The notes under the pieces are model-generated. The model worked only from the letters and a program-made list of their open reading frames with translations. It was not told where the DNA came from and ran no database searches. DNA of 64,000 nt, from the NCBI GenBank assembly GCA_024401695.1, contig JAKSKN010000004.1, forward strand, positions 124,001 through 188,000, in the 5' to 3' direction. The DNA comes from Bacteroidales bacterium (GTDB lineage Bacteria; Bacteroidota; Bacteroidia; Bacteroidales; UBA932). Made by a program: the position numbers and the translations under genes. Below are positions 1-64,000 of this stretch, piece after piece. The number at the start of each line of letters is the position of its first letter. Within the stretch, counting starts at the first letter, position 1.

Positions 1-146
1 TTTGCATACGGCTGGCTGAAGACTTGGCAATAGTCGAGGGGATCATGTGCCATCCTATGATGCACGACTACAATCCGATCAACAACCTTCCAAATGAATA
101 CAGGTACAGGTTCCTGTGGCACAGGCTGACACCAATACACGCTTGA
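1..146 (+). CDS. 3' end of an unrecognised gene (partial)
   Basis: An open frame enters from the left edge (codons start at position 3) and ends with TGA at 144-146. The visible 47 residues include two histidine/methionine-rich patches (CHPMMHDYNP) and end in WHRLTPIHA. The next gene starts 2 nt after the stop, so this is the upstream member of an operon with the two glycosyltransferase-like genes. A sugar-related role is only suggested by that context. Confidence 0.6.
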   Translation, partial: CIRLAEDLAIVEGIMCHPMMHDYNPINNLPNEYRYRFLWHRLTPIHA

Positions 147-148
147 CT

Positions 149-850
149 ATGAACATACATCAAATATGGATAGGGGACGGTATATCAGGACGGGATGCCG
201 CCGACGTAGAGGCGATAAGGCAGAAATGCGTTGCCGCCGGACACACGCACAGGCTTTGGTCCTATAGCGAGCTGCTGGAAACACTCGAGCAGGACCGAGT
301 AAAGGATGCGTTCGACGTGGCGCAGGCACTGCTGCCTCACACGATGTTCGCCTCGATGGTAACTGACTATTTCAGGTTGTATCTCCTCAGGGAGCCCGGG
401 CTGTACATGGACACTGACGTCATATGCAACGCAGACAAGTTCCCAGAGATGCCGGAAGGTCTGGACATACAACTGTGCACAAACACCAATGCCGTTACTC
501 CCAACACGTGCATACTGCACGCCGCCACAGAACTTGGTGCGGCAGGATGCGCCGTTGGCGCTGACATGGTGGCCAAGAAACTGGAGGAAGAGCTGCTGTC
601 TGAAGATATGCAGCATGTGGAGGAGCTCGCTGCCGAACTGAAGGCCAAGCCGTTCAGCCTTATAGGGTTTATAGGACCGGCGTTCTTCAGGAAGACCGTT
701 GTCCCGGTGCTTGAGGAGGCTGGCACCAAGGTAGGCTTGTTCGACCTGCAATTCTCCAGTTCTTCCAATCCGAAGTCTGTGCTGTACCACAGGGGTACCG
801 GGAGCTGGTGCTACGGAGGCAAGGGAAACCACAGGAGGGCAGGCAAATGA
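149..850 (+). CDS. Glycosyltransferase, DXD-type (GT32-like)
   Basis: The protein (about 233 aa) begins MNIHQIWIGDG, the usual opening of GT32/OCH1-like sugar transferases (IHQIWxG). The stretch DYFRLYLLREPG then leads to MDTDV, the DXD motif that binds the metal and nucleotide-sugar in this family. It probably transfers a sugar from a nucleotide donor to a surface or virion glycan; the acceptor cannot be told. I chose the ATG at 149 because the family motif begins right there; a start at 116 would overlap the upstream gene by 31 nt. Its stop overlaps the next ATG (ATGA), which indicates translational coupling. DNA modification rather than glycan synthesis is a less likely alternative. Confidence 0.7.
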   Translation: MNIHQIWIGDGISGRDAADVEAIRQKCVAAGHTHRLWSYSELLETLEQDRVKDAFDVAQALLPHTMFASMVTDYFRLYLLREPGLYMDTDVICNADKFPEMPEGLDIQLCTNTNAVTPNTCILHAATELGAAGCAVGADMVAKKLEEELLSEDMQHVEELAAELKAKPFSLIGFIGPAFFRKTVVPVLEEAGTKVGLFDLQFSSSSNPKSVLYHRGTGSWCYGGKGNHRRAGK

Positions 851-1368
851 TATATCCCCATCCTTTTACCATACCGTCCCGGGCCAAGCGCGTTGTGATA
901 CTGTCCAACGTGCAGGAAGGGTTTCCGATGGAGGAAATAGGTCTTAGGGAAAACGATGTGTGCATACACATCAACACGGCCGTGCACGCGGAGGAGGCCA
1001 TGGCCGTGCCCGGAACCTACCACATACTGCTTGTGCGCCACGGCAAGGACAACGAGAACGGTGGATGGAAGTGGTTTGCACCTTCGGTCATACGCGGGTA
1101 TGACCATGTGCTGTTCACACCTATACACGACTCGTTCGCAACACTGCCGTGGTGGAAGGTGTACTACGCTGCTACGAAGGGAAAGGTTCCGTCTACAGGC
1201 TTCATGGCGTACAGGATAGTCAAGGAGGAGGCTCCTCACCTGCCTGTGGTGCTGGCAGGCTTCGATCCCGGTGTAGACCACGGCACTCCAATGTTTGCCG
1301 GACACGCGTGGGGATACGAAGCCTTGTACTACGAGAGGAACGGTGTTAAAATAATCAAGCCGAAATGA
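847..1368 (+). CDS. Sialyltransferase-like glycosyltransferase
   Basis: The protein (173 aa) starts at an ATG overlapping the previous stop. The C-terminal half has PSTGFMAYRIV, which resembles the S/TTGF motif of GT29-type sialyltransferases, followed by VLAGFDPG and a conserved-looking HAWGYEALYY (His then Glu). N-terminal RVVILSNVQEG may be the nucleotide-binding edge of the fold. Paired with the upstream DXD transferase, it could build or modify a glycan on the cell or virion surface. The family assignment is by motif only; another GT family with a similar TGF motif is possible. Confidence 0.45.
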   Translation: MIYPHPFTIPSRAKRVVILSNVQEGFPMEEIGLRENDVCIHINTAVHAEEAMAVPGTYHILLVRHGKDNENGGWKWFAPSVIRGYDHVLFTPIHDSFATLPWWKVYYAATKGKVPSTGFMAYRIVKEEAPHLPVVLAGFDPGVDHGTPMFAGHAWGYEALYYERNGVKIIKPK

Positions 1369-1499
1369 AATGCATTATAACAGCCGCAGTGCTGCTGCTG
1401 ACTTCGTGCAGTGCCAGCGTTTCATACAAGACACCTGCCGGAGGAGAGGCCAGGGTGTCGTGGTCGTTCGACGTTCCTGTGGTGGACGTCGGCAAATGA
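1365..1499 (+). CDS. Small lipoprotein
   Basis: A 44-residue frame starts at an ATG overlapping the previous stop (ATGA). It has a lysine, a hydrophobic core and the lipobox-like LLLTSCS, so Cys16 would be the lipidated residue. The mature part is only about 29 residues. Phages use such proteins as outer spanins in lysis or as superinfection-exclusion lipoproteins. The glycosyltransferase context favours a surface role but does not decide between them. Confidence 0.6.
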   Translation: MKCIITAAVLLLTSCSASVSYKTPAGGEARVSWSFDVPVVDVGK

Positions 1500-1506
1500 T
1501 ATTGGC

Positions 1507-1542
1507 TTGACTATAGCCGCGTATGTATATATTATAAGTTCA
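1507..1542 (+). promoter_or_regulatory. Sigma70-type promoter, leaderless
   Basis: TTGACT (1507-1512), a 17-nt spacer, then TATTAT (1530-1535). The ATG of the next gene is at 1542, exactly where transcription should start. No Shine-Dalgarno sequence can fit. Confidence 0.75.
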
Positions 1543-2666
1543 TGTCTACAAATATAACCATAGAGCGAGACTTTACAACTGACCAAAACCCAGACTTGCT
1601 GATGTGGCTGGCCGAAAAGGGAGCTGTACCTGATTATGTGCTGGACAGCGATGTGTGCGCCAGCGAGGATTTTGAAAAGCTCGCATGCAATGCTTTCGCC
1701 GATCCGCAGGAAAGGCTGTACCCGTGCAACACCAAGGAAGCCTGCTGGCTGTCCGCTGCACACTATGTCGGCCGCGGAGGCAGCAACCCGACCATTATAG
1801 GCAATATAGCCAAGATGGCCGATTGGCACGGCATAAAGGATGATGTCGACAATGTGTGGAAGGTGCTGTCGGAAGCCGCAGACGAGCCTGTGGAGAAGAG
1901 CGCATCCGCCGAACACGAGACCAGGCACGCCCTGGAATTGGAGTATGACGACGGTTCCGTGCATTCGTTCTATCCCATAGACAACGGGCTGGACATAATC
2001 ACGTCCAGCGAGACCGCAGCCTCCGACTTCAGGTCGAGGGCGCTGCCGCTGCCTTCGTTCCACAAGGTTGCTATGGTCATCTGCGACGCTGCCGAGGAAA
2101 ACGGAGTGAACAAGGCAGACCTTGCCAGCGAGGTCGTGCGGTACGGCGAGCGTAGGCTTCCAGACCCGTATACCGGCCAGGTGCTGGTGTCCATGCGAAA
2201 GAGTGCAGGCATAGACCCGCAGCCGTACAATATGCTTATAGACGCGCTGCGCGAGGGACTCGCCAAGGCCGCATCAGTCGAGATGAGCGCCGCCATAGCC
2301 GCGGACGTGGCAGAGAGGATGTACGCCATAGATTCTGCATACGGTCTCAACTACGGCCCAAGGATGGTCGACCCGTTTACCGCTATATTCTCCGGCCCGC
2401 TGGAGAGCGACCTTACCAAGTTCGCTTCCACGACCATACAGGTGGACGACATCAACGTGCCGTCCGTAGAACTGCTCAACCTCAGCGACAAGAAGATAGA
2501 CCTTACATTCTCACAGGCGTCTGCAGACGTCATCAAGGAGGCCAAGGCAATCATCAGGGAGGGTGAGAGCGTCGAGGCGTGCGACGCGGCTACGGAGAAG
2601 GTGGCCAGCCTCAGCCCGGAGGCCAGGAAAGTTTTGCTTGCTACACTGGCAGGCGTTGCTTGGTGA
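1542..2666 (+). CDS. Probable virion protein with repeated KxAS motifs
   Basis: I do not recognise this 374-aa protein. It is acidic, mostly helical-looking, and has no membrane segment. The tetrapeptide K-x-A-S occurs four times (EKSAS, AKAAS, TKFAS, EKVAS), with related EKLAC and HKVAM. The same motif recurs in other structural candidates here (58198, 60439) and in the RNA polymerase beta genes, hence the tentative virion call. It is transcribed alone from a leaderless sigma70-type promoter and followed by a GAAA-loop hairpin terminator. A non-structural role is not excluded. Confidence 0.4.
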   Translation: MSTNITIERDFTTDQNPDLLMWLAEKGAVPDYVLDSDVCASEDFEKLACNAFADPQERLYPCNTKEACWLSAAHYVGRGGSNPTIIGNIAKMADWHGIKDDVDNVWKVLSEAADEPVEKSASAEHETRHALELEYDDGSVHSFYPIDNGLDIITSSETAASDFRSRALPLPSFHKVAMVICDAAEENGVNKADLASEVVRYGERRLPDPYTGQVLVSMRKSAGIDPQPYNMLIDALREGLAKAASVEMSAAIAADVAERMYAIDSAYGLNYGPRMVDPFTAIFSGPLESDLTKFASTTIQVDDINVPSVELLNLSDKKIDLTFSQASADVIKEAKAIIREGESVEACDAATEKVASLSPEARKVLLATLAGVAW

Positions 2667-2732
2667 CGGTTTTTGGTTATTTTTACGTCATCACAGTTTA
2701 GGCCGGGATTTTCCGTGGTTTTGCCCGGCCGG

Positions 2733-2764
2733 TGCCCGTCAGGCGAAAGCCTGGCGGGTTTACT
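2733..2764 (+). terminator. Hairpin terminator
   Basis: CCCGTCAGGC pairs with GCCTGGCGGG across a GAAA tetraloop (2735-2758), followed by a short TTTACTG tail. A weaker GGCCGGG/CCCGGCC hairpin lies just upstream. Confidence 0.6.
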
Positions 2765-2772
2765 GTATAACC

Positions 2773-2808
2773 TTTACAAAACGTACGGCAAATAATATAA
2801 TTCAAACA
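2773..2808 (+). promoter_or_regulatory. Sigma70-type promoter
   Basis: TTTACA (2773-2778), 17-nt spacer, perfect TATAAT (2796-2801). The ATG is at 2817, giving a leader of only about 9 nt. Confidence 0.75.
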
Positions 2809-2816
2809 GGTACGTT

Positions 2817-3215
2817 ATGGAAAAGTTTTCTTCTGGATTACTGCTACCGGGATTGACGGCTGGAGTTGTTGCAGGCGGGGCGCATGCCTTGTCCAGTACC
2901 GACGAACCTGCCAGGATAGCTGGGGGAGTGGTTGGCGGTGGATTGGGCGGCGCTACAGTCAGTACGTTGCTTAGCAAGTTGAGCAATACTGCTATAGGAA
3001 ATATTCTACTGAAGATGCCCCCTCCAGCGGTGGCAAAAACGCTGAATCTTCTATTGGCCACAGGAAGCGGGTTGATTGGCAGTAGGCTTGGAGAGAATGC
3101 AGCATCTGTAATAAAAAACAATATAGTAAAGAAAGGGAGTGCCACGTACAAGCAGGCCATCAACACGTTCACTCCGCAGGAGCTGTTGAACTTTGTAAAG
3201 AATATGAACTCTTGA
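2817..3215 (+). CDS. Glycine-rich hydrophobic protein, virion-type
   Basis: This 132-aa protein has long glycine/alanine-rich hydrophobic helices (residues about 8-25 and 33-50, GGVVGGGLGGA) of the glycine-zipper type, another near residues 75-90, and a basic C-terminal end. The composition matches the proteins encoded at 58531, 59329 and 60439 near the portal gene, suggesting an internal virion or membrane-penetrating component. No signal peptide is obvious. The gene has its own TATAAT promoter and is followed 1 nt later by the next gene. Confidence 0.4.
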   Translation: MEKFSSGLLLPGLTAGVVAGGAHALSSTDEPARIAGGVVGGGLGGATVSTLLSKLSNTAIGNILLKMPPPAVAKTLNLLLATGSGLIGSRLGENAASVIKNNIVKKGSATYKQAINTFTPQELLNFVKNMNS

Positions 3216-3216
3216 T

Positions 3217-3864
3217 ATGGAACTTCTTTTCCCAGAAGCCACGGAAGGCGAAAGCAAGCTCAACAGGAACGCTGCAACAAAGCTGTTGTCCGGAAAGGAC
3301 ACGTTCGGCTTCGTGCTGATTGCCATTGCCGTAGACAAATACGGAGAGGACTTGGAGGAGGATCCGGAGGTTCTGATTATGAACCTGGAGGAGGACTTCT
3401 CCTGCAAGATACCGGAGGAGGGCAGAAACAGGCTGCAGGCGGCAATGACGGCTATGACCACAGACCTGTTCTACACCAACAGGAACGTGTTCAGGGCCGT
3501 AACGCTGGCCCTTAGTGACGGGGACATAGGCAACATACCCAACGGTGTCGAGGAGAGCCTGGACGCCTGCCGCTGCATGTGGGCGCTGACAGAAGTAGGG
3601 TTGCTGAACGGGCAGGAGTTCGACGAGGTCGCAGACGAGTGCTCCGACGACGTTATAGACTTGATAAACGACATAGCGGACTCCGAGGGAGAGGACCCCG
3701 ACGAGGAGGATGTCGAAAACGTCATGAAGGAGACTTACAGCCAAAGGTTCGTGGTTGCCAATATGCTGGAGCTGTCTGCACAGCTGCTGACGCTTGGGGT
3801 AGACCCTGCCGTAGTCTCAGAAATGCTGGCCAAGTACGGCAGGGCTGTTACGGACATAGACTGA
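3217..3864 (+). CDS. Unknown acidic protein
   Basis: The 215-aa product is strongly acidic (for example DSEGEDPDEEDVENV near residue 150), soluble and helical-looking. No known motif was recognised. It starts 1 nt after the upstream stop and is followed by a strong terminator, so it closes a two-gene operon with the glycine-rich protein. A partner or chaperone of that hydrophobic protein is possible but is only an inference from the pairing. Confidence 0.5.
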   Translation: MELLFPEATEGESKLNRNAATKLLSGKDTFGFVLIAIAVDKYGEDLEEDPEVLIMNLEEDFSCKIPEEGRNRLQAAMTAMTTDLFYTNRNVFRAVTLALSDGDIGNIPNGVEESLDACRCMWALTEVGLLNGQEFDEVADECSDDVIDLINDIADSEGEDPDEEDVENVMKETYSQRFVVANMLELSAQLLTLGVDPAVVSEMLAKYGRAVTDID

Positions 3865-3893
3865 AATAAGACAGGCTGAAAGCAACACACACT

Positions 3894-3921
3894 CAAAGGC
3901 GTCGGAAACGGCGCCTTTTTT
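3894..3921 (+). terminator. Rho-independent terminator
   Basis: AGGCGTCG pairs with CGGCGCCT across a GAAA loop, followed by six T. Confidence 0.85.
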
Positions 3922-3937
3922 ATGTGCAGCACGTATG

Positions 3938-3975
3938 CGAAAAACAGGTGCTTTCTTAGCTATATATAATTGCTA
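3938..3975 (+). promoter_or_regulatory. GAAAAA/TATATATAA promoter, leaderless
   Basis: GCGAAAAACAG, then CTATATATAATTGCTATG with the ATG at 3975. This is the first of a set of near-identical promoters (also at 4513, 8829, 9505, 10879, 11400 and 16105) that place the start codon 6-8 nt after the -10 box. Confidence 0.75.
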
Positions 3976-4472
3976 TGGATACCACAGAAATCATCGGCTC
4001 CATTCACGGGAGCCCAGGCGACGCACTGAAACTCCTGGAGGAGTCTGTGCATCTTAAGAGTGTAGTGCTCAGAGACGTTGACGTTACAGCTGTAGCGTCA
4101 CGAGCACTGTGCCGTATGTTGGACGAGGCTGTTGTAGCCGCCTCAAAGTTGTCGTACACCGCAGGGCAGAGACCATCTGTAGTCGTATACGACAATGATG
4201 ATGGCGGTATAAAAGCATACTTTGACGTCGTAGAGGTCTATGACGACGAGTTAGTTGTTAAGGTAGCCACAAATATGGTTACCGACGCCATATACGCATA
4301 CGAGCCGGCACGAGACGAAGCCATCCGCCAGATAATTGAAGTAGCTGAAATATACGGATATGTTAAAGTACGTATCCCTATGACGGACGCGCTTCGCACA
4401 CTGTGCAAGGCTGCTGCATGGCACTATTCAGTGACAGTGCTCCTGAACGACATACCAGGTAAACTGGTGTAA
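3975..4472 (+). CDS. Unknown protein in single-gene cassette
   Basis: A 165-aa soluble protein of unrecognised family, with alternating beta/helix character and several aspartate-rich turns. It has its own leaderless promoter directly in front and a terminator directly behind. The same arrangement recurs at 4550, 8865, 9544 and 11437. Such single-gene cassettes in phages are often early host-takeover or accessory genes (inference). Confidence 0.5.
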   Translation: MDTTEIIGSIHGSPGDALKLLEESVHLKSVVLRDVDVTAVASRALCRMLDEAVVAASKLSYTAGQRPSVVVYDNDDGGIKAYFDVVEVYDDELVVKVATNMVTDAIYAYEPARDEAIRQIIEVAEIYGYVKVRIPMTDALRTLCKAAAWHYSVTVLLNDIPGKLV

Positions 4473-4476
4473 AACC

Positions 4477-4502
4477 TCAAGGCGCTTCGGCGCCTTTTTT
4501 TT
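4477..4502 (+). terminator. Rho-independent terminator (TTCG loop)
   Basis: AAGGCGC-TTCG-GCGCCTT followed by a T run. The identical hairpin is reused at 5063 and 9732. Confidence 0.9.
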
Positions 4503-4512
4503 AATCGGCATG

Positions 4513-4550
4513 TGAAAAACCAGTATATTTATTGCTATATATATGTGCTA
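4513..4550 (+). promoter_or_regulatory. GAAAAA/TATATATAT promoter, leaderless
   Basis: TGTGAAAAACC, then GCTATATATATGTGCTATG with the ATG at 4550. It matches the promoters at 3938 and 11400. Confidence 0.75.
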
Positions 4551-5050
4551 TGAGTACATATATTACTAAGGCATACGACGGGGGCGATTCTAATCGCCCG
4601 GCTAAGCAGCTTACAGCTAATCTCAAGTCCACCTTGAGGGCGCTAAGGGAAACTGACTTGTCCCAGGCGTATTTCCGCGAGTATGTGGAACGCCATGTGT
4701 CGGAGGCGATTGAGGAGTGGCTATGGGAGGCCCTCCAAATCAGTACCGATCCAGCCGGGCGACTCGGCTCAGCACTAGTGACAATAAGCCACAAAGGCAT
4801 TATAACAGAGCTAGGGGTTACACCACGCGATACCTTCTCATTGAACGTGACCATGAATATGGAAGCATTCAAGAGAGCCCTCGCGTGGAACGGCGGCACC
4901 AACGACTGGGTCGCCGACAAACTCGAAGACGCAGGAATCGTCAGAGAGATCACTATCACATCATCTGGGCCGCTGCTGCGTGCTTGCTACAAGCAAGCCA
5001 TGCTGGAGACCGGCGAGATTTCGATAAGTGATCTCAGCTGGCTACTGTAG
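4550..5050 (+). CDS. Unknown protein in single-gene cassette
   Basis: The 166-aa product is soluble, with no recognised domain; the N-terminal 60 residues look helical and charged. The ATG at 4550 fits the leaderless promoter spacing; a TTG at 4532 would fall inside the -10 box. It lies between its own promoter and the standard TTCG-loop terminator. Probably an accessory gene, function unknown. Confidence 0.5.
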   Translation: MSTYITKAYDGGDSNRPAKQLTANLKSTLRALRETDLSQAYFREYVERHVSEAIEEWLWEALQISTDPAGRLGSALVTISHKGIITELGVTPRDTFSLNVTMNMEAFKRALAWNGGTNDWVADKLEDAGIVREITITSSGPLLRACYKQAMLETGEISISDLSWLL

Positions 5051-5062
5051 CATCACAACCTC

Positions 5063-5086
5063 AAGGCGCTTCGGCGCCTTTTTTTA
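5063..5086 (+). terminator. Rho-independent terminator (TTCG loop)
   Basis: Same AAGGCGC-TTCG-GCGCCTT hairpin and T run as at 4477. Confidence 0.9.
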
Positions 5087-5103
5087 CCTACCGCCGGTAT
5101 CCG

Positions 5104-5139
5104 TTGACACACAACATATACGGTGTTATCATAAGGCCA
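5104..5139 (+). promoter_or_regulatory. Sigma70-type promoter, leaderless
   Basis: Perfect TTGACA (5104-5109), 17-nt spacer, TATCAT (5127-5132); ATG at 5139, 7 nt after the -10 box. It fixes the start of the split terminase C-part. Confidence 0.8.
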
Positions 5140-7007
5140 TGTTGAAACAGGAGGAAATTGCCGAGGAATATGAGGTGACCGGAATAGAGGTGGCCACTCC
5201 ATCTGGTATGAAGAGGGTGACTAGGGTTTTCAAAACGGTGCCGCTGCGTGTGTGGAGGCTTGAAACAAAGGCAGGTTATGTACTTGAGGCTTCCGCGCAT
5301 CACCTTGTAAGATCAGAAGGAGAATGGGTGAAGATAAAGAACATGGCCGAGGGAGACCTGGTTGACACCGAGATTGGCATGGACACCGTGTCCAAGGTCG
5401 AAGACACCGGGCGTACGGAGGCCCTGTACGATATAAGCGTTGACGACCAGGACCACTCGTTCTACTCGAACGGCATACTGTCGCACAACTCCACCACCAT
5501 CTGTACAAGGATGTTGATGAACTCGCACATGCTGCCCGGCTACCAGGGATTGTACATAGTGCCGAACGCGCAGCAGCTTAAGACCACCGCCGACCGACTG
5601 TGGCAGATGGAGACCAGGTTCGCGGCCAATGTCGGTACACAGAACCTTTACACAAAGAAATACAGTAACGGAAGTATGATATACATGCTGCACTGCGGTG
5701 AGACCGCCAACGACGCCCGTGGTAAGTCTTCATGGGAGATAATTATAGACGAGGCCCAGTCCATGGATCCGACAATTATTCCAGACATCCTAGAGTGTAA
5801 CCAGATGTCTCCGCTTCCTATCACGCTGTACACCGGAACCGCCATGTCTACGGAGACGCTTCTGGAGCAGGAGTGGCAGAAGTCCTCGCAAGGCGTGTGG
5901 CATATCAAGGCTGGAGACGGAAGGACGTGGCTGAATATGCACGACGAGGACACCCTGTTGAAGGTTTGCGACAACCCAAGGGGCCCGACCTGTCCGATTA
6001 CCGGGAAGGTGTTGGACGTCACGGACGGGCATTACGAGCACATGTACCCTGAAAGGCTGGATAGGGGATACATAGGACTGCATGTTCCGCAGGTTATCAT
6101 CAAGGATAACGTGGACAATCCGCTCCAGTGGTCCAAGCTGTACAGGAAGAGGCAGGAATACGACACCAACAAGTTCCTCATGGAGTGTTGCGGTATCGCC
6201 ATGGCAGAGGGTATGCGGGAAATAACCCAGGCCGACTTGGAACGCATGTGCGACATTACGGCCGATACCGACGAACTGCTGCGCAGGTGCAACAGGGGCT
6301 ACTACAGGCTGGTGGTGTCAGGGTGCGACTGGGGCGGATCCGACTACAACCAGGCGGCCAAGACGAAGACGTCGTACACCGTGCATTGCATACTCGGCGT
6401 GGCACCCAACGGAATGGTTGACGTGCTGCATTTCAACAGGTACGCCGGCATGGACTACAAGTCCATAGGCGCTGACATAGTGAAGAACCACTTGAAGTTC
6501 CACGGAAACGTCATAGTGTCCGACTTCGGCGTTGGTAGCGCGTACAACGCGTACATAAGGGAGAACCTGCCTGTGTTCTCACACTTCATAGCGCAGTTTA
6601 CCGCCCCCAATACAGTCCCGCTGGCGCCTATCAAGAACTCCAACCTGACCAACCACGTGGGCATAAACAAGACCGAGGCCATCACCAACGTGTTCTCGGA
6701 TGTAAAGAGGGGCAGGATACACGCCATGAACTGGGGAAAGATGGAACAGTACCTTATGGACTTCCTGAACGTGTACAGGGCTCCAGTGGATACTGAGCAG
6801 GGTATGACCAAGTTCAGGTGGATACGCAACGCCACGAAGGCCGACGACGCCCTTATGGCCTTCACGTTCGCCTATGTATTCGTCAAGATGTACACCGGAG
6901 AGCGTCTGGTGGAGGACAAGGCGTTCGAGAGGTACATAATGGACGTCATGAACGGACATCCTGGCAGGAGCTCCACGCCGCCTAACAACTTTAATTACGT
7001 CATATAG
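5139..7007 (+). CDS. terL: Terminase large subunit, C-part, fused to C-intein
   Basis: Residues 1-117 are the C-terminal part of a split intein: an ASAHH block-B-like histidine near residues 51-55, YDISVDD, and the terminal block NGILSHN followed by Ser118 as the +1 nucleophile. Residues 118-622 are the C-extein of the DNA-packaging motor: IIIDEAQS is Walker B, and a nuclease domain follows with GCDWGGSD, VIVSDFGVG and DDALMAF acidic residues. The P-loop is missing. It is supplied by the gene at 18636, which ends GRQTGK before its intein half, so trans-splicing would give GRQTGK-STT. The mature protein would be about 607 aa, a normal TerL length. The two halves lie about 11.6 kb apart in inverted gene order. 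Splicing itself is inferred. Confidence 0.88.
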   Translation: MLKQEEIAEEYEVTGIEVATPSGMKRVTRVFKTVPLRVWRLETKAGYVLEASAHHLVRSEGEWVKIKNMAEGDLVDTEIGMDTVSKVEDTGRTEALYDISVDDQDHSFYSNGILSHNSTTICTRMLMNSHMLPGYQGLYIVPNAQQLKTTADRLWQMETRFAANVGTQNLYTKKYSNGSMIYMLHCGETANDARGKSSWEIIIDEAQSMDPTIIPDILECNQMSPLPITLYTGTAMSTETLLEQEWQKSSQGVWHIKAGDGRTWLNMHDEDTLLKVCDNPRGPTCPITGKVLDVTDGHYEHMYPERLDRGYIGLHVPQVIIKDNVDNPLQWSKLYRKRQEYDTNKFLMECCGIAMAEGMREITQADLERMCDITADTDELLRRCNRGYYRLVVSGCDWGGSDYNQAAKTKTSYTVHCILGVAPNGMVDVLHFNRYAGMDYKSIGADIVKNHLKFHGNVIVSDFGVGSAYNAYIRENLPVFSHFIAQFTAPNTVPLAPIKNSNLTNHVGINKTEAITNVFSDVKRGRIHAMNWGKMEQYLMDFLNVYRAPVDTEQGMTKFRWIRNATKADDALMAFTFAYVFVKMYTGERLVEDKAFERYIMDVMNGHPGRSSTPPNNFNYVI

Positions 7008-7029
7008 CGAAAAATCTTCTCTCGAGGGA

Positions 7030-7064
7030 TTGACTGCATTCCGTTAAGTGCTATTATTTCCGCA
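7030..7064 (+). promoter_or_regulatory. Sigma70-type promoter, leaderless
   Basis: TTGACT (7030-7035), 16-nt spacer, TATTAT (7052-7057); ATG at 7064, 7 nt after the -10 box. Confidence 0.7.
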
Positions 7065-7384
7065 TGGAGCGAGAAAAAATACAATTGATGCTCACGGACT
7101 GCAAAAAATGCCGTATATTGCCTGTTATAAGGCGTGTTGTAGAGGACGGAGCGGAACGTGTAAGGATAGAATGTCCAAAATGCGGCGCAGCTGTGGTGTC
7201 AAAACTGGGTAGTGTAGGTAGAATTTGGAATTCTATACACAAAGACAAGGAAAAAGAGCCTGTTGCACGAACTGGAGGCGATAAATGGGACGTTACGGAC
7301 TATAGGCCCGACCCGTTGGCACTGTCCGACGACCTTAGCTACAACTCAAGCGCGGCTGACGACGACGTGTTCGAGCAGCTCTAA
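7064..7384 (+). CDS. Small zinc-ribbon protein
   Basis: The 106-aa product has two cysteine pairs, CKKC near residue 13 and CPKC near residue 37, typical of a zinc ribbon, then a charged, probably disordered tail. It may bind nucleic acid or protein; no family was recognised. It is transcribed alone from a leaderless promoter and ends in overlapping stops with the convergent minus-strand gene at 7381. Confidence 0.6.
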   Translation: MEREKIQLMLTDCKKCRILPVIRRVVEDGAERVRIECPKCGAAVVSKLGSVGRIWNSIHKDKEKEPVARTGGDKWDVTDYRPDPLALSDDLSYNSSAADDDVFEQL

Positions 7385-7638
7385 TCCAAAATACGCGCCT
7401 TACAGCTGGTAAACGCGATATTCTTAGGCAAATTGAGGTAAAAGCGGCGGATCAGCGCCGCTTTTGCCGTTTTATCGTCTCCGTTTATTATATTTTTGTA
7501 CGCTTCGCACTCCGGCATCCATACGGTGCCGGTTGTTTTTATGCAATCGCAGGCCGGATCGGTCTTCAAACCGCTGAAACGCACCTTCATTATGCGTCCT
7601 GCGGTCTTCGTCATCCCAAAAAGTAGTTCGTAAAACAT
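7381..7638 (-). CDS. Unknown; possible further RNA polymerase beta' fragment
   Basis: An 85-aa product starting 4 nt after the stop of the beta'-like gene, so in the same operon. It contains KTAGRIMKV, which could match the conserved T-x-GR segment that follows the DFDGD region in bacterial beta'. The rest (CDCIKTTGTVW) does not obviously align. It is either the next piece of a fragmented beta' or an unrelated small protein. A structure-aware alignment would decide. Confidence 0.35.
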   Translation of the reverse strand: MFYELLFGMTKTAGRIMKVRFSGLKTDPACDCIKTTGTVWMPECEAYKNIINGDDKTAKAALIRRFYLNLPKNIAFTSCKARILD

Positions 7639-7642
7639 ATTT

Positions 7643-8782
7643 TTAGCCCTTTCCGTTGATTGTCACGTTGGCGGACAGCGGTACCTTGCCGGATCTTATG
7701 GCGTGAAGGGCGTCCGCTTCGCTGGCAAAGTTGTAAACACGGTTGTCAGGCGACGTCGCTGCCGTGTAGAGGCCCAAAATTTCCTCCTGTTTTGGCAAAT
7801 GCATGACCTGGCCGCTCGACCTGTCCTTGAACGGGTTGCTGGAAGGCAGCAATTTTTCCCTGCATTCCTTCACGGCGGCGTCTGAAGCGGGCACGTGAAC
7901 GTTTATTGTATCACCGTCGAAGTCCGCGCCAAGGCCCACACATGGCGCAGGAGGCACTGCAATGGCCTTTGCATCAATAATTTTAGGAAAAGCGGCGTTA
8001 ATCGAGAACCTGTGCCACTGCGGAGCGCGCGAATACCACACAGGACGCTCCTGCACAACGTCGTTCAAGGCCTTTTCGGCGTACGGAGTCCTGTCTTTAA
8101 CCGCCTTCAGCGCCTCGGCATCCCTCATTCCGAGCTGCTTGAGCCTTCTTTGGATGTATGGAGCGTACATTTTGAACGCCAAATCCTTAGGAAGTCCTAT
8201 ATGATCCATATCCAGCTCAGGATCAACGATGATCGTAGACCTTCCGACGTTGTCCACCGGCTTCGCAATCATCTTATTCGACATCCAGGAGAACTTCGAG
8301 GTCTTTCCGACTATCTTTTTAAGGAATCCCTGGACGTCTTTTGCCTTGGTTTTGGGCTTAACAGCGTCTCCGTAGCCGTATACGCTCTTGACGGCGTCGT
8401 AAAGTGCCAGCCTGCTCTTGCCTGCCAGCTTGTCCCCGAACATGGCACGCTCCTCGTTATGGGCGTCACGCACGTCCATGAGGTCCTTGTAGAGCACATT
8501 GGCGTCTCCCATAAGCAGCGTTTCCCCTTGAACGGCGAACGGACGGAACTTTGGAGGCAGTACAGGCACCGCCTCTATCATAAAATCGGCCGGAGACATG
8601 TTGTTTCTGCGTAAACCGCTAGCTATACGCAGCTTTTGCACGGCTCCAGAGCGCTTGGTACGCTTCCCATCTGCCAATTCACGCTTTCCCTCGGCCTCTA
8701 TCTTGTCTGCATCTAGCTGCTGTAGGGCATACAATATAGCTTCAGGCCCTGTTTCTGGTATATTTTCAACGTTTTCAGGCAT
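7643..8782 (-). CDS. RNA polymerase beta' subunit, catalytic fragment
   Basis: The 379-aa product matches the active-site part of bacterial beta': VLPPKFRPF (residues 74-82), a switch/rudder-like region with NVGRSTIIVDPEL (178-190) and GLPKDLAF, RPVWYSRAPQWHR (246-258), and ADFDGDTINVHVP (286-298), whose three aspartates (DFDGD, 287-291) chelate the catalytic Mg. PSSNPF and LPKQEEILGLY follow, as in the family. The N-terminal zinc/clamp part and the C-terminal bridge-helix/trigger-loop part are absent, so the subunit is split over several genes. Together with the beta genes at 52212 and 53315 it implies a phage multisubunit RNA polymerase. The minus-strand promoter (TTGACT-N17-TATACT) is leaderless, with ATG 7 nt after the -10 box. 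Confidence 0.88.
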   Translation of the reverse strand: MPENVENIPETGPEAILYALQQLDADKIEAEGKRELADGKRTKRSGAVQKLRIASGLRRNNMSPADFMIEAVPVLPPKFRPFAVQGETLLMGDANVLYKDLMDVRDAHNEERAMFGDKLAGKSRLALYDAVKSVYGYGDAVKPKTKAKDVQGFLKKIVGKTSKFSWMSNKMIAKPVDNVGRSTIIVDPELDMDHIGLPKDLAFKMYAPYIQRRLKQLGMRDAEALKAVKDRTPYAEKALNDVVQERPVWYSRAPQWHRFSINAAFPKIIDAKAIAVPPAPCVGLGADFDGDTINVHVPASDAAVKECREKLLPSSNPFKDRSSGQVMHLPKQEEILGLYTAATSPDNRVYNFASEADALHAIRSGKVPLSANVTINGKG

Positions 8783-8818
8783 ATGTGCCAGTATACAGCA
8801 CTATATCTGCGTAGTCAA
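8783..8818 (-). promoter_or_regulatory. Sigma70-type promoter, leaderless (minus strand)
   Basis: Read on the minus strand: TTGACT, 17-nt spacer, TATACT, GGCACAT, then the ATG at 8782. It is divergent from the plus-strand promoter at 8829. Confidence 0.75.
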
Positions 8819-8828
8819 GGTGGGCATT

Positions 8829-8865
8829 GAAAAAACGGCATATTTAGTGTTATACATATGTGCTA
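8829..8865 (+). promoter_or_regulatory. GAAAAA/TATACATAT promoter, leaderless
   Basis: TTGAAAAAACGG, then TATACATATGTGCTATG with the ATG at 8865. Member of the shared promoter class. Confidence 0.7.
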
Positions 8866-9383
8866 TGCGTATTACATCAGCTCAACAGGCCATCGCCGCT
8901 GGCCTGCTCAAAGAAGCGGCTGAGGAAGCGGAACTCACCGAGTTCCGCGAGGACGACCTTGTGTGCTGCAAAGGTGCAGTATACAGGGTCGTTGCGCTGT
9001 CGTGGCCTATTCACCGGGATAGGTACCTCCTGGTGAAGCGGACCAGGGACGACAGATACTGCAGGGGGTTTGCCCCCTCGCAGAAGCTCGTATCAGAGGT
9101 CCGAAAGGCCGTGGCCGACATATCGGCCATCTGCGGACCGACCAGAATCCAGAGGGTATCACGCCGCAGGGTTGGTGGCTACACCAACCCAGACGGAACC
9201 GCGGTTCCAGAGTCCTGGAGCACCTGGTACGAATATAAGTGGGTGACGACTCCGTCTGAGGCCAAGAAGTTCATACTCAATGGCGATTACGCCAAACACG
9301 GCTACAAGCTGTGTGCAGTATGTGTGCTGATTGGTGCAGGACGTCTGCACATCCCCGTGAAAGACGGCGTACCGGCCGTGTAA
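8865..9383 (+). CDS. Unknown protein in single-gene cassette
   Basis: The 172-aa product has an N-terminal helical segment rich in Ala/Glu, a beta-rich middle (DDLVCCKGAVYRVVALSW) and a basic central stretch (RVSRRRVGG). No known family was recognised. The start is fixed by the leaderless promoter. Two hairpins follow, the second a clear terminator. Probably an early accessory gene. Confidence 0.5.
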   Translation: MRITSAQQAIAAGLLKEAAEEAELTEFREDDLVCCKGAVYRVVALSWPIHRDRYLLVKRTRDDRYCRGFAPSQKLVSEVRKAVADISAICGPTRIQRVSRRRVGGYTNPDGTAVPESWSTWYEYKWVTTPSEAKKFILNGDYAKHGYKLCAVCVLIGAGRLHIPVKDGVPAV

Positions 9384-9436
9384 CCATAAAGCTTTCTCGG
9401 AGGCGTGCCGGCCTCCTTGCATAGCAATAGTCACAT

Positions 9437-9496
9437 GCCTAGGACCAGGGGCGGCGGCACACGCCCCTGGTCTGCCTATAGGTGTTTTTTTTATTT
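9437..9496 (+). terminator. Rho-independent terminator
   Basis: GACCAGGGGC pairs with GCCCCTGGTC (9443-9472), extended by CCTA/TAGG outside, followed by eight T. A second GGAGGC/GCCTCC hairpin lies upstream near 9399-9416. Confidence 0.85.
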
Positions 9497-9504
9497 TACG
9501 CACG

Positions 9505-9544
9505 GGTGAAATATATAGGCATATGGTGCTATATATAATTGCTA
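9505..9544 (+). promoter_or_regulatory. GAAATA/TATATATAA promoter, leaderless
   Basis: GGTGAAATATATAG, then GCTATATATAATTGCTATG with the ATG at 9544. The downstream half is identical to the promoter at 3938. Confidence 0.7.
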
Positions 9545-9723
9545 TGTTAGAGATATTAGACGTAACTATGCCGCTTCTGGCGGTAGCATTGTTGATGGTC
9601 CATTCGACCATCTTCGCTTGGCAGACTCTTGGGCAACCGGCGCATGACGCCACTGTCCCTGAGGCATTAAATGTTATGGGACTGTGCGTCGCCCTCGCGT
9701 GGTTCCTGTATTTCTGGGCGTAA
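9544..9723 (+). CDS. Small two-helix membrane protein
   Basis: A 59-aa product with two predicted membrane segments, residues about 8-27 (MPLLAVALLMVHSTIFAW) and 43-58 (ending LAWFLYFWA), joined by a short polar loop. It sits in a single-gene cassette between a leaderless promoter and a TTCG-loop terminator. Size and topology would suit a holin, an inner-membrane exclusion protein or a host-interfering peptide; nothing in the sequence chooses between these. Confidence 0.6.
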   Translation: MLEILDVTMPLLAVALLMVHSTIFAWQTLGQPAHDATVPEALNVMGLCVALAWFLYFWA

Positions 9724-9731
9724 ACGAACCC

Positions 9732-9755
9732 AAGGCGCTTCGGCGCCTTTTTTTA
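9732..9755 (+). terminator. Rho-independent terminator (TTCG loop)
   Basis: Third copy of AAGGCGC-TTCG-GCGCCTT followed by T7. Confidence 0.9.
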
Positions 9756-9758
9756 ATC

Positions 9759-10349
9759 ATGAATAAAGAAGAAACAAATATAGAAAAAGACATAAGGAAA
9801 AAGACGGGCTTGGAGCCTGTCTTGACCCCAAGCCTAGGCCGCAACGCCAGAAACGGTGATGCGGTTATTGTAAAGGCTGACGGTTCTGAATTTATAAGCC
9901 ACGTACTGTCTATATCGGACGCAGGAGACGCAGACGGCGTCGAAAGGGCTATTATCGTCGCAGGTGCAGACGACAAGCCGCTCGAAGTCGACGAATCTTG
10001 CGTATCTTCCGTATATGCCGATATAGTAGGTAAAATAAAGAGAGGAACCGTGCTGCGTATAGGCATGGATCTCGTATGCAGCAGCCACATCAGTCGCGTG
10101 GCCGTATCGTACGAGGTTGGTAGCGGAAAGCCTACCGGCGATATAGCCGACATCCTGTACGCAGAGGCGTCAAAGCTCCTAGGGTATGTATTCCCGGACA
10201 AGCTTCCGGCGTTTACAGGAAGCGTGTCCATACACGTCACTCTACCTGAGTACGGAAACGTACTGGCCTGGAGGAACTGCTGTGTGACGCCAGCTAAAGT
10301 GGTGTCCATAGTGGGCAGCCTGAAAAGGCGCCTGGCCAGCCTGGAGTGA
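9759..10349 (+). CDS. Unknown soluble protein
   Basis: The 196-aa product has a lysine/glutamate-rich N-terminus and mixed alpha/beta character (GDAVIVKADGSEF, RAIIVAGADD). No recognised domain. It begins 4 nt after the T run of the previous terminator with no clear promoter in between, so it may depend on read-through. A strong terminator follows. Confidence 0.5.
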   Translation: MNKEETNIEKDIRKKTGLEPVLTPSLGRNARNGDAVIVKADGSEFISHVLSISDAGDADGVERAIIVAGADDKPLEVDESCVSSVYADIVGKIKRGTVLRIGMDLVCSSHISRVAVSYEVGSGKPTGDIADILYAEASKLLGYVFPDKLPAFTGSVSIHVTLPEYGNVLAWRNCCVTPAKVVSIVGSLKRRLASLE

Positions 10350-10353
10350 ATGC

Positions 10354-10385
10354 AAGCGCCCGTGAACAAACGGGCGCTTTTTTTA
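10354..10385 (+). terminator. Rho-independent terminator
   Basis: AAGCGCCCG pairs with CGGGCGCTT (10354-10379), followed by a seven-T run. Confidence 0.9.
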
Positions 10386-10434
10386 CTACGCACCGAAAGG
10401 TGTAGATTCTACTGAAGTTATTACGTTCCAATAC

Positions 10435-10821
10435 ATGATGAAAAATATAAGCGCAATACTAATAGCAGTAGCAGTCGTCCTGTGCGGCATGTCTTTCGCA
10501 AATGAGACCGGGGCACAGGCAGTAACACGTGTGCCGGCGATGCACAGGCATATCGCTGTTCACAATACCGGTAAGAGGGTTGCCAAGCGCGGCAACGCTG
10601 TACATTCAAAGTTCGCCACCGTACTTCGCAAGCACGGCAAGGCGTTTCACTTTGGAAAGCAGCTCAAGCACCGCAAGGGTATCGTGATCCGCCACCGTGC
10701 GCATCGTCCGCATCGCGCATGTACCGCACAGCGTGTATGCCATAGGCATTTCGCCATGAAGAGGCACTGCCGCCACGGATGGCACAGGCATGCCGGATTC
10801 ATGCACAGGAGGCACAAGTAA
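10435..10821 (+). CDS. Secreted histidine/arginine-rich protein
   Basis: The N-terminus is a clear signal peptide: MMKN, a hydrophobic core (ISAILIAVAVVLCGM), then a likely cleavage site near ANETGAQA. The mature chain of about 100 residues is extremely basic and rich in His and Arg, with repeated H-R-H, RHRAHRPHR and HRRH motifs and four cysteines. It has almost no acidic residue. Such a chain in the periplasm could bind metal, nucleic acid or lipopolysaccharide; no family is recognised. The composition differs from all neighbouring genes. It is followed by its own terminator. Confidence 0.65.
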   Translation: MMKNISAILIAVAVVLCGMSFANETGAQAVTRVPAMHRHIAVHNTGKRVAKRGNAVHSKFATVLRKHGKAFHFGKQLKHRKGIVIRHRAHRPHRACTAQRVCHRHFAMKRHCRHGWHRHAGFMHRRHK

Positions 10822-10838
10822 CAATAGTTGTCACACAG

Positions 10839-10871
10839 GGCCGGGGACGCAGGCGCTTCCCCGGCCTTTTG
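10839..10871 (+). terminator. Rho-independent terminator
   Basis: GGCCGGGGA pairs with TCCCCGGCC, followed by TTTT. Confidence 0.75.
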
Positions 10872-10878
10872 CGTATAG

Positions 10879-10915
10879 TGAAAAAACATACTGTTTTGCG
10901 CTATATATAAATGTA
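10879..10915 (+). promoter_or_regulatory. GAAAAA/TATATATAA promoter of the structured RNA
   Basis: GTGAAAAAACATAC, then GCGCTATATATAAATGTACC. It is the same class as the leaderless gene promoters, but no reading frame follows; a structured non-coding region does. Confidence 0.75.
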
Positions 10916-11390
10916 CCGGACGGTTGTTTGACACTGCAGTCGTCACGGGCGCCTCCTTCGGGCAAGCGTAATTCATACGCACCCTGAGGGGAAGGCCTAC
11001 GATGAGGAGAAATCGTAGGCAGGCGCGCTGCCTAGGCACATACAGCCGAAGCAGCGTAGCCGAGTCCGCTGAACGGTGCTCCTACCGTCTGCAGGGCGAC
11101 ACCGCAACACACGCGGTGCAGCCGAAAGGCAATTGGACACCTGCGGTGGTGTGTTTGCCGCAGGTGTCCAAACAGTCTCGGGAAAGTTGGAAGCGCAAGC
11201 GTCAAGAAACGCTTGGCCCGGGTTCGACCCCCGGCGAGACTATCGCAGAAGGAACCGTACCACTCCTTCTGTAGTTCCAGCTGGAAGGCGGTTCACGCCA
11301 AACCTGTTGTGCTACTGCGGCACTGACACAACAGGTTAGGAAAAGGCCTACTGGATCCGCAGATCCAGTAGGTTCATATTTTTTTTATTT
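10912..11390 (+). ncRNA. Large structured non-coding RNA with embedded tRNA-like element
   Basis: About 460 nt between a promoter and a terminator contain no credible gene but many perfect hairpins: GCGTA/TACGC near 10966-10980, a 9-bp stem (10995-11003 with 11012-11020), CACCGC/GCGGTG near 11100-11118, GCC-GAAA-GGC, a 14-bp stem (11133-11146 with 11158-11171), CAGAAGGA/TCCTTCTG (11246-11271) and an 11-bp stem (11301-11311 with 11327-11337). Positions 11174-11242 form a tRNA-like fold: a 7-bp acceptor (AGTCTCG/CGAGACT) and a perfect T-arm (CCGGG-TTCGACC-CCCGG). The D-arm is degenerate and the anticodon arm is a 7-bp stem with a 6-nt loop. The size and ornate folding recall the large phage-associated RNAs GOLLD and ROOL, but I cannot assign it to either. 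Confidence 0.75.
11174..11242 (+). other. tRNA-like domain inside the structured RNA
   Basis: The acceptor (11174-11180 with 11235-11241) and T-arm (11218-11234) are canonical. The D region keeps TTGG..AGCGC as in normal tRNAs but lacks a proper stem, and the anticodon-position hairpin CAAGCGT-CAAGAA-ACGCTTG has an abnormal loop. It is probably not a decoding tRNA; more likely a processing signal or a tRNA mimic. Confidence 0.6.
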
Positions 11391-11391
11391 T
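11345..11391 (+). terminator. Rho-independent terminator of the structured RNA
   Basis: CCTACTGGATC pairs with GATCCAGTAGG (11347-11372) with loop CGCA, followed by TTCATA and nine T. Confidence 0.85.
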
Positions 11392-11399
11392 AGCACAAA

Positions 11400-11437
11400 G
11401 GAAAAACATATCGCCATCAGGCTATATATAAGTGCTA
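11400..11437 (+). promoter_or_regulatory. GAAAAA/TATATATAA promoter, leaderless
   Basis: AAGGAAAAACATAT, then GGCTATATATAAGTGCTATG with the ATG at 11437. Confidence 0.75.
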
Positions 11438-11835
11438 TGAAGACGTATTCTATACTGGAAGCGTTACTGCCTAACCTGGCAGTAATGCTGGAAAGAAATA
11501 TGAGGAGTGTAAGTGCTCTGACGGTCATCAGCGAGCCTGAGGTCGGTCGCGTCGTAAGCTACGAAATCGAAGTTTGCGACGTCAACAACAACGGGCTGTT
11601 AGTCACAGAGGATTGCTGTGACTATGATGACGCTCCCCGGTATCGTACCATTTCCAAGTTCAGGATGGTGCAGAAACTGGCCGACACGTCGAGCGCAAGC
11701 ACGGAGCCGTATAACGGCTGTCCGTTCCGTTTCTTTATCGACGGCAAGATAAAGGCCGTCGATGAAAACGGAATATGGCTGGAAGGAAGAGACCTTCCGG
11801 TGAAGCAAGTCTACCCCAGGATAAAAACCTGGTAG
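11437..11835 (+). CDS. Unknown protein in single-gene cassette
   Basis: A 132-aa soluble product. The first 30 residues look helical; the rest is beta-like with several aspartate/cysteine pairs (CDVNNNG, EDCCDYDD). No family recognised. Start fixed by the leaderless promoter; a bulged hairpin terminator follows. Confidence 0.5.
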   Translation: MKTYSILEALLPNLAVMLERNMRSVSALTVISEPEVGRVVSYEIEVCDVNNNGLLVTEDCCDYDDAPRYRTISKFRMVQKLADTSSASTEPYNGCPFRFFIDGKIKAVDENGIWLEGRDLPVKQVYPRIKTW

Positions 11836-11842
11836 AACCAAG

Positions 11843-11895
11843 GCCCGGCACGGGGCCTAATCAAACAACGGAAGGTCGTGCCGCCTTCTTTTTTA
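11843..11895 (+). terminator. Bulged hairpin terminator
   Basis: AAGG..GGCACG pairs with CGTGCC..CCTT across a 24-nt loop, followed by six T. Confidence 0.65.
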
Positions 11896-11919
11896 TTAGC
11901 TAGCTAAAAAGATACAATA

Positions 11920-13368
11920 ATGGAAGTAAAAACAAAGTACATAAAGTCGGACAATATAATGTCGGTGATGGAGAGCGCGTCTATAGAGGTATACGACAGC
12001 CTTCCACTGGCGACATACGACGTGGTGCCGAATCCTGCGACAGGTGCGTTGCAGCTGAAGGAGGTCGGTGACCTGGATAATATCCCGGAGAAGGTTTACG
12101 GTAATGTTGAGCCTACCGTAAGCAGGATAATAGAGACGTTCAAGTACCGCAGCCCGGCCAACACCGGCATAATGCTGTCCGGGCTGAAGGGTACCGGCAA
12201 GACTCTGATGACGCGTATGATCAGCAACAAGGCCAGGGAAATAGGCATGCCGACGATACTGGTCAACGCGTCTTTCCAGATGCACAGCCTCGTGCAGTTC
12301 ATAAAGACCATAACCGTTCCGGCCGTCGTGATATTCGACGAGTTCGACAAGACGTACGACGCATCCACCAAGAAGGGCAACGACGAGTCCGACAGTAACG
12401 CGCAGTCCAGCCTGCTCACACTGCTGGACGGTGTGTACTCGTCCAACAAGCTGTTCATCTTCAGCCTCAACAAGGTGACGTCGGTCAGCGACTACCTGCT
12501 CAGCCGTCCGGGTAGGGTGTTCTACCATTACAAGTTCGACGCGCTCGACCCTGACACCGTGGAGGCGGTGTGCCAGGACAGGCTTGCCAACCCTGCGTTT
12601 ACCAACGATGTGATAATGCTGTCGCATGTCATCAAGAACTTCACGTTCGATATACTCAACGCTATCATAGACGAGTGCAACCACTACAACGAGAGTCCGC
12701 TGAAGTTTGCAGACAACCTGAACGTCAGCGTCGGTATAGAGGGCTACTACAAGTTCGAGTTGTTCGACGCGGCCACCGGCATGAGCCTGGGCTCGGCCAA
12801 TCAGTACGTCACGTCTGATTTCGGCAGGGACGATATATTCATACCGTTCGACAAGAACCTGTACAACGACCCGTGGTTCTCGGAAAACACCGATCCTAAC
12901 GAGTACAAGGTAGAAGGAAAGGGCAAGGGAGGCAAGAAGGCATGGAAGAAGGAGTTCATAGACAGGTTCAAGGCTACCAAGCTGTACGCCTCGATACCTG
13001 ACGTAATGCTCACCAACTTCGACACGCCGCACTGGTACGACGGCCCGTCTACGGTGTACATGGACGGCAGCGACGTCATGCACGGAGCGCACATACGCGG
13101 CTGTGCCTCTGACATGGACATTCACGTGTGCATACCGCGTACGGCCATGTCCTCTGTGTGGAAGATAGCTGCAGAAGTCTGCAAGGACGGCACTATTACG
13201 ACCGTACCTCTGTTCAACGGACATATCGTCGTGCGTATGCAAAAGCAGAAGCGCGAGGAGTACACGGCTGCCAGCTTCGCGGCCGGGCTGGAGGCGTCTA
13301 TGGCTGAAGGGTCCATGGGTGCCATGCCCCACCAGGGACCGGCAGCTAAAAGGCATCGCATTATATGA
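11920..13368 (+). CDS. AAA+ ATPase
   Basis: The 482-aa product has a single AAA+ module: Walker A GLKGTGKT near residues 88-95, Walker B VVIFDEFDK near 137-145, a sensor-1-like FIFSLNKV near 180-187, and an arginine in SRPGR about 12 residues on. The downstream half has no recognised domain; it is rich in aromatic and acidic residues and ends in a low-complexity tail. It could be a remodelling or chaperone ATPase for replication or assembly. It overlaps the next gene by 4 nt, so the two are coupled. Confidence 0.75.
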   Translation: MEVKTKYIKSDNIMSVMESASIEVYDSLPLATYDVVPNPATGALQLKEVGDLDNIPEKVYGNVEPTVSRIIETFKYRSPANTGIMLSGLKGTGKTLMTRMISNKAREIGMPTILVNASFQMHSLVQFIKTITVPAVVIFDEFDKTYDASTKKGNDESDSNAQSSLLTLLDGVYSSNKLFIFSLNKVTSVSDYLLSRPGRVFYHYKFDALDPDTVEAVCQDRLANPAFTNDVIMLSHVIKNFTFDILNAIIDECNHYNESPLKFADNLNVSVGIEGYYKFELFDAATGMSLGSANQYVTSDFGRDDIFIPFDKNLYNDPWFSENTDPNEYKVEGKGKGGKKAWKKEFIDRFKATKLYASIPDVMLTNFDTPHWYDGPSTVYMDGSDVMHGAHIRGCASDMDIHVCIPRTAMSSVWKIAAEVCKDGTITTVPLFNGHIVVRMQKQKREEYTAASFAAGLEASMAEGSMGAMPHQGPAAKRHRII

Positions 13369-14180
13369 CATTCTACATAATAGCGTTTTCTGTGCTGCTG
13401 ATAACCGGCATTATGCAGATATGCCAGTGGAGGTCGCACAGGAAAGTCAATGCCGCCGGGGGAGACCCCGGCGGCAAGCCTAGGAAATGCAAGGACTGCG
13501 AACACTTCGACTTCCTGGACTACTCTTCGTCAAGGAGGTTTGTGTTCGACGGCAGGCGTATATACCACGAGTACCTTCGTGACGGCTCAAGCCTGGGATA
13601 TGTAGATATATACGAGACTGCGGCCGGCAGGTATGTGGCAGTTATAGACGACAGCGACTACTCCAAGAAAACCATACTTCCTGCGGCAGACAAGGACGAG
13701 TTGTCACGCAAGTTGAACGGCGCGTTCCCTGGAGGAAAGGCTGAATTGGGAAGCCCTGTCTACTATGGCGCTACAATGCAGCGGGAAGGCAGGCATGCAC
13801 TGTTGAGGGACGGCTGGATAATCACCCGTATTGTCGATGTGGACGCTCCTGTACAAAACGAGGACACCACGGACGACGACAGGTGGGATCCAATGACTCC
13901 ACGTATTGGAGACGATGGGTTTGATGAAGGAGTGGAGTCGTTCATCAAGGACATCAACACAGCGCACACCGGCTATTACGGCACCGAAGCGAACTACACC
14001 GGGAGGAAGTCGAATGAGGTATATCGCAAGGCGTATATGCAGCATCTCAAGGAGGCCAGGGAGGTTGTCGACTGTCCCCTGGACAAAATGAGCCCTATCG
14101 ACGCCGAGATAAGCCGGGAGACCGCCCTGAAGGCGTTCGGCGTGGAATCTGATGATGTCCGGGAAACCAGGCGTCCCTAA
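13365..14180 (+). CDS. Membrane-anchored protein of unknown function
   Basis: The 271-aa product begins with one hydrophobic segment (residues about 2-20, FYIIAFSVLLITGIMQI) followed by basic residues, so it is N-terminally anchored with a cytoplasmic body. CKDC (about residues 43-46) may bind metal. The body is acidic and charged. It is coupled to the AAA+ ATPase by a 4-nt overlap, so it may be a membrane partner of that ATPase (inference). Confidence 0.5.
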   Translation: MTFYIIAFSVLLITGIMQICQWRSHRKVNAAGGDPGGKPRKCKDCEHFDFLDYSSSRRFVFDGRRIYHEYLRDGSSLGYVDIYETAAGRYVAVIDDSDYSKKTILPAADKDELSRKLNGAFPGGKAELGSPVYYGATMQREGRHALLRDGWIITRIVDVDAPVQNEDTTDDDRWDPMTPRIGDDGFDEGVESFIKDINTAHTGYYGTEANYTGRKSNEVYRKAYMQHLKEAREVVDCPLDKMSPIDAEISRETALKAFGVESDDVRETRRP

Positions 14181-14218
14181 GGGAAACCGGGTACAGCTTT
14201 CCATATGGGGGACGTAAT

Positions 14219-14274
14219 GGGTATACTAAAGTATACATAGTAGTCGGGTATACTAAAGTATACCCTCCTACTAT
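14219..14274 (+). repeat. Twin palindromes and extended hairpin
   Basis: GTATAC-TAAA-GTATAC occurs twice (14221-14236 and 14248-14263). The second copy is extended to GGGTATAC/GTATACCC and flanked by ATAGTAG (14237-14243) and CTACTAT (14268-14274), giving one long hairpin with a 2x2 internal loop. It lies between the membrane protein gene and the tRNA promoter, so it may be an operator pair or a terminator/attenuator. Confidence 0.7.
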
Positions 14275-14326
14275 GAAGAAAGTGGCAAGCACTTTCAAAG
14301 GTAGGTACTAAATTATGAAAAATGTC

Positions 14327-14362
14327 TTGACAGGCAACGCAACATGGTTTAGTATCTACTCA
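14327..14362 (+). promoter_or_regulatory. Promoter of the tRNA array
   Basis: TTGACA, 17-nt spacer, TAGTAT, about 8 nt before tRNA-Asn. Confidence 0.7.
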
Positions 14363-14364
14363 AT

Positions 14365-14437
14365 TCCCCGGTAGCTCAGTTGGCAGAGCACGCGACTGTT
14401 AATCGCGCTGTCGCTGGTTCGATCCCAGCCCGGGGAG
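14365..14437 (+). tRNA. tRNA-Asn(GTT)
   Basis: Acceptor TCCCCGG/CCGGGGA, anticodon stem CGCGA/TCGCG with loop CTGTTAA, T-arm GCTGG-TTCGATC-CCAGC. CCA is not encoded. Confidence 0.9.
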
Positions 14438-14517
14438 CTTAGAGGGAGTCGCAGGTTCGAGCCCTGCAGTGCACCATATGGTGTACTTGGTGTAGCGGCA
14501 ACACACCTTCGCTTATC
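14438..14517 (+). tRNA. Candidate circularly permuted tRNA
   Basis: The 3' half of a tRNA precedes its 5' half. In order: anticodon-stem 3' strand GAGGG (14442-14446), 4-nt variable loop AGTC, T-arm GCAGG-TTCGAGC-CCTGC (14451-14467), acceptor 3' strand (14468-14475), a 4-nt linker ATAT, acceptor 5' strand (14480-14487), D-arm GTGT-AGCGGCA-ACAC (14490-14504), and anticodon-stem 5' strand CCTTC (14506-14510). The acceptor pairs over 8 bp with one GU. The ends coincide with the mature 3' end of tRNA-Asn and 5' end of tRNA-Pro, so normal tRNA processing would leave a molecule open in the anticodon loop. The anticodon cannot be assigned, and position 33 would not be U. Confidence 0.55.
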
Positions 14518-14591
14518 CTGGATATAGCTCAGCTTGGTAGAGCGCTGCATTTGGGATGCAGATGTCGCAGGTTCAAATCCTGCTATCCAGA
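14518..14591 (+). tRNA. tRNA-Pro(TGG)
   Basis: Acceptor CTGGATA/TATCCAG, anticodon stem CTGCA/TGCAG with loop TTTGGGA, T-arm GCAGG-TTCAAAT-CCTGC. Confidence 0.9.
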
Positions 14592-14594
14592 TGG

Positions 14595-14698
14595 ATGTTC
14601 CGGGGTGGTCGCCCGGATGACCCGGTGGCAAGTCCCGAAAGGGATAGTGGGGGAACATACGGCCACACCGTCCGTACCGGCAGAGTACGTGTGGGTAC
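14595..14698 (+). ncRNA. Structured spacer RNA in the tRNA array
   Basis: There is no tRNA here, but the spacer folds strongly. ATGTTCC (14595) pairs with GGAACAT (14652-14658) enclosing three hairpins, the last TCCC-GAAA-GGGA, a cloverleaf-like outline without a T-loop. A second hairpin, CCACAC/GTGTGG with inner GTAC/GTAC, spans 14663-14694. It may be a degenerate tRNA or an independent small RNA released by tRNA processing. Confidence 0.4.
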
Positions 14699-14730
14699 GC
14701 CTCGACCCAAGAACCAAAACAGAGGCAACT

Positions 14731-14802
14731 GCAACCTTAGTATATCGGTTATTATGCCCGACTGTCCATCGGGCGAGGCGGGTTCGACTCCCGCAGGTTG
14801 CG
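14731..14802 (+). tRNA. tRNA-Asp(GTC)
   Basis: Acceptor GCAACCT/AGGTTGC, anticodon stem CCCGA/TCGGG, loop CTGTCCA, T-arm GCGGG-TTCGACT-CCCGC. Position 37 is C, where a purine is expected, and the D-stem is only 3 bp. Confidence 0.75.
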
Positions 14803-14809
14803 TAACACA

Positions 14810-14882
14810 GGAGGAATAGCTCAGTTGGCAGAGCATCTGGCTGAAGATCAGAGTGTCGGTGGTTCGAGCCCATCTTCCTCCA
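14810..14882 (+). tRNA. tRNA-Phe(GAA)
   Basis: Acceptor GGAGGAA/TTCCTCC, anticodon loop CTGAAGA, T-arm GGTGG-TTCGAGC-CCATC. Confidence 0.88.
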
Positions 14883-14888
14883 CTCAAT

Positions 14889-14980
14889 AAGGAGAATAAG
14901 CTCAGTGGTAGAGCTCGGGTTGTGACCCTGGCCGTTATGGAGGGTCCCGGTGTCGGCGGTTCGATTCCGTCTTCTCCTTC
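14889..14980 (+). tRNA. tRNA-His(GTG) with about 19-nt insertion
   Basis: Acceptor AGGAGAA/TTCTCCT, plus an A-1:T pair and a terminal C as discriminator. D-stem GCTC/GAGC, T-arm GGCGG-TTCGATT-CCGTC. The anticodon loop reads TTGTGAC. Between it and a matching 3' stem CCCGG lies an extra 19 nt (14927-14945) that can fold (ACCCT with AGGGT). Without the insertion the stem TCGGG/CCCGG is perfect except one GU pair. It is either an unusual small intron or an elongated variable region; the tRNA is about 92 nt. Confidence 0.6.
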
Positions 14981-14985
14981 TCCAC

Positions 14986-15058
14986 AAGCAGGTAGCTCAG
15001 TTGGTAGAGCAGCGGTCTCCAAAACCGCATGTCCAAGGTTCGAGTCCTTGCCTGTTTG
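14986..15058 (+). tRNA. tRNA-Trp(CCA)
   Basis: Acceptor AAGCAGG/CCTGTTT, anticodon stem GCGGT/ACCGC with loop CTCCAAA. Confidence 0.9.
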
Positions 15059-15062
15059 CTCC

Positions 15063-15136
15063 GGGGGTGTAGCTCAGCTAGGTAGAGCAGCTGCTTTGCA
15101 AGCAGCCCGTCGCAGGTTCGATTCCTGTCACCTCCA
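15063..15136 (+). tRNA. tRNA-Ala(TGC)
   Basis: Acceptor GGGGGTG/CACCTCC, anticodon stem GCTGC/GCAGC with loop TTTGCAA. Confidence 0.9.
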
Positions 15137-15142
15137 TTCAAA

Positions 15143-15215
15143 GCAAGCGTAGCTCAGTTGGTAGAGCACCATCCTTCCAAGTTGGCCGTCGCCGGTTCGA
15201 GTCCGGTCGCTTGCT
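15143..15215 (+). tRNA. tRNA-Gly(TCC)
   Basis: Acceptor GCAAGCG/CGCTTGC, anticodon loop CTTCCAA. The anticodon stem CCATC/GTTGG carries one T-T mismatch. Confidence 0.85.
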
Positions 15216-15216
15216 C

Positions 15217-15248
15217 TCCGGGGACCAGGTATGGTCCCCGTATTTTTT
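15217..15248 (+). terminator. Rho-independent terminator of the tRNA array
   Basis: GGGGACCA pairs with TGGTCCCC, followed by GTATTTTTT. Confidence 0.85.
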
Positions 15249-15253
15249 ACACT

Positions 15254-15649
15254 ATGAGCACCAATATATACAGACTGGTAGATTCGGACAGGCTTATAGG
15301 CCTGTTGAAGGATATAGACGACTATTGTTCGCGGCACATGTACAAGCGTGTGGTTGGAAAGACCGTGGTGGCCAACCTGCCGTACCTTGACAAGCCACGC
15401 ATAACGATGCATTCGTACACCAGGGATGCAGATGCCGAGTTGGGAGCAATGATGCACGACGCGTACGACGCATGCCTGGAGGCCCGTGCACATGTGCTGA
15501 CCAAGGGAGATGACGGAAAAGACGTTGTTGCCGGAGGCGTGTCGATAGACTGCGTGATAAGGCAACACGGCCGAGACGAGTCTCTTATGGAGGACATACC
15601 CGAGGATTGGCTTAGGCCGGTGGGCGTGCTGCGTAGAGAAAGGTGTTGA
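15254..15649 (+). CDS. Unknown protein
   Basis: A 131-aa soluble product, helical-looking, with a clustered histidine/cysteine segment (CSRHMYKR) early on. No recognised family. The ATG lies 6 nt after the T run of the tRNA terminator, so the transcript source is unclear; read-through from the tRNA array is possible. Confidence 0.5.
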   Translation: MSTNIYRLVDSDRLIGLLKDIDDYCSRHMYKRVVGKTVVANLPYLDKPRITMHSYTRDADAELGAMMHDAYDACLEARAHVLTKGDDGKDVVAGGVSIDCVIRQHGRDESLMEDIPEDWLRPVGVLRRERC

Positions 15650-15685
15650 AGCACCCGGCTGCGTCGTGTATAATTTCTCCCGCTT

Positions 15686-16121
15686 ATGAAGACAGACGCA
15701 GATATATTGAAGGAACACGAGGCTGAACGCACCAAATGCACGGTATACACGCGCGTGATGGGGTAAATAATGCTCCTTTGAAGGGCGACCTTCATAGAAA
15801 ACTCCTCTAATTCATGGGAACTCCATATTGGACAATCATGACCGAAGCCCAGCAGTGGGAACGGGCAACGACTAGCCGAAAGGCGTACACCCAAGCGGGT
15901 GGAAATGGGGAGGGACTCGATAGAGTTCAAGATATAGTCTGATCTGCACGGCAACATGCAGCGGGCGAAAGCCGGGCAAGGAGGTAGCGTACCTTGCTGA
16001 ACATAATGATCACCGTCCTGTAGAGACGTTCAACGCGGGAAAGCAGGGTGAGTTCGAGGAGCGAGAGCACTTCGTCGAACCTAGCCTAAGTTGTCCTTGC
16101 TGCTGTGAAAAACAGCAGTAA
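15686..16121 (+). CDS. Small NrdD-like protein, gene split by a group I intron
   Basis: Exon 1 is 15686-15764 and exon 2 is 16009-16121; splicing joins ..VMG-Y-HRP.. in frame and gives a 63-aa protein. The joined sequence YTRVMGYHRPVETFNAGKQGEF closely resembles the C-terminal segment of anaerobic ribonucleotide reductases, with a GY, then NxGK, then EF/R. It ends in a CPCCC cluster. The catalytic glycyl-radical domain is absent. Small stand-alone NrdD-like proteins exist, but their role is unclear; one linked to nucleotide reduction is an inference. Unspliced, translation would stop one codon into the intron. A TATAAT box lies 12 nt upstream of the ATG. Confidence 0.7.
15765..16008 (+). other. 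Group I intron (in NrdD-like gene)
   Basis: A 244-nt intron with group I core elements: the R-like CAACGACTAGCC, the S-like AAGATATAGTCTGA, an exon ending in T and an intron ending in G. No ORF. From the R element to the 3' end it is nearly identical to the first intron in the DNA polymerase gene (36545-36837), including the same 3' end CTGAACATAATG. That points to recent intron transposition between the two genes. Confidence 0.85.
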
Positions 16122-16142
16122 AAACGGCTATATATAAGTGTG
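16105..16142 (+). promoter_or_regulatory. GAAAAA/TATATATAA promoter of the intron-containing tRNAs
   Basis: TGTGAAAAACAGC, then GGCTATATATAAGTGTGCGG. It overlaps the end of the NrdD-like gene. It drives a structured leader (a GAAA-loop hairpin at 16142-16159 and a 14-bp stem at 16163-16176 with 16199-16212) ahead of tRNA-Ile. Confidence 0.75.
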
Positions 16143-16253
16143 CGGGACGAAAGTCTCGCGCTGGCGTCTGCAGTGTACTTTCGGGTAATTGGGCAACAAC
16201 ACTGCAGATGCCGCAACGGGCCTGTAGCTCAGTGGTTAGAGCCGGGGACTCAT

Positions 16254-16955
16254 TATGAGGTCAAATCGTATAGTAAATGGATATAGAATGGTGTACGTAG
16301 AGGAACTTGATCCTCACAATACACCTAGAAAAAACTATGACGGCTACGTATACGAGCATGTCCTGGTTGCTGAAAAGCTACTAGGAAGGAAGCTGGCAAA
16401 AGACGAGGTTGTGCATCATTTAGACGGTAATAAGGTCAATAACAGACCAGAAAACTTGTTAGTGATGTTGCGCAGCCAACATGTCAGACTCCATGCTTGG
16501 CTTAATAGTGTCACTATAACTGAAAAGGATAGTGAGAATCCGGTGAATTGCAGGAAACCTGACGGAGCTATGTGTATCTATTGTGGAAAGCCATTACCAC
16601 CACATCATAGTAAATATTGTAGTAGGAAATGTACTGATGCGCACAAGTTGACTATTGCAAATCAGGACAAGCCAGTGCAAGACGTGGTAGACAAGCTACG
16701 CGAATTGGGTAGTTTGTCAGCCTGCGGTAAATACTATGGTGTGTCTGCTAATGCTATAAAGCATCGGCTGATTAGGTATAACGTAGATTACAAGGCAATC
16801 TGCAGCCAAGCGCGTGAAGCCGATAAAAGTAGCGCGAAGGTTCAGAGACTAGGAGGTGAGCACGGCAACGATAAGCCTCCACAAGCGCCGGACACCTAAG
16901 TCGAAAGATAAGGTGATAAAATAGTCCAGGGAGTGTGGAAACATACACAAACCTG
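16254..16955 (+). other. Group I intron in tRNA-Ile copy 1
   Basis: 702 nt. The exon ends in T, the intron ends in G, and the core shows GGTTCAGAGACTAG (R) and AAATAGTCCAGGGAG (S). It encodes an HNH protein that starts 1 nt inside the intron and runs through parts of the ribozyme core. It is homologous to the short intron in copy 2. Confidence 0.85.
16255..16899 (+). CDS. Intron-encoded HNH homing endonuclease
   Basis: The 214-aa product has an HNH nuclease core: DGYVYEHVLVAEKLLGRKL, then VVHHLDGNKVNNRPENL (about residues 54-70) with the catalytic His-His and Asn residues and R..H..LH behind. Next comes a CxxC..CxxxC zinc finger (CIYC..YCSRKC) and a helix-turn-helix (SLSACGKYYGVSANAIKHRL) for DNA recognition. 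The last part is encoded by intron core sequence. It would cut intronless tRNA-Ile alleles to spread the intron. Confidence 0.85.
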   Translation: MRSNRIVNGYRMVYVEELDPHNTPRKNYDGYVYEHVLVAEKLLGRKLAKDEVVHHLDGNKVNNRPENLLVMLRSQHVRLHAWLNSVTITEKDSENPVNCRKPDGAMCIYCGKPLPPHHSKYCSRKCTDAHKLTIANQDKPVQDVVDKLRELGSLSACGKYYGVSANAIKHRLIRYNVDYKAICSQAREADKSSAKVQRLGGEHGNDKPPQAPDT

Positions 16956-16992
16956 AATCCCTTGGTCGTAGGTTCAAATCCTACCGGGCCTA

Positions 16993-17205
16993 TTGCATGG
17001 TGGATCGGTACGCCATGCAAGGGGTTGCACTGCGCCCCATATCACAGTGTCGTTGGCGGCTAGCGATATTAGCCGTGCGGAGTACGGCACCGCTGGTTAT
17101 AGCACGCGACGAGTCGACCGCCGTGTGCGTCCTGAATTGTACGCAAGTACAAAAACCCGGGTTTTAGTAATTGCACCCACAGCACGTGCTATAAGCAATT
17201 ACAAC
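16993..17205 (+). ncRNA. Structured spacer between the two tRNA-Ile genes
   Basis: 213 nt with no gene but several hairpins: TTGCATGG/CCATGCAA right at the tRNA end, GGCGG..CCGCC (about 17054-17124) enclosing GGCTA/TAGCC, GTGC/GCAC and other short stems in a tRNA-like outline, TGTAC/GTACA, and TAATTGC/GCAATTA flanking the next tRNA. A decayed tRNA or processing element is likely. Confidence 0.35.
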
Positions 17206-17527
17206 GGGCCTGTAGCTCAGTGGTTAGAGCGTGGGACTCATCTAAGTGATTGATTTATAATCAATTACATTGGTGCCTCAACGGTGAAAGCCGTTGTTGA
17301 ACCCGGTGAATTGCTGGAAACCCGAAAGGGCAATCAGCAGCCAAGCACGCAAATCCAGTAAAAGTAGCGTGAAGGTTCAGAGACTAGAGGGTGAGAATGG
17401 AATCAATAATCCCTCACTAGCGCCGGGCGCCTAAGTCGAAAGATAAGGCGGTGATATAGTCCAGGGAGGTCAGAAATGACCACAAACCTGAATCCCTTGG
17501 TCGTAGGTTCAAATCCTACCGGGCCTA
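17206..17527 (+). tRNA. tRNA-Ile(CAT), copy 2, with group I intron
   Basis: Exons 17206-17241 and 17491-17527. The 3' exon is identical to copy 1 and the 5' exon differs only just before the anticodon stem. Spliced loop CTCATAA. Confidence 0.85.
17242..17490 (+). other. ORF-less group I intron in tRNA-Ile copy 2
   Basis: 249 nt at the same anticodon-loop position as in copy 1. The core (GGTTCAGAGACTAGAGGG, GATATAGTCCAGGGAGG) and the 3' end ACAAACCTG are shared with the copy 1 intron. It is the same intron without the nuclease reading frame. Confidence 0.85.
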
Positions 17528-17530
17528 CAT

Positions 17531-17604
17531 GCATCCGTAGCTCAGATGGATAGAGCACGAGCGTCCTAAGCTTGGTGTCCCGCGTTCGAGTCGCGGCGGG
17601 TGCA
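17531..17604 (+). tRNA. tRNA-Arg(CCT)
   Basis: Acceptor GCATCCG/CGGGTGC, anticodon stem CGAGC/GCTTG with loop GTCCTAA, T-arm CCGCG-TTCGAGT-CGCGG. Confidence 0.88.
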
Positions 17605-17661
17605 CTCCATTGTGGTGTATGTAGTATATGCTGCATGGTTTCTATTGTATGGAAAAGGAGC

Positions 17662-17706
17662 CGTCCGCCCCGCGAGGGGCGGGCGGCGAATTGCCTCGAT
17701 TTTTAG
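17662..17706 (+). terminator. Strong hairpin terminator
   Basis: GCCGTCCGCCCC pairs with GGGGCGGGCGGC over 12 bp with a GCGA loop, followed by a delayed TTTTTA. Confidence 0.7.
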
Positions 17707-17725
17707 CTGGCACATGAAATGAATG

Positions 17726-17755
17726 TCTTGCAATATACAGCATTACATGCTATGG
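17726..17755 (+). promoter_or_regulatory. Sigma70-type promoter of the HU gene
   Basis: TTGCAA, 17-nt spacer, TATGGT, about 20 nt before the HU start codon. Confidence 0.55.
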
Positions 17756-17773
17756 TTTGTCCAGCAACAGAAA

Positions 17774-18073
17774 ATGAATAAGCAGGATATAGTTTCAGAC
17801 CTTTGTTCCGCGGACCCCAATTCAAACAGGGCTGCGAACAAGGATATTGTTGATAAGGTCACAGGCTTGATAATGAGCTATGTCGGCCAGGGACATAGGG
17901 TTACGATAGCCGGTTTCGGCACGTTCGAGTCAAGGATGATGCGCCCGCGCAAGGCTAGAAACCCACGCACGGGCGCATCTGTCGATGTTGACGCGTGTAT
18001 AAAGCCCGTATTCCGCCCGTCGCCTAAATTCAAGAAAATGGTAATAGACGGAAATGTCCAGAAGGAAAAGTAA
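17774..18073 (+). CDS. HU/IHF-family DNA-binding protein
   Basis: The 99-aa product shows the whole family pattern: an N-terminal helical pair (MNKQDIVSDL..), then VTIAGFGTFESR, ARNPRTGASVDV (the beta-arm RNPxTG that inserts into the DNA minor groove) and FRPSPKFKKMV. It bends and compacts DNA as a dimer. Phage HU proteins act in genome organisation, replication or packaging; its place just before a terminase segment fits packaging but does not prove it. I chose the ATG at 17774 because it aligns with family N-termini. Confidence 0.92.
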   Translation: MNKQDIVSDLCSADPNSNRAANKDIVDKVTGLIMSYVGQGHRVTIAGFGTFESRMMRPRKARNPRTGASVDVDACIKPVFRPSPKFKKMVIDGNVQKEK

Positions 18074-18305
18074 CAGTCCAAATGGAGTGCTGTTCTACAA
18101 ACCTAACCAGTTTCCAAGGGCTAGGTTCGGTAATGTAAAGTGGAAACCTTGTAACGAAAATGCCAGCGAAGAAAGCGAAGGAGGAGACGACGGAAGCGGC
18201 GATGGAGTCGACGACCGCACCGAATATCTCCGAAATAGATTTAAGGGCGATTCCGGTGACGGACCTTCTTTGCCTGAGGGACCGGATAGACGAGATCCTT
18301 GCTGA
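18054..18305 (+). CDS. Doubtful small overlapping gene
   Basis: An 83-codon frame starts inside the HU gene end and overlaps the next gene by 146 nt. Only the first 40 residues (basic, RRKSNSPNG..) lie in otherwise empty DNA. The rest is probably a shadow of the downstream gene. It is listed because about 85 nt between the flanking genes would otherwise hold nothing. Confidence 0.25.
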   Translation: MSRRKSNSPNGVLFYKPNQFPRARFGNVKWKPCNENASEESEGGDDGSGDGVDDRTEYLRNRFKGDSGDGPSLPEGPDRRDPC

Positions 18306-18633
18306 GCCAGACACGGCAAGGATGGGAGAGAACGACCTTCTTCTGGAGTACGACGTGAAGATCCGCTCCAGACGCGAGATCAAGTGCCGCAACAACGGGT
18401 CGTCAAGGCTCAACGGCATACTCGGTCCAAGGATGATAGCCATGGCTCCGGGAAGGCTTGAGGCCGAGTTCGAGAGCCAGGTGTTCAGTCCGCTCAACGC
18501 CGACATGTACGATTTGCTGGAAGACCACAACAACACCGGCAACAAGATAAGGCAGGCCAGCAGCATGATGCCTGCGTATATAGAGCACAAGCCCATATTC
18601 GACCCGGCACCACAGGTTATAGAGGGTAACTGA
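18160..18633 (+). CDS. Unknown; candidate small terminase subunit by position
   Basis: The 157-aa product has a charged, alanine/lysine-rich N-terminus, a helical middle (DLRAIPVTDLLCLRDRIDEIL) and a basic patch (KIRSRREIKCRNNGSSR). It lies 2 nt before the terminase N-part, where a small terminase subunit often sits. No helix-turn-helix is convincing, so this is a positional guess only. Confidence 0.4.
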   Translation: MPAKKAKEETTEAAMESTTAPNISEIDLRAIPVTDLLCLRDRIDEILAEPDTARMGENDLLLEYDVKIRSRREIKCRNNGSSRLNGILGPRMIAMAPGRLEAEFESQVFSPLNADMYDLLEDHNNTGNKIRQASSMMPAYIEHKPIFDPAPQVIEGN

Positions 18634-18635
18634 TT

Positions 18636-19073
18636 ATGGACGTATTCTTCGATTTGCAGAACAAGCTTGTAAGCGACCCGGTTTTCATAGCCAAGGTCGG
18701 CAACGTCATGGATGCCATAAACAAGGCCGAGGCTGCCGGCAACAAGCTGGAAACCAGCAAATACATGCTCAAGTTGCTGGACATGTGCGAGTACAACACC
18801 TCGTTGCTTGTGCCGTTCATGTTTCCGAAATATCCTGTGAACAAGCCGATGACGCTGTGGACAAGACCACACGCCATGGCCATGCTGTCTTATCTACCGA
18901 ACGCCACTATAACAGTGTGCACTGGGCGACAGACTGGAAAGTGCACGACAGGGGACACAAAGGTAAACTGCAGGGTAGACGGCGAGGAGCGCGATATGAC
19001 CATTGCAGACATATTCAACATTTCAAAAAACCATGAAATCAAAAAACAAGGAAACAAACAGCATCGACGGTAG
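18636..19073 (+). CDS. terL: Terminase large subunit, N-part, fused to N-intein
   Basis: Residues 1-102 are the adaptor and start of the terminase ATPase, ending TITVCTGRQTGK, that is, the P-loop up to its lysine. Cys103 begins an intein: CTTGDTKVNCRVDG..MTIADIF is block A, with the nucleophilic Cys. The chain stops after 43 intein residues without block B. The missing blocks and the rest of the terminase are encoded at 5139-7007, where the intein ends SHN and the extein resumes STTICTRML. The joined motif GRQTGKST is a proper Walker A. The short N-intein places this with the atypically split TerL inteins such as AceL-TerL, known for an N-piece of about 25 residues. Confidence 0.88.
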   Translation: MDVFFDLQNKLVSDPVFIAKVGNVMDAINKAEAAGNKLETSKYMLKLLDMCEYNTSLLVPFMFPKYPVNKPMTLWTRPHAMAMLSYLPNATITVCTGRQTGKCTTGDTKVNCRVDGEERDMTIADIFNISKNHEIKKQGNKQHRR

Positions 19074-20013
19074 GATGGATTCCACCGTCGATGTTAGTAT
19101 GGCCCTGTCGTGCGTGTTTTGCGACCTGGCGTTCAGGTTGTGCCGCGAGTGGGCCGATGCCGGTTTTGATCCGGCAGACACCATACTGATTCAAAATTCG
19201 GTGGACATCACCGACGGTATAGCCGGCCAGTTCAGGCCGACTGTAAACATGGCAGTGTCCGCGCTGCTGTATTTCGGCGCCTATAAATGCTATTCCAGCG
19301 AGGGTACCAAGAAGGCGCTGATAGATCCGCACAACGGTGAATTCGATCCGGGCAGGCTGTTGGAGAAGTTGTTCGACAAGGTTATAGTGGAGCACAAGAC
19401 CCCGTACAGCGTGGCCAGGATAGCGGAGAACTCGCGGCTCATACGCTATATCGACGGCGTGTCCCAAGGCTCCGTAATGAATGTGGTGCGAGACTACCTG
19501 CACGACTTGAAGGAGTCTGGAAGCAGGCATATCGCAACCGGAGGGACAGACGGGTCGCTGGTATACAGCAAGATATACAGGGCAGGAAGGATAAAGTTGA
19601 TCGTGGACATATTCGGCGATGCAGTCAAGGCGTGGCATGGTCTGGTGGTGTCCGGCGTGAACGACGTGTCTCCCGGTGTAAGGGACGACATGATCGCGGC
19701 TGCAAAGTACAGGTGCTTGTCAACTGCCATGGACCGAACCGAGGCGTATCTCTGCAAGGTTGGATCCGGTTGCGGCGACTTGGATGACAAGGCTGTCCTG
19801 TGGCAGCAGTCGCATCCTGCCGACCAAAGACTGATGCCGGCAATACGAGATATGCTCGGGGAAGTGTCATACGGAGATCTGAGGGAGGCCGCTGCCGACT
19901 GCGCAGCCAAATACATAAGCAAGGCACAGCCTGACAAGGGCACGTGCAGGGCATTGCGCGACTCTATTTGGGATCATATAAAACGGATGGCAAACGTGCT
20001 AAACGGAATTTAA
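19033..20013 (+). CDS. Unknown protein overlapping the N-intein
   Basis: A 326-aa soluble, helix-rich product with several cysteines; no motif recognised. The ATG at 19033 lies 41 nt before the stop of the split terminase N-part, so the two are translationally coupled. In a terminase context it could be packaging-related, but nothing in the sequence says so. Confidence 0.5.
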   Translation: MKSKNKETNSIDGRMDSTVDVSMALSCVFCDLAFRLCREWADAGFDPADTILIQNSVDITDGIAGQFRPTVNMAVSALLYFGAYKCYSSEGTKKALIDPHNGEFDPGRLLEKLFDKVIVEHKTPYSVARIAENSRLIRYIDGVSQGSVMNVVRDYLHDLKESGSRHIATGGTDGSLVYSKIYRAGRIKLIVDIFGDAVKAWHGLVVSGVNDVSPGVRDDMIAAAKYRCLSTAMDRTEAYLCKVGSGCGDLDDKAVLWQQSHPADQRLMPAIRDMLGEVSYGDLREAAADCAAKYISKAQPDKGTCRALRDSIWDHIKRMANVLNGI

Positions 20014-20044
20014 TACCGCAGGCTGTTTGCTTCAACTCAACACA

Positions 20045-20080
20045 ATGGCGGCCCACCGATACAGGAGGGCCGCCTTTACT
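20045..20080 (+). terminator. Hairpin terminator
   Basis: GGCGGCCC pairs with GGGCCGCC (20047-20074), followed by a short TTTACT tail. Confidence 0.6.
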
Positions 20081-20088
20081 GTACTGTC

Positions 20089-20676
20089 ATGATGATAGAC
20101 TTAAAGAATAGCTGCAGGGTGGCCGACCTGGCCATAGACTGCACAGACGACATGTCAGACTCTGGCTACAAACCTGTTTGCCACGTCTATAATAACGAAG
20201 CGGACCAGTTTGGCATGTATGTGCTTGGAGTGAAAGACATTTGCAACGTGATGCTGGAGCTTTCCGTGGAGCTTGCACAAAACGTGATAGGCGATATTAA
20301 GCGCAACACCGCCAAACGTTCTTGTTTTCACGGTTCCATATGGATACAGGGTTACAAGGATTCGTCTTGCCTGTCGTATGCGTCTGTAAGCAACTTGAAG
20401 TTTAGAGACAAGAACACAGGAGACGTACTGTTTGATTGCTCTGGTATAACAGGATTGTCCAAGAATTGTACATGTCATTGGATGGACATTCAGTCGGAAA
20501 AAATATTTATCAGGAGCGTCATTCACAGGATAACTCTGGACACCCAGTCACTGACATTCGAGATGTTCCATAACGGGATGATAACAAAGTCGGTATACGA
20601 CGCGTTCCGCAGTACGGAGGCGTCCGACTGGTTTATAAACATACCGTTGTATATCAGGAGGGGATTATATGAGTGA
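20089..20676 (+). CDS. Unknown protein, paralogue of the next gene
   Basis: A 195-aa soluble product. The segment SNLKFRDKNTGDVLFDCSGI (about residues 102-121) resembles DELRFVDKEHGNDITAHCGNI in the next protein, in both cases followed by a leucine-rich stretch. The pair probably arose by tandem duplication. The genes overlap by 8 nt and precede the SbcD/SbcC pair. No function known. Confidence 0.5.
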   Translation: MMIDLKNSCRVADLAIDCTDDMSDSGYKPVCHVYNNEADQFGMYVLGVKDICNVMLELSVELAQNVIGDIKRNTAKRSCFHGSIWIQGYKDSSCLSYASVSNLKFRDKNTGDVLFDCSGITGLSKNCTCHWMDIQSEKIFIRSVIHRITLDTQSLTFEMFHNGMITKSVYDAFRSTEASDWFINIPLYIRRGLYE

Positions 20677-21277
20677 TATAAAGGAAATATACAGGAAGCT
20701 GCGTTTCGACGACTTGGGAGAGTCGTGGGTGAGCCTTGTGAATGCGGACACCGGCTCTGCACCGGTGTTTCTTACAGCCGCGCACAAGGCCTTCGCAGCT
20801 GTCTTCGAGAAAGTGGAACTACGGGGTTGCACGGTTAAATACGACTACGAGTTTCTCGCTGGACTGAACAAATTACTGGGCAAGTTGGCCGTTACGCCTA
20901 TCTTGGACTTGCTGCCGAGTGACATGTCGATATACGACAGTAACGATGCACGGTCATGCTCGACGCAGCTCAGGCTTGACGAATTGAGGTTTGTCGACAA
21001 GGAACACGGCAATGATATCACTGCACATTGCGGTAACATAGCCGTGCTGCGCAACGCCGGAATGAGGTACGCGTACGCTTTGGGACGCCCGTCCTTTGTG
21101 TTCAAGTTCGAGGTCGCTTCGTCCAGTTTTGCAGAAGCGGCAGGAGAGCCGTTCATCCCAAGTCCTGGATTGAACCTGCTGTTCACCATTTGTGTAACTA
21201 ATAAAAACGGCGTTATAGAGATGCTGGACAAGTTTATCGACGTAAAGGCGTCAAGTAAGGCACAGGTACAATATTGA
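20669..21277 (+). CDS. Unknown protein, paralogue of the previous gene
   Basis: A 202-aa soluble, beta-rich product sharing the L-x-F-x-DK-x-x-G..C-x-x-I pattern with the protein encoded at 20089. Its end lies just before the SbcD start, so it is in the same operon. Function unknown. Confidence 0.5.
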   Translation: MSDIKEIYRKLRFDDLGESWVSLVNADTGSAPVFLTAAHKAFAAVFEKVELRGCTVKYDYEFLAGLNKLLGKLAVTPILDLLPSDMSIYDSNDARSCSTQLRLDELRFVDKEHGNDITAHCGNIAVLRNAGMRYAYALGRPSFVFKFEVASSSFAEAAGEPFIPSPGLNLLFTICVTNKNGVIEMLDKFIDVKASSKAQVQY

Positions 21278-21294
21278 CTATACGATACTACAAC

Positions 21295-22479
21295 ATGAAT
21301 AAAAATATACACATAGGACATATAGCCGACTGCCATCTATGCAACAGGCAGTACGGTCACGAGTCCAGGGGAGCCGACTTCCTGCGAGGGGCGATGTCGG
21401 CGCTTTCTGCGTTGAAAAAATCCGGAGTGAGCCTTGTGCTGTGTTCCGGAGACCTGCTGGACACAGTCAACCCGGGGTCGAAGGTTTGCATAACGCAGCT
21501 GTCTAATTTGCGTGAATTCCTGAAGGCAAACGGACAGCTTATGATAGTGGTTGCAGGAAACCACGACAATGCATCGCCGCACTGGTGCAGTGCAATGAAG
21601 GACACTCCTGAGACTGGAGGCATATACTACCTTGACGACGAGGTGTACGTATACTCCGAGACAGGAGGCCTGCCGGGCATCACGATAACCGGCAGGAGCT
21701 ATGCAGATGCCGACGCCTACAGGGAGTGGATGGAAACTGCACCGGCTGCGGACATCCTGATGTATCATCTGGAGGTTGCCGACGCAGTGGGATATGCCGG
21801 CGAGAACATGATAACTATCGAGGAGCTGGCCAAGACCGACAAGTGGAAGGTGGTTGCCGCAGGGCACATCCACAAGCAGTTCTACGCTACATGCAAGACG
21901 CCGTCCAACCGCGTGATGACCTTCACTTATCCCGGCAGCACAGAGCTGTGCGAGGGCGGAGAGCCTTCCGACAAGACGGCCAACATCCTGACCATGGCCT
22001 ACAACGGCAGCGAGTGGGTGTTGGACGACCTGGAGAGGGTGCCTTTCGAGACGCGCCCTGTGCAGAAGTTCAAGATAACGACAGAGGAGGAGCTGACTGA
22101 GGCTTGCAGGGACGTGGAGCCTGGAGGCATAGTGTTCGTGGTGTTCGACAGGGCTGTGACCTCGGTGCACACGATGTTGAAGTCTGCAGCCGATAGAAAG
22201 GCTACAATCGAGGCCGGCAACAAGTGGTGCAGGACCATATTCAGGATGCAGCCCATGCTCAGCACAAGCGAGCGGGAGGTGCTTGAGAAGATTCAGGGAG
22301 GACGGTGCGTGAGCCTTCGGGAATACATGAACGAGGTTTCCAGTGAATACTTCTCCGAGGAGGAGTCCCAGCGTGGACTGACCAGTCTGTGTATGCTGCT
22401 GCTTGACAGCGGCACAGACCACAGGGCCGTGCTGGACGAGTTTGTTACTGAAAGATTGGATGGAAAGATATTGATATGA
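21295..22479 (+). CDS. sbcD: SbcD/Mre11-like nuclease subunit
   Basis: The 394-aa product has the metallophosphoesterase motifs in order: IGHIADCHL (DxH, residue about 8), CSGDLLD (GDxxD), VVAGNHDN (GNHD), MYHLEV, AAGHIHKQF (GHxH). The DxH variant DCH keeps the metal ligands. With the downstream SbcC it forms the Mre11-Rad50-type complex that trims DNA ends and opens hairpins; T4 gp47/gp46 is the phage precedent. I chose the ATG at 21295 because the motif-bearing beta-strand starts directly after. It overlaps sbcC by 4 nt. Confidence 0.9.
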   Translation: MNKNIHIGHIADCHLCNRQYGHESRGADFLRGAMSALSALKKSGVSLVLCSGDLLDTVNPGSKVCITQLSNLREFLKANGQLMIVVAGNHDNASPHWCSAMKDTPETGGIYYLDDEVYVYSETGGLPGITITGRSYADADAYREWMETAPAADILMYHLEVADAVGYAGENMITIEELAKTDKWKVVAAGHIHKQFYATCKTPSNRVMTFTYPGSTELCEGGEPSDKTANILTMAYNGSEWVLDDLERVPFETRPVQKFKITTEEELTEACRDVEPGGIVFVVFDRAVTSVHTMLKSAADRKATIEAGNKWCRTIFRMQPMLSTSEREVLEKIQGGRCVSLREYMNEVSSEYFSEEESQRGLTSLCMLLLDSGTDHRAVLDEFVTERLDGKILI

Positions 22480-25061
22480 GAATAACACACATTGAATTGA
22501 AGGATTGGGGCCCCCACAAGAGCATCGACGTCGATACGGACACAGGCATACTTGGAATAGTGGGCTCAAACGGCAGCGGCAAGAGCAATTTGCTGCAGGC
22601 TATAGACTATGCGTTCACGGGAAACCTGAACGGAAGGACCGGAACGTCGTACATTAGGAACTACGGCGCTGAGGGAGGCGCGTTGAAGGCCGTTGTGAAG
22701 ATCAAGTTCAAGAAGGACGGCAAGGAAGGCGAGATAACCAGGGAGATACTGCAGAAATCCAGCAAGAGGCTTCTCAAGTGGGATGGTGCGGAATACACCA
22801 AGGCCGACGACGTCGAGAAGATGATAAAGGAGATTCTCGGAGTGGACAAGGCCGCCCTGGCCAACGCGGCGTTCATAAAGCAGGGCGATATAGCCTCGCT
22901 TGTCCAGGGAACCCCCGCGGAGCGCAACGACATATTCAGGAAGCTGGTGCAGTTGAGCTTCATCGACAAGAGGAGCGAAGACCTTCTGGCCAAGCAGGTG
23001 GCTGTGGAGAGCAGCGTCAAGGACTACTCCGAGCTGAAGGTCATGCTGGAGGACAAGGCGGTATCCCTGGACAGCGAGCTTACCGCCGCCATGATAAAGG
23101 CGTCCAACCAGGAATGGGCCTCCGTCTGTATAGGCGCGTTGAGGGAGTATGCAGACGGCGAGAGGGAGATGGAAAAGGCATCGGCAGAGCTGGCGGCAGC
23201 AAACGAGAGCCTGCTCAAGGCCAGGGACTCGTTTGCCAGGACCACGGCTCTGGTGTATTCCAACCTCGGCGTCAAGCATGACAAGCTCGCGGAGTTTTCA
23301 GACACGTGTGCCAGGGAGATAGACGAGATAAGCGGCAAGTTGACTGCACATGCAAAGGTATCCGGAGCCCTTGGCAGGATAAGGGCTGGAGAGGGCACGA
23401 TAGTAGACTGCGCGGAGAAGCTGTCCGTCATGGAGCTTATGCTTCCGGACGACTTGGGCAGTATGAAGGCTCGTGAGAAGGAGCTTTCCGACGGTATCGA
23501 GGCGTATACTGCATACAAGGAGGCTTTGGAATGGTATTACGAGGCCGACAAGGACTGGCGGGACGCTGAAAGCAGCGCTGCCGGTGCAGTCAAGCACCAG
23601 CGCGAAAGGAAGATGGCCGCATACACCGAGCTGATTGAATGCCAGAACTCGATTGACGCGCTGAAGTGGCAGAATAAGCTTGTCAGCGCCAAGCTGGAGG
23701 CTGTAAAGGCCGGCAAGGGCAAGGCGGCCAAGTGTCCGTGCTGCGGCGGTGAGTTGCACATAGGAAGCGACGATACGGTTGATGCCTTGACCGCCGCGCT
23801 CGCCTCCATCAAGGAGATGGATGACGACCTGCAGATGAAGGCCGCCAACCTCAGGGTGGAGCTGGAGACGATGGCTTCCAACTATGCGGTGGCGGCGTCC
23901 AAGGTTGAAGAGACAGAGCGCAAGAGGGCTGTTATGTACAAAAACGTTCTGGACTTGGCGGAAAACCTGGATGGAATATCCGAGGACGAGGAGTTGTGCG
24001 AGCCTGAGGAGATAGACGAGATACTGGCTCCGATGCTTGAGGAACTGGACGTTATAGTTTCAAGGCTGAAGGATGCGTCCGCCGTGTCTGCCGAGATAAA
24101 GACGCTTGAGCACATGAAGGCCAGGGCGGAGGAGGACGTTGCGGCAGCCAGGGCGGAGATTGTCAAGTTCAACGGATACGATATAGACGACGGCGACGTG
24201 GACCGCTACAACGAGAAGCTTACGGAACTGCGCGAGAAAAGGGATTCGGCAGCCAAGTATTCCTCGGAGCTGGACGTGCTGCGCGAGCACATATCACTGT
24301 ACGGCGACCTGGTGGAAATGGGCGAGGAGACCCTGAAGAAGATAAACACCGGCCAGGAGTACCTGCTGAAGGATCCAAACCTGGAGAGATGCTTGAAGGA
24401 GAGGTATCCAGATGTGCTGACTGCACAGGAGGTGCTTGGCTTTGTGGAGACCGAGAAGGACATCTACAACAAGGCCACGGCGGAGTATGACCGCATCAAG
24501 AAGGAGGTGGATGCCAACGAGAAGGAGTTGAAAGGCGTATTGGAGAAGATAGAGCAGAACAAGCAGAGGCTCTCGCTTATAGCAGACTTGAAGAAGGTCA
24601 GGGAGGTTATAGGCAAGAACGGCGTGCCCATGGCGTACATGAACACGGTGTTCAAGGGTATATCGGCCGTGGTGAAGGATCTGCTCGAGAAGATGAACGC
24701 CAACTTCACCGTGGAACCGGATCCGTATTATCCGATGACGTTCAGGTTTGTAAGGGTTGACGACGACTCGGAGTACGACATGCCGCAGGAGCAGCTGTCC
24801 GGAGGCCAGGCGATAAGGCTGGCGCTGGCGCTGTTGATAGCGTGCCAGCAGATAGTGCTGCCCGAGATGGGATTGCTTGTTCTCGACGAGCCGTCCAGCC
24901 ATATAGACGACGACGGCATAGTCAGCATGAGGGACATGTTCCAGGAGCTGGTAACGGTGATGGACAGCGCAGACATGCAGCTGGTTATCGTGGACCATAA
25001 CGCCAACCTGATGAGTGCATTTAGCAGGACAATTAAGCTGGGCGCTTCCGAAAACCCTTGA
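22476..25061 (+). CDS. sbcC: SbcC/Rad50-like ATPase
   Basis: The 861-aa product is a full SMC-like ATPase: Walker A GSNGSGKS (about residue 29), long coiled coils on both sides of a CPCC zinc hook (about residue 420), signature LSGGQ (about 773) and Walker B LLVLDEPSSH (about 800). It partners the SbcD gene with a 4-nt overlap. It is shorter than E. coli SbcC (over 1,000 aa), as is usual for phage gp46 types. Role: recombination-dependent replication and host DNA degradation. Confidence 0.95.
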   Translation: MRITHIELKDWGPHKSIDVDTDTGILGIVGSNGSGKSNLLQAIDYAFTGNLNGRTGTSYIRNYGAEGGALKAVVKIKFKKDGKEGEITREILQKSSKRLLKWDGAEYTKADDVEKMIKEILGVDKAALANAAFIKQGDIASLVQGTPAERNDIFRKLVQLSFIDKRSEDLLAKQVAVESSVKDYSELKVMLEDKAVSLDSELTAAMIKASNQEWASVCIGALREYADGEREMEKASAELAAANESLLKARDSFARTTALVYSNLGVKHDKLAEFSDTCAREIDEISGKLTAHAKVSGALGRIRAGEGTIVDCAEKLSVMELMLPDDLGSMKAREKELSDGIEAYTAYKEALEWYYEADKDWRDAESSAAGAVKHQRERKMAAYTELIECQNSIDALKWQNKLVSAKLEAVKAGKGKAAKCPCCGGELHIGSDDTVDALTAALASIKEMDDDLQMKAANLRVELETMASNYAVAASKVEETERKRAVMYKNVLDLAENLDGISEDEELCEPEEIDEILAPMLEELDVIVSRLKDASAVSAEIKTLEHMKARAEEDVAAARAEIVKFNGYDIDDGDVDRYNEKLTELREKRDSAAKYSSELDVLREHISLYGDLVEMGEETLKKINTGQEYLLKDPNLERCLKERYPDVLTAQEVLGFVETEKDIYNKATAEYDRIKKEVDANEKELKGVLEKIEQNKQRLSLIADLKKVREVIGKNGVPMAYMNTVFKGISAVVKDLLEKMNANFTVEPDPYYPMTFRFVRVDDDSEYDMPQEQLSGGQAIRLALALLIACQQIVLPEMGLLVLDEPSSHIDDDGIVSMRDMFQELVTVMDSADMQLVIVDHNANLMSAFSRTIKLGASENP

Positions 25062-25096
25062 CAGCCTTTGAAAAACGGTGTAGCATTTGTTCGTGA
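25058..25096 (+). promoter_or_regulatory. Sigma70-type promoter
   Basis: Perfect TTGACA (25058-25063) overlapping the sbcC stop, 17-nt spacer, TAGCAT (25081-25086). ATG at 25096, so the leader is at most 3 nt. Confidence 0.7.
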
Positions 25097-25632
25097 TGAA
25101 TGATGCTGCAAAAATTACGGTAGGCAACTCGAGCAAGAAGCTGTTGCTGTCGTGCAGGCTGGACACTCCGTTCCTTGGCAACATACACAGTCGGGATAAG
25201 ATAATGCGCTTTGATATAGTTAAAAGCGGTACCGACAACTGGCTCAGAACGAACATGCCGCAGTGGCGATGGGCGTTGAGGGAGGCCATGGACTCCATAG
25301 GCATACTTGCAGAGTCGAATGTGGACTATGTCAGGCTGCCGATAAAGATAAAGGCTCCGTCGATAAGGTACTACTCGTTGAGGGGGTCTGCAAAGGACAA
25401 CGGCAAGTCCAGCACGTACGAGTGCTTCCAGGCCGGTACGGTGCTGACTTTCCCTGTATTCATATTGTCGCAGCTTGAAGGCGACGACGGTATGCAGGGG
25501 TTGTTCAAGCAGCGCCCTCCGACAGAGCAGGAGGTCATGGAGTGCTTCTCCACTATAGGCGAATGCATAGGACTGTCGCCGTGGGGCTCCAAGTCGGGAT
25601 ACGGAAGGTTTACTATAGAAACCGGTGAATAG
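25096..25632 (+). CDS. Unknown protein with C-terminal glycine-rich loop
   Basis: The 178-aa product is mixed alpha/beta. Its C-terminus reads GLSPWGSKSGYGRFTIE, a glycine-rich loop with a GYGRF core that recalls the C-terminal loops of ferredoxin-like RNA-binding (RAMP-type) proteins and of some uncharacterised phage proteins. The resemblance is local and weak. It has its own promoter within the replication block. Confidence 0.5.
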   Translation: MNDAAKITVGNSSKKLLLSCRLDTPFLGNIHSRDKIMRFDIVKSGTDNWLRTNMPQWRWALREAMDSIGILAESNVDYVRLPIKIKAPSIRYYSLRGSAKDNGKSSTYECFQAGTVLTFPVFILSQLEGDDGMQGLFKQRPPTEQEVMECFSTIGECIGLSPWGSKSGYGRFTIETGE

Positions 25633-25691
25633 GTAGTTTTGGGCGCGCATACCGGTTGTATTGTCGCGCCCGTTCATGGCAAGGAATAAGT

Positions 25692-25728
25692 CCGGGAGGG
25701 CGTGGTGCCCTCCCGGCAACTGTTTTTG
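25692..25728 (+). terminator. Rho-independent terminator
   Basis: CCGGGAGGGC pairs with GCCCTCCCGG (25692-25716), then CAACTGTTTTT. Confidence 0.75.
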
Positions 25729-25731
25729 ATT

Positions 25732-27183
25732 ATGCATAGCACCAAGATAACAATAAGGCAGTACGACGACAGGATAGTGTTCTCTCCTGTTCCAAACTGC
25801 ATAAAGGAGGCGCTTACTATATGGGAAAAGGACCTGAACGGAATGAGGCCGCTGGAGATGTTCGCAGTGGCCGACACCGACGACGGCGAGGTTTGTGTCA
25901 CTTATCCAGGGTTTGCGGGCAGGATCGCAGAGGCTGCATTCAAGCACGGCGTGCAGTTCGATATAGTCGACAAGAGGAAGGCGTGCATCCCGGCAGGGTT
26001 CCCTGCACCGGCGTTGGACAAGATGTACGGGTTCAGGTTCTCGCAGGAGGCGCTGATAACCGAGGCGCTGAAGAAGGATTGCAGCGGGCTGGTTGGGGCG
26101 CCGACGCGTTTTGGAAAGACTAGTCTGATTATCAATACGTTACGTGCATATCCATCATTGCCTGCGGTTGTCGTGGCCCCAGGTGTTGACCTCGTCGACC
26201 AGCTGTACGACGACTTGAGGGGCGCCAGGGGTATAAAGGGGCGCGAGATAAAGAAGATAACAGGCACGACGTCGAAGGTGCCGAGCACAGACGGCATAAC
26301 GGTATGCACCATAGACTGCCTCGAGCATGTCGACGAGAGCCTGCCAAGGCTTCTGCTGGTGGACGAGCCGCACGCCCTTGTGACAGACCACAGGCTGGGA
26401 CTTCTCAACAAGTTCACGAAGGCCAGGAGGCTGGGGTTCGGCGCGACTCTCAAAGGCAGGTTCGACAACAGGGACGCATTGATAACCGGTGCGTTCGGTC
26501 CGGTGCTGGCCAACAGGACATACCAGGAGGCCGTGGCCGAGGGTGCCATCTGCCAGTTGAACGTGATATTCCTGAGGGTGGAGCTTACTCCGCAATACTT
26601 CTACAGCCGCAACAAGGCGTACGACTCGGCACTGTTCCTGAACGCCACCATGGCCAAGACGGTCGCGGACATCTGCCGCAACGTCATTCCCAAGGACCTG
26701 CAGACGCTGATATTCATAGCCAACAAGGCGCAGGCCGAACTGTACCTGGACGCCATGGGAGACGAGGCCGAATTGGCCATGGCCATGCTGTTCAAGAACA
26801 AGAAGGAGCGCGAGGCCCTGGTGGCAAAGGTGAAGGAAAACGACATAAAGAGGTGCCTGTGCACGAACATATTCGTGCAGGGAGTGACATTCAGCGACCT
26901 GGCGGTTCTGGTGAACTGCAACGCCGGGGCCAAGTACACGAACACCATACAGAAGCCCGGACGACTCGCCGAGATACGTCCGGGAAAGAAGTGCGGTGTT
27001 GTGATAGACTTCATGTTCGTTCCTCCGGAAGACTACGACAAGAAGGATGTGAAGAGCGACACCTGGCTAATGCCGAGCAAGGACAGTGCGGCTAGGAAGA
27101 AGGTGTACAAGGATATGGGCTACGGCATATACGAGGTCGATAGCGTTGAAGAGATGAAAGAGGTATTTGATTCTATGATTTAA
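25732..27183 (+). CDS. SF2 helicase, UvsW/DEAH-like
   Basis: The 483-aa product has helicase motifs in order: GAPTRFGKTS (Walker A, about residue 122), VVVAPGVDLV (Ia), VDEPHA (DExH box, about 210), GFGATLKG (III), then a second RecA domain with FIANKAQAELY, NIFVQGVTFSDL and QKPGRLAEI (motif VI, usually QxxGRxxR). It resembles phage UvsW-type branch-migration helicases, which start with a small alpha/beta domain as here. The motif VI change to LAEI is worth noting. Role: recombination or replication restart. Confidence 0.85.
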   Translation: MHSTKITIRQYDDRIVFSPVPNCIKEALTIWEKDLNGMRPLEMFAVADTDDGEVCVTYPGFAGRIAEAAFKHGVQFDIVDKRKACIPAGFPAPALDKMYGFRFSQEALITEALKKDCSGLVGAPTRFGKTSLIINTLRAYPSLPAVVVAPGVDLVDQLYDDLRGARGIKGREIKKITGTTSKVPSTDGITVCTIDCLEHVDESLPRLLLVDEPHALVTDHRLGLLNKFTKARRLGFGATLKGRFDNRDALITGAFGPVLANRTYQEAVAEGAICQLNVIFLRVELTPQYFYSRNKAYDSALFLNATMAKTVADICRNVIPKDLQTLIFIANKAQAELYLDAMGDEAELAMAMLFKNKKEREALVAKVKENDIKRCLCTNIFVQGVTFSDLAVLVNCNAGAKYTNTIQKPGRLAEIRPGKKCGVVIDFMFVPPEDYDKKDVKSDTWLMPSKDSAARKKVYKDMGYGIYEVDSVEEMKEVFDSMI

Positions 27184-27185
27184 CT

Positions 27186-28025
27186 ATGACTGACGAAAAT
27201 GAACAATACAGCATGAATACAGGCAATCCGGACATAACCGGATCTGCCTGGGTGTGCGGCGACATACACGGGGAGCTTTCAGTGCTGCAGGTTGCGCTGA
27301 GGGACTCGCTTATGTACCGCAAGAGGAACGCCAAGGTGATTGGAGAGAAGGTCGAGGAGGCCCATATGATACTGCTTGGCGACGTCGGACTGGGGTTCCC
27401 TGATGATCCGGCAGGCGAGGCGCTTGTACGCAAGATGAACCGTCTGGCCGAAATGTTCAGGACTACAGTGTACCTTATCAGGGGAAACCACGACAACCCG
27501 GCAGTGTGGGACAGGGCCAGGAACAGCGCGTCGTTGCCGCAGCAGGACGATGAGCATCCAAGGGTGGTGTTCCTGCAAGACGGGCCTATACTTGTCAACG
27601 GCAGGAGGTTTCTGGTTATCGGAGGCGCCGCGTCGGCCGACGTGGAGTTCCGCGAGGAAGGGCGCGACTGGTGGGAAGAAGAGGGAGTGCGGGTGCAGTC
27701 CGCGTTTCGTGGAGGAGGCGACTGGACTGGATACTACGGCATACTGTCCCATGCCGGACCAAGGCCGTCCATAGTCAATCCAGAGTTACCGACCATGTTC
27801 CTGGCGGCGAAAGACGCCATAGACAGGGAGCAGGTGGTCTTGGGGGCCATAGGAAACGCGCTGTTACCCAGCGTGTGGTACCACGGGCATTATCATCGCA
27901 ACAACGTGGACTTCAGGTACTTCTGCAACCTTTCGGATGCCGGTGAAGGCGAACTGGCGGAGGACTCGTGCGTCATGTGCATATGCACTTGCCTTGACAT
28001 AGGGGCTGCAACACCTATACTCTAG
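27186..28025 (+). CDS. Calcineurin-like phosphoesterase
   Basis: The 279-aa product has GDIHGE, LLGDVGLG, RGNHDN and GHYHRN, the complete metal-binding set of the calcineurin-like phosphoesterase fold. The GDxHG form is typical of PPP-type protein phosphatases and related phage enzymes such as lambda phosphatase, though the insert regions differ. The substrate (phosphoprotein, nucleotide or RNA end) is unknown. It lies 2 nt after the helicase gene. Confidence 0.88.
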   Translation: MTDENEQYSMNTGNPDITGSAWVCGDIHGELSVLQVALRDSLMYRKRNAKVIGEKVEEAHMILLGDVGLGFPDDPAGEALVRKMNRLAEMFRTTVYLIRGNHDNPAVWDRARNSASLPQQDDEHPRVVFLQDGPILVNGRRFLVIGGAASADVEFREEGRDWWEEEGVRVQSAFRGGGDWTGYYGILSHAGPRPSIVNPELPTMFLAAKDAIDREQVVLGAIGNALLPSVWYHGHYHRNNVDFRYFCNLSDAGEGELAEDSCVMCICTCLDIGAATPIL

Positions 28026-28029
28026 CGCC

Positions 28030-28713
28030 ATGGACGAAGATGACGACGATGAAATCTACGGCGTCGCCCCTCCTGGAAAGGTGCTGTCATCGTCCGAAAC
28101 CGCGCTTGGTTCCGTTATCGTAAAGCTGCAAACCGCGTATGAACTGCATACCGAGAAGGTTATCGGAAAAGAGTTCAAGCTTAGTGAGAACGGCAAGAAG
28201 AGTTCGGTGTGGACGACCATAGCAAGGCAGGTTTCGGCTATAGGGGCCGATCCTGCAGAGTGGGTGCGGGCGCAGTTCGAGGTTGGATCCATAAAGAGGC
28301 CGTACGCCTCGCACATGGCCGGCGACAAGGCCCTTGCAAACTACAAGTTCCTTGTCGGCACGGTGTACAACCTGCCTGAGAAGGCTGTGGTCAACGCTCC
28401 GTCGGCAAGTCTGGCGGAAGAGGAGATGAACGCCAGGATAGATTCCCTGCGTATGTACTTGAAGCTGGTGACCGGTTCCGACGATCCCGACAGCCTGAAC
28501 GTCATGTTGTACATAGACGACAGGCAGTGGGGTATAGACGGGTTGGCATTGCTGATGGTGTGCACGGAGGATATGTACCTGCCGTTGTTTGCGGAGGATG
28601 CGTCGAAGGAGTTGAAATGGCGGCCGGACCTGATGAGGGTGTGCGCCGCGAACTATAAGGAAAACTTGGAAAGGCTCAATAGGTATGTTAATAGACAAAA
28701 CAGCGGGGTTTAA
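28030..28713 (+). CDS. Unknown; possible helicase loader by position
   Basis: A 227-aa soluble, helical product with no recognised motif and no P-loop. It overlaps the replicative helicase gene by 29 nt. Gene pairs of this kind often code for a helicase loader or accessory factor, so that role is a guess from position only. Confidence 0.45.
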   Translation: MDEDDDDEIYGVAPPGKVLSSSETALGSVIVKLQTAYELHTEKVIGKEFKLSENGKKSSVWTTIARQVSAIGADPAEWVRAQFEVGSIKRPYASHMAGDKALANYKFLVGTVYNLPEKAVVNAPSASLAEEEMNARIDSLRMYLKLVTGSDDPDSLNVMLYIDDRQWGIDGLALLMVCTEDMYLPLFAEDASKELKWRPDLMRVCAANYKENLERLNRYVNRQNSGV

Positions 28714-30142
28714 CATAATGCAGTCGGCTCCCGCGAGGTACGAGAAGTTCCTGCTGGCCGGCGTGCTTAGGGTGGAGACCATATGGGTCAAGATGAGGTC
28801 ATGGCTGTGTGTCGACGTATCCAGCAGGGCATCCAGGAACGACTTTACCAGTCCGTTGAACTATGCGTTCTACGAGACCATGAAGTACGCAAGGTTCGTT
28901 ACCGAGCCTGATGACGGTTCGTTTGTCGTTCCGACGGCGGATGCGATGAAGGCTGCGGAGGAATGCCTGCGTGGAGACAGGAAGATGGCAAGGCTGATGT
29001 CTGCCGTCGGTTCGGACGAGCTCGAGGAACTGTACACGGATATACTGTCCCTGAGTTCGGACTCGGAGCTGGAGGCCATAGTGTCGCCGACGTGCCTGCT
29101 GTGGCTGAAGAACAGGAAGCTGGCGCTGGGTATACAGGATATAGACTTGAACGGCGTGTCGCACGATCCCGGCAGCAGGCTCGACTCGTTGAAGAGCGAG
29201 ATAACTGCGATATCCGGCGGAGACGAGGAGGACGACGAGTTCCATAGCCTTGGAGACTCGGACGGCGGAATTGTGGTGGAGCGTATACAGCTGCCGGCTC
29301 CGTTCATCAATTTCAACAACAGCCTGGGAGGAGGCCTTGGTCTGAAGGAGCATATCATAGTGTGCGCCCCGACTGGACAGGGAAAGACCATATTCGCATG
29401 TCAGCTGGCTGCAACTGTGGCCATGGCAAAGAAGCATGTGGTGTTCATAAGTACGGAGCAGTCGTTCGTGGAGACTGAACCCAGGTTCATAGCCAACTGC
29501 AGCTGCACCTCGTCTTCGGCATTGGCAAAAATACCGTTCGACAAGGTGAAGGACGGCGTGGACGACGCAATGTCCAAGAACGGCGTGCTGACAGACGACC
29601 AGATAGCCACTATAAAGAAGATAAGGGAGGATTTGAGACCGTACCTTCATATGGTGGACTGGCAGGGCGGAAAGTATTCTGTAACGGACATAATCGGAGT
29701 GGTGCAGAGGGCAAAGAAGAGGTTCGGCGACATAGGACTGGTGATACTGGATTGGATAGGCGCGGCGTTGACAGACAACACGTCTGATCCGCACGAGAAG
29801 AGGATACTGTACCAGCAGGCCGCCGAGGTTATGAAGAACATGGCCATAAACGAGAATGTGGCGGCCGTGAGCATGGCCCAGACCACCAAGGACAGCGTGG
29901 GTGTCAAGGTGATAACCGAGGCACACCTCGCCGAGTGTAAGTCCCTGCACTGGCAGGCGACAGCGGCGTACGGCATATCGGCTATCAGGAAAAGGCTTAC
30001 CGACGACGACATAAACAACGACGAAGGCAACGCCACATACGAGGATACGCAGTATATGAACGCGTTCAAGTCGAGAAAGTGCAAGGGATTGATATTCCCG
30101 ATAACAAGGGAGTTTGATTATCAACGGTTTAGCAAATTGTAA
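28685..30142 (+). CDS. dnaB: Replicative DnaB-like helicase
   Basis: The 485-aa product has a C-terminal RecA-like motor: APTGQGKT (Walker A, about residue 229), VVFISTEQS (motif H1a), GLVILDWIG (Walker B), AAVSMAQTT (motif H3) and a final basic region. The N-terminal half is helical, as in DnaB, but is not recognisably the primase-binding domain. It unwinds duplex DNA ahead of the polymerase; the primase is encoded immediately downstream, as expected for a replisome operon. Confidence 0.88.
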   Translation: MLIDKTAGFNIMQSAPARYEKFLLAGVLRVETIWVKMRSWLCVDVSSRASRNDFTSPLNYAFYETMKYARFVTEPDDGSFVVPTADAMKAAEECLRGDRKMARLMSAVGSDELEELYTDILSLSSDSELEAIVSPTCLLWLKNRKLALGIQDIDLNGVSHDPGSRLDSLKSEITAISGGDEEDDEFHSLGDSDGGIVVERIQLPAPFINFNNSLGGGLGLKEHIIVCAPTGQGKTIFACQLAATVAMAKKHVVFISTEQSFVETEPRFIANCSCTSSSALAKIPFDKVKDGVDDAMSKNGVLTDDQIATIKKIREDLRPYLHMVDWQGGKYSVTDIIGVVQRAKKRFGDIGLVILDWIGAALTDNTSDPHEKRILYQQAAEVMKNMAINENVAAVSMAQTTKDSVGVKVITEAHLAECKSLHWQATAAYGISAIRKRLTDDDINNDEGNATYEDTQYMNAFKSRKCKGLIFPITREFDYQRFSKL

Positions 30143-30208
30143 AATTATGGAAGGTAACTCTGGTTGCATAATAATTCTGTTAATAATAATCATAATACTT
30201 ATTCTGTT

Positions 30209-31543
30209 ATGACAGACGATTTCAAGTACGGTCACGACGTGTTCACGTCAGGCTCCGTCACGACCGCATCCGTCCCGACGGAGGTGATGCGGCTGGCGGA
30301 GCAGCTGGCGGAGATACACGGGCCGGTGAAGATATCCAACGAGTCCAGCGGCTACCATATAGCCATGGCTGACCCGGAGCTGCTCATGGAGGATGGTGTC
30401 AAGGAGTTCAACAGCAAGCATTTGACTGTGAACGCCGAGAAGTTCTACCTGATAGGAAAGTACGACTACAAGGTAAACGACACCGCGGAAAACAGGAGGT
30501 TGGCCAAGATGTACGGCAAGTACACGGACAACAGGACGTACGAGCCTCCGTGCGCCAGCTCTATGAAGACAGGCAGGAAGTACAGGGTTACTGACCTGCT
30601 TGACAGGAAGAAGTATCCTCCGGTCGAGGAGAGGTATCCAGAATTCGCGTCGGTCAAGAAGAGCGTGTCCACAGGGTCGTCAGGCAAGAACCTTGTGGAC
30701 GACGGCAACGGCAACAAGGTGCCGGCGTGGGTCGGTAAGACCACCCCGCTGTCCGAGCTGCCTCCAGGGCACCCCGCATTGGAGTACCTGGAGTCGCGCG
30801 GATTCGAGCCGCTGGCGCTCGAGCTCCAGTTCGAGGCCTGCTACTGCTACGAGGCGGCGCCCGAGGACAGGGCCACAGGCGTGTACTATTCCAGGCTTCC
30901 AGGCGGTATGAAGAATTCGCCGAAGGGCAGGATAGTGTTCTCCGTGGTGATGAACGGCGTCAGGTGGGGATACCAGAGCAGGTACATAGACAAGATGGAC
31001 GGTGGAAAGCACCTGTTCTGGAACGGCGACGAGTGGGTTACCGTCTCCGAGCAGTTCGACGACGGTTCCGCCGTTGACTACTTCCCGCCGAACGACAGGT
31101 ATCCGTCAGGCTTCAGGCCGCACAAGTACATAAATGCGGTCGGAGGCACAAGGAACAAGTGGCTGATGGGCTTCGACGCCGCAGTGGAGTTCAACAGGGA
31201 CAGGAAGCCTGAGGACAGGTTCTGCATCCTTGTGGAGGGTCCGCTGGATGCCGGAAAGATAGGACCTCCGGCGATAGCCTTGATGGGCAAGGCGTTTTCA
31301 GAGGCACAGGCCGACTATATAGCAAAGGCGTTCGGTAGCGGAAGGATATGCGTTATACCGGACAACGACAAGGCCGGCGAACAGGGCCGGGTTAATATTC
31401 ACAGGCTTCTTGACATGTACAATGTCGTAGACGTCCGTGTGGACGGGTCCTACAAGGATGTAGGCGACATGACATACGACGAAGCCAACACACTATTGGA
31501 GAAATGCGATCCTGTAAAACAAGCAAGAAAGACAAGGACCTAA
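30209..31543 (+). CDS. DNA primase, TOPRIM-type
   Basis: The 444-aa product has a TOPRIM fold: FCILVEGPLDAGKIG (catalytic Glu), AIALMGKAFSE and RICVIPDNDKAGEQG (the DxD pair). The middle, PPGHPALEYLESRGF, resembles the linker of bacterial and phage primase-helicases (HpxxYLxxRGi), and the following part the RNA polymerase-like domain. No N-terminal zinc finger is visible. I preferred the ATG at 30209; an in-frame ATG at 30164 precedes an Asn-rich low-complexity stretch. It sits just after the helicase. Confidence 0.85.
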   Translation: MTDDFKYGHDVFTSGSVTTASVPTEVMRLAEQLAEIHGPVKISNESSGYHIAMADPELLMEDGVKEFNSKHLTVNAEKFYLIGKYDYKVNDTAENRRLAKMYGKYTDNRTYEPPCASSMKTGRKYRVTDLLDRKKYPPVEERYPEFASVKKSVSTGSSGKNLVDDGNGNKVPAWVGKTTPLSELPPGHPALEYLESRGFEPLALELQFEACYCYEAAPEDRATGVYYSRLPGGMKNSPKGRIVFSVVMNGVRWGYQSRYIDKMDGGKHLFWNGDEWVTVSEQFDDGSAVDYFPPNDRYPSGFRPHKYINAVGGTRNKWLMGFDAAVEFNRDRKPEDRFCILVEGPLDAGKIGPPAIALMGKAFSEAQADYIAKAFGSGRICVIPDNDKAGEQGRVNIHRLLDMYNVVDVRVDGSYKDVGDMTYDEANTLLEKCDPVKQARKTRT

Positions 31544-32181
31544 CACTGTACAATGAGTTTTGGAACATGTTCTCAGGTGCAGCCATGAAGGAACACGTGT
31601 TCGACACGGACTACTGGGATGGAGAGGTTGTTGACGGTGCCAAGACATTCGTGCCGCTTTGCGACTACCCGATGGACCTGCTGCAGGCAGACTACGACTA
31701 CGCCAGCTATACAGACGACGACTGCAGGAGGATACGCAGTATGATAGCGGCTGTTACCATTCGACTGGGAGAGGACGGCATGTACGAGGTGCTGTTGAAG
31801 TCGATGAGGGCTGTAGACAAGCTGGTAATGGACACTCCGAATATAACAGCGCAAGAGGCCGACGGCGCCTCGGACAGGGCAAGGTACCATATAGCCTGCA
31901 AGGCTGCGAGGATGGCCGAGTTGTACGAGGCCGCCTCGGAAGGTTCGATTCGGGAGATGGTGGAATACGATTTGGCCGCCATGTTCCCTGGACTGGTGTT
32001 CATGGTAATGTGGAGGAGGGTTATGTGGGATATATACGCCCATGACGGCACGAGTGTGTACACATACTACAAAGACGATAAAACACTGGAGGACGCCGTA
32101 AGGCTGTTCTCCAAAAAACTAGTTGATTATGCATATAAGTTTAGACGAGAGTACAGCGAAAATACTGCTGACCCTGGTTGA
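31504..32181 (+). CDS. Unknown protein
   Basis: The 225-aa product is soluble and helical (RARYHIACKAARMAELYEAASEG). No family recognised. The start at 31504 lies within the end of the primase gene; internal ATGs at 31567 and 31585 are possible. Position inside the replication operon suggests a related job but gives no more. Confidence 0.45.
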   Translation: MRSCKTSKKDKDLTLYNEFWNMFSGAAMKEHVFDTDYWDGEVVDGAKTFVPLCDYPMDLLQADYDYASYTDDDCRRIRSMIAAVTIRLGEDGMYEVLLKSMRAVDKLVMDTPNITAQEADGASDRARYHIACKAARMAELYEAASEGSIREMVEYDLAAMFPGLVFMVMWRRVMWDIYAHDGTSVYTYYKDDKTLEDAVRLFSKKLVDYAYKFRREYSENTADPG

Positions 32182-33088
32182 TTCCACCGCAGACGGGTTG
32201 GTGCAGTCCAGGCTGGCCAAGGAATACGACAGGCCTACCATGGACATGTACACCGCTACAAGGTACGTGGCGGCCAAGCTCAAGCCGCTGACGGACGGGT
32301 CGTACAACATACCGTACATAAACAGGGGATACCTGAAGGCCGACGGTTGGCCTGTAGACGCAATAAACGACATATCAGACACGATAAGCGAGCGTTGCGT
32401 CAAGGATTATGAGAACAGCGACAACAACGCATACATATACAGGCATCTGTATTCTGGATGCCTTGGAGTCGCGCACACCCCTGTCACTGACGATTGGAAG
32501 ACAGACCCGGCTGTCATAGCGAGGGTGAAGGGTATGATGGAGCACTGCATGTACTACTCGGAGATTGGAGACACGGCCGGAAACCTTGTGGTCAGCTCGC
32601 TGAACGGGTTCCCGGACACGATAGTCTGCAATATAGCCCTGGCTGCCGCCAGGAAGTACGGCATGGCACCGGACAAGGCTGCAAAGGGCGTGTCTGTGGG
32701 ATACGACGACATAGACGTTGGAGACAGCGTGCAGGCGTCGCAACTTACCGGATTGCGATGCAACTCGTTCATTGTGTCCATGTGCGGAATATCCAAGGAT
32801 ATGGGCGTTGGGCCCGCGGAGGAAGGCGAGTACGAGTACAGGTTCATGCTGGAAATGGTAGGGGCCGAGGCCGTACTGGAGAAGGGCGGGGACACGCTGG
32901 GCAGGGATGTGCTGTATAGGAGGGCGATCCTGAACGACATGGTCTCCTATTTGAACAACATGGGCGGAAGGTGCAGCGATTCCGTCCTTAACGTGTGCAG
33001 CGGACTGCTGGACAAACTGAGCTGCGATGATGGACGCGATACTGAATATATCGCTGCCGCAATAGACAAAATACGAAACAACAACTGA
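32129..33088 (+). CDS. Unknown protein
   Basis: A 319-aa soluble product of mixed helical character. The ATG at 32129 lies inside the end of the upstream gene. No motif recognised. Confidence 0.45.
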   Translation: MHISLDESTAKILLTLVDSTADGLVQSRLAKEYDRPTMDMYTATRYVAAKLKPLTDGSYNIPYINRGYLKADGWPVDAINDISDTISERCVKDYENSDNNAYIYRHLYSGCLGVAHTPVTDDWKTDPAVIARVKGMMEHCMYYSEIGDTAGNLVVSSLNGFPDTIVCNIALAAARKYGMAPDKAAKGVSVGYDDIDVGDSVQASQLTGLRCNSFIVSMCGISKDMGVGPAEEGEYEYRFMLEMVGAEAVLEKGGDTLGRDVLYRRAILNDMVSYLNNMGGRCSDSVLNVCSGLLDKLSCDDGRDTEYIAAAIDKIRNNN

Positions 33089-33100
33089 ATTACTGTAATT

Positions 33101-33664
33101 ATGGCATCACTGTATATGATCGACAATGTGCGCGTACTGTACGCGACTGCAAGGAAGGAATTTGCGTCCGACGCCAAGGATGACGCATCCCACGGAACTA
33201 CCAGCTGGATTATAAATCCGGAGGCTGCGGACAATGAACCGCAGATCTACACATACCGGGAGAAGTGTGACACCATACCCGACTCGGCTGTGAAGTCCAA
33301 CACGGATATGGACAACCTTGTCAAGGACGGCCGCAGGTACAGGTTGGTACTGGCCAAGTCGACGGAGTCGTTGACTATAGCCAACTACAACCAGAATCTG
33401 AAGGAGGCGTTGGAGGATGTGGCGGACGTGCTGGCCGGGTACAGCCAGATATCCAGGAATGTGGACGGAACGCAAAAGACTGTCGGTCACTTGTCCATGG
33501 ACGGTATCCACAGCCTTGACCGTGTGTTCTGCGGCAGCCCGTCCGTTGACATGCAGGCGTATACGTACACTCCGGAGGAGACCAAGAGTGAAGATGAAAA
33601 TGCCGACGACGGCAATAGTGGAGAAGGGTGCCCTGTCGAGGAGCAGGGAGGGGATAACGAGTAA
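33101..33664 (+). CDS. Unknown protein with acidic tail
   Basis: A 187-aa product whose last 30 residues are acidic and probably disordered (ETKSEDENADDG..). The body is mixed alpha/beta. Acidic C-terminal tails are common in proteins of the replisome, but no domain is recognised here. Confidence 0.45.
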   Translation: MASLYMIDNVRVLYATARKEFASDAKDDASHGTTSWIINPEAADNEPQIYTYREKCDTIPDSAVKSNTDMDNLVKDGRRYRLVLAKSTESLTIANYNQNLKEALEDVADVLAGYSQISRNVDGTQKTVGHLSMDGIHSLDRVFCGSPSVDMQAYTYTPEETKSEDENADDGNSGEGCPVEEQGGDNE

Positions 33665-33675
33665 CGATTGTAGAA

Positions 33676-34521
33676 ATGTCTAAAACCAATACAAATATTC
33701 CAAACGTGTTCGGTCTGTCCGACGAGGATATAAAGGCTATCCGGGCACATGAGACGAGGATGAGGGACGAGGCCGCCAAGCTGTACGGCTATAGGTCCGA
33801 GGAGTCGTATGTGGCCATGTACCACGACGAGGTGGTGTACGGCCTCAGGTCTGTGGAGAGTATCCGCATGTTCCTGTTGAAGAACGAGTCCAAGAAGGAT
33901 TCGACCCTTACAAGCGAGAAGGTCAACAATATAGTGGAGGCCGTGAAGGCCGTGACCAGGCATAGGCTATCCGCAGATGCTTCGAGTTTCATATCGTATT
34001 CGGAGAGTATCGAGGGCTATTACATGCGGCTTACCGACAATGTTTCGGCATGGAGGGTGAAGAAGCTGTGCCTTGCCGACCAGTTGGAGCACGGGTTGAT
34101 ACTGAACGAGTGTATGAACGCCGATTGCGTCGACGGGGAGCATGACGACTGGATGGATCAGCTCCGCGATATGGACGAGTTGATAGACGACGCCCTGAAC
34201 CTGACGCTGCCGTTCTCCAACAAGATAAGGAGGGGACGACTGAGCAGGAGGGCCACGCACAACATAGGCCAGGTGGTGATGTATGCCATAGGCGTTGGAG
34301 GCGCGGTTATGCTGTGCGCCGCCGCGTGGCCGTTGGTCGAGATTGTGTACAGGTTCTTGTGCGGGCATGTCAACGTGGCATCGCTGCCCAGCTGGCAGTC
34401 CGTGGTGTTCGGGCCTGTGATATTCGTGCTCGGCCTGTACCTGCTGATAAGGCTCTCGATTGGTATGGTTTGCCTTATAGCGTATTTGACGCGCAAGCTT
34501 TTGGATAGGCTGAAGAAGTAG
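33676..34521 (+). CDS. Membrane protein with two C-terminal helices
   Basis: The 281-aa product has a charged helical N-terminal domain of about 190 residues, then two strong membrane segments (about residues 198-222, VVMYAIGVGGAVMLCAAAW, and 240-265, ending LIRLSIGMVCLIAYL) and a short basic tail. That makes it a tail-anchored, cytoplasm-facing protein. Lying next to the DNA polymerase, it may tether the replication machinery to the membrane (inference). Confidence 0.55.
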   Translation: MSKTNTNIPNVFGLSDEDIKAIRAHETRMRDEAAKLYGYRSEESYVAMYHDEVVYGLRSVESIRMFLLKNESKKDSTLTSEKVNNIVEAVKAVTRHRLSADASSFISYSESIEGYYMRLTDNVSAWRVKKLCLADQLEHGLILNECMNADCVDGEHDDWMDQLRDMDELIDDALNLTLPFSNKIRRGRLSRRATHNIGQVVMYAIGVGGAVMLCAAAWPLVEIVYRFLCGHVNVASLPSWQSVVFGPVIFVLGLYLLIRLSIGMVCLIAYLTRKLLDRLKK

Positions 34522-34528
34522 GACCGCT

Positions 34529-37500
34529 ATGAAGACGGACGAAGTCAAGAGCGGGTGCAAGCCATACGCCCTCATTGGCAGGAACATGAGGATGGGGGAC
34601 GACGCCACTCTTTGGCTCGGTGGCGTCGGTAAGAGGCACACGCGCATAATGTTTGTGCAAACGTGCGTCAACAAGGACGAGTATGCCACCGAGAGGGTGG
34701 AGCGTTTCGAGACGGTCAAGGTGGACCCCGCCACCTGCCACTGCCCGGAATGGGTTAATTTGAAGATGTACGCCGAGCTCTGCGGGCTTGACGTGGAGGA
34801 TTGCTACGTAACCTCGCTGATAAAGGTTATGCCGTCGTCCGTTGCGGAATGCAAGAATCCAAAGACCGCCATGGTGGACGAGTTTGCACCGTGGCTCGAG
34901 GAGGAGATATACGCCGTAAAGCCGAAGATAATAGTATGCGTCGGCAAGCCGGTGTTCGACCTGCTCAGTGGGGTGAAGGCCAGGGAGAGCGACATACACG
35001 GGCTGTGGCTGTACTCGGAGAAGTACAGGGCCAAGCTGTATTTCATACCCGGCACCCACCTGGCGCTGAAGCCGGAGATGGACGAAAGGTACAAGCAGGA
35101 CTTGGGCAATGTGAAGTCCATGTACGACAGCGTACTTGGCTCTGATCCCGAGATAATGCCTCTCAACTACAGGGTTGTCCGCCACTCTATAGAGCTGGTG
35201 AACCTGGTGTCGATGCTGGAGAGGGAGAACGCCACGGTGTTGAGCGTAGACTGCGAATGGGGAGGACAGGTGCATGTAGACGGCATGCTCAGGTCGCTCC
35301 AGATAGCATGGAGTCCGACCGATGCGGCCTATATCAGGTTCATGGACGAGGACGCCAACTACGCCTTCGACGTGGGATACAAGGAGGCCGGCAGGATACT
35401 GTCCAGATGGCTTGACAGGCCGGAGGTGAAGTACATAGGCCACCACCTGTCGGCGGACTTGTCGTGGATGAGCTATTGGCTCGGGCTGGAGTGGTACAAC
35501 AAGGGAATGTTCGATACGGAGTTTGCACTGCAGGCGTGCGACGAGTCGCTCGAGCTTGGACTGGACATCCTGGCATTGAGGTACACCGACCTCGGCAAGT
35601 ACGACTGGGATTTGATACAGTATCGCAAGAAACATCCCGAAAGGAAGGGCACCGGATACGAGTATGTGCCAGACGATATCCTGATTCCGTATGCTGTCAA
35701 GGATGTGATCGCGGTATACAGGGCATGGCCAGAGGTTGAACGGTGGCTGGCCGCACAGAAGACTACAAAGGGAAGGACCCTGCTGGACTATTACAACGAG
35801 CTGCTCAATCCGTTCGTGACCAACGTGTTCACGTGGTTCTGCCTGAACGGCATGCCTGTGGACAGGGAAAGGCTGGACATTATGCGCGAGTTGTACAACT
35901 GGGCCAAGGGAGAGCTGCAGGCCGACTTCCTGAAGAGCGTTGTGGCCGAGTCCGAGGTGATGATGAGCGAGAGGCTGGCCGCGGCAGGCCTGGGCGACGA
36001 CGTGTACGAGTCGATAAGGGACAAGGTTGCGTCGGGCAAAGCCAGCGAGGCCGAGGCCGACCTGCACAAGGCGGTTATGCCGGACATAGAGGCTGGCAAC
36101 TCGACGTGGTCAGACTGGGCCGCGCTGTTCGAGCATTATGTGGCAGCGCCGGAGTTCAACATACGCAGCCCGCTGCAAATGAGAAACTGGCTGTTCAAGG
36201 TGAAGAAGTACGAGCCTGTCAAGACCACCAGCCAGAAGGAGAACGGAATGCCCAGTATAGACTGGGAGAAGGTAAAGACGTACCCGCCGGCAAAGCAGGC
36301 AAAGTTCACGCCTGCGGTTGACAAGACGTCCCTGGAAATCTTTGCGTCCAGGTACGACGATGCGGTGCTGAGGGAGTTGCTGGAGCTGAACAGCGTCGGC
36401 AACGTGTGCAAGAACTTCCTGAAGCCCGACGAGGTGGACGACGACGGCGAGCTGGTAAAGGAGAACGGTATACACTATTGGTTGACCAGCGACGACAGGC
36501 TGTGCCTCAACCACTCGACGACTGAAACCGGCCGTCCGCGAAGTTGATAATCAATGAGTTACGTATATAGCACGTAATATCAACGAACAACAGCTTCAGT
36601 ATTGCGAAATCAATACTTCTAACTGCTTTAATTGCTGGGACGGTCACAGACCCAATCAGCAGCCAAGCCCCGTCAGGGGAAGGTTCAACGACTAGCCGAG
36701 AGGCGTACACCCAAGCGGGTGGAAATGGGCAGCACCCTACCGGTACGGCCGAGGGTGAAGATATAGTCTGATCTGCGCGGTGACGCGTAGCTGGCGAAAG
36801 CCGGGCAAGGAGGTAGCGTACCTTGCTGAACATAATGTGGAATCCAAACGTTCTCAATTACCCGTCGTGGCTGCATGCCAGGTTGAAGGACGGTATGAAG
36901 AGGATACTGGCCGACAGGAACGACAAGGGACAGCTGCCGGACAAGTTCAAGCCGTTCCTTGACACCAGCAAGATACCGACGGTGCGAAGCATAGTCATGG
37001 CGAGGCCCGGATGGTGTATTGTGGAGGCGGACTACCAGACCGCGGAGATGAGGGGCCTGGCGTGGCTGTCCGGAGACAAGGAGATGCAGGCGCAGATCCT
37101 TTACCCGGATCCAAACTGGGCGTATGTCGATCCGAAGTACGTGCCGGAGGGTGCGGACCATGAGGACTACGTTGTGCGCCTCGCGTTCCCGGACTATATA
37201 AAGCAGCCGGCCGACAAGGAGAAGTTCCTGATGACCAGGGCCAAGGACGGCAAGATACTTGAGAAGTACACCGAGGACCAGTTGTGGCACGACGAGAACG
37301 GCAAGATCAAGGGACCGAGGTACGATTTTCATTGAATATTATAATGTGTTTGACTTCATTGGGTAACTGTGTTATAAACGCACGTATGCCAGTGAATAAA
37401 GTAGAAAAGAGAGTGTGCGTATTTTGCGGCTGCGAATGGGATGCAAGTATATACACCCCAAGTGTTAGCTGTAAAAAATGTAGAGTAAAAGAACGTAATT

Positions 37501-39577
37501 TAAGAGCGTTGCATCTTACGACATGCCAAATGTGTGGTACGTTGTTTAGTACGTCTTCTGATGCTATTTTGTGCAGGAGCTGTGCGTCCGCACTGAGGCA
37601 CAGTTACACAGAAGAGTATACGTGCGACAGGTGCGGCAAACGAGCGATAATCTTGAAAGACGGACTATGCTCGCTATGCCGTAAAGACGTAAATAACTTG
37701 AACAGAAAACGATTGTGCGCTTACTGCGGACAAGAACTGCCTAAAGGCAGGTCTGCTAAAGTTTGTAGTGCGTGCAGCCGAGAGTTAGAAACAACGCATA
37801 GAAGCGGTATATGTCTTGAATGCGGCAAAAAATACAGTATAGCTGGAGAAAGCTCGCTGTTCTGCAGTGACACGTGCAAGTCAGCCTGGAACGATAAGCA
37901 TGGCAAAACTGATAGGCGTGTCAAAAAGAGCGCAGAAGATATAGAAGCCTCTATAATGTCATTTTTGCGAGACAACCCTGCAGCTACGCAGGCAGACATA
38001 GTGAAAGCAAGCGGCGTGTCTGCAGAAACACTAGTGCGCAGGGGTGTAGTGATAACGGATATAAAAAACAAGATGGGTATGCCAGGTCGTAAGAAATCCA
38101 GCAGTGTGTTTGAAGAACTTATTTTCAGCATGCTGTCAAACAAAGGATTCTACGTTGAGCGTGAAAAGTATTTTACTGACTTAAAAGATCAGAGATACTT
38201 GCGCTATGACTTTTTTATACCAGAACTTAACCTACTTGTGGAGGCGGATGGACAGCAACATTATTGCAAGTCCGACGCACCTATCTGTAAACTATACAAC
38301 GCGGACTGTATTAAAGAGCACGACCTCACAAAAAATATATACGCAAAAACCAACAAATACAATCTATTACGCATACACTACTTTAGAGAATCTGATAAGG
38401 CTAAAGTTATTAGATTTAACACATTACTAGACACAATTCAGTGCTCTTACCGGGAAACCGGTAAGATGGAGCTTTTTAACTGCTGGAACGGTTCGGAGTT
38501 GCTTCCGATCCCGATCAGCAGCCAAGCCGCGAAAGCGGAAGGTTCAGAGACTATCCCGAGAGGGAGTAGGGCTAAGCAGCCCGAAATGGAAGCTACCTAA
38601 CCGAGACTGACGTCTCGCATGGTAAAGATATAGTCCGCTCTGCAGGGAAATCATAACTTGCAGCAGGCGAAAGCCGGGCAGGAAGGTAGCGTGTCCTGTT
38701 GAACACAAGGTGGGGTACCGCGGAGCGCGGACAGGGAAAGTGCCGAGAGATAATGAACAAGAAGAAGGACCGAGGAGCCGGCAAGGTGCTTAATTTCTCG
38801 TCGGGATACGGAGGCAAGCCGCCGTCCTTGAAGCGAAAGGTGGAAAGCGACACAGGCAACAACATCACGCTCGACGCCGTGTCGGACATGTTGCAGGCCA
38901 TCTACGACAGTCACATCGTGGCGTCGGAATGGCTTGAGTTCCTCGAGGATGCTCCCAAGTACACCAGCAGGATGGTGGCGGCGTCAGGCCGTATAAGACA
39001 CCTGCATGTGCTTGGAAGCCACATGAGGAGGAACGACGACAACGAGTGGGGTATGAGCGCGTACGAGATGAACAGGGGACTTGGAGCCCTTGGGCGAGAA
39101 TGCCGTAATTTCTTCATGCAGGAGAGCGTTGGAGCCTCTGCATCAAGGGCTTGCGTAAATCTTGTGGAGTTCGCGCTTGAGTTTAGGAAGTACGGGCTGC
39201 AGGGAGGCCCGATAGTGTGCCTGTACGACTCCGTTGTGGTCCACTGCCCTGAGAACGAAAGGGCGATATGGCAGAAGGCCCTGCTTCTGTACATGACGTT
39301 GAAGGTGGGATGGGCGTACAACGACGACAGGGGATACCGCGTTCTCAGGTATCCGTCGGATTGCGAGTTGAACGCCGGATGGTCCACCGCGCCGGTTGCC
39401 GACAAGGCGGCCGAGCTGCACGACGGCGAGTACGAGCAGACGCCGGACTCGCTGAAGTGGATAGAGGACATACTGGATGTCCAGATAGAGCACTACACGG
39501 AGAACGAGAACGACTCCGTGTACAACACGTGGGATATAGATACGAAACAAGATGAAATATATACTAAATCAAAATGA
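34529..39577 (+). CDS. DNA polymerase, family A, UDG-like domain, two introns
   Basis: Exons 34529-36544, 36838-37332 and 38711-39577 join in frame into about 1,125 aa. Residues about 40-210 resemble the uracil-DNA glycosylase fold (YVTSLIKVMPSS, PKIIVCVGKPVFDLL, IPGTHLAL), but the GEAPG motif is not visible, so activity is doubtful. Next is a DEDD 3'-5' exonuclease (SVDCEWGG, GHHLSADLSW). The polymerase follows: TETGRPRS-WNPNVLN (intron 1 inside the TGR..S motif), VEADYQTAEMRG (motif A), H-WGTAERGQGKC (intron 2), NFSSGYGG (O helix end) and LYDSVVVHCP (motif C). The UDG-polymerase fusion and polymerase-gene introns recall SPO1-group phages. Without splicing no active polymerase is made. Confidence 0.88.
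36545..36837 (+). other. Group I intron 1 in the DNA polymerase gene
   Basis: 293 nt, no ORF. The exon ends in T (CGAAGT) and the intron in G (ACATAATG). The core CAACGACTAGCCGAGAGG and the S element GAAGATATAGTCTGA are clear. Its 3' part is nearly identical to the intron in the NrdD-like gene. Confidence 0.88.
37333..38710 (+). other. Group I intron 2 in the DNA polymerase gene
   Basis: 1,378 nt; the exon ends in T (TTTTCAT) and the intron in G (ACACAAGG). The core shows GGTTCAGAGACTATCCCGAG and AAAGATATAGTCCGC. The 3' end GGCGAAAGCCGGGCAGGAAG is related to intron 1. It encodes an endonuclease. Confidence 0.88.
37386..38600 (+). CDS. Intron-encoded endonuclease with zinc-ribbon array
   Basis: The product is 404 aa (from ATG 37386; 37344 is an alternative). 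The first half has a chain of CxxC pairs (CVFC, CKKC, CQMC, CRSC, CDRC, CSLC, CAYC, CSAC, CLEC), enough for four to five zinc ribbons. A helical DNA-recognition part follows (ATQADIVKASGVSAETLVRR). The nuclease is PD-(D/E)xK/Vsr-like: FEELIFSML, YDFFIPELNLLVEADGQQHY, then KEHDLTKNIYAK. This matches the EDxHD homing endonuclease type known from I-Bth0305I. The end of the frame is made of intron core sequence. Confidence 0.8.
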   Translation: MPVNKVEKRVCVFCGCEWDASIYTPSVSCKKCRVKERNLRALHLTTCQMCGTLFSTSSDAILCRSCASALRHSYTEEYTCDRCGKRAIILKDGLCSLCRKDVNNLNRKRLCAYCGQELPKGRSAKVCSACSRELETTHRSGICLECGKKYSIAGESSLFCSDTCKSAWNDKHGKTDRRVKKSAEDIEASIMSFLRDNPAATQADIVKASGVSAETLVRRGVVITDIKNKMGMPGRKKSSSVFEELIFSMLSNKGFYVEREKYFTDLKDQRYLRYDFFIPELNLLVEADGQQHYCKSDAPICKLYNADCIKEHDLTKNIYAKTNKYNLLRIHYFRESDKAKVIRFNTLLDTIQCSYRETGKMELFNCWNGSELLPIPISSQAAKAEGSETIPRGSRAKQPEMEAT

Positions 39578-40107
39578 TTCTTATTACCAAAGAAGATGTA
39601 AAAGATAAAATACACGGCTCCATTATACGGGTGGCTCCCTGTGACGTGTATAGTTCAAAGAAGGCTCTACTGTTCCTTAGCGACACGCTGAACTGGTGCA
39701 TGGCCACGGACGATTGCGGAGTGAAATACTGGTACAACATAAAAACATGCGGCGACGTGGTAGGCAACTTCTCTGCCAGGAAACGCGACGTCGCCACCAT
39801 AGGGTACACTATTTCGTCTTTCCTGCTGCACAGGGTCAAGGGATCCCACAGCGATGTGGTAAAGCTGTGCGACAACGGAAGCAAGGCGGCTTATGTCAGG
39901 CTTCAGGACTTCGTGGACCTGTTCGGCGACGACATGAACGCCATAAGGCGCTCGCTGGTCACAGGGGCCCTGGAGGACAACCCCGGCATGGTCAGGCTGT
40001 TTACAAACCTTGCCGTCCTGCTGCCTCCGTCGAAGGTGGATATGCTAGGGGAAGTACGCATGGCGGCGTGGCAGGCACTGCACAACGGAATCGAGGGACT
40101 TGTATAG
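39574..40107 (+). CDS. Unknown protein
   Basis: A 177-aa soluble product starting 4 nt before the polymerase stop, so coupled to it. No recognised domain. A role with the polymerase is possible from the coupling only. Confidence 0.5.
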   Translation: MILITKEDVKDKIHGSIIRVAPCDVYSSKKALLFLSDTLNWCMATDDCGVKYWYNIKTCGDVVGNFSARKRDVATIGYTISSFLLHRVKGSHSDVVKLCDNGSKAAYVRLQDFVDLFGDDMNAIRRSLVTGALEDNPGMVRLFTNLAVLLPPSKVDMLGEVRMAAWQALHNGIEGLV

Positions 40108-40109
40108 GT

Positions 40110-40631
40110 ATGCGCTACAATACAAAGGTGTTTATAATGTACATGGACCAGGCCCTGCAGCTCAACATGTTCAGTGTCACGCCGTCTGACGCTGCGTCCA
40201 GGGTGTTCGTAAACGGCAGGTTCGTGACAGGACCTGTCGTTGCCACACCCGAAGAGTACCTGGCCAGGCTCGGCAAGGGTCTGCTTTCCAGGAGGGGATT
40301 GCTGCTTGGTACGTGGAAGAGGCTTAACGCAAAGTGCCCTACGTGGGAAAGGCGTGGTGTCGACACTGTTCATTCGCTTATGAAGAAGTCTGGGTGGTAC
40401 GAAATGCACACCGAGCTGTCAGGGGAGACGCATTTGTTCTATGCTGATGAGCCTGAAGAAATCGACAAGTCCGTATGGACGACTGTACTGCTCCGGGGCA
40501 TAGGGAAGGGAGACACCGCGCTGCGCGAACGGCTTGGTTGCGGATGGGGCACGTTGATGGGAACAGACCGTGCCAAGGACCTGCTCTCAGGGTTTATAAC
40601 AAGGTTCCACAACGAGGCATTCGGGTTATGA
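40110..40631 (+). CDS. Unknown protein
   Basis: A 173-aa product. The middle GTWKRLNAKCPTWERRGVDTV..MKKSGWYEM is basic and could bind nucleic acid. I took the ATG at 40110, 2 nt after the upstream stop; 40143 is an alternative. Overlaps the next gene by 4 nt. Confidence 0.45.
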   Translation: MRYNTKVFIMYMDQALQLNMFSVTPSDAASRVFVNGRFVTGPVVATPEEYLARLGKGLLSRRGLLLGTWKRLNAKCPTWERRGVDTVHSLMKKSGWYEMHTELSGETHLFYADEPEEIDKSVWTTVLLRGIGKGDTALRERLGCGWGTLMGTDRAKDLLSGFITRFHNEAFGL

Positions 40632-41278
40632 GCGGTGTTGACAATGCAAGGTTCCATACGGACAAGTCTATAAAGACTGTGTCTATCGACGAGATACCCC
40701 TGGCGTTCACGCTTCTCAAGCACGAGGCCGTGCCGTCCGTCGGAGGATGCTGTGTGACGTCCGTGTTCCAGGCTGTCAACATATACGACAGGCTTACGCA
40801 GTGTGAGACCCTGTGCATAGGCAGGACAGGCCGTGGAGTGGACTCGGACCTTGTGAACGAGGTAATAGCAGGGGCCAAGCCAAAGGGATACAAGACGTGG
40901 GCCGCGAGCGAGTGGCCCGTGTTCCGGTTTATAGGATTTTCCGGTGAACCGGATAGTGACGGCGACTACAAGTGTCTGGCCGTCAGGATGGTGAAGCTGG
41001 AGTTGAATCCGTCGAAGTATTTGACGGACCAGGCTGCCAGCGTTTATAGATTATGGCGTAAGTCACTGTACAAGTGCATATTGCCATGGCAGGCGGATCA
41101 GTGGGCGTACAACGTGATGTATAGGATGCAGCACGCAAAGTCGTCCACTGCCTGTAAGGAGCTCGCAAGCGGGCTCCCAGCATGTATGCAGGAGACGCTG
41201 GTATCCTGCTGTTCAAAGATAATGTCCAGCAAAAACGATTATAAATCATTATACGATTATATTTACGCCAATGACTGA
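40628..41278 (+). CDS. Unknown protein
   Basis: A 216-aa cysteine-containing soluble product; no motif recognised. ATGA overlap with the upstream gene and an 8-nt overlap with the next, so part of a tight operon between the polymerase and recombinase genes. Confidence 0.45.
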   Translation: MSGVDNARFHTDKSIKTVSIDEIPLAFTLLKHEAVPSVGGCCVTSVFQAVNIYDRLTQCETLCIGRTGRGVDSDLVNEVIAGAKPKGYKTWAASEWPVFRFIGFSGEPDSDGDYKCLAVRMVKLELNPSKYLTDQAASVYRLWRKSLYKCILPWQADQWAYNVMYRMQHAKSSTACKELASGLPACMQETLVSCCSKIMSSKNDYKSLYDYIYAND

Positions 41279-41885
41279 ATCAAACGAATCAATCGACAAC
41301 AATACCGCAGCAAAACAGGATGAACTTGCACAGACCGTCGACACCGGCACCGGTGGTTACACCGATATCGTGGACGACGTCATGCAGTACGCAGCCATAC
41401 AGGCCGAGGGTCAGGTGACTGCCATGTCTACGTCCATGACCAACTACGGAGAGGCGCACGGAAACTCGGTGCTCCTGTATATAGCCGGGGACGACAGGTT
41501 CCTGGAGGGTGTCAGGAAGGAGAGTTTCTCCGTGCTTGCCAAGGCACTCAAGAGGATAGTGATAGACGGCGAACCGCAGGACGACGATGCGGCGCTTTTG
41601 ATAAACGCAGACTTGAACCATTGCTGTGGAAAGGAGCTCGCAAGGGCGTACGTGACGTATTGCGAGGAGCACGACAGCGACAACCTGGCGGAGGCCAAGA
41701 GGATATTGTCGCTGTTCGATTTCGACGCCCCTCAGGGCTGCTTCATGGTGAAGCGCCATATAGAGGGAGAGTACAACACGATATCCGGCACGCTTGCCAA
41801 CGGGTTGGATAGCACCACTCCGCACGAGGTGCTGGAGGCGTTCTACGACAACGGCAGCGAGGATGGCGAGTCGAAAGGAGAATAA
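41271..41885 (+). CDS. Unknown acidic protein
   Basis: A 204-aa acidic product with polar, probably disordered ends. No motif recognised. Member of the operon between DNA polymerase and RecA. Confidence 0.45.
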   Translation: MTESNESIDNNTAAKQDELAQTVDTGTGGYTDIVDDVMQYAAIQAEGQVTAMSTSMTNYGEAHGNSVLLYIAGDDRFLEGVRKESFSVLAKALKRIVIDGEPQDDDAALLINADLNHCCGKELARAYVTYCEEHDSDNLAEAKRILSLFDFDAPQGCFMVKRHIEGEYNTISGTLANGLDSTTPHEVLEAFYDNGSEDGESKGE

Positions 41886-41886
41886 T

Positions 41887-42147
41887 ATGGACAACGGCAA
41901 TATTTGTGATATAAAGTGCCCGGTGTGCGGATGCCGGTCGTTCAGCTACACAAGGGTGGTGACGTACACCTCCGAGTTGAACTCCAAGGTAGAGGTGGGC
42001 ACCGATGGAAAGCCCGTTGTGGGCGAAGACGGGCTGCAAAGCCAAAGCAGCACCGCGGTTACATGTATGTATTGCGGGACGCAGATACATCATGCAGAGG
42101 TTATACTTGACAGGAAACAGGACAACAACGAACTTAACTTAATCTAA
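41887..42147 (+). CDS. Small zinc-ribbon protein
   Basis: An 86-aa product with CPVCGCRSF at the start and CMYCGTQIHH after about 50 residues, a two-knuckle zinc ribbon. Unusually for this genome it has a good Shine-Dalgarno sequence (AAAGGAGA) before the ATG. It could bind DNA or RNA in the replication block. Confidence 0.65.
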   Translation: MDNGNICDIKCPVCGCRSFSYTRVVTYTSELNSKVEVGTDGKPVVGEDGLQSQSSTAVTCMYCGTQIHHAEVILDRKQDNNELNLI

Positions 42148-42157
42148 TTACATTACT

Positions 42158-43549
42158 ATGAAGAGACTACAAGGCGGAAGCGCAGCTACTAACAGGATTG
42201 CAGAGTACAACAACGCTGGCGGCGGCGGGAGCAACGGCCCGGCCCTGCACATGTTCCACGACAAGTCGTTGCAGGTGGAGTTTGCGAAGGACGGGCACAA
42301 GGGTATAATCATGCCGTCGTTCGCCGTGGACCTGCATCCGGACGACAAGGCGTACATGACCAGCGTTGCGCCGTACAGGATAGTAGGCAGCAAGGACGAC
42401 GAGAGGGAGACGGAGTGCTTTACTCCGTGGTACAACCAGTTGAAGGCATACACTTTCTACGGAAAGTCCAAATGCCATTTCTTCTCGTGCGTGGAGTACA
42501 TCGACGACGACGGCAACCACCCGTGGAGGTGGGATCCGATAATGGACATGAGGAACGAGGTTTACAAGATGTCCGACAAGCTGGAGAACAACCCGCTCGG
42601 CTACCTGATCAAGCCAAAGGGCAAGAACGACATAACCTGGCTTCCCAGGGCGGCCGACGTCATGTTGATGAACGTGCTCTGCAAGCCTACCTACGACAAG
42701 GCGAAGGACAAGTCGGAGAGGGTTCGCATAATGCTGCTCAAGCAGATGGCAGGGGCCAAGCTGCTTGACGACCTGGATTGCAACTCGCTCAGGTCTGCAA
42801 AGACGCTGGTGGACGAGAACTGGCCGGACTACAAGCTGGGCGACGTGACCAACCCGCTCAGGCCGCTGCAGTTCACCGGCACCAAGATGGTGGGCGACAC
42901 CGGCATAGAGTATACCGGCATAGTGTTCAGCGACGAGAAGAACAAGCTCGGCAGCGACGTGGTGGTGCGCGAGAAGCTCACCAAGGCCCAGTTGTCCGAA
43001 AGGTACGACCTGATGGATGTGGAGAACCTGATATACATACCCACCTATGAGGAGATGGTGGATTTCCTTGTGCAGCTCCACGACATCCCGTACGACCTCC
43101 TGGAGAGTGCGTGCGCCGACAAGTACGACGGCACGTTCCCGCAGAGGAGCGCAGTCAAGAAGACCGTGTCCGCTCCAGAGCGGCCGGCGGCAGGCCGTTC
43201 GTCCGGACTGGCCGGCAAACGGTACGACAGGTACGACGAAGAGGATGAGGAGGACAATATTCCAGGGCTCGAGGACGACGATCCCAGGCAGCCGATAGAC
43301 GACGATCCCCCCTCGTTCGACGACGACGATGAGCCTGAGGAGCAGGCGCAGTCCGCGGCGCAGGACGGGGACGACCCCGGCAGCGCGTCGGACGACTTTG
43401 TCATGAAGTCGCTGATGGACGAGTCAATCAATCCGGACGGTCTGTCGGCCGAGGATTGGTACGATTGGGCTGCAAGCGTCGGTTTCCGGAGCCTGCACAC
43501 CGGTCAGCTCAGGCTGTTCGCCGAGTTGAAGAAGACTCGCAAGAAGTGA
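42158..43549 (+). CDS. Candidate single-stranded DNA-binding protein
   Basis: The 463-aa product has a positively patterned body with aromatic residues (YNQLKAYTFYGKSKCHFFSCVEY) and possible zinc ligands, then a long acidic, disordered region (about residues 365-415, EEDEEDNIPGLEDDD and following), then a short helical end. Size, acidic tail and position between a zinc protein and RecA resemble T4 gp32-like SSBs. No OB-fold can be proven by eye. Confidence 0.5.
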   Translation: MKRLQGGSAATNRIAEYNNAGGGGSNGPALHMFHDKSLQVEFAKDGHKGIIMPSFAVDLHPDDKAYMTSVAPYRIVGSKDDERETECFTPWYNQLKAYTFYGKSKCHFFSCVEYIDDDGNHPWRWDPIMDMRNEVYKMSDKLENNPLGYLIKPKGKNDITWLPRAADVMLMNVLCKPTYDKAKDKSERVRIMLLKQMAGAKLLDDLDCNSLRSAKTLVDENWPDYKLGDVTNPLRPLQFTGTKMVGDTGIEYTGIVFSDEKNKLGSDVVVREKLTKAQLSERYDLMDVENLIYIPTYEEMVDFLVQLHDIPYDLLESACADKYDGTFPQRSAVKKTVSAPERPAAGRSSGLAGKRYDRYDEEDEEDNIPGLEDDDPRQPIDDDPPSFDDDDEPEEQAQSAAQDGDDPGSASDDFVMKSLMDESINPDGLSAEDWYDWAASVGFRSLHTGQLRLFAELKKTRKK

Positions 43550-43581
43550 AAACACGGCGTGTATGTGCTATAATAGGCACA
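43546..43581 (+). promoter_or_regulatory. Promoter of the recA-like gene
   Basis: GTGAAA, 17-nt spacer, perfect TATAAT (43569-43574); ATG at 43601. The transcript would start in an inverted repeat (GTATGTGC/GCACATAC) that surrounds the -10 box. Confidence 0.65.
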
Positions 43582-43600
43582 TACACGCCAATAAACAAAT

Positions 43601-44935
43601 ATGCCAAGAATAAAGAAAGATGCTACTAAGGAAACCGCGAAGCCTGCCGCTGCAGGTGAAGTCCATGCAGTAACCGGCAAGAGGCTGGCTTGCGGCACGG
43701 GCGGTCCGTTGGCCGCCATAAAGAACAGCAGGAAGAAGTTCGATGAGGCGTCCCAGATGCGCCGCGACCTGTTGTCCAAGCTGGGTATGGGATCCGGATT
43801 GAAGGCCGCATCGGCGGTCAACAGGCCGTATATCCCGTATCCATGGATGGCCCTGCAATACCTCACCGGCAACATAGGGTTGCCAGTGCAGACGATCACG
43901 GAAGTGATAGGAAGCGACAAGCTGGGCAAGTCGTCGCTGATAATGGCGATGCTGGCCGCGTTCACCAGGGCGGGATGCTACTGCCTGTACATGTCGACGG
44001 AGTCCAAGACCCCGAAGGACAGGTGGGTTAGGGAGAGGTTGTCCGGAACGGATCCGGAGACCGCCAAGGACATAGCCGACGCCATAGACGTCGAGGAGAA
44101 CCAGTACACATACGGCGACATCGACAAGTTCATGAGGAACTGGGTGAAGATACGCCGTGTGGACGAGATGATACCGAAGAGCGAGCCGATAGTGGTGGTG
44201 ATAGACTCCATATCGTCTCCGTTGACCGGCGAGGGCGACAAGGCCCTCGTCGACGACGCCGCCAAGGAGGGCGGGCTTCAGCTCGGAGTGGACGACGTCA
44301 AGGAGAAGATGTGCGCCGCCGCCAGCTGGCTGCACAACTGGGTAAGGCACCTCAAACCGTGGCTTGAGAAGAACAACGTCACCCTGATATGCGTGTCCAG
44401 TCAGAACCAGGACACTAGCATATACAAGGTGGCCGACAAGAACAACCGAGTCAAGCGCGGCGGCGAGGCGTTGAACCAGAAGTCGGCTTTGCAGCTGATC
44501 CTGGCCAAGACGTCCGGTAAGCAGGCGTCGCTGGTGGACGGTGCAAAGAACGTCATACTGAAGTGCTACAAGAACTCGTACGGCGCAGAGCAGCGCGAGA
44601 TGGTGTACACGTTGAAACAGGAGGCGTACAAGTACGGAGATACGGACACGTATACCGAGCAGGCCATAGATATGAGCACCACGTTGTGCAACATATTGAT
44701 GGACAACCATTTGCTCGGTCTCACGTGTAACAGGAAGAAATACTCGTCCGAAGAGCTGGGACTGTACCAGGTGTCGGCCGAGGAGGTGGAGAACAAGATA
44801 AACAGCGACGAGGCCCTGCAGTGCAAGGTCGGCAGCCTGCTCAAGATAGACGGTTATGAATACGAAGAGGAAAAACGCCCCGAGGCTGAGCGAGGGGACG
44901 ATGACCAAGTGGCTGGCGAAGGCACTGAAGGTTGA
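43601..44935 (+). CDS. RecA/UvsX-like recombinase
   Basis: The 444-aa product has the RecA core: EVIGSDKLGKSS (Walker A variant, about residues 102-113), YMSTES, IVVVIDSISS (Walker B), TLICVSSQNQD (loop 1/Gln sensor region), then KRGGEALNQKSALQLIL, where loop 2 ends. The N-terminus is basic and alanine-rich and the C-terminus acidic, as in UvsX. It drives strand exchange in phage recombination, with SbcCD and the helicases as likely partners. The next gene starts inside its last 80 nt. Confidence 0.88.
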   Translation: MPRIKKDATKETAKPAAAGEVHAVTGKRLACGTGGPLAAIKNSRKKFDEASQMRRDLLSKLGMGSGLKAASAVNRPYIPYPWMALQYLTGNIGLPVQTITEVIGSDKLGKSSLIMAMLAAFTRAGCYCLYMSTESKTPKDRWVRERLSGTDPETAKDIADAIDVEENQYTYGDIDKFMRNWVKIRRVDEMIPKSEPIVVVIDSISSPLTGEGDKALVDDAAKEGGLQLGVDDVKEKMCAAASWLHNWVRHLKPWLEKNNVTLICVSSQNQDTSIYKVADKNNRVKRGGEALNQKSALQLILAKTSGKQASLVDGAKNVILKCYKNSYGAEQREMVYTLKQEAYKYGDTDTYTEQAIDMSTTLCNILMDNHLLGLTCNRKKYSSEELGLYQVSAEEVENKINSDEALQCKVGSLLKIDGYEYEEEKRPEAERGDDDQVAGEGTEG

Positions 44936-45389
44936 CATATCTGTCGAGGCCGAGCAGCTGTACAGCGCAACGGATATCAGTTTGAACCTGTACGATGAAA
45001 TGAACTTCATCTGCGAGAGGTTCAATGTGAGGGGCCTGCCGTATGCATTTACGGCCAGGTCTCCTCTCATGCCGGTATTCCGGGAGCTGGCTGACAGGGA
45101 GGAGAACGCGGACGAGGGCATGTTCACCGTCATAGCGTCCGACTCGTCGCTTGGAGGACCCGACTCGATATTCATACTGCACGTGTTTTTCGGCGAGGAC
45201 GACGAGCAGGTCGCTGGGCAGTTGGCTATAAACCACAGCTTGCTGCTTACAAGTGCCGCGTCGACAGGGGAGGGTGTGCCGGTGACGTTTACCACGCCGC
45301 TGGTGACCACCCCTGGAGGCCCGTCGTTTATGGTGTCCGGTATTCACGCAGTGTCTGCAAGGATGCTGGCTGATGGCGAAATGACGTGA
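44856..45389 (+). CDS. Unknown protein overlapping the recombinase gene
   Basis: A 177-aa product with a basic start and beta-rich body. The 80-nt overlap with the recombinase gene implies coupling; a UvsY-like mediator is a guess without sequence support. Confidence 0.5.
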   Translation: MNTKRKNAPRLSEGTMTKWLAKALKVDISVEAEQLYSATDISLNLYDEMNFICERFNVRGLPYAFTARSPLMPVFRELADREENADEGMFTVIASDSSLGGPDSIFILHVFFGEDDEQVAGQLAINHSLLLTSAASTGEGVPVTFTTPLVTTPGGPSFMVSGIHAVSARMLADGEMT

Positions 45390-45390
45390 T

Positions 45391-45867
45391 ATGGACATCC
45401 TGGAGCAACCGCCGTTCTGCAACAAACGTAGCAGGATGGGTATTTTATGCAAGGTCAGGGTAAGGGATCCATACAGGCTGGACGAGATAGACGAGGCCGG
45501 TTACGGTGACGTGCTGGCCCCTATGCTGCTGGATGTAGACTGGGACACCCTGGCAGGAGTGTACGCGGTCGAGTCGTCTGTTCCGTTGGAGGAATACTAC
45601 ACGAACAGCACTCGCGGGTTTGAGCCGACGTACGAGGAATACAAGGAGGCCGTTATGAAGGCCGTGATCGACCTAGACGATTACGAGCCGCTTGAAAACG
45701 GCGATTCGCTGCTGTATTTGGACAGCACCGGAGGATGGCACGCAAGGGCGTGCCGTTTTGTGGACAGGACGGCGAACCTTCCTGTCATAAGCATAGATAC
45801 AAACCCTGAAGTAAAACTGGCTATTGTGGAGACTGTCCGCAAGGAGCCGAGGGCCGGTAAGCCTTGA
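45391..45867 (+). CDS. Unknown protein
   Basis: A 158-aa soluble alpha/beta product with no recognised motif. Starts 1 nt after the upstream stop. Confidence 0.5.
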   Translation: MDILEQPPFCNKRSRMGILCKVRVRDPYRLDEIDEAGYGDVLAPMLLDVDWDTLAGVYAVESSVPLEEYYTNSTRGFEPTYEEYKEAVMKAVIDLDDYEPLENGDSLLYLDSTGGWHARACRFVDRTANLPVISIDTNPEVKLAIVETVRKEPRAGKP

Positions 45868-45914
45868 AACTGCCAACCACAATTATTAACAAACAAACAT
45901 TATTTATTATTACT

Positions 45915-46559
45915 ATGAATACTATCGCAAACGAAATAGCCGAATCCATGGAACTCACCCGCGAAGCCGTGCACAACGAGATGTTCTGCCTTGAGCTTGC
46001 AACCATCATGTGCTCCCCTGAACACTGCGGCACCATAGACGTCGCCCAGTGCGTGACCAACCCGACCAAGTTCATACTCGTGAAGTACCTCAAGTCCGGC
46101 AACAAGCTTCACATTTGTATCGACAACGGTTCAGTGGAAATACGCGTGGTGGACGGACGGGACGGCCGCGACAACATTATCAAGTGCATCGTGCCGGAAT
46201 GCCAGACCGTGCTCCGCAACGCCATCACCACCTATGTGCGCCAGGTCAAGGAGCTGAAGAAGCGCGAGGAGAATGAAGCCATGGACGCGGTGTCTGCCGA
46301 GATAGACGCCGAGATAGCCTCCCTCGGAGTCCGTCCGGTTGCCCAGGCCCCTGTAGCCCAGGCGCCGGTGCAGGCTGCTCCCGGCGTATCGCCCATGCTT
46401 CGTCCGATGCCGGTCGAGGAAAGCGTGAGGCTGGCCAAGGTTATCATCTCGGCCATAGAGGCTGCCAAGCCCGACAAGCCCGCCAAGCCCAAGAAGTCCG
46501 GCAAGGCCAAGAAGGCCAAGAAGGACGACAAGGGCAAGGCGCCCAAGAAGACCAAGTAA
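45915..46559 (+). CDS. Protein with histone H1-like lysine tail
   Basis: The 214-aa product has a globular N-terminal 130 residues with CxxC-like cysteines spread out, a Pro/Ala/Gln linker (VAQAPVAQAPVQ) and a Lys/Ala/Pro tail (KPKKSGKAKKAKKDDKGK). Such tails bind DNA non-specifically. It is followed by a terminator, so it is probably well expressed and independently controlled. Confidence 0.55.
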   Translation: MNTIANEIAESMELTREAVHNEMFCLELATIMCSPEHCGTIDVAQCVTNPTKFILVKYLKSGNKLHICIDNGSVEIRVVDGRDGRDNIIKCIVPECQTVLRNAITTYVRQVKELKKREENEAMDAVSAEIDAEIASLGVRPVAQAPVAQAPVQAAPGVSPMLRPMPVEESVRLAKVIISAIEAAKPDKPAKPKKSGKAKKAKKDDKGKAPKKTK

Positions 46560-46569
46560 CCATCCGACC

Positions 46570-46610
46570 CGGGCATGTCGTTAAACTGCCCGATATTGTT
46601 TTTTATTTTT
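46570..46610 (+). terminator. Rho-independent terminator
   Basis: CGGGCA pairs with TGCCCG (46570-46592), followed by a T-rich run up to the next ATG. Confidence 0.75.
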
Positions 46611-47261
46611 ATGTTTATTACGAGGAAGAGGGACTATAACCGTGGTCTCAACAAGAAATACACTTGCCACGACACATACAGGATGAGCGGGCAATTGGAG
46701 CTGCTGCGCCGTATAGAAAGCGCCATGCAGCACGGGATTGCTGAATACAACTCCAGCGCTTGTGATAAAATACTATTCAAAGTGGTTATAGGCGACAGCG
46801 CCATAGAGCGTGAGACGCCAGAGGAAATAGGGTCCGCCATTTTCGAGCCGTTTATATTTGACTCTGAGATAGCCGGAGGATGCGGATCAGACGAGCTGTT
46901 GGATGTACATTTCAAGTATCACTCCGATATTCAGGACGAGCTTGCGCGCTGCATGTTCCTGTACGCAGGCATGTGCGGTGTGAAAATAGGGTTCAAGGCA
47001 ACGAGGTGGGGAACCTGGTGCAGGTATGCCGTTGTTGGATGCGACGAGCACCACCTGTTCGGAGACAATCTCGGAGTGAGGTTTCTGGCAGGCTGTCCGG
47101 CGCATTTTAAGGCTGACGGGTACTACGCCGATGCAGACGCGGCAAGGAAGGCCGTGGCGGCGTGCACCGGGCTGAGCGATAGCGACAGTGGCCAGTCTAT
47201 CGAGTTGGACGATATTATGACTAAATGCGTTTTTCCTGTCGTGCAGACAACAGTGCTGTGA
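46611..47261 (+). CDS. Unknown protein
   Basis: A 216-aa soluble product with scattered cysteines. I took the ATG at 46611 because the frame upstream runs through a terminator. No recognised domain. Confidence 0.45.
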   Translation: MFITRKRDYNRGLNKKYTCHDTYRMSGQLELLRRIESAMQHGIAEYNSSACDKILFKVVIGDSAIERETPEEIGSAIFEPFIFDSEIAGGCGSDELLDVHFKYHSDIQDELARCMFLYAGMCGVKIGFKATRWGTWCRYAVVGCDEHHLFGDNLGVRFLAGCPAHFKADGYYADADAARKAVAACTGLSDSDSGQSIELDDIMTKCVFPVVQTTVL

Positions 47262-47296
47262 CAGGAACATAACATGGAAACTATATTGAAACAATT

Positions 47297-47785
47297 ATGG
47301 AGAGACATTTCAAGGTAAAGGATGCATACAAGGTGTTCACCGAGGAGCTAGGCATAAGGGACTGTATGGCGGCGGGTCTTGTACACCGCGACTACTGGAC
47401 GCTGCTGGACATGATGAAGGAAGTGGCAATGGATGAGCGTAGGCCTCCGAAGTTTATCACCGAAGACCACCTGAACGACTTCTTGTCCAGGTGCGACGAC
47501 GTTTTGAGAGGATACATATACAAGTTCGATGCGTACACCGGGCGCATGTGCATAGACATGGAGGACGGCTGCAACATAGAGTTCTGGCTTGAAGAGGTGA
47601 TAGTACCGGAACTGCTTGCAAACCCGGATGAAATGGACAAGTGGGCGCCTTGGTACCGGCAGGACCTGGATGTAATAGACAGGGTTATAGAGGAGGAGAG
47701 CTCCTGCGGCATATCGGAATCCGATATAAGGATATACGACTTGTCGTCGGACGGGGAGATTGTATTGAAGTACAAAGCCGACTAA
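47297..47785 (+). CDS. Unknown acidic protein
   Basis: A 162-aa acidic helical product without recognised motifs, 12 nt upstream of the RecQ-like helicase gene. Confidence 0.5.
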   Translation: MERHFKVKDAYKVFTEELGIRDCMAAGLVHRDYWTLLDMMKEVAMDERRPPKFITEDHLNDFLSRCDDVLRGYIYKFDAYTGRMCIDMEDGCNIEFWLEEVIVPELLANPDEMDKWAPWYRQDLDVIDRVIEEESSCGISESDIRIYDLSSDGEIVLKYKAD

Positions 47786-47797
47786 TACGTTTTATAT

Positions 47798-49480
47798 ATG
47801 ACTACCGAAGACAACAAAGATACATCAAGGCTGGAGGAGGGGCTGCTGGCGCTGCCCGACGCCTTGGACCAAATGGGGTACACCGACTTGAGGCCGGGGC
47901 AGAGGGAGGCGCTCGAGTCTATATTCGACGGCAACGACACGTTTGTGGTGTTGGCCACTGGAGCCGGCAAGTCCGCGCTGTACGCATTGCCGACCATCGC
48001 CCTGAAGCTGAAGACCATAGTGTTCAGCCCTCTGGTGTCGCTGATGCAGGACCAGGTTCGCAGCATGAACCTCAAGGGCATCAAGGCCGGCGCGCTTAAC
48101 AGCTCGCAGACAGACGCGCAGAACGTGACTGCGCTGAAGATGTGGTGCGACGGTACGCTTCAGATGATGTTCGTGGCTCCCGAGCGTATAGAGAACGACC
48201 AGTTCAAGAACGCCATGCGTACAATAAAGCCGGATATGGTGGTTTTGGACGAGGCGCATTGCATGTCCAACTGGACTGCAACCTTCAGGCCGTCGTACAA
48301 GCTGTGCGGCGAAATGGTGAAGACCCTGAATCCGTGGATCACGCTTGCGCTGACGGCGACAGCCACCAAGGACATCATATCCGACGTGGCGTCCATCCTG
48401 AAGATGAACAACCCGAAGGTGTGCAAGCACTATGTGAAGAGGGACAACCTCAAGCTCAGTTCAAGCCGCATAGACGCAGGCAGCCTGAAACCCAGCGTGC
48501 TGGACATGTGCCGGAAGATAGACGGAAGCGTCATAGTGTACTGTGCGTCTGTGAACAACGTCATGTCAACGTACGAGTACCTGCACAATGCAGGCGAGTC
48601 TGTGACGTACTATCACGGACAGATCCAGCAGCCGTCGATGAAGGAGGTGAACATGAGGTCGTTCATGTCCGGCGAGAGCCGCATATGCGTTGCCACCAAC
48701 GCGTTCGGGATGGGTATAGACAAATCGGACATACGAGGAGTGATACACGCCGACCCTCCAGGTTCTGTGGAGGCGGTGTCCCAGGAGGTCGGCAGGGCCG
48801 GCAGGGACGGAAAGGACAGCGTGTGCCACATGTTCTACACGGACGACGGCTGGCACATACAGGAGAGCCTGTTCGCAAGGAGCAACCCGTCCGCGCACAC
48901 GATGAGCGTCGTGTACAGCACGTTGAACAAGCTGGCCGACAGTAACAGGCAGGTGGCGCTGTCCGTGGACAACATAGGAGTGGAGGCGGGCATAGACGGA
49001 GGGGAGGCCACAGGTGCGTTCAACTACCTGATGATGCTGGACGTGATCCGAAGGGACAACCCTACCGACAAGACGCTCAAGGTTACGGTGAACAACACCG
49101 ATTTCAGCGGCCTCAACGCCACCAGGAAGGCCATCATGGAGTGCATCATGACAGAGGCGGTGCCGGACGGCGAGACGTCCCTGGGCAACAAGATGTACAG
49201 GGGAGTCGACCCTGTGTACATGGCAGAGAGACTGAACAAGGGCGAGGCCACCATAAAGTCCAACATCACGCAGCTGAAGAAGGACGGGTACATAGACGTG
49301 ATCACGCCTCCAAGGTGCAAGATCACCACTATATTGAAGGACCTGCCGCCAGAGGCGCTTGCCGCTGCCGACAAGAGGAGGTCGCTGGAGATGACAAAGC
49401 TGGCCAGCGTATTGAAGTACATAGACACGCCTGACAAGGACAAGGCGGATTTCATTCAAGATTATTTCGACAAGGCATGA
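47798..49480 (+). CDS. recQ: RecQ-like DNA helicase
   Basis: The 560-aa product has all helicase motifs of RecQ: LRPGQREAL (motif 0), ATGAGKSALY (Walker A, about residue 51), SPLVSLMQDQV (Ia), VLDEAHCMSNW (DEAH with the RecQ-type aromatic continuation), LTATATKD (III), VIVYCAS (IV), ATNAFGMGIDKSDIR (V) and QEVGRAGRDG (VI). A helical C-terminal region follows; cysteines of a RecQ zinc domain are not evident. It unwinds recombination intermediates. Confidence 0.92.
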   Translation: MTTEDNKDTSRLEEGLLALPDALDQMGYTDLRPGQREALESIFDGNDTFVVLATGAGKSALYALPTIALKLKTIVFSPLVSLMQDQVRSMNLKGIKAGALNSSQTDAQNVTALKMWCDGTLQMMFVAPERIENDQFKNAMRTIKPDMVVLDEAHCMSNWTATFRPSYKLCGEMVKTLNPWITLALTATATKDIISDVASILKMNNPKVCKHYVKRDNLKLSSSRIDAGSLKPSVLDMCRKIDGSVIVYCASVNNVMSTYEYLHNAGESVTYYHGQIQQPSMKEVNMRSFMSGESRICVATNAFGMGIDKSDIRGVIHADPPGSVEAVSQEVGRAGRDGKDSVCHMFYTDDGWHIQESLFARSNPSAHTMSVVYSTLNKLADSNRQVALSVDNIGVEAGIDGGEATGAFNYLMMLDVIRRDNPTDKTLKVTVNNTDFSGLNATRKAIMECIMTEAVPDGETSLGNKMYRGVDPVYMAERLNKGEATIKSNITQLKKDGYIDVITPPRCKITTILKDLPPEALAAADKRRSLEMTKLASVLKYIDTPDKDKADFIQDYFDKA

Positions 49481-50067
49481 GTACGATAAACGAAGAGGAT
49501 TACACCTACGACATAGGTGACATAGTGCGGATAGTCGAGTTCGCCGGTTTCTACTACCCCGACAACATACCGGACTACTACAGCGAGTGGATGGTGGTCA
49601 AGGACAGCAGGAACTTGGATTACGACGACGATTACCCGGGGCCGCAGCTGCTTCCTGTGGTGTTCAACGAGAAGCTCGGCATGTACGAGGTTGCCGCAGA
49701 TTTCGCGGGAGGCATATCCATAGAAGAGCCAAACGACTACCACAGCAAGTCGTCCGCCTCCAACCTGAAGGTCTCTCCAAACGGAGCCAAGTGCGTACCG
49801 GCGTGCTTCCTGGAGAAGACGGGCGGCAGGGCCGTACTGCTGGCAGCCAAGGCGCTGCCGTCGGTAAAGGGCTGCAATGTGCCTGACGGCGTGATAACCA
49901 TCATTTATGTGAAGGTTGGCAGGGAAGACGGCAGGATGAGGCTCGTCGGTACAGTGTACAACGAGGAGTTTGCCGCGCTACTGGCCAAGAACTATATTGA
50001 CAGATATGCAGAAAATGGAAGCGGAGAATCTGGAGAAGGCGGGGGAGATACTGGGCAGCCTTCCTGA
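49477..50067 (+). CDS. Unknown protein
   Basis: A 196-aa product, beta-rich and acidic at the start, ending in a glycine/glutamate tail. The 4-nt overlap with recQ shows coupling. It overlaps the next gene by about 60 nt. Confidence 0.45.
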   Translation: MSTINEEDYTYDIGDIVRIVEFAGFYYPDNIPDYYSEWMVVKDSRNLDYDDDYPGPQLLPVVFNEKLGMYEVAADFAGGISIEEPNDYHSKSSASNLKVSPNGAKCVPACFLEKTGGRAVLLAAKALPSVKGCNVPDGVITIIYVKVGREDGRMRLVGTVYNEEFAALLAKNYIDRYAENGSGESGEGGGDTGQPS

Positions 50068-50437
50068 CAACGGAAAGCCCAAGGGGCTCAACCTGGACGT
50101 AACCACGACAATGACGTGCGCCTGTGGGCACACGATACACGCGTTGACACCGGACTTCTTCAAGTTCATGAGCGACGGCGTGCTGATGTTCCAGAACAAC
50201 GTGTGTCCGGGCTGCAAGGAGGGCGAGCGTGCCGATAGGGAAATGGCCCGGTTCGTGTGCATCAACTGCAAGAGGGCGTGGTTCCGCATACCACCCACCA
50301 AGGATGCCACTGGATTCAAGTTCGAGGCAGGGAAGTCGTACCATACGGCCGGCTGCCCGCATTGTACGGACGATACCATCAAGGCAGTGAAGATAATAGA
50401 GAAGATGCTGCACGACAAAAAGTTGGGAAGAACGTAA
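50006..50437 (+). CDS. Zinc-finger protein
   Basis: The 143-aa product has CACGHTIHAL, CPGC, CINC and CPHC, that is, two four-ligand zinc sites spread across the chain, with a helical start and end. It overlaps the end of the upstream gene. It may act in transcription or replication; no family recognised. Confidence 0.6.
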   Translation: MQKMEAENLEKAGEILGSLPDNGKPKGLNLDVTTTMTCACGHTIHALTPDFFKFMSDGVLMFQNNVCPGCKEGERADREMARFVCINCKRAWFRIPPTKDATGFKFEAGKSYHTAGCPHCTDDTIKAVKIIEKMLHDKKLGRT

Positions 50438-50443
50438 TTTTTG

Positions 50444-50479
50444 TTGACAGCCATAAGGATAGGTGAGATACTAAGTGGC
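50444..50479 (+). promoter_or_regulatory. Sigma70-type promoter
   Basis: Perfect TTGACA (50444-50449), 17-nt spacer, GATACT (50467-50472). ATG at 50502, leader about 22 nt without a Shine-Dalgarno sequence. Confidence 0.75.
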
Positions 50480-50501
50480 GTAACAAACCTATCTAGATTA
50501 T

Positions 50502-51107
50502 ATGGCCATAACAAAAAAGGATACAAGCAAGCTCAAGCATATAGACTCACCTCTCATCAAGGGCGCTGAACTGCCGGAGGACTCCTCGGTGCCGCTGGTG
50601 CTGTTTACGGCATCCAAGGGTACCGACTCCACCGAAATAGTGCTGCCCATGACGCAGGAGGCGTTTGCAAGGGCCACTGTCGGCGCAGGCACCACCCACC
50701 CCACGCTCAGTCATGGCATAGTTGGTGCGTCAAGGTTCAGGTTCGTGGTTTTGGTGGAGCAGAAGGAGAGTAAGACAAAGGATGGAGGCAAGGTCACTAT
50801 GCCGAAGGTGGTTGGGATACACTGCTACCCGATGGACAACTACCTCGATGCCAATTTCGAGGGAGAGCTTAACAGGAAGCTCTCAGAGGATGCGGCGGTA
50901 GTGTACGTGCACGAGGATACCGGAGAGCTCGACCTGGTGGCTTACCCGGCGACTCTGAAGTCCGGCATGAGGGCGTTTGTGACAGAGCTTGAGAAGCTCA
51001 CCTCCATAGATTCGTCAACCACTGTCAAATCCGGAGGCATAACGTATACCGTGTCTGGTATATCCGACAACGAGATTACTTTCAGATGCAGGAAAGACCG
51101 GGTGTAA
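50502..51107 (+). CDS. Unknown, possibly abundant structural protein
   Basis: A 201-aa soluble, beta-rich product alone between a strong promoter and a strong terminator, an arrangement seen for abundant proteins. No motif recognised; a tail or decoration protein is possible. Confidence 0.4.
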   Translation: MAITKKDTSKLKHIDSPLIKGAELPEDSSVPLVLFTASKGTDSTEIVLPMTQEAFARATVGAGTTHPTLSHGIVGASRFRFVVLVEQKESKTKDGGKVTMPKVVGIHCYPMDNYLDANFEGELNRKLSEDAAVVYVHEDTGELDLVAYPATLKSGMRAFVTELEKLTSIDSSTTVKSGGITYTVSGISDNEITFRCRKDRV

Positions 51108-51137
51108 TAGCCGGTAAATACGTGTTATATATAGGTG

Positions 51138-51176
51138 AAGGCCCCGCACTTATGGTTAGTGCGGGGCCTTCTGTAT
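51138..51176 (+). terminator. Strong hairpin terminator
   Basis: AAGGCCCCGCACT pairs with AGTGCGGGGCCTT over 13 bp (51138-51170). The T tract is weak (CTGT). Confidence 0.7.
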
Positions 51177-51195
51177 CGTATACTAAGAAGCCAGA

Positions 51196-52128
51196 ATGAA
51201 GGTAATCAATAAAAAGGTAACAGTCATGGTGGACATACAGGATGCGTCCACCGGCGGGATATGCCTGCCCCACCAGGCATTCCCGATAGCATGCGGAAAC
51301 ACAATGGACATCCTGGCACGGGTGCTGATTTATAGTCTCGTGTCAGGGACCGAATTAGGGTTGTTCAACTCTAAGGCGGTCTGGGGGTCGCTAAGCGGCT
51401 GGCACAAGATGAAAGACATCAGGGCCGGCAGCGTGACACCTGGTACGGTGGCCGGTAACGGTTCCGGCAGGTCGTACCCTGCCGGGCTGACCAGCGTACC
51501 GATGTACGACCTGAACTCCGGGATGTACCGCATGAGCGGCTACGACCGCAGGTACGACGCCACGTTCTCCAACGTACCGTTGGTGAAACTGGCGCTGTCT
51601 GCCGACAATGCCAGGGACGCCGGTAGGGGTGTCGTCACGGCTTGGGAGGCAGTTATACCCAAGTTGTACGTCATACCGAAGAACGGTGGCGGCACAGTCC
51701 CCAAGATTGTACCCGGCCGTGGCTGGGTCGATATGGTGGAGGCGCCTGTGCCGTTGCTGCTGTCTCCGTGGCGCAAGGCCATAGGAGACCGTCTGGGCGT
51801 CGATGACGACTACGACGAGTTCCGTATAGAGTCTGCGTATTCGCTGCTTATGCTAGAGGTGATGGATATGGCTGCCGACAACACAATATACATATCCCAT
51901 CCCAACAACATAGTGCCAGCGCTGCCGCAGAACGTGGATCCCAACACGTTCATAGACGCCGCTACGTACAACACCCTTGTCAACAACGGCAGGTCGCTGC
52001 GCGTGAGATGCAGCATGTCAATGGACGACAAGGATCCGTTCTACGCATTTGACAGGGCCAACCGAGACAAGCTGGTAACACTGCTTGAGGCTGGCACCAT
52101 CAAGGCATCGTCAGGGTTGACTATATAG
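51196..52128 (+). CDS. Unknown protein, possible virion component
   Basis: A 310-aa beta-rich product (GGICLPHQAFPIACGN, GYDRRYDATFSNVPLVKLAL). No recognised family. It is transcribed as a single gene between two strong terminators. A virion role is suggested only by composition. Confidence 0.4.
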   Translation: MKVINKKVTVMVDIQDASTGGICLPHQAFPIACGNTMDILARVLIYSLVSGTELGLFNSKAVWGSLSGWHKMKDIRAGSVTPGTVAGNGSGRSYPAGLTSVPMYDLNSGMYRMSGYDRRYDATFSNVPLVKLALSADNARDAGRGVVTAWEAVIPKLYVIPKNGGGTVPKIVPGRGWVDMVEAPVPLLLSPWRKAIGDRLGVDDDYDEFRIESAYSLLMLEVMDMAADNTIYISHPNNIVPALPQNVDPNTFIDAATYNTLVNNGRSLRVRCSMSMDDKDPFYAFDRANRDKLVTLLEAGTIKASSGLTI

Positions 52129-52133
52129 ACACT

Positions 52134-52186
52134 CCAAGGCTGGCCTCCCGGACTTTTGTCCGGGAGGCTGTCTGCCTTGATTTTTA
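52134..52186 (+). terminator. Rho-independent terminator, two-tier stem
   Basis: GCCTCCCGGAC pairs with GTCCGGGAGGC (52143-52168). An outer CAAGGC/GCCTTG stem continues, then TTTTT. Confidence 0.85.
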
Positions 52187-52211
52187 TGTGCCATAAGGAT
52201 ATAATAAATCC

Positions 52212-53318
52212 ATGCGAGATATGTATGAAGGTGCAGATCCTCCAAAGGACTCTGACGGAAAGGCCATAGAACTGTTCGACTGGGAGGACTTCGGTGCCCA
52301 CAGGTCTATGATATTCAAAGACGCCAAGGACGCCCTGGAGTCGCAATTCCCGAAGGAGTACAACGGGAAGCGTATGGAAATAAGCGACCTGCACTATGAC
52401 GATCCTGAAAGCTACGATATACACACCCAGAAGACCGCCCTGCACAACGAGGGATTCATAGGACGCAGGCTTAGGGGAACGGTTAGGCTGACCGACGTCA
52501 ACACAGGAGAGGTGCTTGACGAGAAGAAGCTCACTTTCATGAAGCTTCCATACCTTACCAACCGCGGCACGTTTATCAAGGACGGCAACGAGTGGGGTTC
52601 TATAGCGCAGACCAGGCTGTTGCCGGGTGCGTATGCCAGGCGGCAGAGCAACGGCGACCTGGAAATGCAGTTCAACGTAAGACCCGGTACAGGCGGTACG
52701 TTCAGGGTGAACTTCAACCCGGAGTCTGCCCAGTACAAGATGAATATAGGAGGATCGGAACTTCACCTGTATTCCCTCATGAAGGATATAGGTGTGTCCG
52801 ACGACGACATGCGCGGCATGTGGGGAGACGAGGTGTTCCAGGTGAACGCCGATGAATACGATTCAAGGGTGTTCGAGAAGGCGTACAACAAAATCGTGCC
52901 GGAGTGGGACCGCGACAAGAATCCGGGGCGCACTAGGGAGGAGAAGGTGCAGCTTATAAAGAACGCATTGGACAGGTCCCAGATGGCCACCAAGGTTGCC
53001 AAAAAGACCCTGCCCACTCTGTTCGATGCCGAGAAGAGGGCGTCGTGGTCGAAGGCCGGCGAGACCCTTGAGAAGCTGGCCAGCATGACCAGGGCGGATA
53101 TAGAGGATGTGGCGGAATTCATAAACGTCACGGCCGGGATGAACATAGACCTGAGCGCAAGCAAGGCCGCGCTTATAGAGCAGGTGAGAAACGCCGTCAC
53201 CACCGGCAATCCGGCTGGAGGAACCCCCGATACGGGCAAGCCGGGCGTGGCCGCCGTCAGGCAGCACCACATGAAGCGCGTGCTTGATCACATAAACAGC
53301 AAGATACCTTTGTTATGA
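52212..53318 (+). CDS. RNA polymerase beta subunit, N-terminal fragment
   Basis: The 368-aa product matches the start of bacterial/phage beta. KLPYLTNRGTFIKDGNEW followed by IAQTRLLPGAYARR corresponds to the conserved segment P-x-MT-x-x-GTFIINGxERV-x-x-Q-x-x-RSPG. The following FRVNFNPESAQYKM..LHLYSLMKDIGVSDD resembles the protrusion/lobe region. The chain ends before the fork; the next gene continues there with a 4-nt overlap (TTATGA), so beta is cleanly split in two. It contains one KxAS motif (EKLASMTR). Splitting of beta is known in phiKZ-type phages. Confidence 0.8.
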   Translation: MRDMYEGADPPKDSDGKAIELFDWEDFGAHRSMIFKDAKDALESQFPKEYNGKRMEISDLHYDDPESYDIHTQKTALHNEGFIGRRLRGTVRLTDVNTGEVLDEKKLTFMKLPYLTNRGTFIKDGNEWGSIAQTRLLPGAYARRQSNGDLEMQFNVRPGTGGTFRVNFNPESAQYKMNIGGSELHLYSLMKDIGVSDDDMRGMWGDEVFQVNADEYDSRVFEKAYNKIVPEWDRDKNPGRTREEKVQLIKNALDRSQMATKVAKKTLPTLFDAEKRASWSKAGETLEKLASMTRADIEDVAEFINVTAGMNIDLSASKAALIEQVRNAVTTGNPAGGTPDTGKPGVAAVRQHHMKRVLDHINSKIPLL

Positions 53319-54526
53319 GCAGCAATATAGACATAGACGAACTCGAGGCCGCAATCGGCATGGTCGAGCCAGTGGAGAAGGAGGCGTCCAGCCTGCCGCA
53401 AGTCAGGTCCAGGCATACGGCTCCCGCTTTCGAGCTGGACGACGATGGCGAGGAGTACATGGGAATAGGCGTTGACGGCGTACTTGCCTCCACGGAGAAG
53501 CTTCTGGCCATCAACAGGGGATTGGCTGAGCCAGACGAACGAGACAGCCTGAAGTTCCAGAAGGTGATGCGCACGCACGGCATGCTGCGCGAAGGCATCA
53601 AGATGGACGCCGGCAAGATAGCCAGGACAGCCATGTACAGGGCCGCCAAGACAGGCAACCTGGACGGCATGGGTCCGGGTGTGTTCGACGGATACGTTAC
53701 GCGCATGCTGGTGGGCAACCAGCTGACCAGCCCGCTGGAGGAGATCAATCCCATGCAGCTGACGGAGAACGCCAGGCGAATAACCAAGATGGGTATAGGA
53801 GGCCTGAGGAGCTCCCAGAGTATCACCGAGGACGCACAGGCCGTTCACCCTTCGCAGTTCGGGTTCATAGACGTGGTCGCCGGCCCAGAATGCCTGGTTG
53901 ATAATTGCATCGTACATACAAGCATATTTACTGATAAGGGTTTCATACGAATCAGTGAGCTTACAGACGAGCATAAAATACTGTGCCGCAACGATGACGG
54001 CTCTGTGTATTTCTCGTATCCAGAGCGCGTTGTGCATGAGGAATACAACGGGCCTGTAATATGCTACCAGGACAGCATAAACAATCCGCAATGCTATCCA
54101 ATGTTCGCAGTCACTCCGACGCATCGCGTTGTGGTGGTGGATAGAGAAACCGGAAAGACATCATTTATAAAAGCACAGGACCTGCATAATCAGGATATTG
54201 AACACGAATACGGCGGAGTATACATACCGACACTGACCGGTTACAGCAAATACGTGCGCTTCGACGACGTGAAAGTCAGGGAGCACACCGGGTTGGTTCA
54301 CTGCTGCACTGTGCCTGGAGGCATGTTCTGTATATCGGTGGACGGCTCAGTGCCGTTTTGGACGGGTAACAGCGAGAAGGCCGGTATCGACGTGCGAGCC
54401 GCATGGGGAACCAAGCTCGGCAGCAACGGACGCATATACCAGAAGATGCTAAACAGGCGCACTGGACGCATGCAGTGGGTGTCGTCAGACGACCTGGATG
54501 GTATGGTAATGAAGATACCGGATTGA
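53315..54526 (+). CDS. RNA polymerase beta subunit, fork fragment with intein
   Basis: The extein part holds the beta fork region: SPLEEINPMQLTENARRIT (matching NPLSELTHKRRxS), GIGGLRSSQSI, VHPSQFGFIDVVAGPE (matching VHPTHYGRxCPIETPE), then SEKAGIDVRAAW after the intein. The intein (residues 193-352) separates PE from S. The C-terminal part of beta with the catalytic lysines is not in this window; this gene stops about 50 residues after the intein. Together with the upstream gene and the beta' gene at 7643 it indicates a phage RNA polymerase split over at least four genes. Confidence 0.85.
   Translation: MSSNIDIDELEAAIGMVEPVEKEASSLPQVRSRHTAPAFELDDDGEEYMGIGVDGVLASTEKLLAINRGLAEPDERDSLKFQKVMRTHGMLREGIKMDAGKIARTAMYRAAKTGNLDGMGPGVFDGYVTRMLVGNQLTSPLEEINPMQLTENARRITKMGIGGLRSSQSITEDAQAVHPSQFGFIDVVAGPECLVDNCIVHTSIFTDKGFIRISELTDEHKILCRNDDGSVYFSYPERVVHEEYNGPVICYQDSINNPQCYPMFAVTPTHRVVVVDRETGKTSFIKAQDLHNQDIEHEYGGVYIPTLTGYSKYVRFDDVKVREHTGLVHCCTVPGGMFCISVDGSVPFWTGNSEKAGIDVRAAWGTKLGSNGRIYQKMLNRRTGRMQWVSSDDLDGMVMKIPD
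53891..54370 (+). other. Mini-intein in RNA polymerase beta
   Basis: 160 residues encoded inside the beta fragment. It starts at Cys (CLVDNCIVHTS..TDKGFIRISEL, block A), has block B with VTPTHRVVVVD (TxxH), block F GLVHCCTVPGGMFCISV and ends SVPFWTGN followed by Ser as the +1 residue. It is too short for a homing endonuclease domain. The penultimate residue is Gly, not the usual His. Insertion is within the ETPE-type motif of beta. Confidence 0.85.
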
Positions 54527-54558
54527 CAATGCCGCAGGACTCGTGTACACTTAAACCT
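54523..54558 (+). promoter_or_regulatory. Sigma70-type promoter
   Basis: Perfect TTGACA overlapping the stop of the beta gene, 17-nt spacer, TACACT (54546-54551). ATG at 54586 after about 28 nt of leader without a Shine-Dalgarno sequence. Confidence 0.75.
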
Positions 54559-54585
54559 GTTATAACCCTAACGCAATAATATATT

Positions 54586-54810
54586 ATGGCAAATCAACCT
54601 ACAGAAACTGAAATCATAAAGGCCGCAACCGCAGGGTTCGCCCAGTCCCTCATCAATCATGGTATTGACGAGCAGACGGCTGCAGCCGCCACGCTTGCCT
54701 ACGCACATCCCGAGAACGGCTTGCTCGTGAAGAGGGCCGCCAATCTCGAGAATATGCAGAAGGGCGTGAACAACATCATCAACGCTCTCAGGGCTCGGGC
54801 TTCACACTAA
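54586..54810 (+). CDS. Small helical protein
   Basis: A 74-aa alanine-rich helical product, perhaps two helices. No family recognised. It has its own promoter and is followed by a 13-bp hairpin terminator. Confidence 0.55.
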   Translation: MANQPTETEIIKAATAGFAQSLINHGIDEQTAAAATLAYAHPENGLLVKRAANLENMQKGVNNIINALRARASH

Positions 54811-54834
54811 CCCTGGTGCGGCTCATAACAAACC

Positions 54835-54875
54835 AGCTCATACTCCTCGGACGACAAGGAGTATGAGCTTTATAC
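54835..54875 (+). terminator. Hairpin terminator
   Basis: AGCTCATACTCCT pairs with AGGAGTATGAGCT over 13 bp with a 9-nt loop, then TTTAT. Confidence 0.7.
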
Positions 54876-54881
54876 AATATA

Positions 54882-55559
54882 GTGAAAAACGATAAAACCA
54901 CAGGAGTGATGACAGACCTCGAATGGGTCACTATGACGTGGCCTGAGAGGTTGAAGAGGCTTATGCAGGAAAACTCCCTGTCAACCACGGCGGAGCTGTC
55001 TGTATACCTCGGAACAAGGAAGTCGTCACTGACAAAGATAATGAGCGGCGAGCGTGGTCCAGGCAAGGCGCTGGCCGCCCGCATCAAGGACATGTGCCTG
55101 TATGAGGAGAAGACAGACAGGAACAGCGCAATATCCGCCTTCTCGTCGTTCTCGACAGACAACACGCTGACCATGCTTGCTCCGTACATAGCGTCATGCA
55201 GCACATCTGCCAAGATGGCGTTCATGTCGATGATGTGCTGCAAGATAGTGCATGTCATCAAGGAGCTGTACGATATACCGGTGACCACTACAGTCACCAC
55301 GTCGTTTGCAACGCAACCTGTGTCGGCCGCAATAAAGCTGATGTACCCGGAGGACCAGTCTTTCTACGGACTTATAGTTGTGGAGTACGCAGAGTCTGAC
55401 GAGACGAAGATAGTGCTGAGAATGCAGTTGATGTCTGGAGGAAAGAGGGACAGCGCTGTAGCGTACCTTTTGAACGACAGGGCGGTAGTCAGCCTGATAT
55501 GCACCCTGAAGTCGTATTTTGAAGCAAAGTACAAGCTTAAGATTAAAAACCCATTGTAA
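54882..55559 (+). CDS. Helix-turn-helix protein, possible regulator
   Basis: The product is 225 aa from GTG 54882, or 216 aa from ATG 54909. Residues about 20-70 look like an XRE/Cro-type helix-turn-helix: WPERLKRLMQENSLSTTAELSVYLG..KSSLTKIMSGERGP. The rest is an alpha/beta domain with TTTVTTSFATQPVSAAI. It may repress or time a late operon, given its place ahead of the portal gene. The start is ambiguous; ATG 54909 has a close AGGAG. Confidence 0.55.
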   Translation: MKNDKTTGVMTDLEWVTMTWPERLKRLMQENSLSTTAELSVYLGTRKSSLTKIMSGERGPGKALAARIKDMCLYEEKTDRNSAISAFSSFSTDNTLTMLAPYIASCSTSAKMAFMSMMCCKIVHVIKELYDIPVTTTVTTSFATQPVSAAIKLMYPEDQSFYGLIVVEYAESDETKIVLRMQLMSGGKRDSAVAYLLNDRAVVSLICTLKSYFEAKYKLKIKNPL

Positions 55560-55565
55560 CAAACC

Positions 55566-56168
55566 ATGAGCAATAACAATAACACGGAAGAGGTCAGCCA
55601 TGAGCTTGGCTCGGAAAGGGCCAGGAGGTATATGGAAAGGCAGAGGGCCGCTGCGAGTTTCTTGAGCGGCAACAGCGGCGACGGCGACAGCCAGTCGCCA
55701 GTCGACGACGACGATATGGGCATAAATGCGTTCAACAGCAACGACATGAATGCCGCGGCAGGACTTCCGGCCGTTACGGCGATAGAGGAGCCTGTCGCTA
55801 ACGAGGTGCCAAAGCCGGCAGCGCAGCCGGTTTCAGGCGACAGCATCATCAGGATAAAGGACATGAAGGCGCCGGTATCCCTGTCGTGCTCGTTTACCGG
55901 GAAGCAGGGCAGGCAGAAGAAGTTCTCTATAAGGCTGAACGCAATAAGCGTCGACGTAAGCGACAACGGGATATCGCTTATGCTGAACGACACCGTCACG
56001 GTGGAGCCCCCGATAACGGAGCAGATGAGGCTTACATACAAGGGAAAGCCGTACGGGGTGGTGTTTACAGGAGGAATACACAGGTTCGGCCCGTTCGTGA
56101 ATATGTACTTCACCAGGATATTGAACGACGTCGAAGAGGAACCCGGTACAGAGGAAAATAAATCTTAA
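55566..56168 (+). CDS. Unknown protein
   Basis: A 200-aa product. The first 85 residues are polar and likely disordered; the rest is a beta-rich domain (DSIIRIKDMKAPVSLSCSF..GPFVNMYF). No family recognised. Followed closely by a short gene and the portal. Confidence 0.45.
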   Translation: MSNNNNTEEVSHELGSERARRYMERQRAAASFLSGNSGDGDSQSPVDDDDMGINAFNSNDMNAAAGLPAVTAIEEPVANEVPKPAAQPVSGDSIIRIKDMKAPVSLSCSFTGKQGRQKKFSIRLNAISVDVSDNGISLMLNDTVTVEPPITEQMRLTYKGKPYGVVFTGGIHRFGPFVNMYFTRILNDVEEEPGTEENKS

Positions 56169-56171
56169 ACT

Positions 56172-56345
56172 ATGGAAAAACAAGGAGTTGTAAAAGAGGG
56201 CCGCACTCCCTCGGAGTTGTCTGGCAAGAAGTCTGTGATGGTCAAGAACGGACACGCACTGGCCCACGGAGAAAAGGATACGATATCAAAGGCAGAACAA
56301 CGGCTTGAACAAACGATGGAGCCGTTGTATAATAACGGCGGTTAA
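56172..56345 (+). CDS. Short basic protein
   Basis: 57 residues, from ATG 56172 to TAA 56345, charged and likely disordered (KEGRTPSELSGKKSV). It fills the gap between two genes and lies 5 nt before the portal gene. Confidence 0.5.
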   Translation: MEKQGVVKEGRTPSELSGKKSVMVKNGHALAHGEKDTISKAEQRLEQTMEPLYNNGG

Positions 56346-56350
56346 TACAA

Positions 56351-58189
56351 ATGAGCGGTGAATCCACACTGAATGCACCATTGTTCTACGGGAAACGGTT
56401 CAACGATCCGTTTGTCCTGAATTCCAACCTGTATATTCCCAACGACTTCTATACGGCGTTGGACTTCGCACTGTACCTTGCGATCAAGAACCCGATATAC
56501 ACGCAGGCGGCCAGGAGGACCGTCGCGCACTTTATAACGGACATAGGTTTCGTTGGCAAGACCGGTTCCGAGCAGGAGCAGAAGGATTTGAAGGGCTTCC
56601 TTGTAGACGAGCTCGGCCTGCTCGAGGCCTGCCTGCAGGGAGGTATGGAGGAGCGCATATACGGAAACGGCTTCTGCAGGATCCATTTCCCGTTCAACAG
56701 GTACCTTATAGATCGCAGGAACGGTTACAGGCTCATCTCGGTTGACGCGTTCAACCCTGACGAGATGACCTACAACTACAAGAACCTTACATACAGGGTG
56801 CCTGATCCAATGACAGCCCACCTGCCGGCTGAGCAACGCAAGTTCGTGGACCTAGAGTTCATGGACCGCGCGTTCCACGACACGTCCGGCATAAGGCTCA
56901 CGTTCATCAAGCCGCAGCAGATGATGCTGCAGATGAACTACATATCCGGCGAGACAGAATACATCTACAAGTTCGACGAGTTCTTCAGGGCGGACATAGA
57001 GGCCGGACGCAAGATATACCAGGTGAACAGCACGCCGCTGGACATGCTGGAGGCCATAAGCAAGGGAGAGGACTTCAAGTTCAAGGCGGATACGATATTC
57101 CACTTCAAGAACCCGTTCATATCGGGCGTGTCCAACAACGGATGGGGCATTCCGGACATACTGCTCAACTACAACGCCATACACCAGATGCAGGTGCTGC
57201 ACTGCATCAACGAGGCCGTGGGTCTCGACTATATACTTCCATACAGGCTGCTGTCGCCGACACCGCAGAGCGCACAGGGAGGTGCAGACGCCGCAACGTC
57301 CATGAACCTCGGTCCGTGGATGCAGGCAATGCACCAGCTTATAAAGAAGCAGAGGCAGGATCCGACATCCATCCACGCCGTACCGTTCCCTGTGAACTAC
57401 CAGGAGCTGGGCGGCAACGGAAAGGCACTGGCTCCTGTGGACCTGCTCAAGGACCAGACGGACACCGTGCTCGACAGCGCCGGCTTCCCGGCCGAGCTGT
57501 GGCACTCGTCCCTCACCGTGCAGCAGATACCGACTGCGCTACGCCTGTTCGAGAGTACATGGGTGCACCTGCACAGGCGCCTGAACAATTTCGTCAAGTG
57601 GGTGTCCAAGAACGTGCTCGACTATATGGAGCGCGAGCAGCAGGGTGTCAAGCTACTGCTTCCGTCGATAGCCGACGACCTTGAGCAGAAGCACATATAC
57701 CTTCAGATGGCCGCCGGAGGAGAGATCTCCAGGAAGACGGCGTACAAGGCGTTCAACATCGAGGAGCCTGTCGAGGAAGCCTCGAGGCGCGCCAAGGAGG
57801 ACATGGAGATCGAGAAGGAGAAGCAGAAGGCCCAGGAGGAGTTCGAGCGCGAGATGACCCTGGGTTCTGCAAACCAGGTCGTGGACGCTATGGTTCAGGC
57901 GCAGGGCGGGTCCGGCGGACCTCCTCCAGGTCCTCCTCCAGGAGGCGGTGGCCCCGGCATGCCTCCTCCGCAGAACGGCGGTGCCGTCACCCCTCTGGAC
58001 ATAGAGCAGCAGGGAGCGGAGCAGGCCCAGCAGATGCTGCAGATACAGGATACTGGAGAGAGGCGCAAGGCCCTCATGCAGATTAAGGCCAGTAACCCCA
58101 CGCTGTACGCAGTGGTGCAGCGCAAGATGGAGGACATGCGCCAGGAAGGCGCCAGCCAGGGTAGGAAGATGGCCGGTCAACCACAATAG
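56351..58189 (+). CDS. Portal protein
   Basis: The 612-aa product fits a phage portal: an N-terminal mixed region (LYIPNDFYTALDFALYLAIKNPIY), a central part with the long helix and clip-like region (VDLLKDQTDTVLDSAGFPAELWHSS..QQIPTALRLFESTW), and a Gly/Pro-rich, Gln-rich C-terminal tail after residue about 515 (GGPPPGPPPGG). DTVLDSAGFPAELW resembles the portal motif preceding the tunnel loop. The portal forms the dodecameric vertex ring through which the terminase packages DNA. Confidence 0.8.
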   Translation: MSGESTLNAPLFYGKRFNDPFVLNSNLYIPNDFYTALDFALYLAIKNPIYTQAARRTVAHFITDIGFVGKTGSEQEQKDLKGFLVDELGLLEACLQGGMEERIYGNGFCRIHFPFNRYLIDRRNGYRLISVDAFNPDEMTYNYKNLTYRVPDPMTAHLPAEQRKFVDLEFMDRAFHDTSGIRLTFIKPQQMMLQMNYISGETEYIYKFDEFFRADIEAGRKIYQVNSTPLDMLEAISKGEDFKFKADTIFHFKNPFISGVSNNGWGIPDILLNYNAIHQMQVLHCINEAVGLDYILPYRLLSPTPQSAQGGADAATSMNLGPWMQAMHQLIKKQRQDPTSIHAVPFPVNYQELGGNGKALAPVDLLKDQTDTVLDSAGFPAELWHSSLTVQQIPTALRLFESTWVHLHRRLNNFVKWVSKNVLDYMEREQQGVKLLLPSIADDLEQKHIYLQMAAGGEISRKTAYKAFNIEEPVEEASRRAKEDMEIEKEKQKAQEEFEREMTLGSANQVVDAMVQAQGGSGGPPPGPPPGGGGPGMPPPQNGGAVTPLDIEQQGAEQAQQMLQIQDTGERRKALMQIKASNPTLYAVVQRKMEDMRQEGASQGRKMAGQPQ

Positions 58190-58197
58190 CAACAGAC

Positions 58198-58524
58198 ATG
58201 AAATTCGTACCGTTCAGTGAATTCGCAAAGTTTGCGTCGTCATACGAGACCTACGACTACAAGGGCTCGTCGAGCCGCAACTATATACCTCCGAAGGCCA
58301 ACATAAAGGTTGTACCGGGCTCTGGGTCCGGGTCCGACGACAGCAAGGTGGTGAAGATAACTCCCAGGCACAATCCAGATATGCCAAAGAACTGTGCCAA
58401 CAAGGCGGAATACAACGACGACGCCACATGGGGAGTCGACCACTCTCACGCGCGTGGGACTGTCAGCGGTACCGGCTTCGGCAAGAGGTACTGGCAGGAG
58501 CCAAGGAACGGATACGGAATATAA
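58198..58524 (+). CDS. Unknown small virion-type protein
   Basis: A 108-aa basic, glycine/serine-rich product that starts with a KxAS motif (FAKFASSYET). No recognised domain. It lies between the portal gene and glycine-rich proteins. Confidence 0.45.
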   Translation: MKFVPFSEFAKFASSYETYDYKGSSSRNYIPPKANIKVVPGSGSGSDDSKVVKITPRHNPDMPKNCANKAEYNDDATWGVDHSHARGTVSGTGFGKRYWQEPRNGYGI

Positions 58525-58530
58525 ACGATT

Positions 58531-59316
58531 ATGGGAAAGTTTTGGTACGATAGATACGAACCGGCACACGACGGCCTTCCGGCTACCCTTACGAGGGAGT
58601 ACAACGACGGGTCGGCGTCTGAGGTGATGTCTGGGGACGAGGCGCTTGCCAACGCAGAGAACGCCGACGGAGACAAGTTCAGGGCCGAGCATCCAGGGCT
58701 GGCCATCAGGGCCAAGGCGTACGCTCCTGGAGACTATAGGAACGGCACCATGTACGGCCTGGGCAAGGGGTTCAGGCGCATAATAGACTCTCCAGAGAAG
58801 ACATGGGTTGGAAAGGCCATTGGCGACAACCCGTTCCAGGCCGCCGCTGTTATGGGCGGTACCGGCCTGGTTGGAGGCATGCTTGCCAATTTCCTTCTCA
58901 AGAGGCTTGGCTTGGCAGACAACCCGAAGATGCACCTTATAGGAGGACTCGGAGGATTGCTGGCAGGCGCATACACCGGATACCAGAGGGGGCAGCTGAA
59001 CAAGACGGCAGGCATTACCAAGTCCGCCGCCATGTACCGCGACCCCAGGAATTTCATACTTGAGAAGCTTCAGGCCGCAAACGACCTTACCTCTACCGAG
59101 AAGGCCCAGCTGGCGGCGTCTGTAAGGGCGATGAGTCCACGTTCAGCGGATATTCTTGCCAAGTCCGTGAGGGCGGCAATGGGCTTCGGCGTAGGTGCAA
59201 TTATAGCCAAGTTCCTCGGCCTCAACACGCGGGGAACGGTGCTTGGAGGATTGACCAGCCTGTTCGGCGCGAGGGCGTTGAATGTGCTGTCGTCAGGGTT
59301 TGGAAGAATGTTTTAA
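58531..59316 (+). CDS. Glycine-zipper protein, virion-type
   Basis: The 261-aa product has a soluble N-terminal half, then hydrophobic Gly/Ala helices (AAAVMGGTGLVGGMLANFLL, HLIGGLGGLLAGAYTGY, and near residue 220 GFGVGAIIAKFLGL). Motifs K-T-A-G and K-S-A-A occur between helices. It could be an internal virion protein that inserts into the host membrane during DNA entry (inference). Confidence 0.45.
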   Translation: MGKFWYDRYEPAHDGLPATLTREYNDGSASEVMSGDEALANAENADGDKFRAEHPGLAIRAKAYAPGDYRNGTMYGLGKGFRRIIDSPEKTWVGKAIGDNPFQAAAVMGGTGLVGGMLANFLLKRLGLADNPKMHLIGGLGGLLAGAYTGYQRGQLNKTAGITKSAAMYRDPRNFILEKLQAANDLTSTEKAQLAASVRAMSPRSADILAKSVRAAMGFGVGAIIAKFLGLNTRGTVLGGLTSLFGARALNVLSSGFGRMF

Positions 59317-59328
59317 CAAGGTTTACTT

Positions 59329-59994
59329 ATGAAAGAAATGTTTAAGAGTGCATACGATCTTGGATTCGGAATAGGATCCAGGATATTTGGAGCTGCGATG
59401 TGCAAGGGTGAGGATCCAATGGTCAAGGTGGCCAAGGTTGCCGTGATGATGGATGACGCCAATGTGCAGTCGGCATTGTGCAAGGTGGCCAAGTATATCC
59501 TCGAGGCCGGCGGAGAGAAGGGATCCATAGACTACAGGATATACGACGTCATAGAGAAGTCTGCGCACCCTGTGTCCAGGTTTGTGTCCGACACGTACAT
59601 AAAGCCTGTCATAGACACCGTGAACAGGGAGGTGTCGCTAAACAGGGACGATGTACAGACCATAGAGAAGGTGGCCGCCCTAAGCGCGTCGTCACTTCCA
59701 GGTATAGCCAGTATCGTCGGCAAGAGCGCCGGATCGGTACCCAACCTGGTGCAGCTGCTCCTGCTCATAGGAGGAGCCACCGGAGCCGCCACCGGCGGCC
59801 TTACCTGGTACCTCAACAGGGCTGCCAAGGAGGACAACGTGGACGCAGCCGCCAAGGAGGAGCAGGCCGCGCATTACAGGCGGGTGGCGAAGGACCTGCA
59901 GAAGCGTATACAGCTGGAGGAGAACAAGGACAAGCACGTCAAGGCCATAAGGAGCGCAGCCGAGGCGGAAAACCCAGACCTGTATGTCGTATAA
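59329..59994 (+). CDS. Glycine-rich helical protein, virion-type
   Basis: The 221-aa product has one strong hydrophobic segment (about residues 142-164, LVQLLLLIGGATGAATGGL) followed by a long charged coiled-coil-like end. EKSAH and EKVAA match the repeat theme of its neighbours. Its end overlaps the next gene by 11 nt. Confidence 0.45.
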   Translation: MKEMFKSAYDLGFGIGSRIFGAAMCKGEDPMVKVAKVAVMMDDANVQSALCKVAKYILEAGGEKGSIDYRIYDVIEKSAHPVSRFVSDTYIKPVIDTVNREVSLNRDDVQTIEKVAALSASSLPGIASIVGKSAGSVPNLVQLLLLIGGATGAATGGLTWYLNRAAKEDNVDAAAKEEQAAHYRRVAKDLQKRIQLEENKDKHVKAIRSAAEAENPDLYVV

Positions 59995-60433
59995 CTCAAA
60001 AGCTTCGGCCGTCAGGTGTGGAAGCGGCGTACCCCGGCAGGCTGTCGAGGAGTCCGACACTATGAGGGCCCTCGACAAGCAGGCCGAAGAGCAGCAGGCC
60101 GTGATTGACGGGGTGTACACGGACAAGGCCACCGGAAGGAGGTTCAAGCTGAACTCCGTAGGGCAGGCAAAGAAGTCCAGCACCCCTATACTCAAGGACC
60201 AGTATTACAGCACGGTGCAGGGAATGGTCACGTTCGACCCTCCCGTAGACGCTGTATTCGACCTGTCGGTCAAGGAAGACCTTGACGCTTTCAACAAGTT
60301 GCAGGCACACACTTTTCCTGTAGACGGACCGCATGTCGTGTTTCTGAATGAGCGCGACGAGTTCTATCAGGGGAAGTTCGTAAAGCTTGTAAAATATTCA
60401 TATGTATGGTACCTTATGCCAGAACCTAAGTAA
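59984..60433 (+). CDS. Unknown protein
   Basis: A 149-aa soluble product, with a Lys-rich middle and beta-rich end (YVWYLMPEPK). No recognised family; part of the virion-type operon. Confidence 0.45.
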   Translation: MSYNSKASAVRCGSGVPRQAVEESDTMRALDKQAEEQQAVIDGVYTDKATGRRFKLNSVGQAKKSSTPILKDQYYSTVQGMVTFDPPVDAVFDLSVKEDLDAFNKLQAHTFPVDGPHVVFLNERDEFYQGKFVKLVKYSYVWYLMPEPK

Positions 60434-60438
60434 CTTTT

Positions 60439-61836
60439 ATGGCAAACTCTATTTTGACTCTAGACGATAGGAGCACTAATCTTATCAAGAAATTCCTGCT
60501 GGGAGGAGCTCTTTTGGGCGGAGGTTCAGTCCTCGCAGCCGACCTTGTAAACTGGCTTGGCCACCTTAACCGCAACAAGAGCGACGAGGATGACGACACC
60601 CTGTACGTATACAAGGACAAGGAGCAGATGAAGTCCGCAAGCGTGGGCACCGGGTTGGCGATCGCCGGAGGTGTCGGTTCGGCACTTGCATCCGGGTTGA
60701 TAGTGCATAACATCTACAACAAGATACGCAAGGCCGAGGCCCAGAAGGAACTCGACGAGGCACAGAAGGCGTTTGTGGAGGTTCAGGGCTACAAGCCTGT
60801 AAAGAAGGACAAGAAGAAGGACAAGAAGAAGGACGACGACAAGCAGCTGGAGAAGAAGTCCAAGGCGGTGTCTCTCGGCGAGACCATAGCCTCGGCTCCT
60901 ATAGCCTTGCCGCTGCTTGTGGCGCTTGGTACAGGCGTGGCGTCGTACGGCCTGCTCAACAACGCGTACCCGATACGCAAGAAGAAGGTCAAGGGTCCTA
61001 GGAAGATAGAGATAGTGGAGAAGCCGTCCGACGACCAGGAGGAGTATGCCGGAGGTTTGGACAAGCCGGCCTCGTACTGCGACGACGACGCACGCGAGCT
61101 GGTGGTCCGCATGCTTTGCGCCAACGACTACGGCGTGTCCGATATACGCAACCTTGTCGGCGCCGTTGCAGGCGGCGACAGCCTGTCGTTCAAGAAGACC
61201 GCAAGCGACATAGGTTTCGTAAACGCCCTGGACACTGTAAAGGGAGGCGAGCACAGGACGGACGACAAGCTTGCAAAGCATCTCGCCGTATCCTACATAT
61301 CCAAGGAGGCGTCCATAAAGACACAAGTAGGTGTTGTGGCGGCAGCAGAGTTCGCTACGAAGTATCCTACGTTCTACAAGGTGGCGTGCGGACTGCCCAA
61401 GGGTAAGAAGGACGCGCTGTTCAAGATAGCCTGCATAATCGGCAAGGCCGTACGCGCGGATATATCGACAGAGCTCGGTGTCACTCCTCCTTCCGGTATG
61501 GACAAGTCAGCCTCGTACGAGGACGCGTACGATCCTGCGGAAGAGACCACTGCTGCAAAGTTGATAGGCGAGCTGCTCGGCGGCGTAAAAAAAAAACAAG
61601 TGAGCGGTGACGCTGACTTGGAAGACACTTACGAGGACATTGTAGACTCGGAGAATCCTGCTACAGAGGGTAACTCAGACGAGTCGACCGGAACATCTGG
61701 TCAGGAGGCGGGCATACACGACCCCGACTCCCCGTCCAGGAAGTCAACGTCCAGGATCATATCTTCTGGTAAGACAGCGAGAAAGTTCATGGACGAGACA
61801 CCTCCGGACGAGATAGACAAGATTCTGCTTCCCTAA
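60439..61836 (+). CDS. Membrane-interacting virion-type protein
   Basis: The 465-aa product has three hydrophobic Gly/Ala segments (about residues 15-33, 70-90 and 152-175). Between the last two is a charged coil containing KKDKKKDKKKDDD. Four KxAS motifs occur (DKPAS, KKTAS, SKEAS, DKSAS), plus KVACG and KIACI. The acidic C-terminal 80 residues are probably disordered. An A9 run at 61590-61598 encodes KKK and is a possible slippage site. An internal virion or ejection protein is the best guess. Confidence 0.45.
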   Translation: MANSILTLDDRSTNLIKKFLLGGALLGGGSVLAADLVNWLGHLNRNKSDEDDDTLYVYKDKEQMKSASVGTGLAIAGGVGSALASGLIVHNIYNKIRKAEAQKELDEAQKAFVEVQGYKPVKKDKKKDKKKDDDKQLEKKSKAVSLGETIASAPIALPLLVALGTGVASYGLLNNAYPIRKKKVKGPRKIEIVEKPSDDQEEYAGGLDKPASYCDDDARELVVRMLCANDYGVSDIRNLVGAVAGGDSLSFKKTASDIGFVNALDTVKGGEHRTDDKLAKHLAVSYISKEASIKTQVGVVAAAEFATKYPTFYKVACGLPKGKKDALFKIACIIGKAVRADISTELGVTPPSGMDKSASYEDAYDPAEETTAAKLIGELLGGVKKKQVSGDADLEDTYEDIVDSENPATEGNSDESTGTSGQEAGIHDPDSPSRKSTSRIISSGKTARKFMDETPPDEIDKILLP

Positions 61837-62408
61837 GGGTTGCTTTTGACAAATCCGTGATAAGCTATCAGGGCCGCATCTATGACTCCGTCATGTTCGG
61901 CCCTGCATCCTTTTGGTACAAAGTTCACGTTGGTACCTGCAAACAGCCTGTGTGCGGCGTTCTTGCTGGTACCCTTCGGATCGTACTTGTACACTATGTT
62001 GCCGTTCTTGTCACGCTTTAGCATCTTTGTCTTCTTATCGACGGCGGCAACGCCGTCTACCTTGTCTGACGGATCCCATGCCGTCTTCTGCCAGGTTACC
62101 GGTGCAACCTCGATGGGATCCAGACCACACAGCGAGAACACGGCTTTCAGTATCCCGTTGGACTCTCCGAACGAGAACATGGATGTTGCGGAGTTGCCTG
62201 CCACGGCATGGACATGCTCCTTGTATACGGCCACAATGTCGCCGGGCACCGCCTTTAGGAAATCGTACAGCGACACTGCGTCCATGTCGCCGTTGCCGTT
62301 CTTCTTGAAGTTGAAGTACAGGCATCCGTCTTTCCATGCGTCCTTGTCGCATGGAAGCAAAAATACAGCTCCGTGTTTTCCAGGGTCGGCGCCCAGTATG
62401 TAGTTCAT
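61833..62408 (-). CDS. RuvC-like Holliday junction resolvase
   Basis: The 191-aa product begins MNYILGADPGKHGAV, the first acidic residue of the RNase H fold. VYKEHVHAVAGNSATSMFSFGESNGIL carries the second acidic residue and the SxFxFG pattern typical of phage RuvC-like nucleases. HDGVIDAALIAYHG supplies the last two acids. It resolves branched DNA before packaging. The start at 62408 lies 8 nt after a minus-strand -10 box, and the gene converges on the virion-type operon. Confidence 0.85.
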   Translation of the reverse strand: MNYILGADPGKHGAVFLLPCDKDAWKDGCLYFNFKKNGNGDMDAVSLYDFLKAVPGDIVAVYKEHVHAVAGNSATSMFSFGESNGILKAVFSLCGLDPIEVAPVTWQKTAWDPSDKVDGVAAVDKKTKMLKRDKNGNIVYKYDPKGTSKNAAHRLFAGTNVNFVPKGCRAEHDGVIDAALIAYHGFVKSNP

Positions 62409-62444
62409 GGGCCTATATATACACCATGCATTAGAATGTTGCAA
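62409..62444 (-). promoter_or_regulatory. Sigma70-type promoter, leaderless (minus strand)
   Basis: On the minus strand: TTGCAA, 17-nt spacer, TATATA, then ATG after 7 nt. It is back to back with the plus-strand promoter at 62453. Confidence 0.7.
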
Positions 62445-62452
62445 GCTTTTTG

Positions 62453-62488
62453 TTGACAAACAACGAATTTCGTACGATAATCCACTCA
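62453..62488 (+). promoter_or_regulatory. Sigma70-type promoter, leaderless
   Basis: Perfect TTGACA (62453-62458), 17-nt spacer, GATAAT (62476-62481), ATG at 62488, 6 nt after the -10 box. Confidence 0.8.
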
Positions 62489-63021
62489 TGCTTCGACGTG
62501 AAAGGGCAGACGACATATCCGGAATTACGCTGGAATATCTTCCAGACTGGGCCGACAAGGCTATTATAGGATTTGCACAGAGGGCAAACAGCGAAGGCGG
62601 CGTGGACACTGTCGCATGCTACGGCTACCAGGCCCTCAAGGCTGTCCTCCGGGACGCGGGGTACGACGTGGGCGACATGTACAGGATACTGTCCATGTGC
62701 CGCAATACCCCTGGTATATTGATGCTCTACAAGTACAGCCGCAAGGAACTGTGGAACGCCATAGTGTCCAACGGGCTGCATAGGTGGGAACTTCTAGATT
62801 CTGCGGTACTGGGTATAGGGCGCGCACCAGGCGAGCCCGATGCCGTGGTGTACAGCATGCCGCTTAGTACAACAGTGCTGTCCAGCGTACAGCGATGGTC
62901 CTCTGAAAATTCCTACACGGGACTGAACGCCGTGCTTCAGGCGGGTCGCATGCTGGACAATACTGTATTGAATACATACATAGGACCGGATACACCCTGG
63001 TTCGCAACTATATTGACATAA
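62488..63021 (+). CDS. Unknown protein
   Basis: A 177-aa soluble alpha/beta product with no recognised motif. Start fixed by the leaderless promoter. The next gene starts 3 nt after its stop. Confidence 0.5.
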   Translation: MLRRERADDISGITLEYLPDWADKAIIGFAQRANSEGGVDTVACYGYQALKAVLRDAGYDVGDMYRILSMCRNTPGILMLYKYSRKELWNAIVSNGLHRWELLDSAVLGIGRAPGEPDAVVYSMPLSTTVLSSVQRWSSENSYTGLNAVLQAGRMLDNTVLNTYIGPDTPWFATILT

Positions 63022-63024
63022 ACT

Positions 63025-63570
63025 ATGGCTAAACTGGATGACGTATCGGTAGTGGAACTGTTAAAGGAACTCAGCGACAAGCTTGCCGGCGGAGAACCGT
63101 TCGATGACGCGCTCGCATGGCAAATGGTGAACGACAAGGTGCAGCAGGAGGCTAAGAACGCTCCTCCCAAGAAAAAGTCTGGTAAAAAGGAATACATGAT
63201 ACTTCTGTCTGATCCTGACGGCAAGCTGCCTGCAGACGTTACAGGCTGGATAATTCAGAAGGACAAGGAGGCCGTCGTGGACGAGACATCTCCCACAGAC
63301 GGCTCGTCGCCGCAAGATATTACTGCATGGTCCGACGACGACCACCAGGCTGCCGGGCTGCTGGAGATAGCACACGAAACGCTGATGGACGACAATGAAA
63401 ACGCGTACGCAGGCAAGGGATTCGCAGACATGCTAAAGCACGGTAAGAAAACACTCAAAGCGTGTGGTATTATAATAAAGTCGCAAGAAGTGGAAGCGTT
63501 TGCTGTTAGAAACGATACAGTGCCATTGTGGAAAACAAGGACAAAAGCCGACGACAAGGCTAAGAAGTAA
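63025..63570 (+). CDS. Unknown protein
   Basis: A 181-aa product: a helical N-terminal third, a Lys-rich link (PPKKKSGKKEYM), a short alpha/beta core (ILLSDPDGKLPADVTGWII) and a basic end. No family recognised. Confidence 0.45.
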   Translation: MAKLDDVSVVELLKELSDKLAGGEPFDDALAWQMVNDKVQQEAKNAPPKKKSGKKEYMILLSDPDGKLPADVTGWIIQKDKEAVVDETSPTDGSSPQDITAWSDDDHQAAGLLEIAHETLMDDNENAYAGKGFADMLKHGKKTLKACGIIIKSQEVEAFAVRNDTVPLWKTRTKADDKAKK

Positions 63571-63583
63571 CATAATAAAACAT

Positions 63584-63620
63584 TTGGCTATAAGCCGTCC
63601 GTGCGCTATAATAAGTCGCA
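63584..63620 (+). promoter_or_regulatory. Sigma70-type promoter, leaderless
   Basis: TTGGCT (63584-63589), 17-nt spacer, perfect TATAAT (63607-63612), ATG at 63620. Confidence 0.75.
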
Positions 63621-64000
63621 TGGACGGCTTTATCGGTAATATATGCGAACTGCTCAAGGACCCTGGTGTGCAGCAGGCTATAGCAGGCGTGGTTGTCACG
63701 TCTATCATGCTGTGCTTCAAGCGCGTAAGGGATATAGCCACAGGGGCCATAAACAAGAGCAGGCGCGCGGCGGCGTGGCTTATACATCCAGACGACGATC
63801 CAAGAAGCTCGCACAGGAAGGTGCACTCGATGACCACGCAGGACATAAACAACATGCTGTTCATGCAGCGCGAGCTGGCTGTGCTACAGACTATGGCCGA
63901 TGCCTCCAGGACATCTATATGGCAGTTCCACAATGGAGATAGTTTCATATTGGCCAATCCCATGTTCAAGATAAAGTCGTCCCTTGAGTCTTGCAAGAAC
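63620..64000 (+). CDS. Membrane-anchored protein (partial, runs off the end)
   Basis: 127 codons are visible and the frame is open at the edge. One membrane segment lies near residues 20-33 (AIAGVVVTSIMLCF), then a charged stretch, then TSIWQFHNGDSF. The WQFHNGD motif occurs in membrane-tethered GAF-like phage proteins of unknown role. Confidence 0.6.
   Translation, partial: MDGFIGNICELLKDPGVQQAIAGVVVTSIMLCFKRVRDIATGAINKSRRAAAWLIHPDDDPRSSHRKVHSMTTQDINNMLFMQRELAVLQTMADASRTSIWQFHNGDSFILANPMFKIKSSLESCKN

What the first reader, a model, noticed from the sequence alone, without database searches (positions are those of the whole stretch)
5139..19073. Terminase made from two distant genes by a split intein that rebuilds the P-loop
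The gene at 18636 ends GRQTGK followed by an intein N-piece of 43 residues. The gene at 5139 begins with a 117-residue intein C-piece ending SHN, then STT and the rest of TerL. Joining gives GRQTGKST, the Walker A motif, so packaging ATPase activity depends on trans-splicing. The halves are 11.6 kb apart, in inverted order, and have different promoters, so TerL production needs co-expression of two transcription units. AceL-TerL is a known atypical split intein of this kind, but this order and the 43/117 split may be new.
Basis: partly seen in the sequence, partly recalled or inferred. Interest (0 to 1): 0.92.

Follow-up and report, generated by a model that had tools for sequence, protein, structure and literature searches.

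The report
Phage packaging motor made by protein trans-splicing
This large phage seems to keep the gene for its DNA-packaging motor as two separate genes far apart in its genome, so that a split intein must weld the two proteins together to rebuild the ATP-binding loop; the splicing trick is known, but here and in close relatives the two halves have come apart and been reshuffled.

Summary
An N gene (18636-19073) encodes 102 terminase residues ending GRQTGK plus a 43-aa IntN. A C gene (5139-7007) encodes a 117-aa IntC ending SHN, then STT and 505 terminase residues in all. No second copy of this terL was found in the phage contig or its bin. In 17 of 27 relatives inspected the same N and C parts form one gene with no intein at this site. 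Trans-splicing is therefore by far the best reading, but it rests on sequence alone; no structure could be predicted.

Not new: the kind of intein, its place in TerL, and the split position (Delftia phage PhiW-14 43/121 with adjacent halves; GOS-TerL 37/115). Of 51 TerL loci surveyed, 27 are split with the N half upstream.

New as far as I could see: the arrangement. The window and two relatives form one clade (100/100) in which the halves are unlinked, in three different arrangements. Among loci where I found both halves, only the window has C before N on one strand. Far-apart halves also occur in deposited phages vB_VmeM-32 and SCTP-2. Relatives also show an empty site, large and small contiguous inteins, and an adjacent split. 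Any role in timing of packaging is inference.

The parts
18636..18941 (+). terL N-extein, 102 aa, ending GRQTGK (first part of Walker A)
   Evidence: aligned with uninterrupted family members L131, L136, L149 and with the G102 N half
18942..19073 (+). IntN, 43 aa, Cys1, begins CTTGDTKV, plus stop codon
   Evidence: profile of 13 other IntN: 29.4 bits vs 10.6 for the best shuffled copy; Cys1 invariant in 11 N halves
5139..5489 (+). IntC, 117 aa, ending ILSHN
   Evidence: Pfam PF14890 37.5 bits when given alone, TIGR01443; H55, H116, N117 invariant in 18 rows
5490..7007 (+). terL C-extein, 505 aa plus stop, starts STT (end of Walker A; Ser+1); Walker B and nuclease motifs named from recall
   Evidence: phrog_675 terminase; conserved columns with L031 and L033
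5063..5080 (+). terminator-like hairpin before the C gene
   Evidence: 1 found, shuffles mean 1.9: not significant by count
5104..5132 (+). sigma70-type promoter-like site of the C gene, 11 of 12 matches, ending 6 nt before the ATG
   Evidence: 4 such sites of any quality in the stretch, shuffles mean 2.1
18160..18633 (+). 157-aa gene upstream of the N gene; small terminase subunit is a guess from position only
   Evidence: no family hit; homologue divergent from terL in 11 of 29 loci searched
14365..17605 (+). 9 tRNA genes with HNH nuclease gene 16255-16899, between the two halves

Best explanation
The large terminase of this 203-kb phage is made as two proteins. The N protein carries the start of the ATPase domain up to GRQTGK, then a short IntN. 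The C protein carries a long IntC, then ST and the rest of the ATPase and the nuclease domain. IntN and IntC associate and splice by the class 1 route (Cys1, block-B His, His-Asn end, Ser+1). This joins the exteins through the P-loop, giving one 607-aa TerL that can bind ATP. In this clade the split probably came first with adjacent halves, which then became unlinked and were rearranged independently. Shown: sequences, homology, conservation, arrangement in relatives, tree. Inferred: association, splicing, need for both products, order of events, timing.
For: The N- and C-exteins are parts of one gene in relatives: 17 of the 27 loci inspected (L131, L132, L135, L136, L138-L144, L146, L148-L150, L153, L156) read RQ-x-x-K|ST without interruption, and L147 (5' cut) and L151 agree. 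The same site holds a contiguous mini-intein (L133, L134), large inteins (L137, L145, L152; large by length, endonuclease domain not tested) and an adjacent split (L155: N gene ends 4520, C gene starts 4638). Cys1 is invariant in 11 N halves; H55, H116 and N117 in 18 C halves. The contig holds one match each to the N-half and C-half profiles (both profiles include the window). One match only for C-extein, phrog_675 and N-extein in the bin. Both halves persist in G102/G103 (C 52%, N 38% identity) and in G128 (C 50%, N 39%). L030 vs L031 C genes differ by 50 synonymous and 6 nonsynonymous changes in the extein, 5 and 3 in IntC. Window, L031 and L159 form a clade at 100/100, with adjacent-split L155 beside it at 83/86.
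Against: No experiment; no structure (eleven structure-prediction runs answered 'busy'). IntN alone does not align significantly with the L133 intein pairwise (score 22, shuffled max 32). Profile comparison of the N-extein with N-termini of eight TerLs of other subfamilies finds only the P-loop, 9 columns, probability 9.4%. The contig also has other inteins (two Hint stretches in an RNA polymerase gene), so the pair is not the only intein. Single origin of the split is not shown: L155 is unresolved in the first tree, and L033, whose C gene is also split but on a very long branch, fell outside and was left out of the second tree. The window arrangement rests on one assembly.
Confidence: 0.88

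Rival explanations
1. The two proteins work as a two-chain terminase held together without splicing, or the intein pieces are decayed relics.
For: No splicing data; IntN is short and divergent; a reductase gene that works as two peptides after a nuclease insertion is mentioned in PMC10448857 (passage seen).
Against: Walker A is cut between Lys and Ser/Thr, so neither chain should bind ATP alone; intein catalytic residues are invariant in the rows aligned; IntC in L030 vs L031 shows pS 0.063 against pN 0.011, though on 8 changes only.
Confidence: 0.07
2. The separation or reversed order is an assembly error and the halves are really adjacent or joined.
For: Single metagenome assembly; no reads could be examined.
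Against: Relatives G102/G103 (18.9 kb apart) and G128 (on two contigs) also have separated halves. The C gene starts with a conserved N-terminus behind a promoter-like site. The contig ends overlap by 55 bp.
Confidence: 0.04
3. On why, not what (compatible with the best explanation): the fracture is neutral; once split, the halves drift to wherever recombination puts them, and no control of packaging is involved.
For: Three members of one clade have three arrangements and different leaders.
Against: The C gene keeps a -10-like box 6 nt before the ATG in the window and in L030-L032; no expression data.
Confidence: 0.6

Closest known systems
GOS-TerL and AceL-TerL split inteins (PMC11766414, passages seen)
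   Same: Atypically split, short IntN (37 and 25 aa), long IntC (115 and 104 aa), in TerL
   Different: Ser1/Cys+1 and Cys1/Cys+1 there, Cys1/Ser+1 here; their sequences were not at hand, so no alignment was made
VidaL intein (PDB 6vgv, 6vgw)
   Same: Best solved relative of IntC, E 1.2e-7 over residues 15-118
   Different: The listing does not say which protein it comes from; host protein and split were not checked here
Delftia phage PhiW-14 gp17 (GQ357915)
   Same: P-loop site, IntN 43 aa (N half not annotated as a gene), IntC 121 aa
   Different: Halves adjacent, N before C, 48 bp apart; T4-like TerL by its annotation
Agrobacterium phage Atu_ph07 (MF403008)
   Same: Two neighbouring genes both labelled terminase, IntN 42 aa
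   Different: Adjacent; Ser1; IntC frame 148 aa
Vibrio phage vB_VmeM-32 (KU160494) and Salicola phage SCTP-2 (MF360958)
   Same: Split TerL with halves far apart (the SCTP-2 N half by profile match only)
   Different: Halves on opposite strands, about 77 kb and 172 kb apart in the records
IMG/VR contigs G102/G103 (3300023022_000001, 3300028481_000003)
   Same: Near relatives; split TerL with halves 18.9 kb apart and 13 tRNA genes between in G102
   Different: N before C on one strand; N divergent from the 157-aa gene

Membership tests
Large terminase (TerL) | C-terminal ATPase and nuclease part matches a TerL family | tested here: met
   phrog_675, E 1.9e-23, positions 69-545 of 576
Large terminase (TerL) | N-terminal part with Walker A | tested here: met
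   N half aligns with N-termini of uninterrupted relatives; Walker A complete only across the two genes
Intein (class 1) | Nucleophile at position 1, block-B His, His-Asn end, nucleophile at +1 | tested here: met
   Cys1, His55, His116, Asn117, Ser+1; block names from recall
Intein (class 1) | Splicing activity | not testable with these tools
   needs co-expression
Atypically split TerL inteins (GOS/AceL-TerL type) | Split near the N-terminus of the intein, IntN about 25-43 aa, in TerL | tested here: met
   43/117; PhiW-14 43/121, Atu_ph07 42/148, VmeM-32 34/118; GOS 37/115 and AceL 25/104
Atypically split TerL inteins (GOS/AceL-TerL type) | Sequence relationship to GOS-TerL and AceL-TerL themselves | not tested
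Fractured gene with homing endonuclease between the halves (Dassa 2009; recalled, paper not held) | Endonuclease gene between N and C halves | tested here: inconclusive
   HNH gene 16255 lies in the interval, but among 11.6 kb of other genes; in G102 only a sub-threshold HNH match

The most novel reading that the evidence does not exclude
Trans-splicing has freed terL from gene order, so the two halves evolve as independent genes. In this phage they sit in different transcription units (C gene on a host-type leaderless promoter, N gene in a unit with no such promoter, perhaps read by the phage's own RNA polymerase), so TerL forms only when both programmes run: an AND gate that licenses packaging.
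Probability: 0.15. Interest if true: 0.8.

Novelty: new variant of a known kind. Interest (0 to 1): 0.55.

Why it matters
One TerL family holds many stages side by side: empty site, large inteins, mini-intein, adjacent split, unlinked halves in three arrangements. That makes the origin and fate of fractured essential genes directly testable. The pair is also a candidate natural Cys1/Ser+1 split intein with a 40-43 aa IntN and several orthologues for protein ligation work. And it warns that gene-by-gene annotation can miss N halves such as the one in PhiW-14.

Tried and rejected
Scans for close relatives by single proteins confirmed none; alignments did. Of 101 genomes searched around the host bin, only the window's own has a C half. 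The claim that the 43/117 split is new was rejected. One inversion cannot explain the difference between the window and G102: both halves are on the other strand relative to flanking genes, while C stays on the w1542 side and N stays by the 157-aa gene. Homology of the N-extein to other TerL subfamilies could not be shown beyond the P-loop. In one search the L155 IntN row is void (I gave a start one base off); L155 is described instead. The pattern of leaderless promoters that peaks in C33 does not peak in G102 (1 at 6 nt, 2 at 7 nt). Paper searches on split TerL; none of the passages I read describes unlinked terL halves, but Dassa et al. 2009 is not held, so I do not claim the arrangement is absent from print.

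Rows left out of trees: of the 31 loci, the first tree used 20, plus the window and L031, 22 rows in all; near-copies and L130, L135, L140, L142, L147, L151 were not put in. The second (20 rows) added L159 and dropped L033, L139 and L153.
Full report
What is there. The window is C33:124001-188000 of a 71-contig bin of 2.65 Mb. C33 is 203,138 bp, and its ends overlap by 55 bp, so it is probably a complete phage genome of about 203.1 kb that maps as a circle. The N gene (18636-19073) encodes 102 residues ending GRQTGK and then 43 residues beginning CTTGDTKV. The C gene (5139-7007) encodes 117 residues ending ILSHN and then STTICTR and the rest of a terminase. From C stop to N start are 11,628 bp; both genes are on the + strand, C first.

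Is it a terminase? The C-extein matches phrog_675 from position 69 of 576, as expected of a TerL that lacks its start. A search with the C-exteins of the window, L031 and L033 gave 31 loci; I read 27 of them around the site. In 17 (L131, L132, L135, L136, L138-L144, L146, L148-L150, L153, L156; some are near-copies) the two parts lie in one frame with RQ-x-x-K directly followed by ST; L147, cut at its 5' end, and L151 agree. The other eight are two contiguous mini-inteins (L133, L134), three large inteins (L137, L145, L152), two split C genes (L129, a near-copy of L031, and L155) and one fragment (L130). The N part of these relatives is homologous to the window's N gene. Against other TerL subfamilies only the P-loop is recognisable.

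Is it an intein? IntC alone passes the Pfam cut-off, within the whole protein it does not; TIGR01443 is passed, and the VidaL intein is the best solved relative. Cys1 is invariant in 11 N halves; H55, H116 and N117 over 18 C halves; +1 is Ser. IntN scores 29.4 bits against 13 other IntN, best of the shuffled copies 10.6, though a single pairwise comparison with the L133 intein was not significant. IntC maps to residues 62-166 of the contiguous 166-aa intein of L133.

Is there another copy? One match only in the bin for the C-extein, for phrog_675 and for the N-extein. Other terminase families were not searched. A weak intein match on contig C8 of the bin and two Hint stretches in an RNA polymerase gene of C33 are further inteins or likely ones, not parts of this pair.

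How common is the split? A crude filter at 95% identity leaves 57 loci; 51 pass my TerL criterion. Of these, 27 have an N-half-like frame upstream on the same strand at a stop-to-stop gap of -3 to 5444 bp (7 at 27-139, 18 at 834-1479, one at -3, one at 5444); 10 are contiguous; 14 show no N half in the fetched stretch, 11 of them with under 1.2 kb of DNA upstream. Searches of whole records then found the N half 18.9 kb upstream in G102 (G103 is identical over the C gene and the N locus), about 14.3 kb upstream in G105 and about 14.9 kb upstream in G106. Among deposited phages that I looked at, PhiW-14 and Atu_ph07 have adjacent halves, VmeM-32 and SCTP-2 have halves far apart on opposite strands. 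C before N on one strand was seen only in the window.

How did it come about? In 11 of 29 loci searched (L133, L134, L136-L140, L149-L151, L155) a homologue of the 157-aa gene lies divergently beside terL. L155 has an adjacent split in that position. G102 keeps N divergent from the 157-aa gene; C lies 18.9 kb downstream on the same strand, and between them are 13 tRNA genes and predicted genes that are all on the other strand. In G128, a MAG labelled Oscillospiraceae, C lies on a 136-kb contig and N on another of 42.6 kb, both with several genes like those of C33; N is again divergent from the 157-aa gene, 1.7 kb away. In the window N follows the 157-aa gene on the same strand, so here the window is the odd one. 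For C, the window and G128 agree (same strand as the w1542 gene) and G102 is the odd one. A tRNA island lies between the halves in the window and in G102, but none was found in the G128 stretches. Window, L031 and L159 form a clade at 100/100, L155 beside it at 83/86; in the first tree L155 was unresolved and the long-branched split L033 fell outside. L137 carries a large intein while its near relatives L136 and L138 do not, and likewise L145 and L146, as expected of a mobile element; the L137 intein begins with Ala, not Cys, so it may be another lineage. One split, one unlinking and later separate rearrangements in this clade is the simplest reading; it is inference.

Expression. In front of the C gene are a terminator-like hairpin and an 11-of-12 extended promoter-like site that ends 6 nt before ATG; by number alone such sites are not clearly more frequent than in shuffled sequence. 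In C33 the pattern TTGAC-N17-20-TANNNT followed by ATG peaks at 6 nt (8 cases, 0-3 at each other distance from 0 to 30), so leaderless transcripts are likely; G102 shows no such peak in the same call, though its C gene has TATAAT-N6-ATG, as have L030 and L032. G128 does not. No promoter-like site was found from 17300 to 19300. Separate control is plausible, not shown.

Literature, from passages only. AceL-TerL is 25/104, GOS-TerL 37/115 with Ser1/Cys+1 (PMC11766414). TerL inteins are described in TaPaz (PMC8228797), Mic1 (PMC7156551) and PaBG relatives (PMC7412058), an intein plus intron in Campylobacter phage IBB_35 (PMC3322345), a split PolB intein in MIJ3 (PMC6892783). Mic1's authors suggest control of packaging by TerL inteins. 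Dassa 2009 on fractured genes is known to me by recall and as a cited reference only.

Verdict. A well-supported case of a terminase made by trans-splicing. The split intein is of a known kind; the unlinked and reshuffled arrangement is a variant that I did not find described in the passages I could read.

Noticed in passing
window 7643-8782 (-) and C33:72208-75603 (+): RNA polymerase beta' is in two genes on opposite strands about 56 kb apart; the second also carries a LAGLIDADG-type intein and a further Hint stretch. Split beta' is described for other jumbo phages (PMC7824862, passages).
   Followed up: partly
window 1542, 5139, 7064 and other C33 genes: Leaderless-type promoters: the -10 box lies 6 nt before ATG in 8 cases in C33.
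   Followed up: partly
L118:6237-7778 (G102 106237-107781): A sigma-70 factor gene with regions 1.2 to 4 next to thyX, between the terL halves of G102.
   Followed up: no
G105:C1:222204-222867 (-): N half of a split TerL interrupted between RQMG and the IntN by an intron-like insert of about 300 bp.
   Followed up: no
L029:1102-3216 (Vibrio phage vB_VmeM-32): TerL C gene with a second, contiguous intein at Walker B besides the split one; L155 and L151 also seem to have one there.
   Followed up: no
C33:22653-25223: One 856-aa protein matching nicotinamide phosphoribosyltransferase and then NAD synthetase.
   Followed up: no
window 18054-18305 and 18160-18633: A small frame overlaps the start of the 157-aa gene and is similar in G102; overlapping genes or a frameshift.
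   Followed up: no
window 19062-19093: A 12-bp hairpin spans the 3' end of the N gene.
   Followed up: no
L137:3648-6575: A large intein at the same TerL site that begins with Ala instead of Cys or Ser.
   Followed up: no
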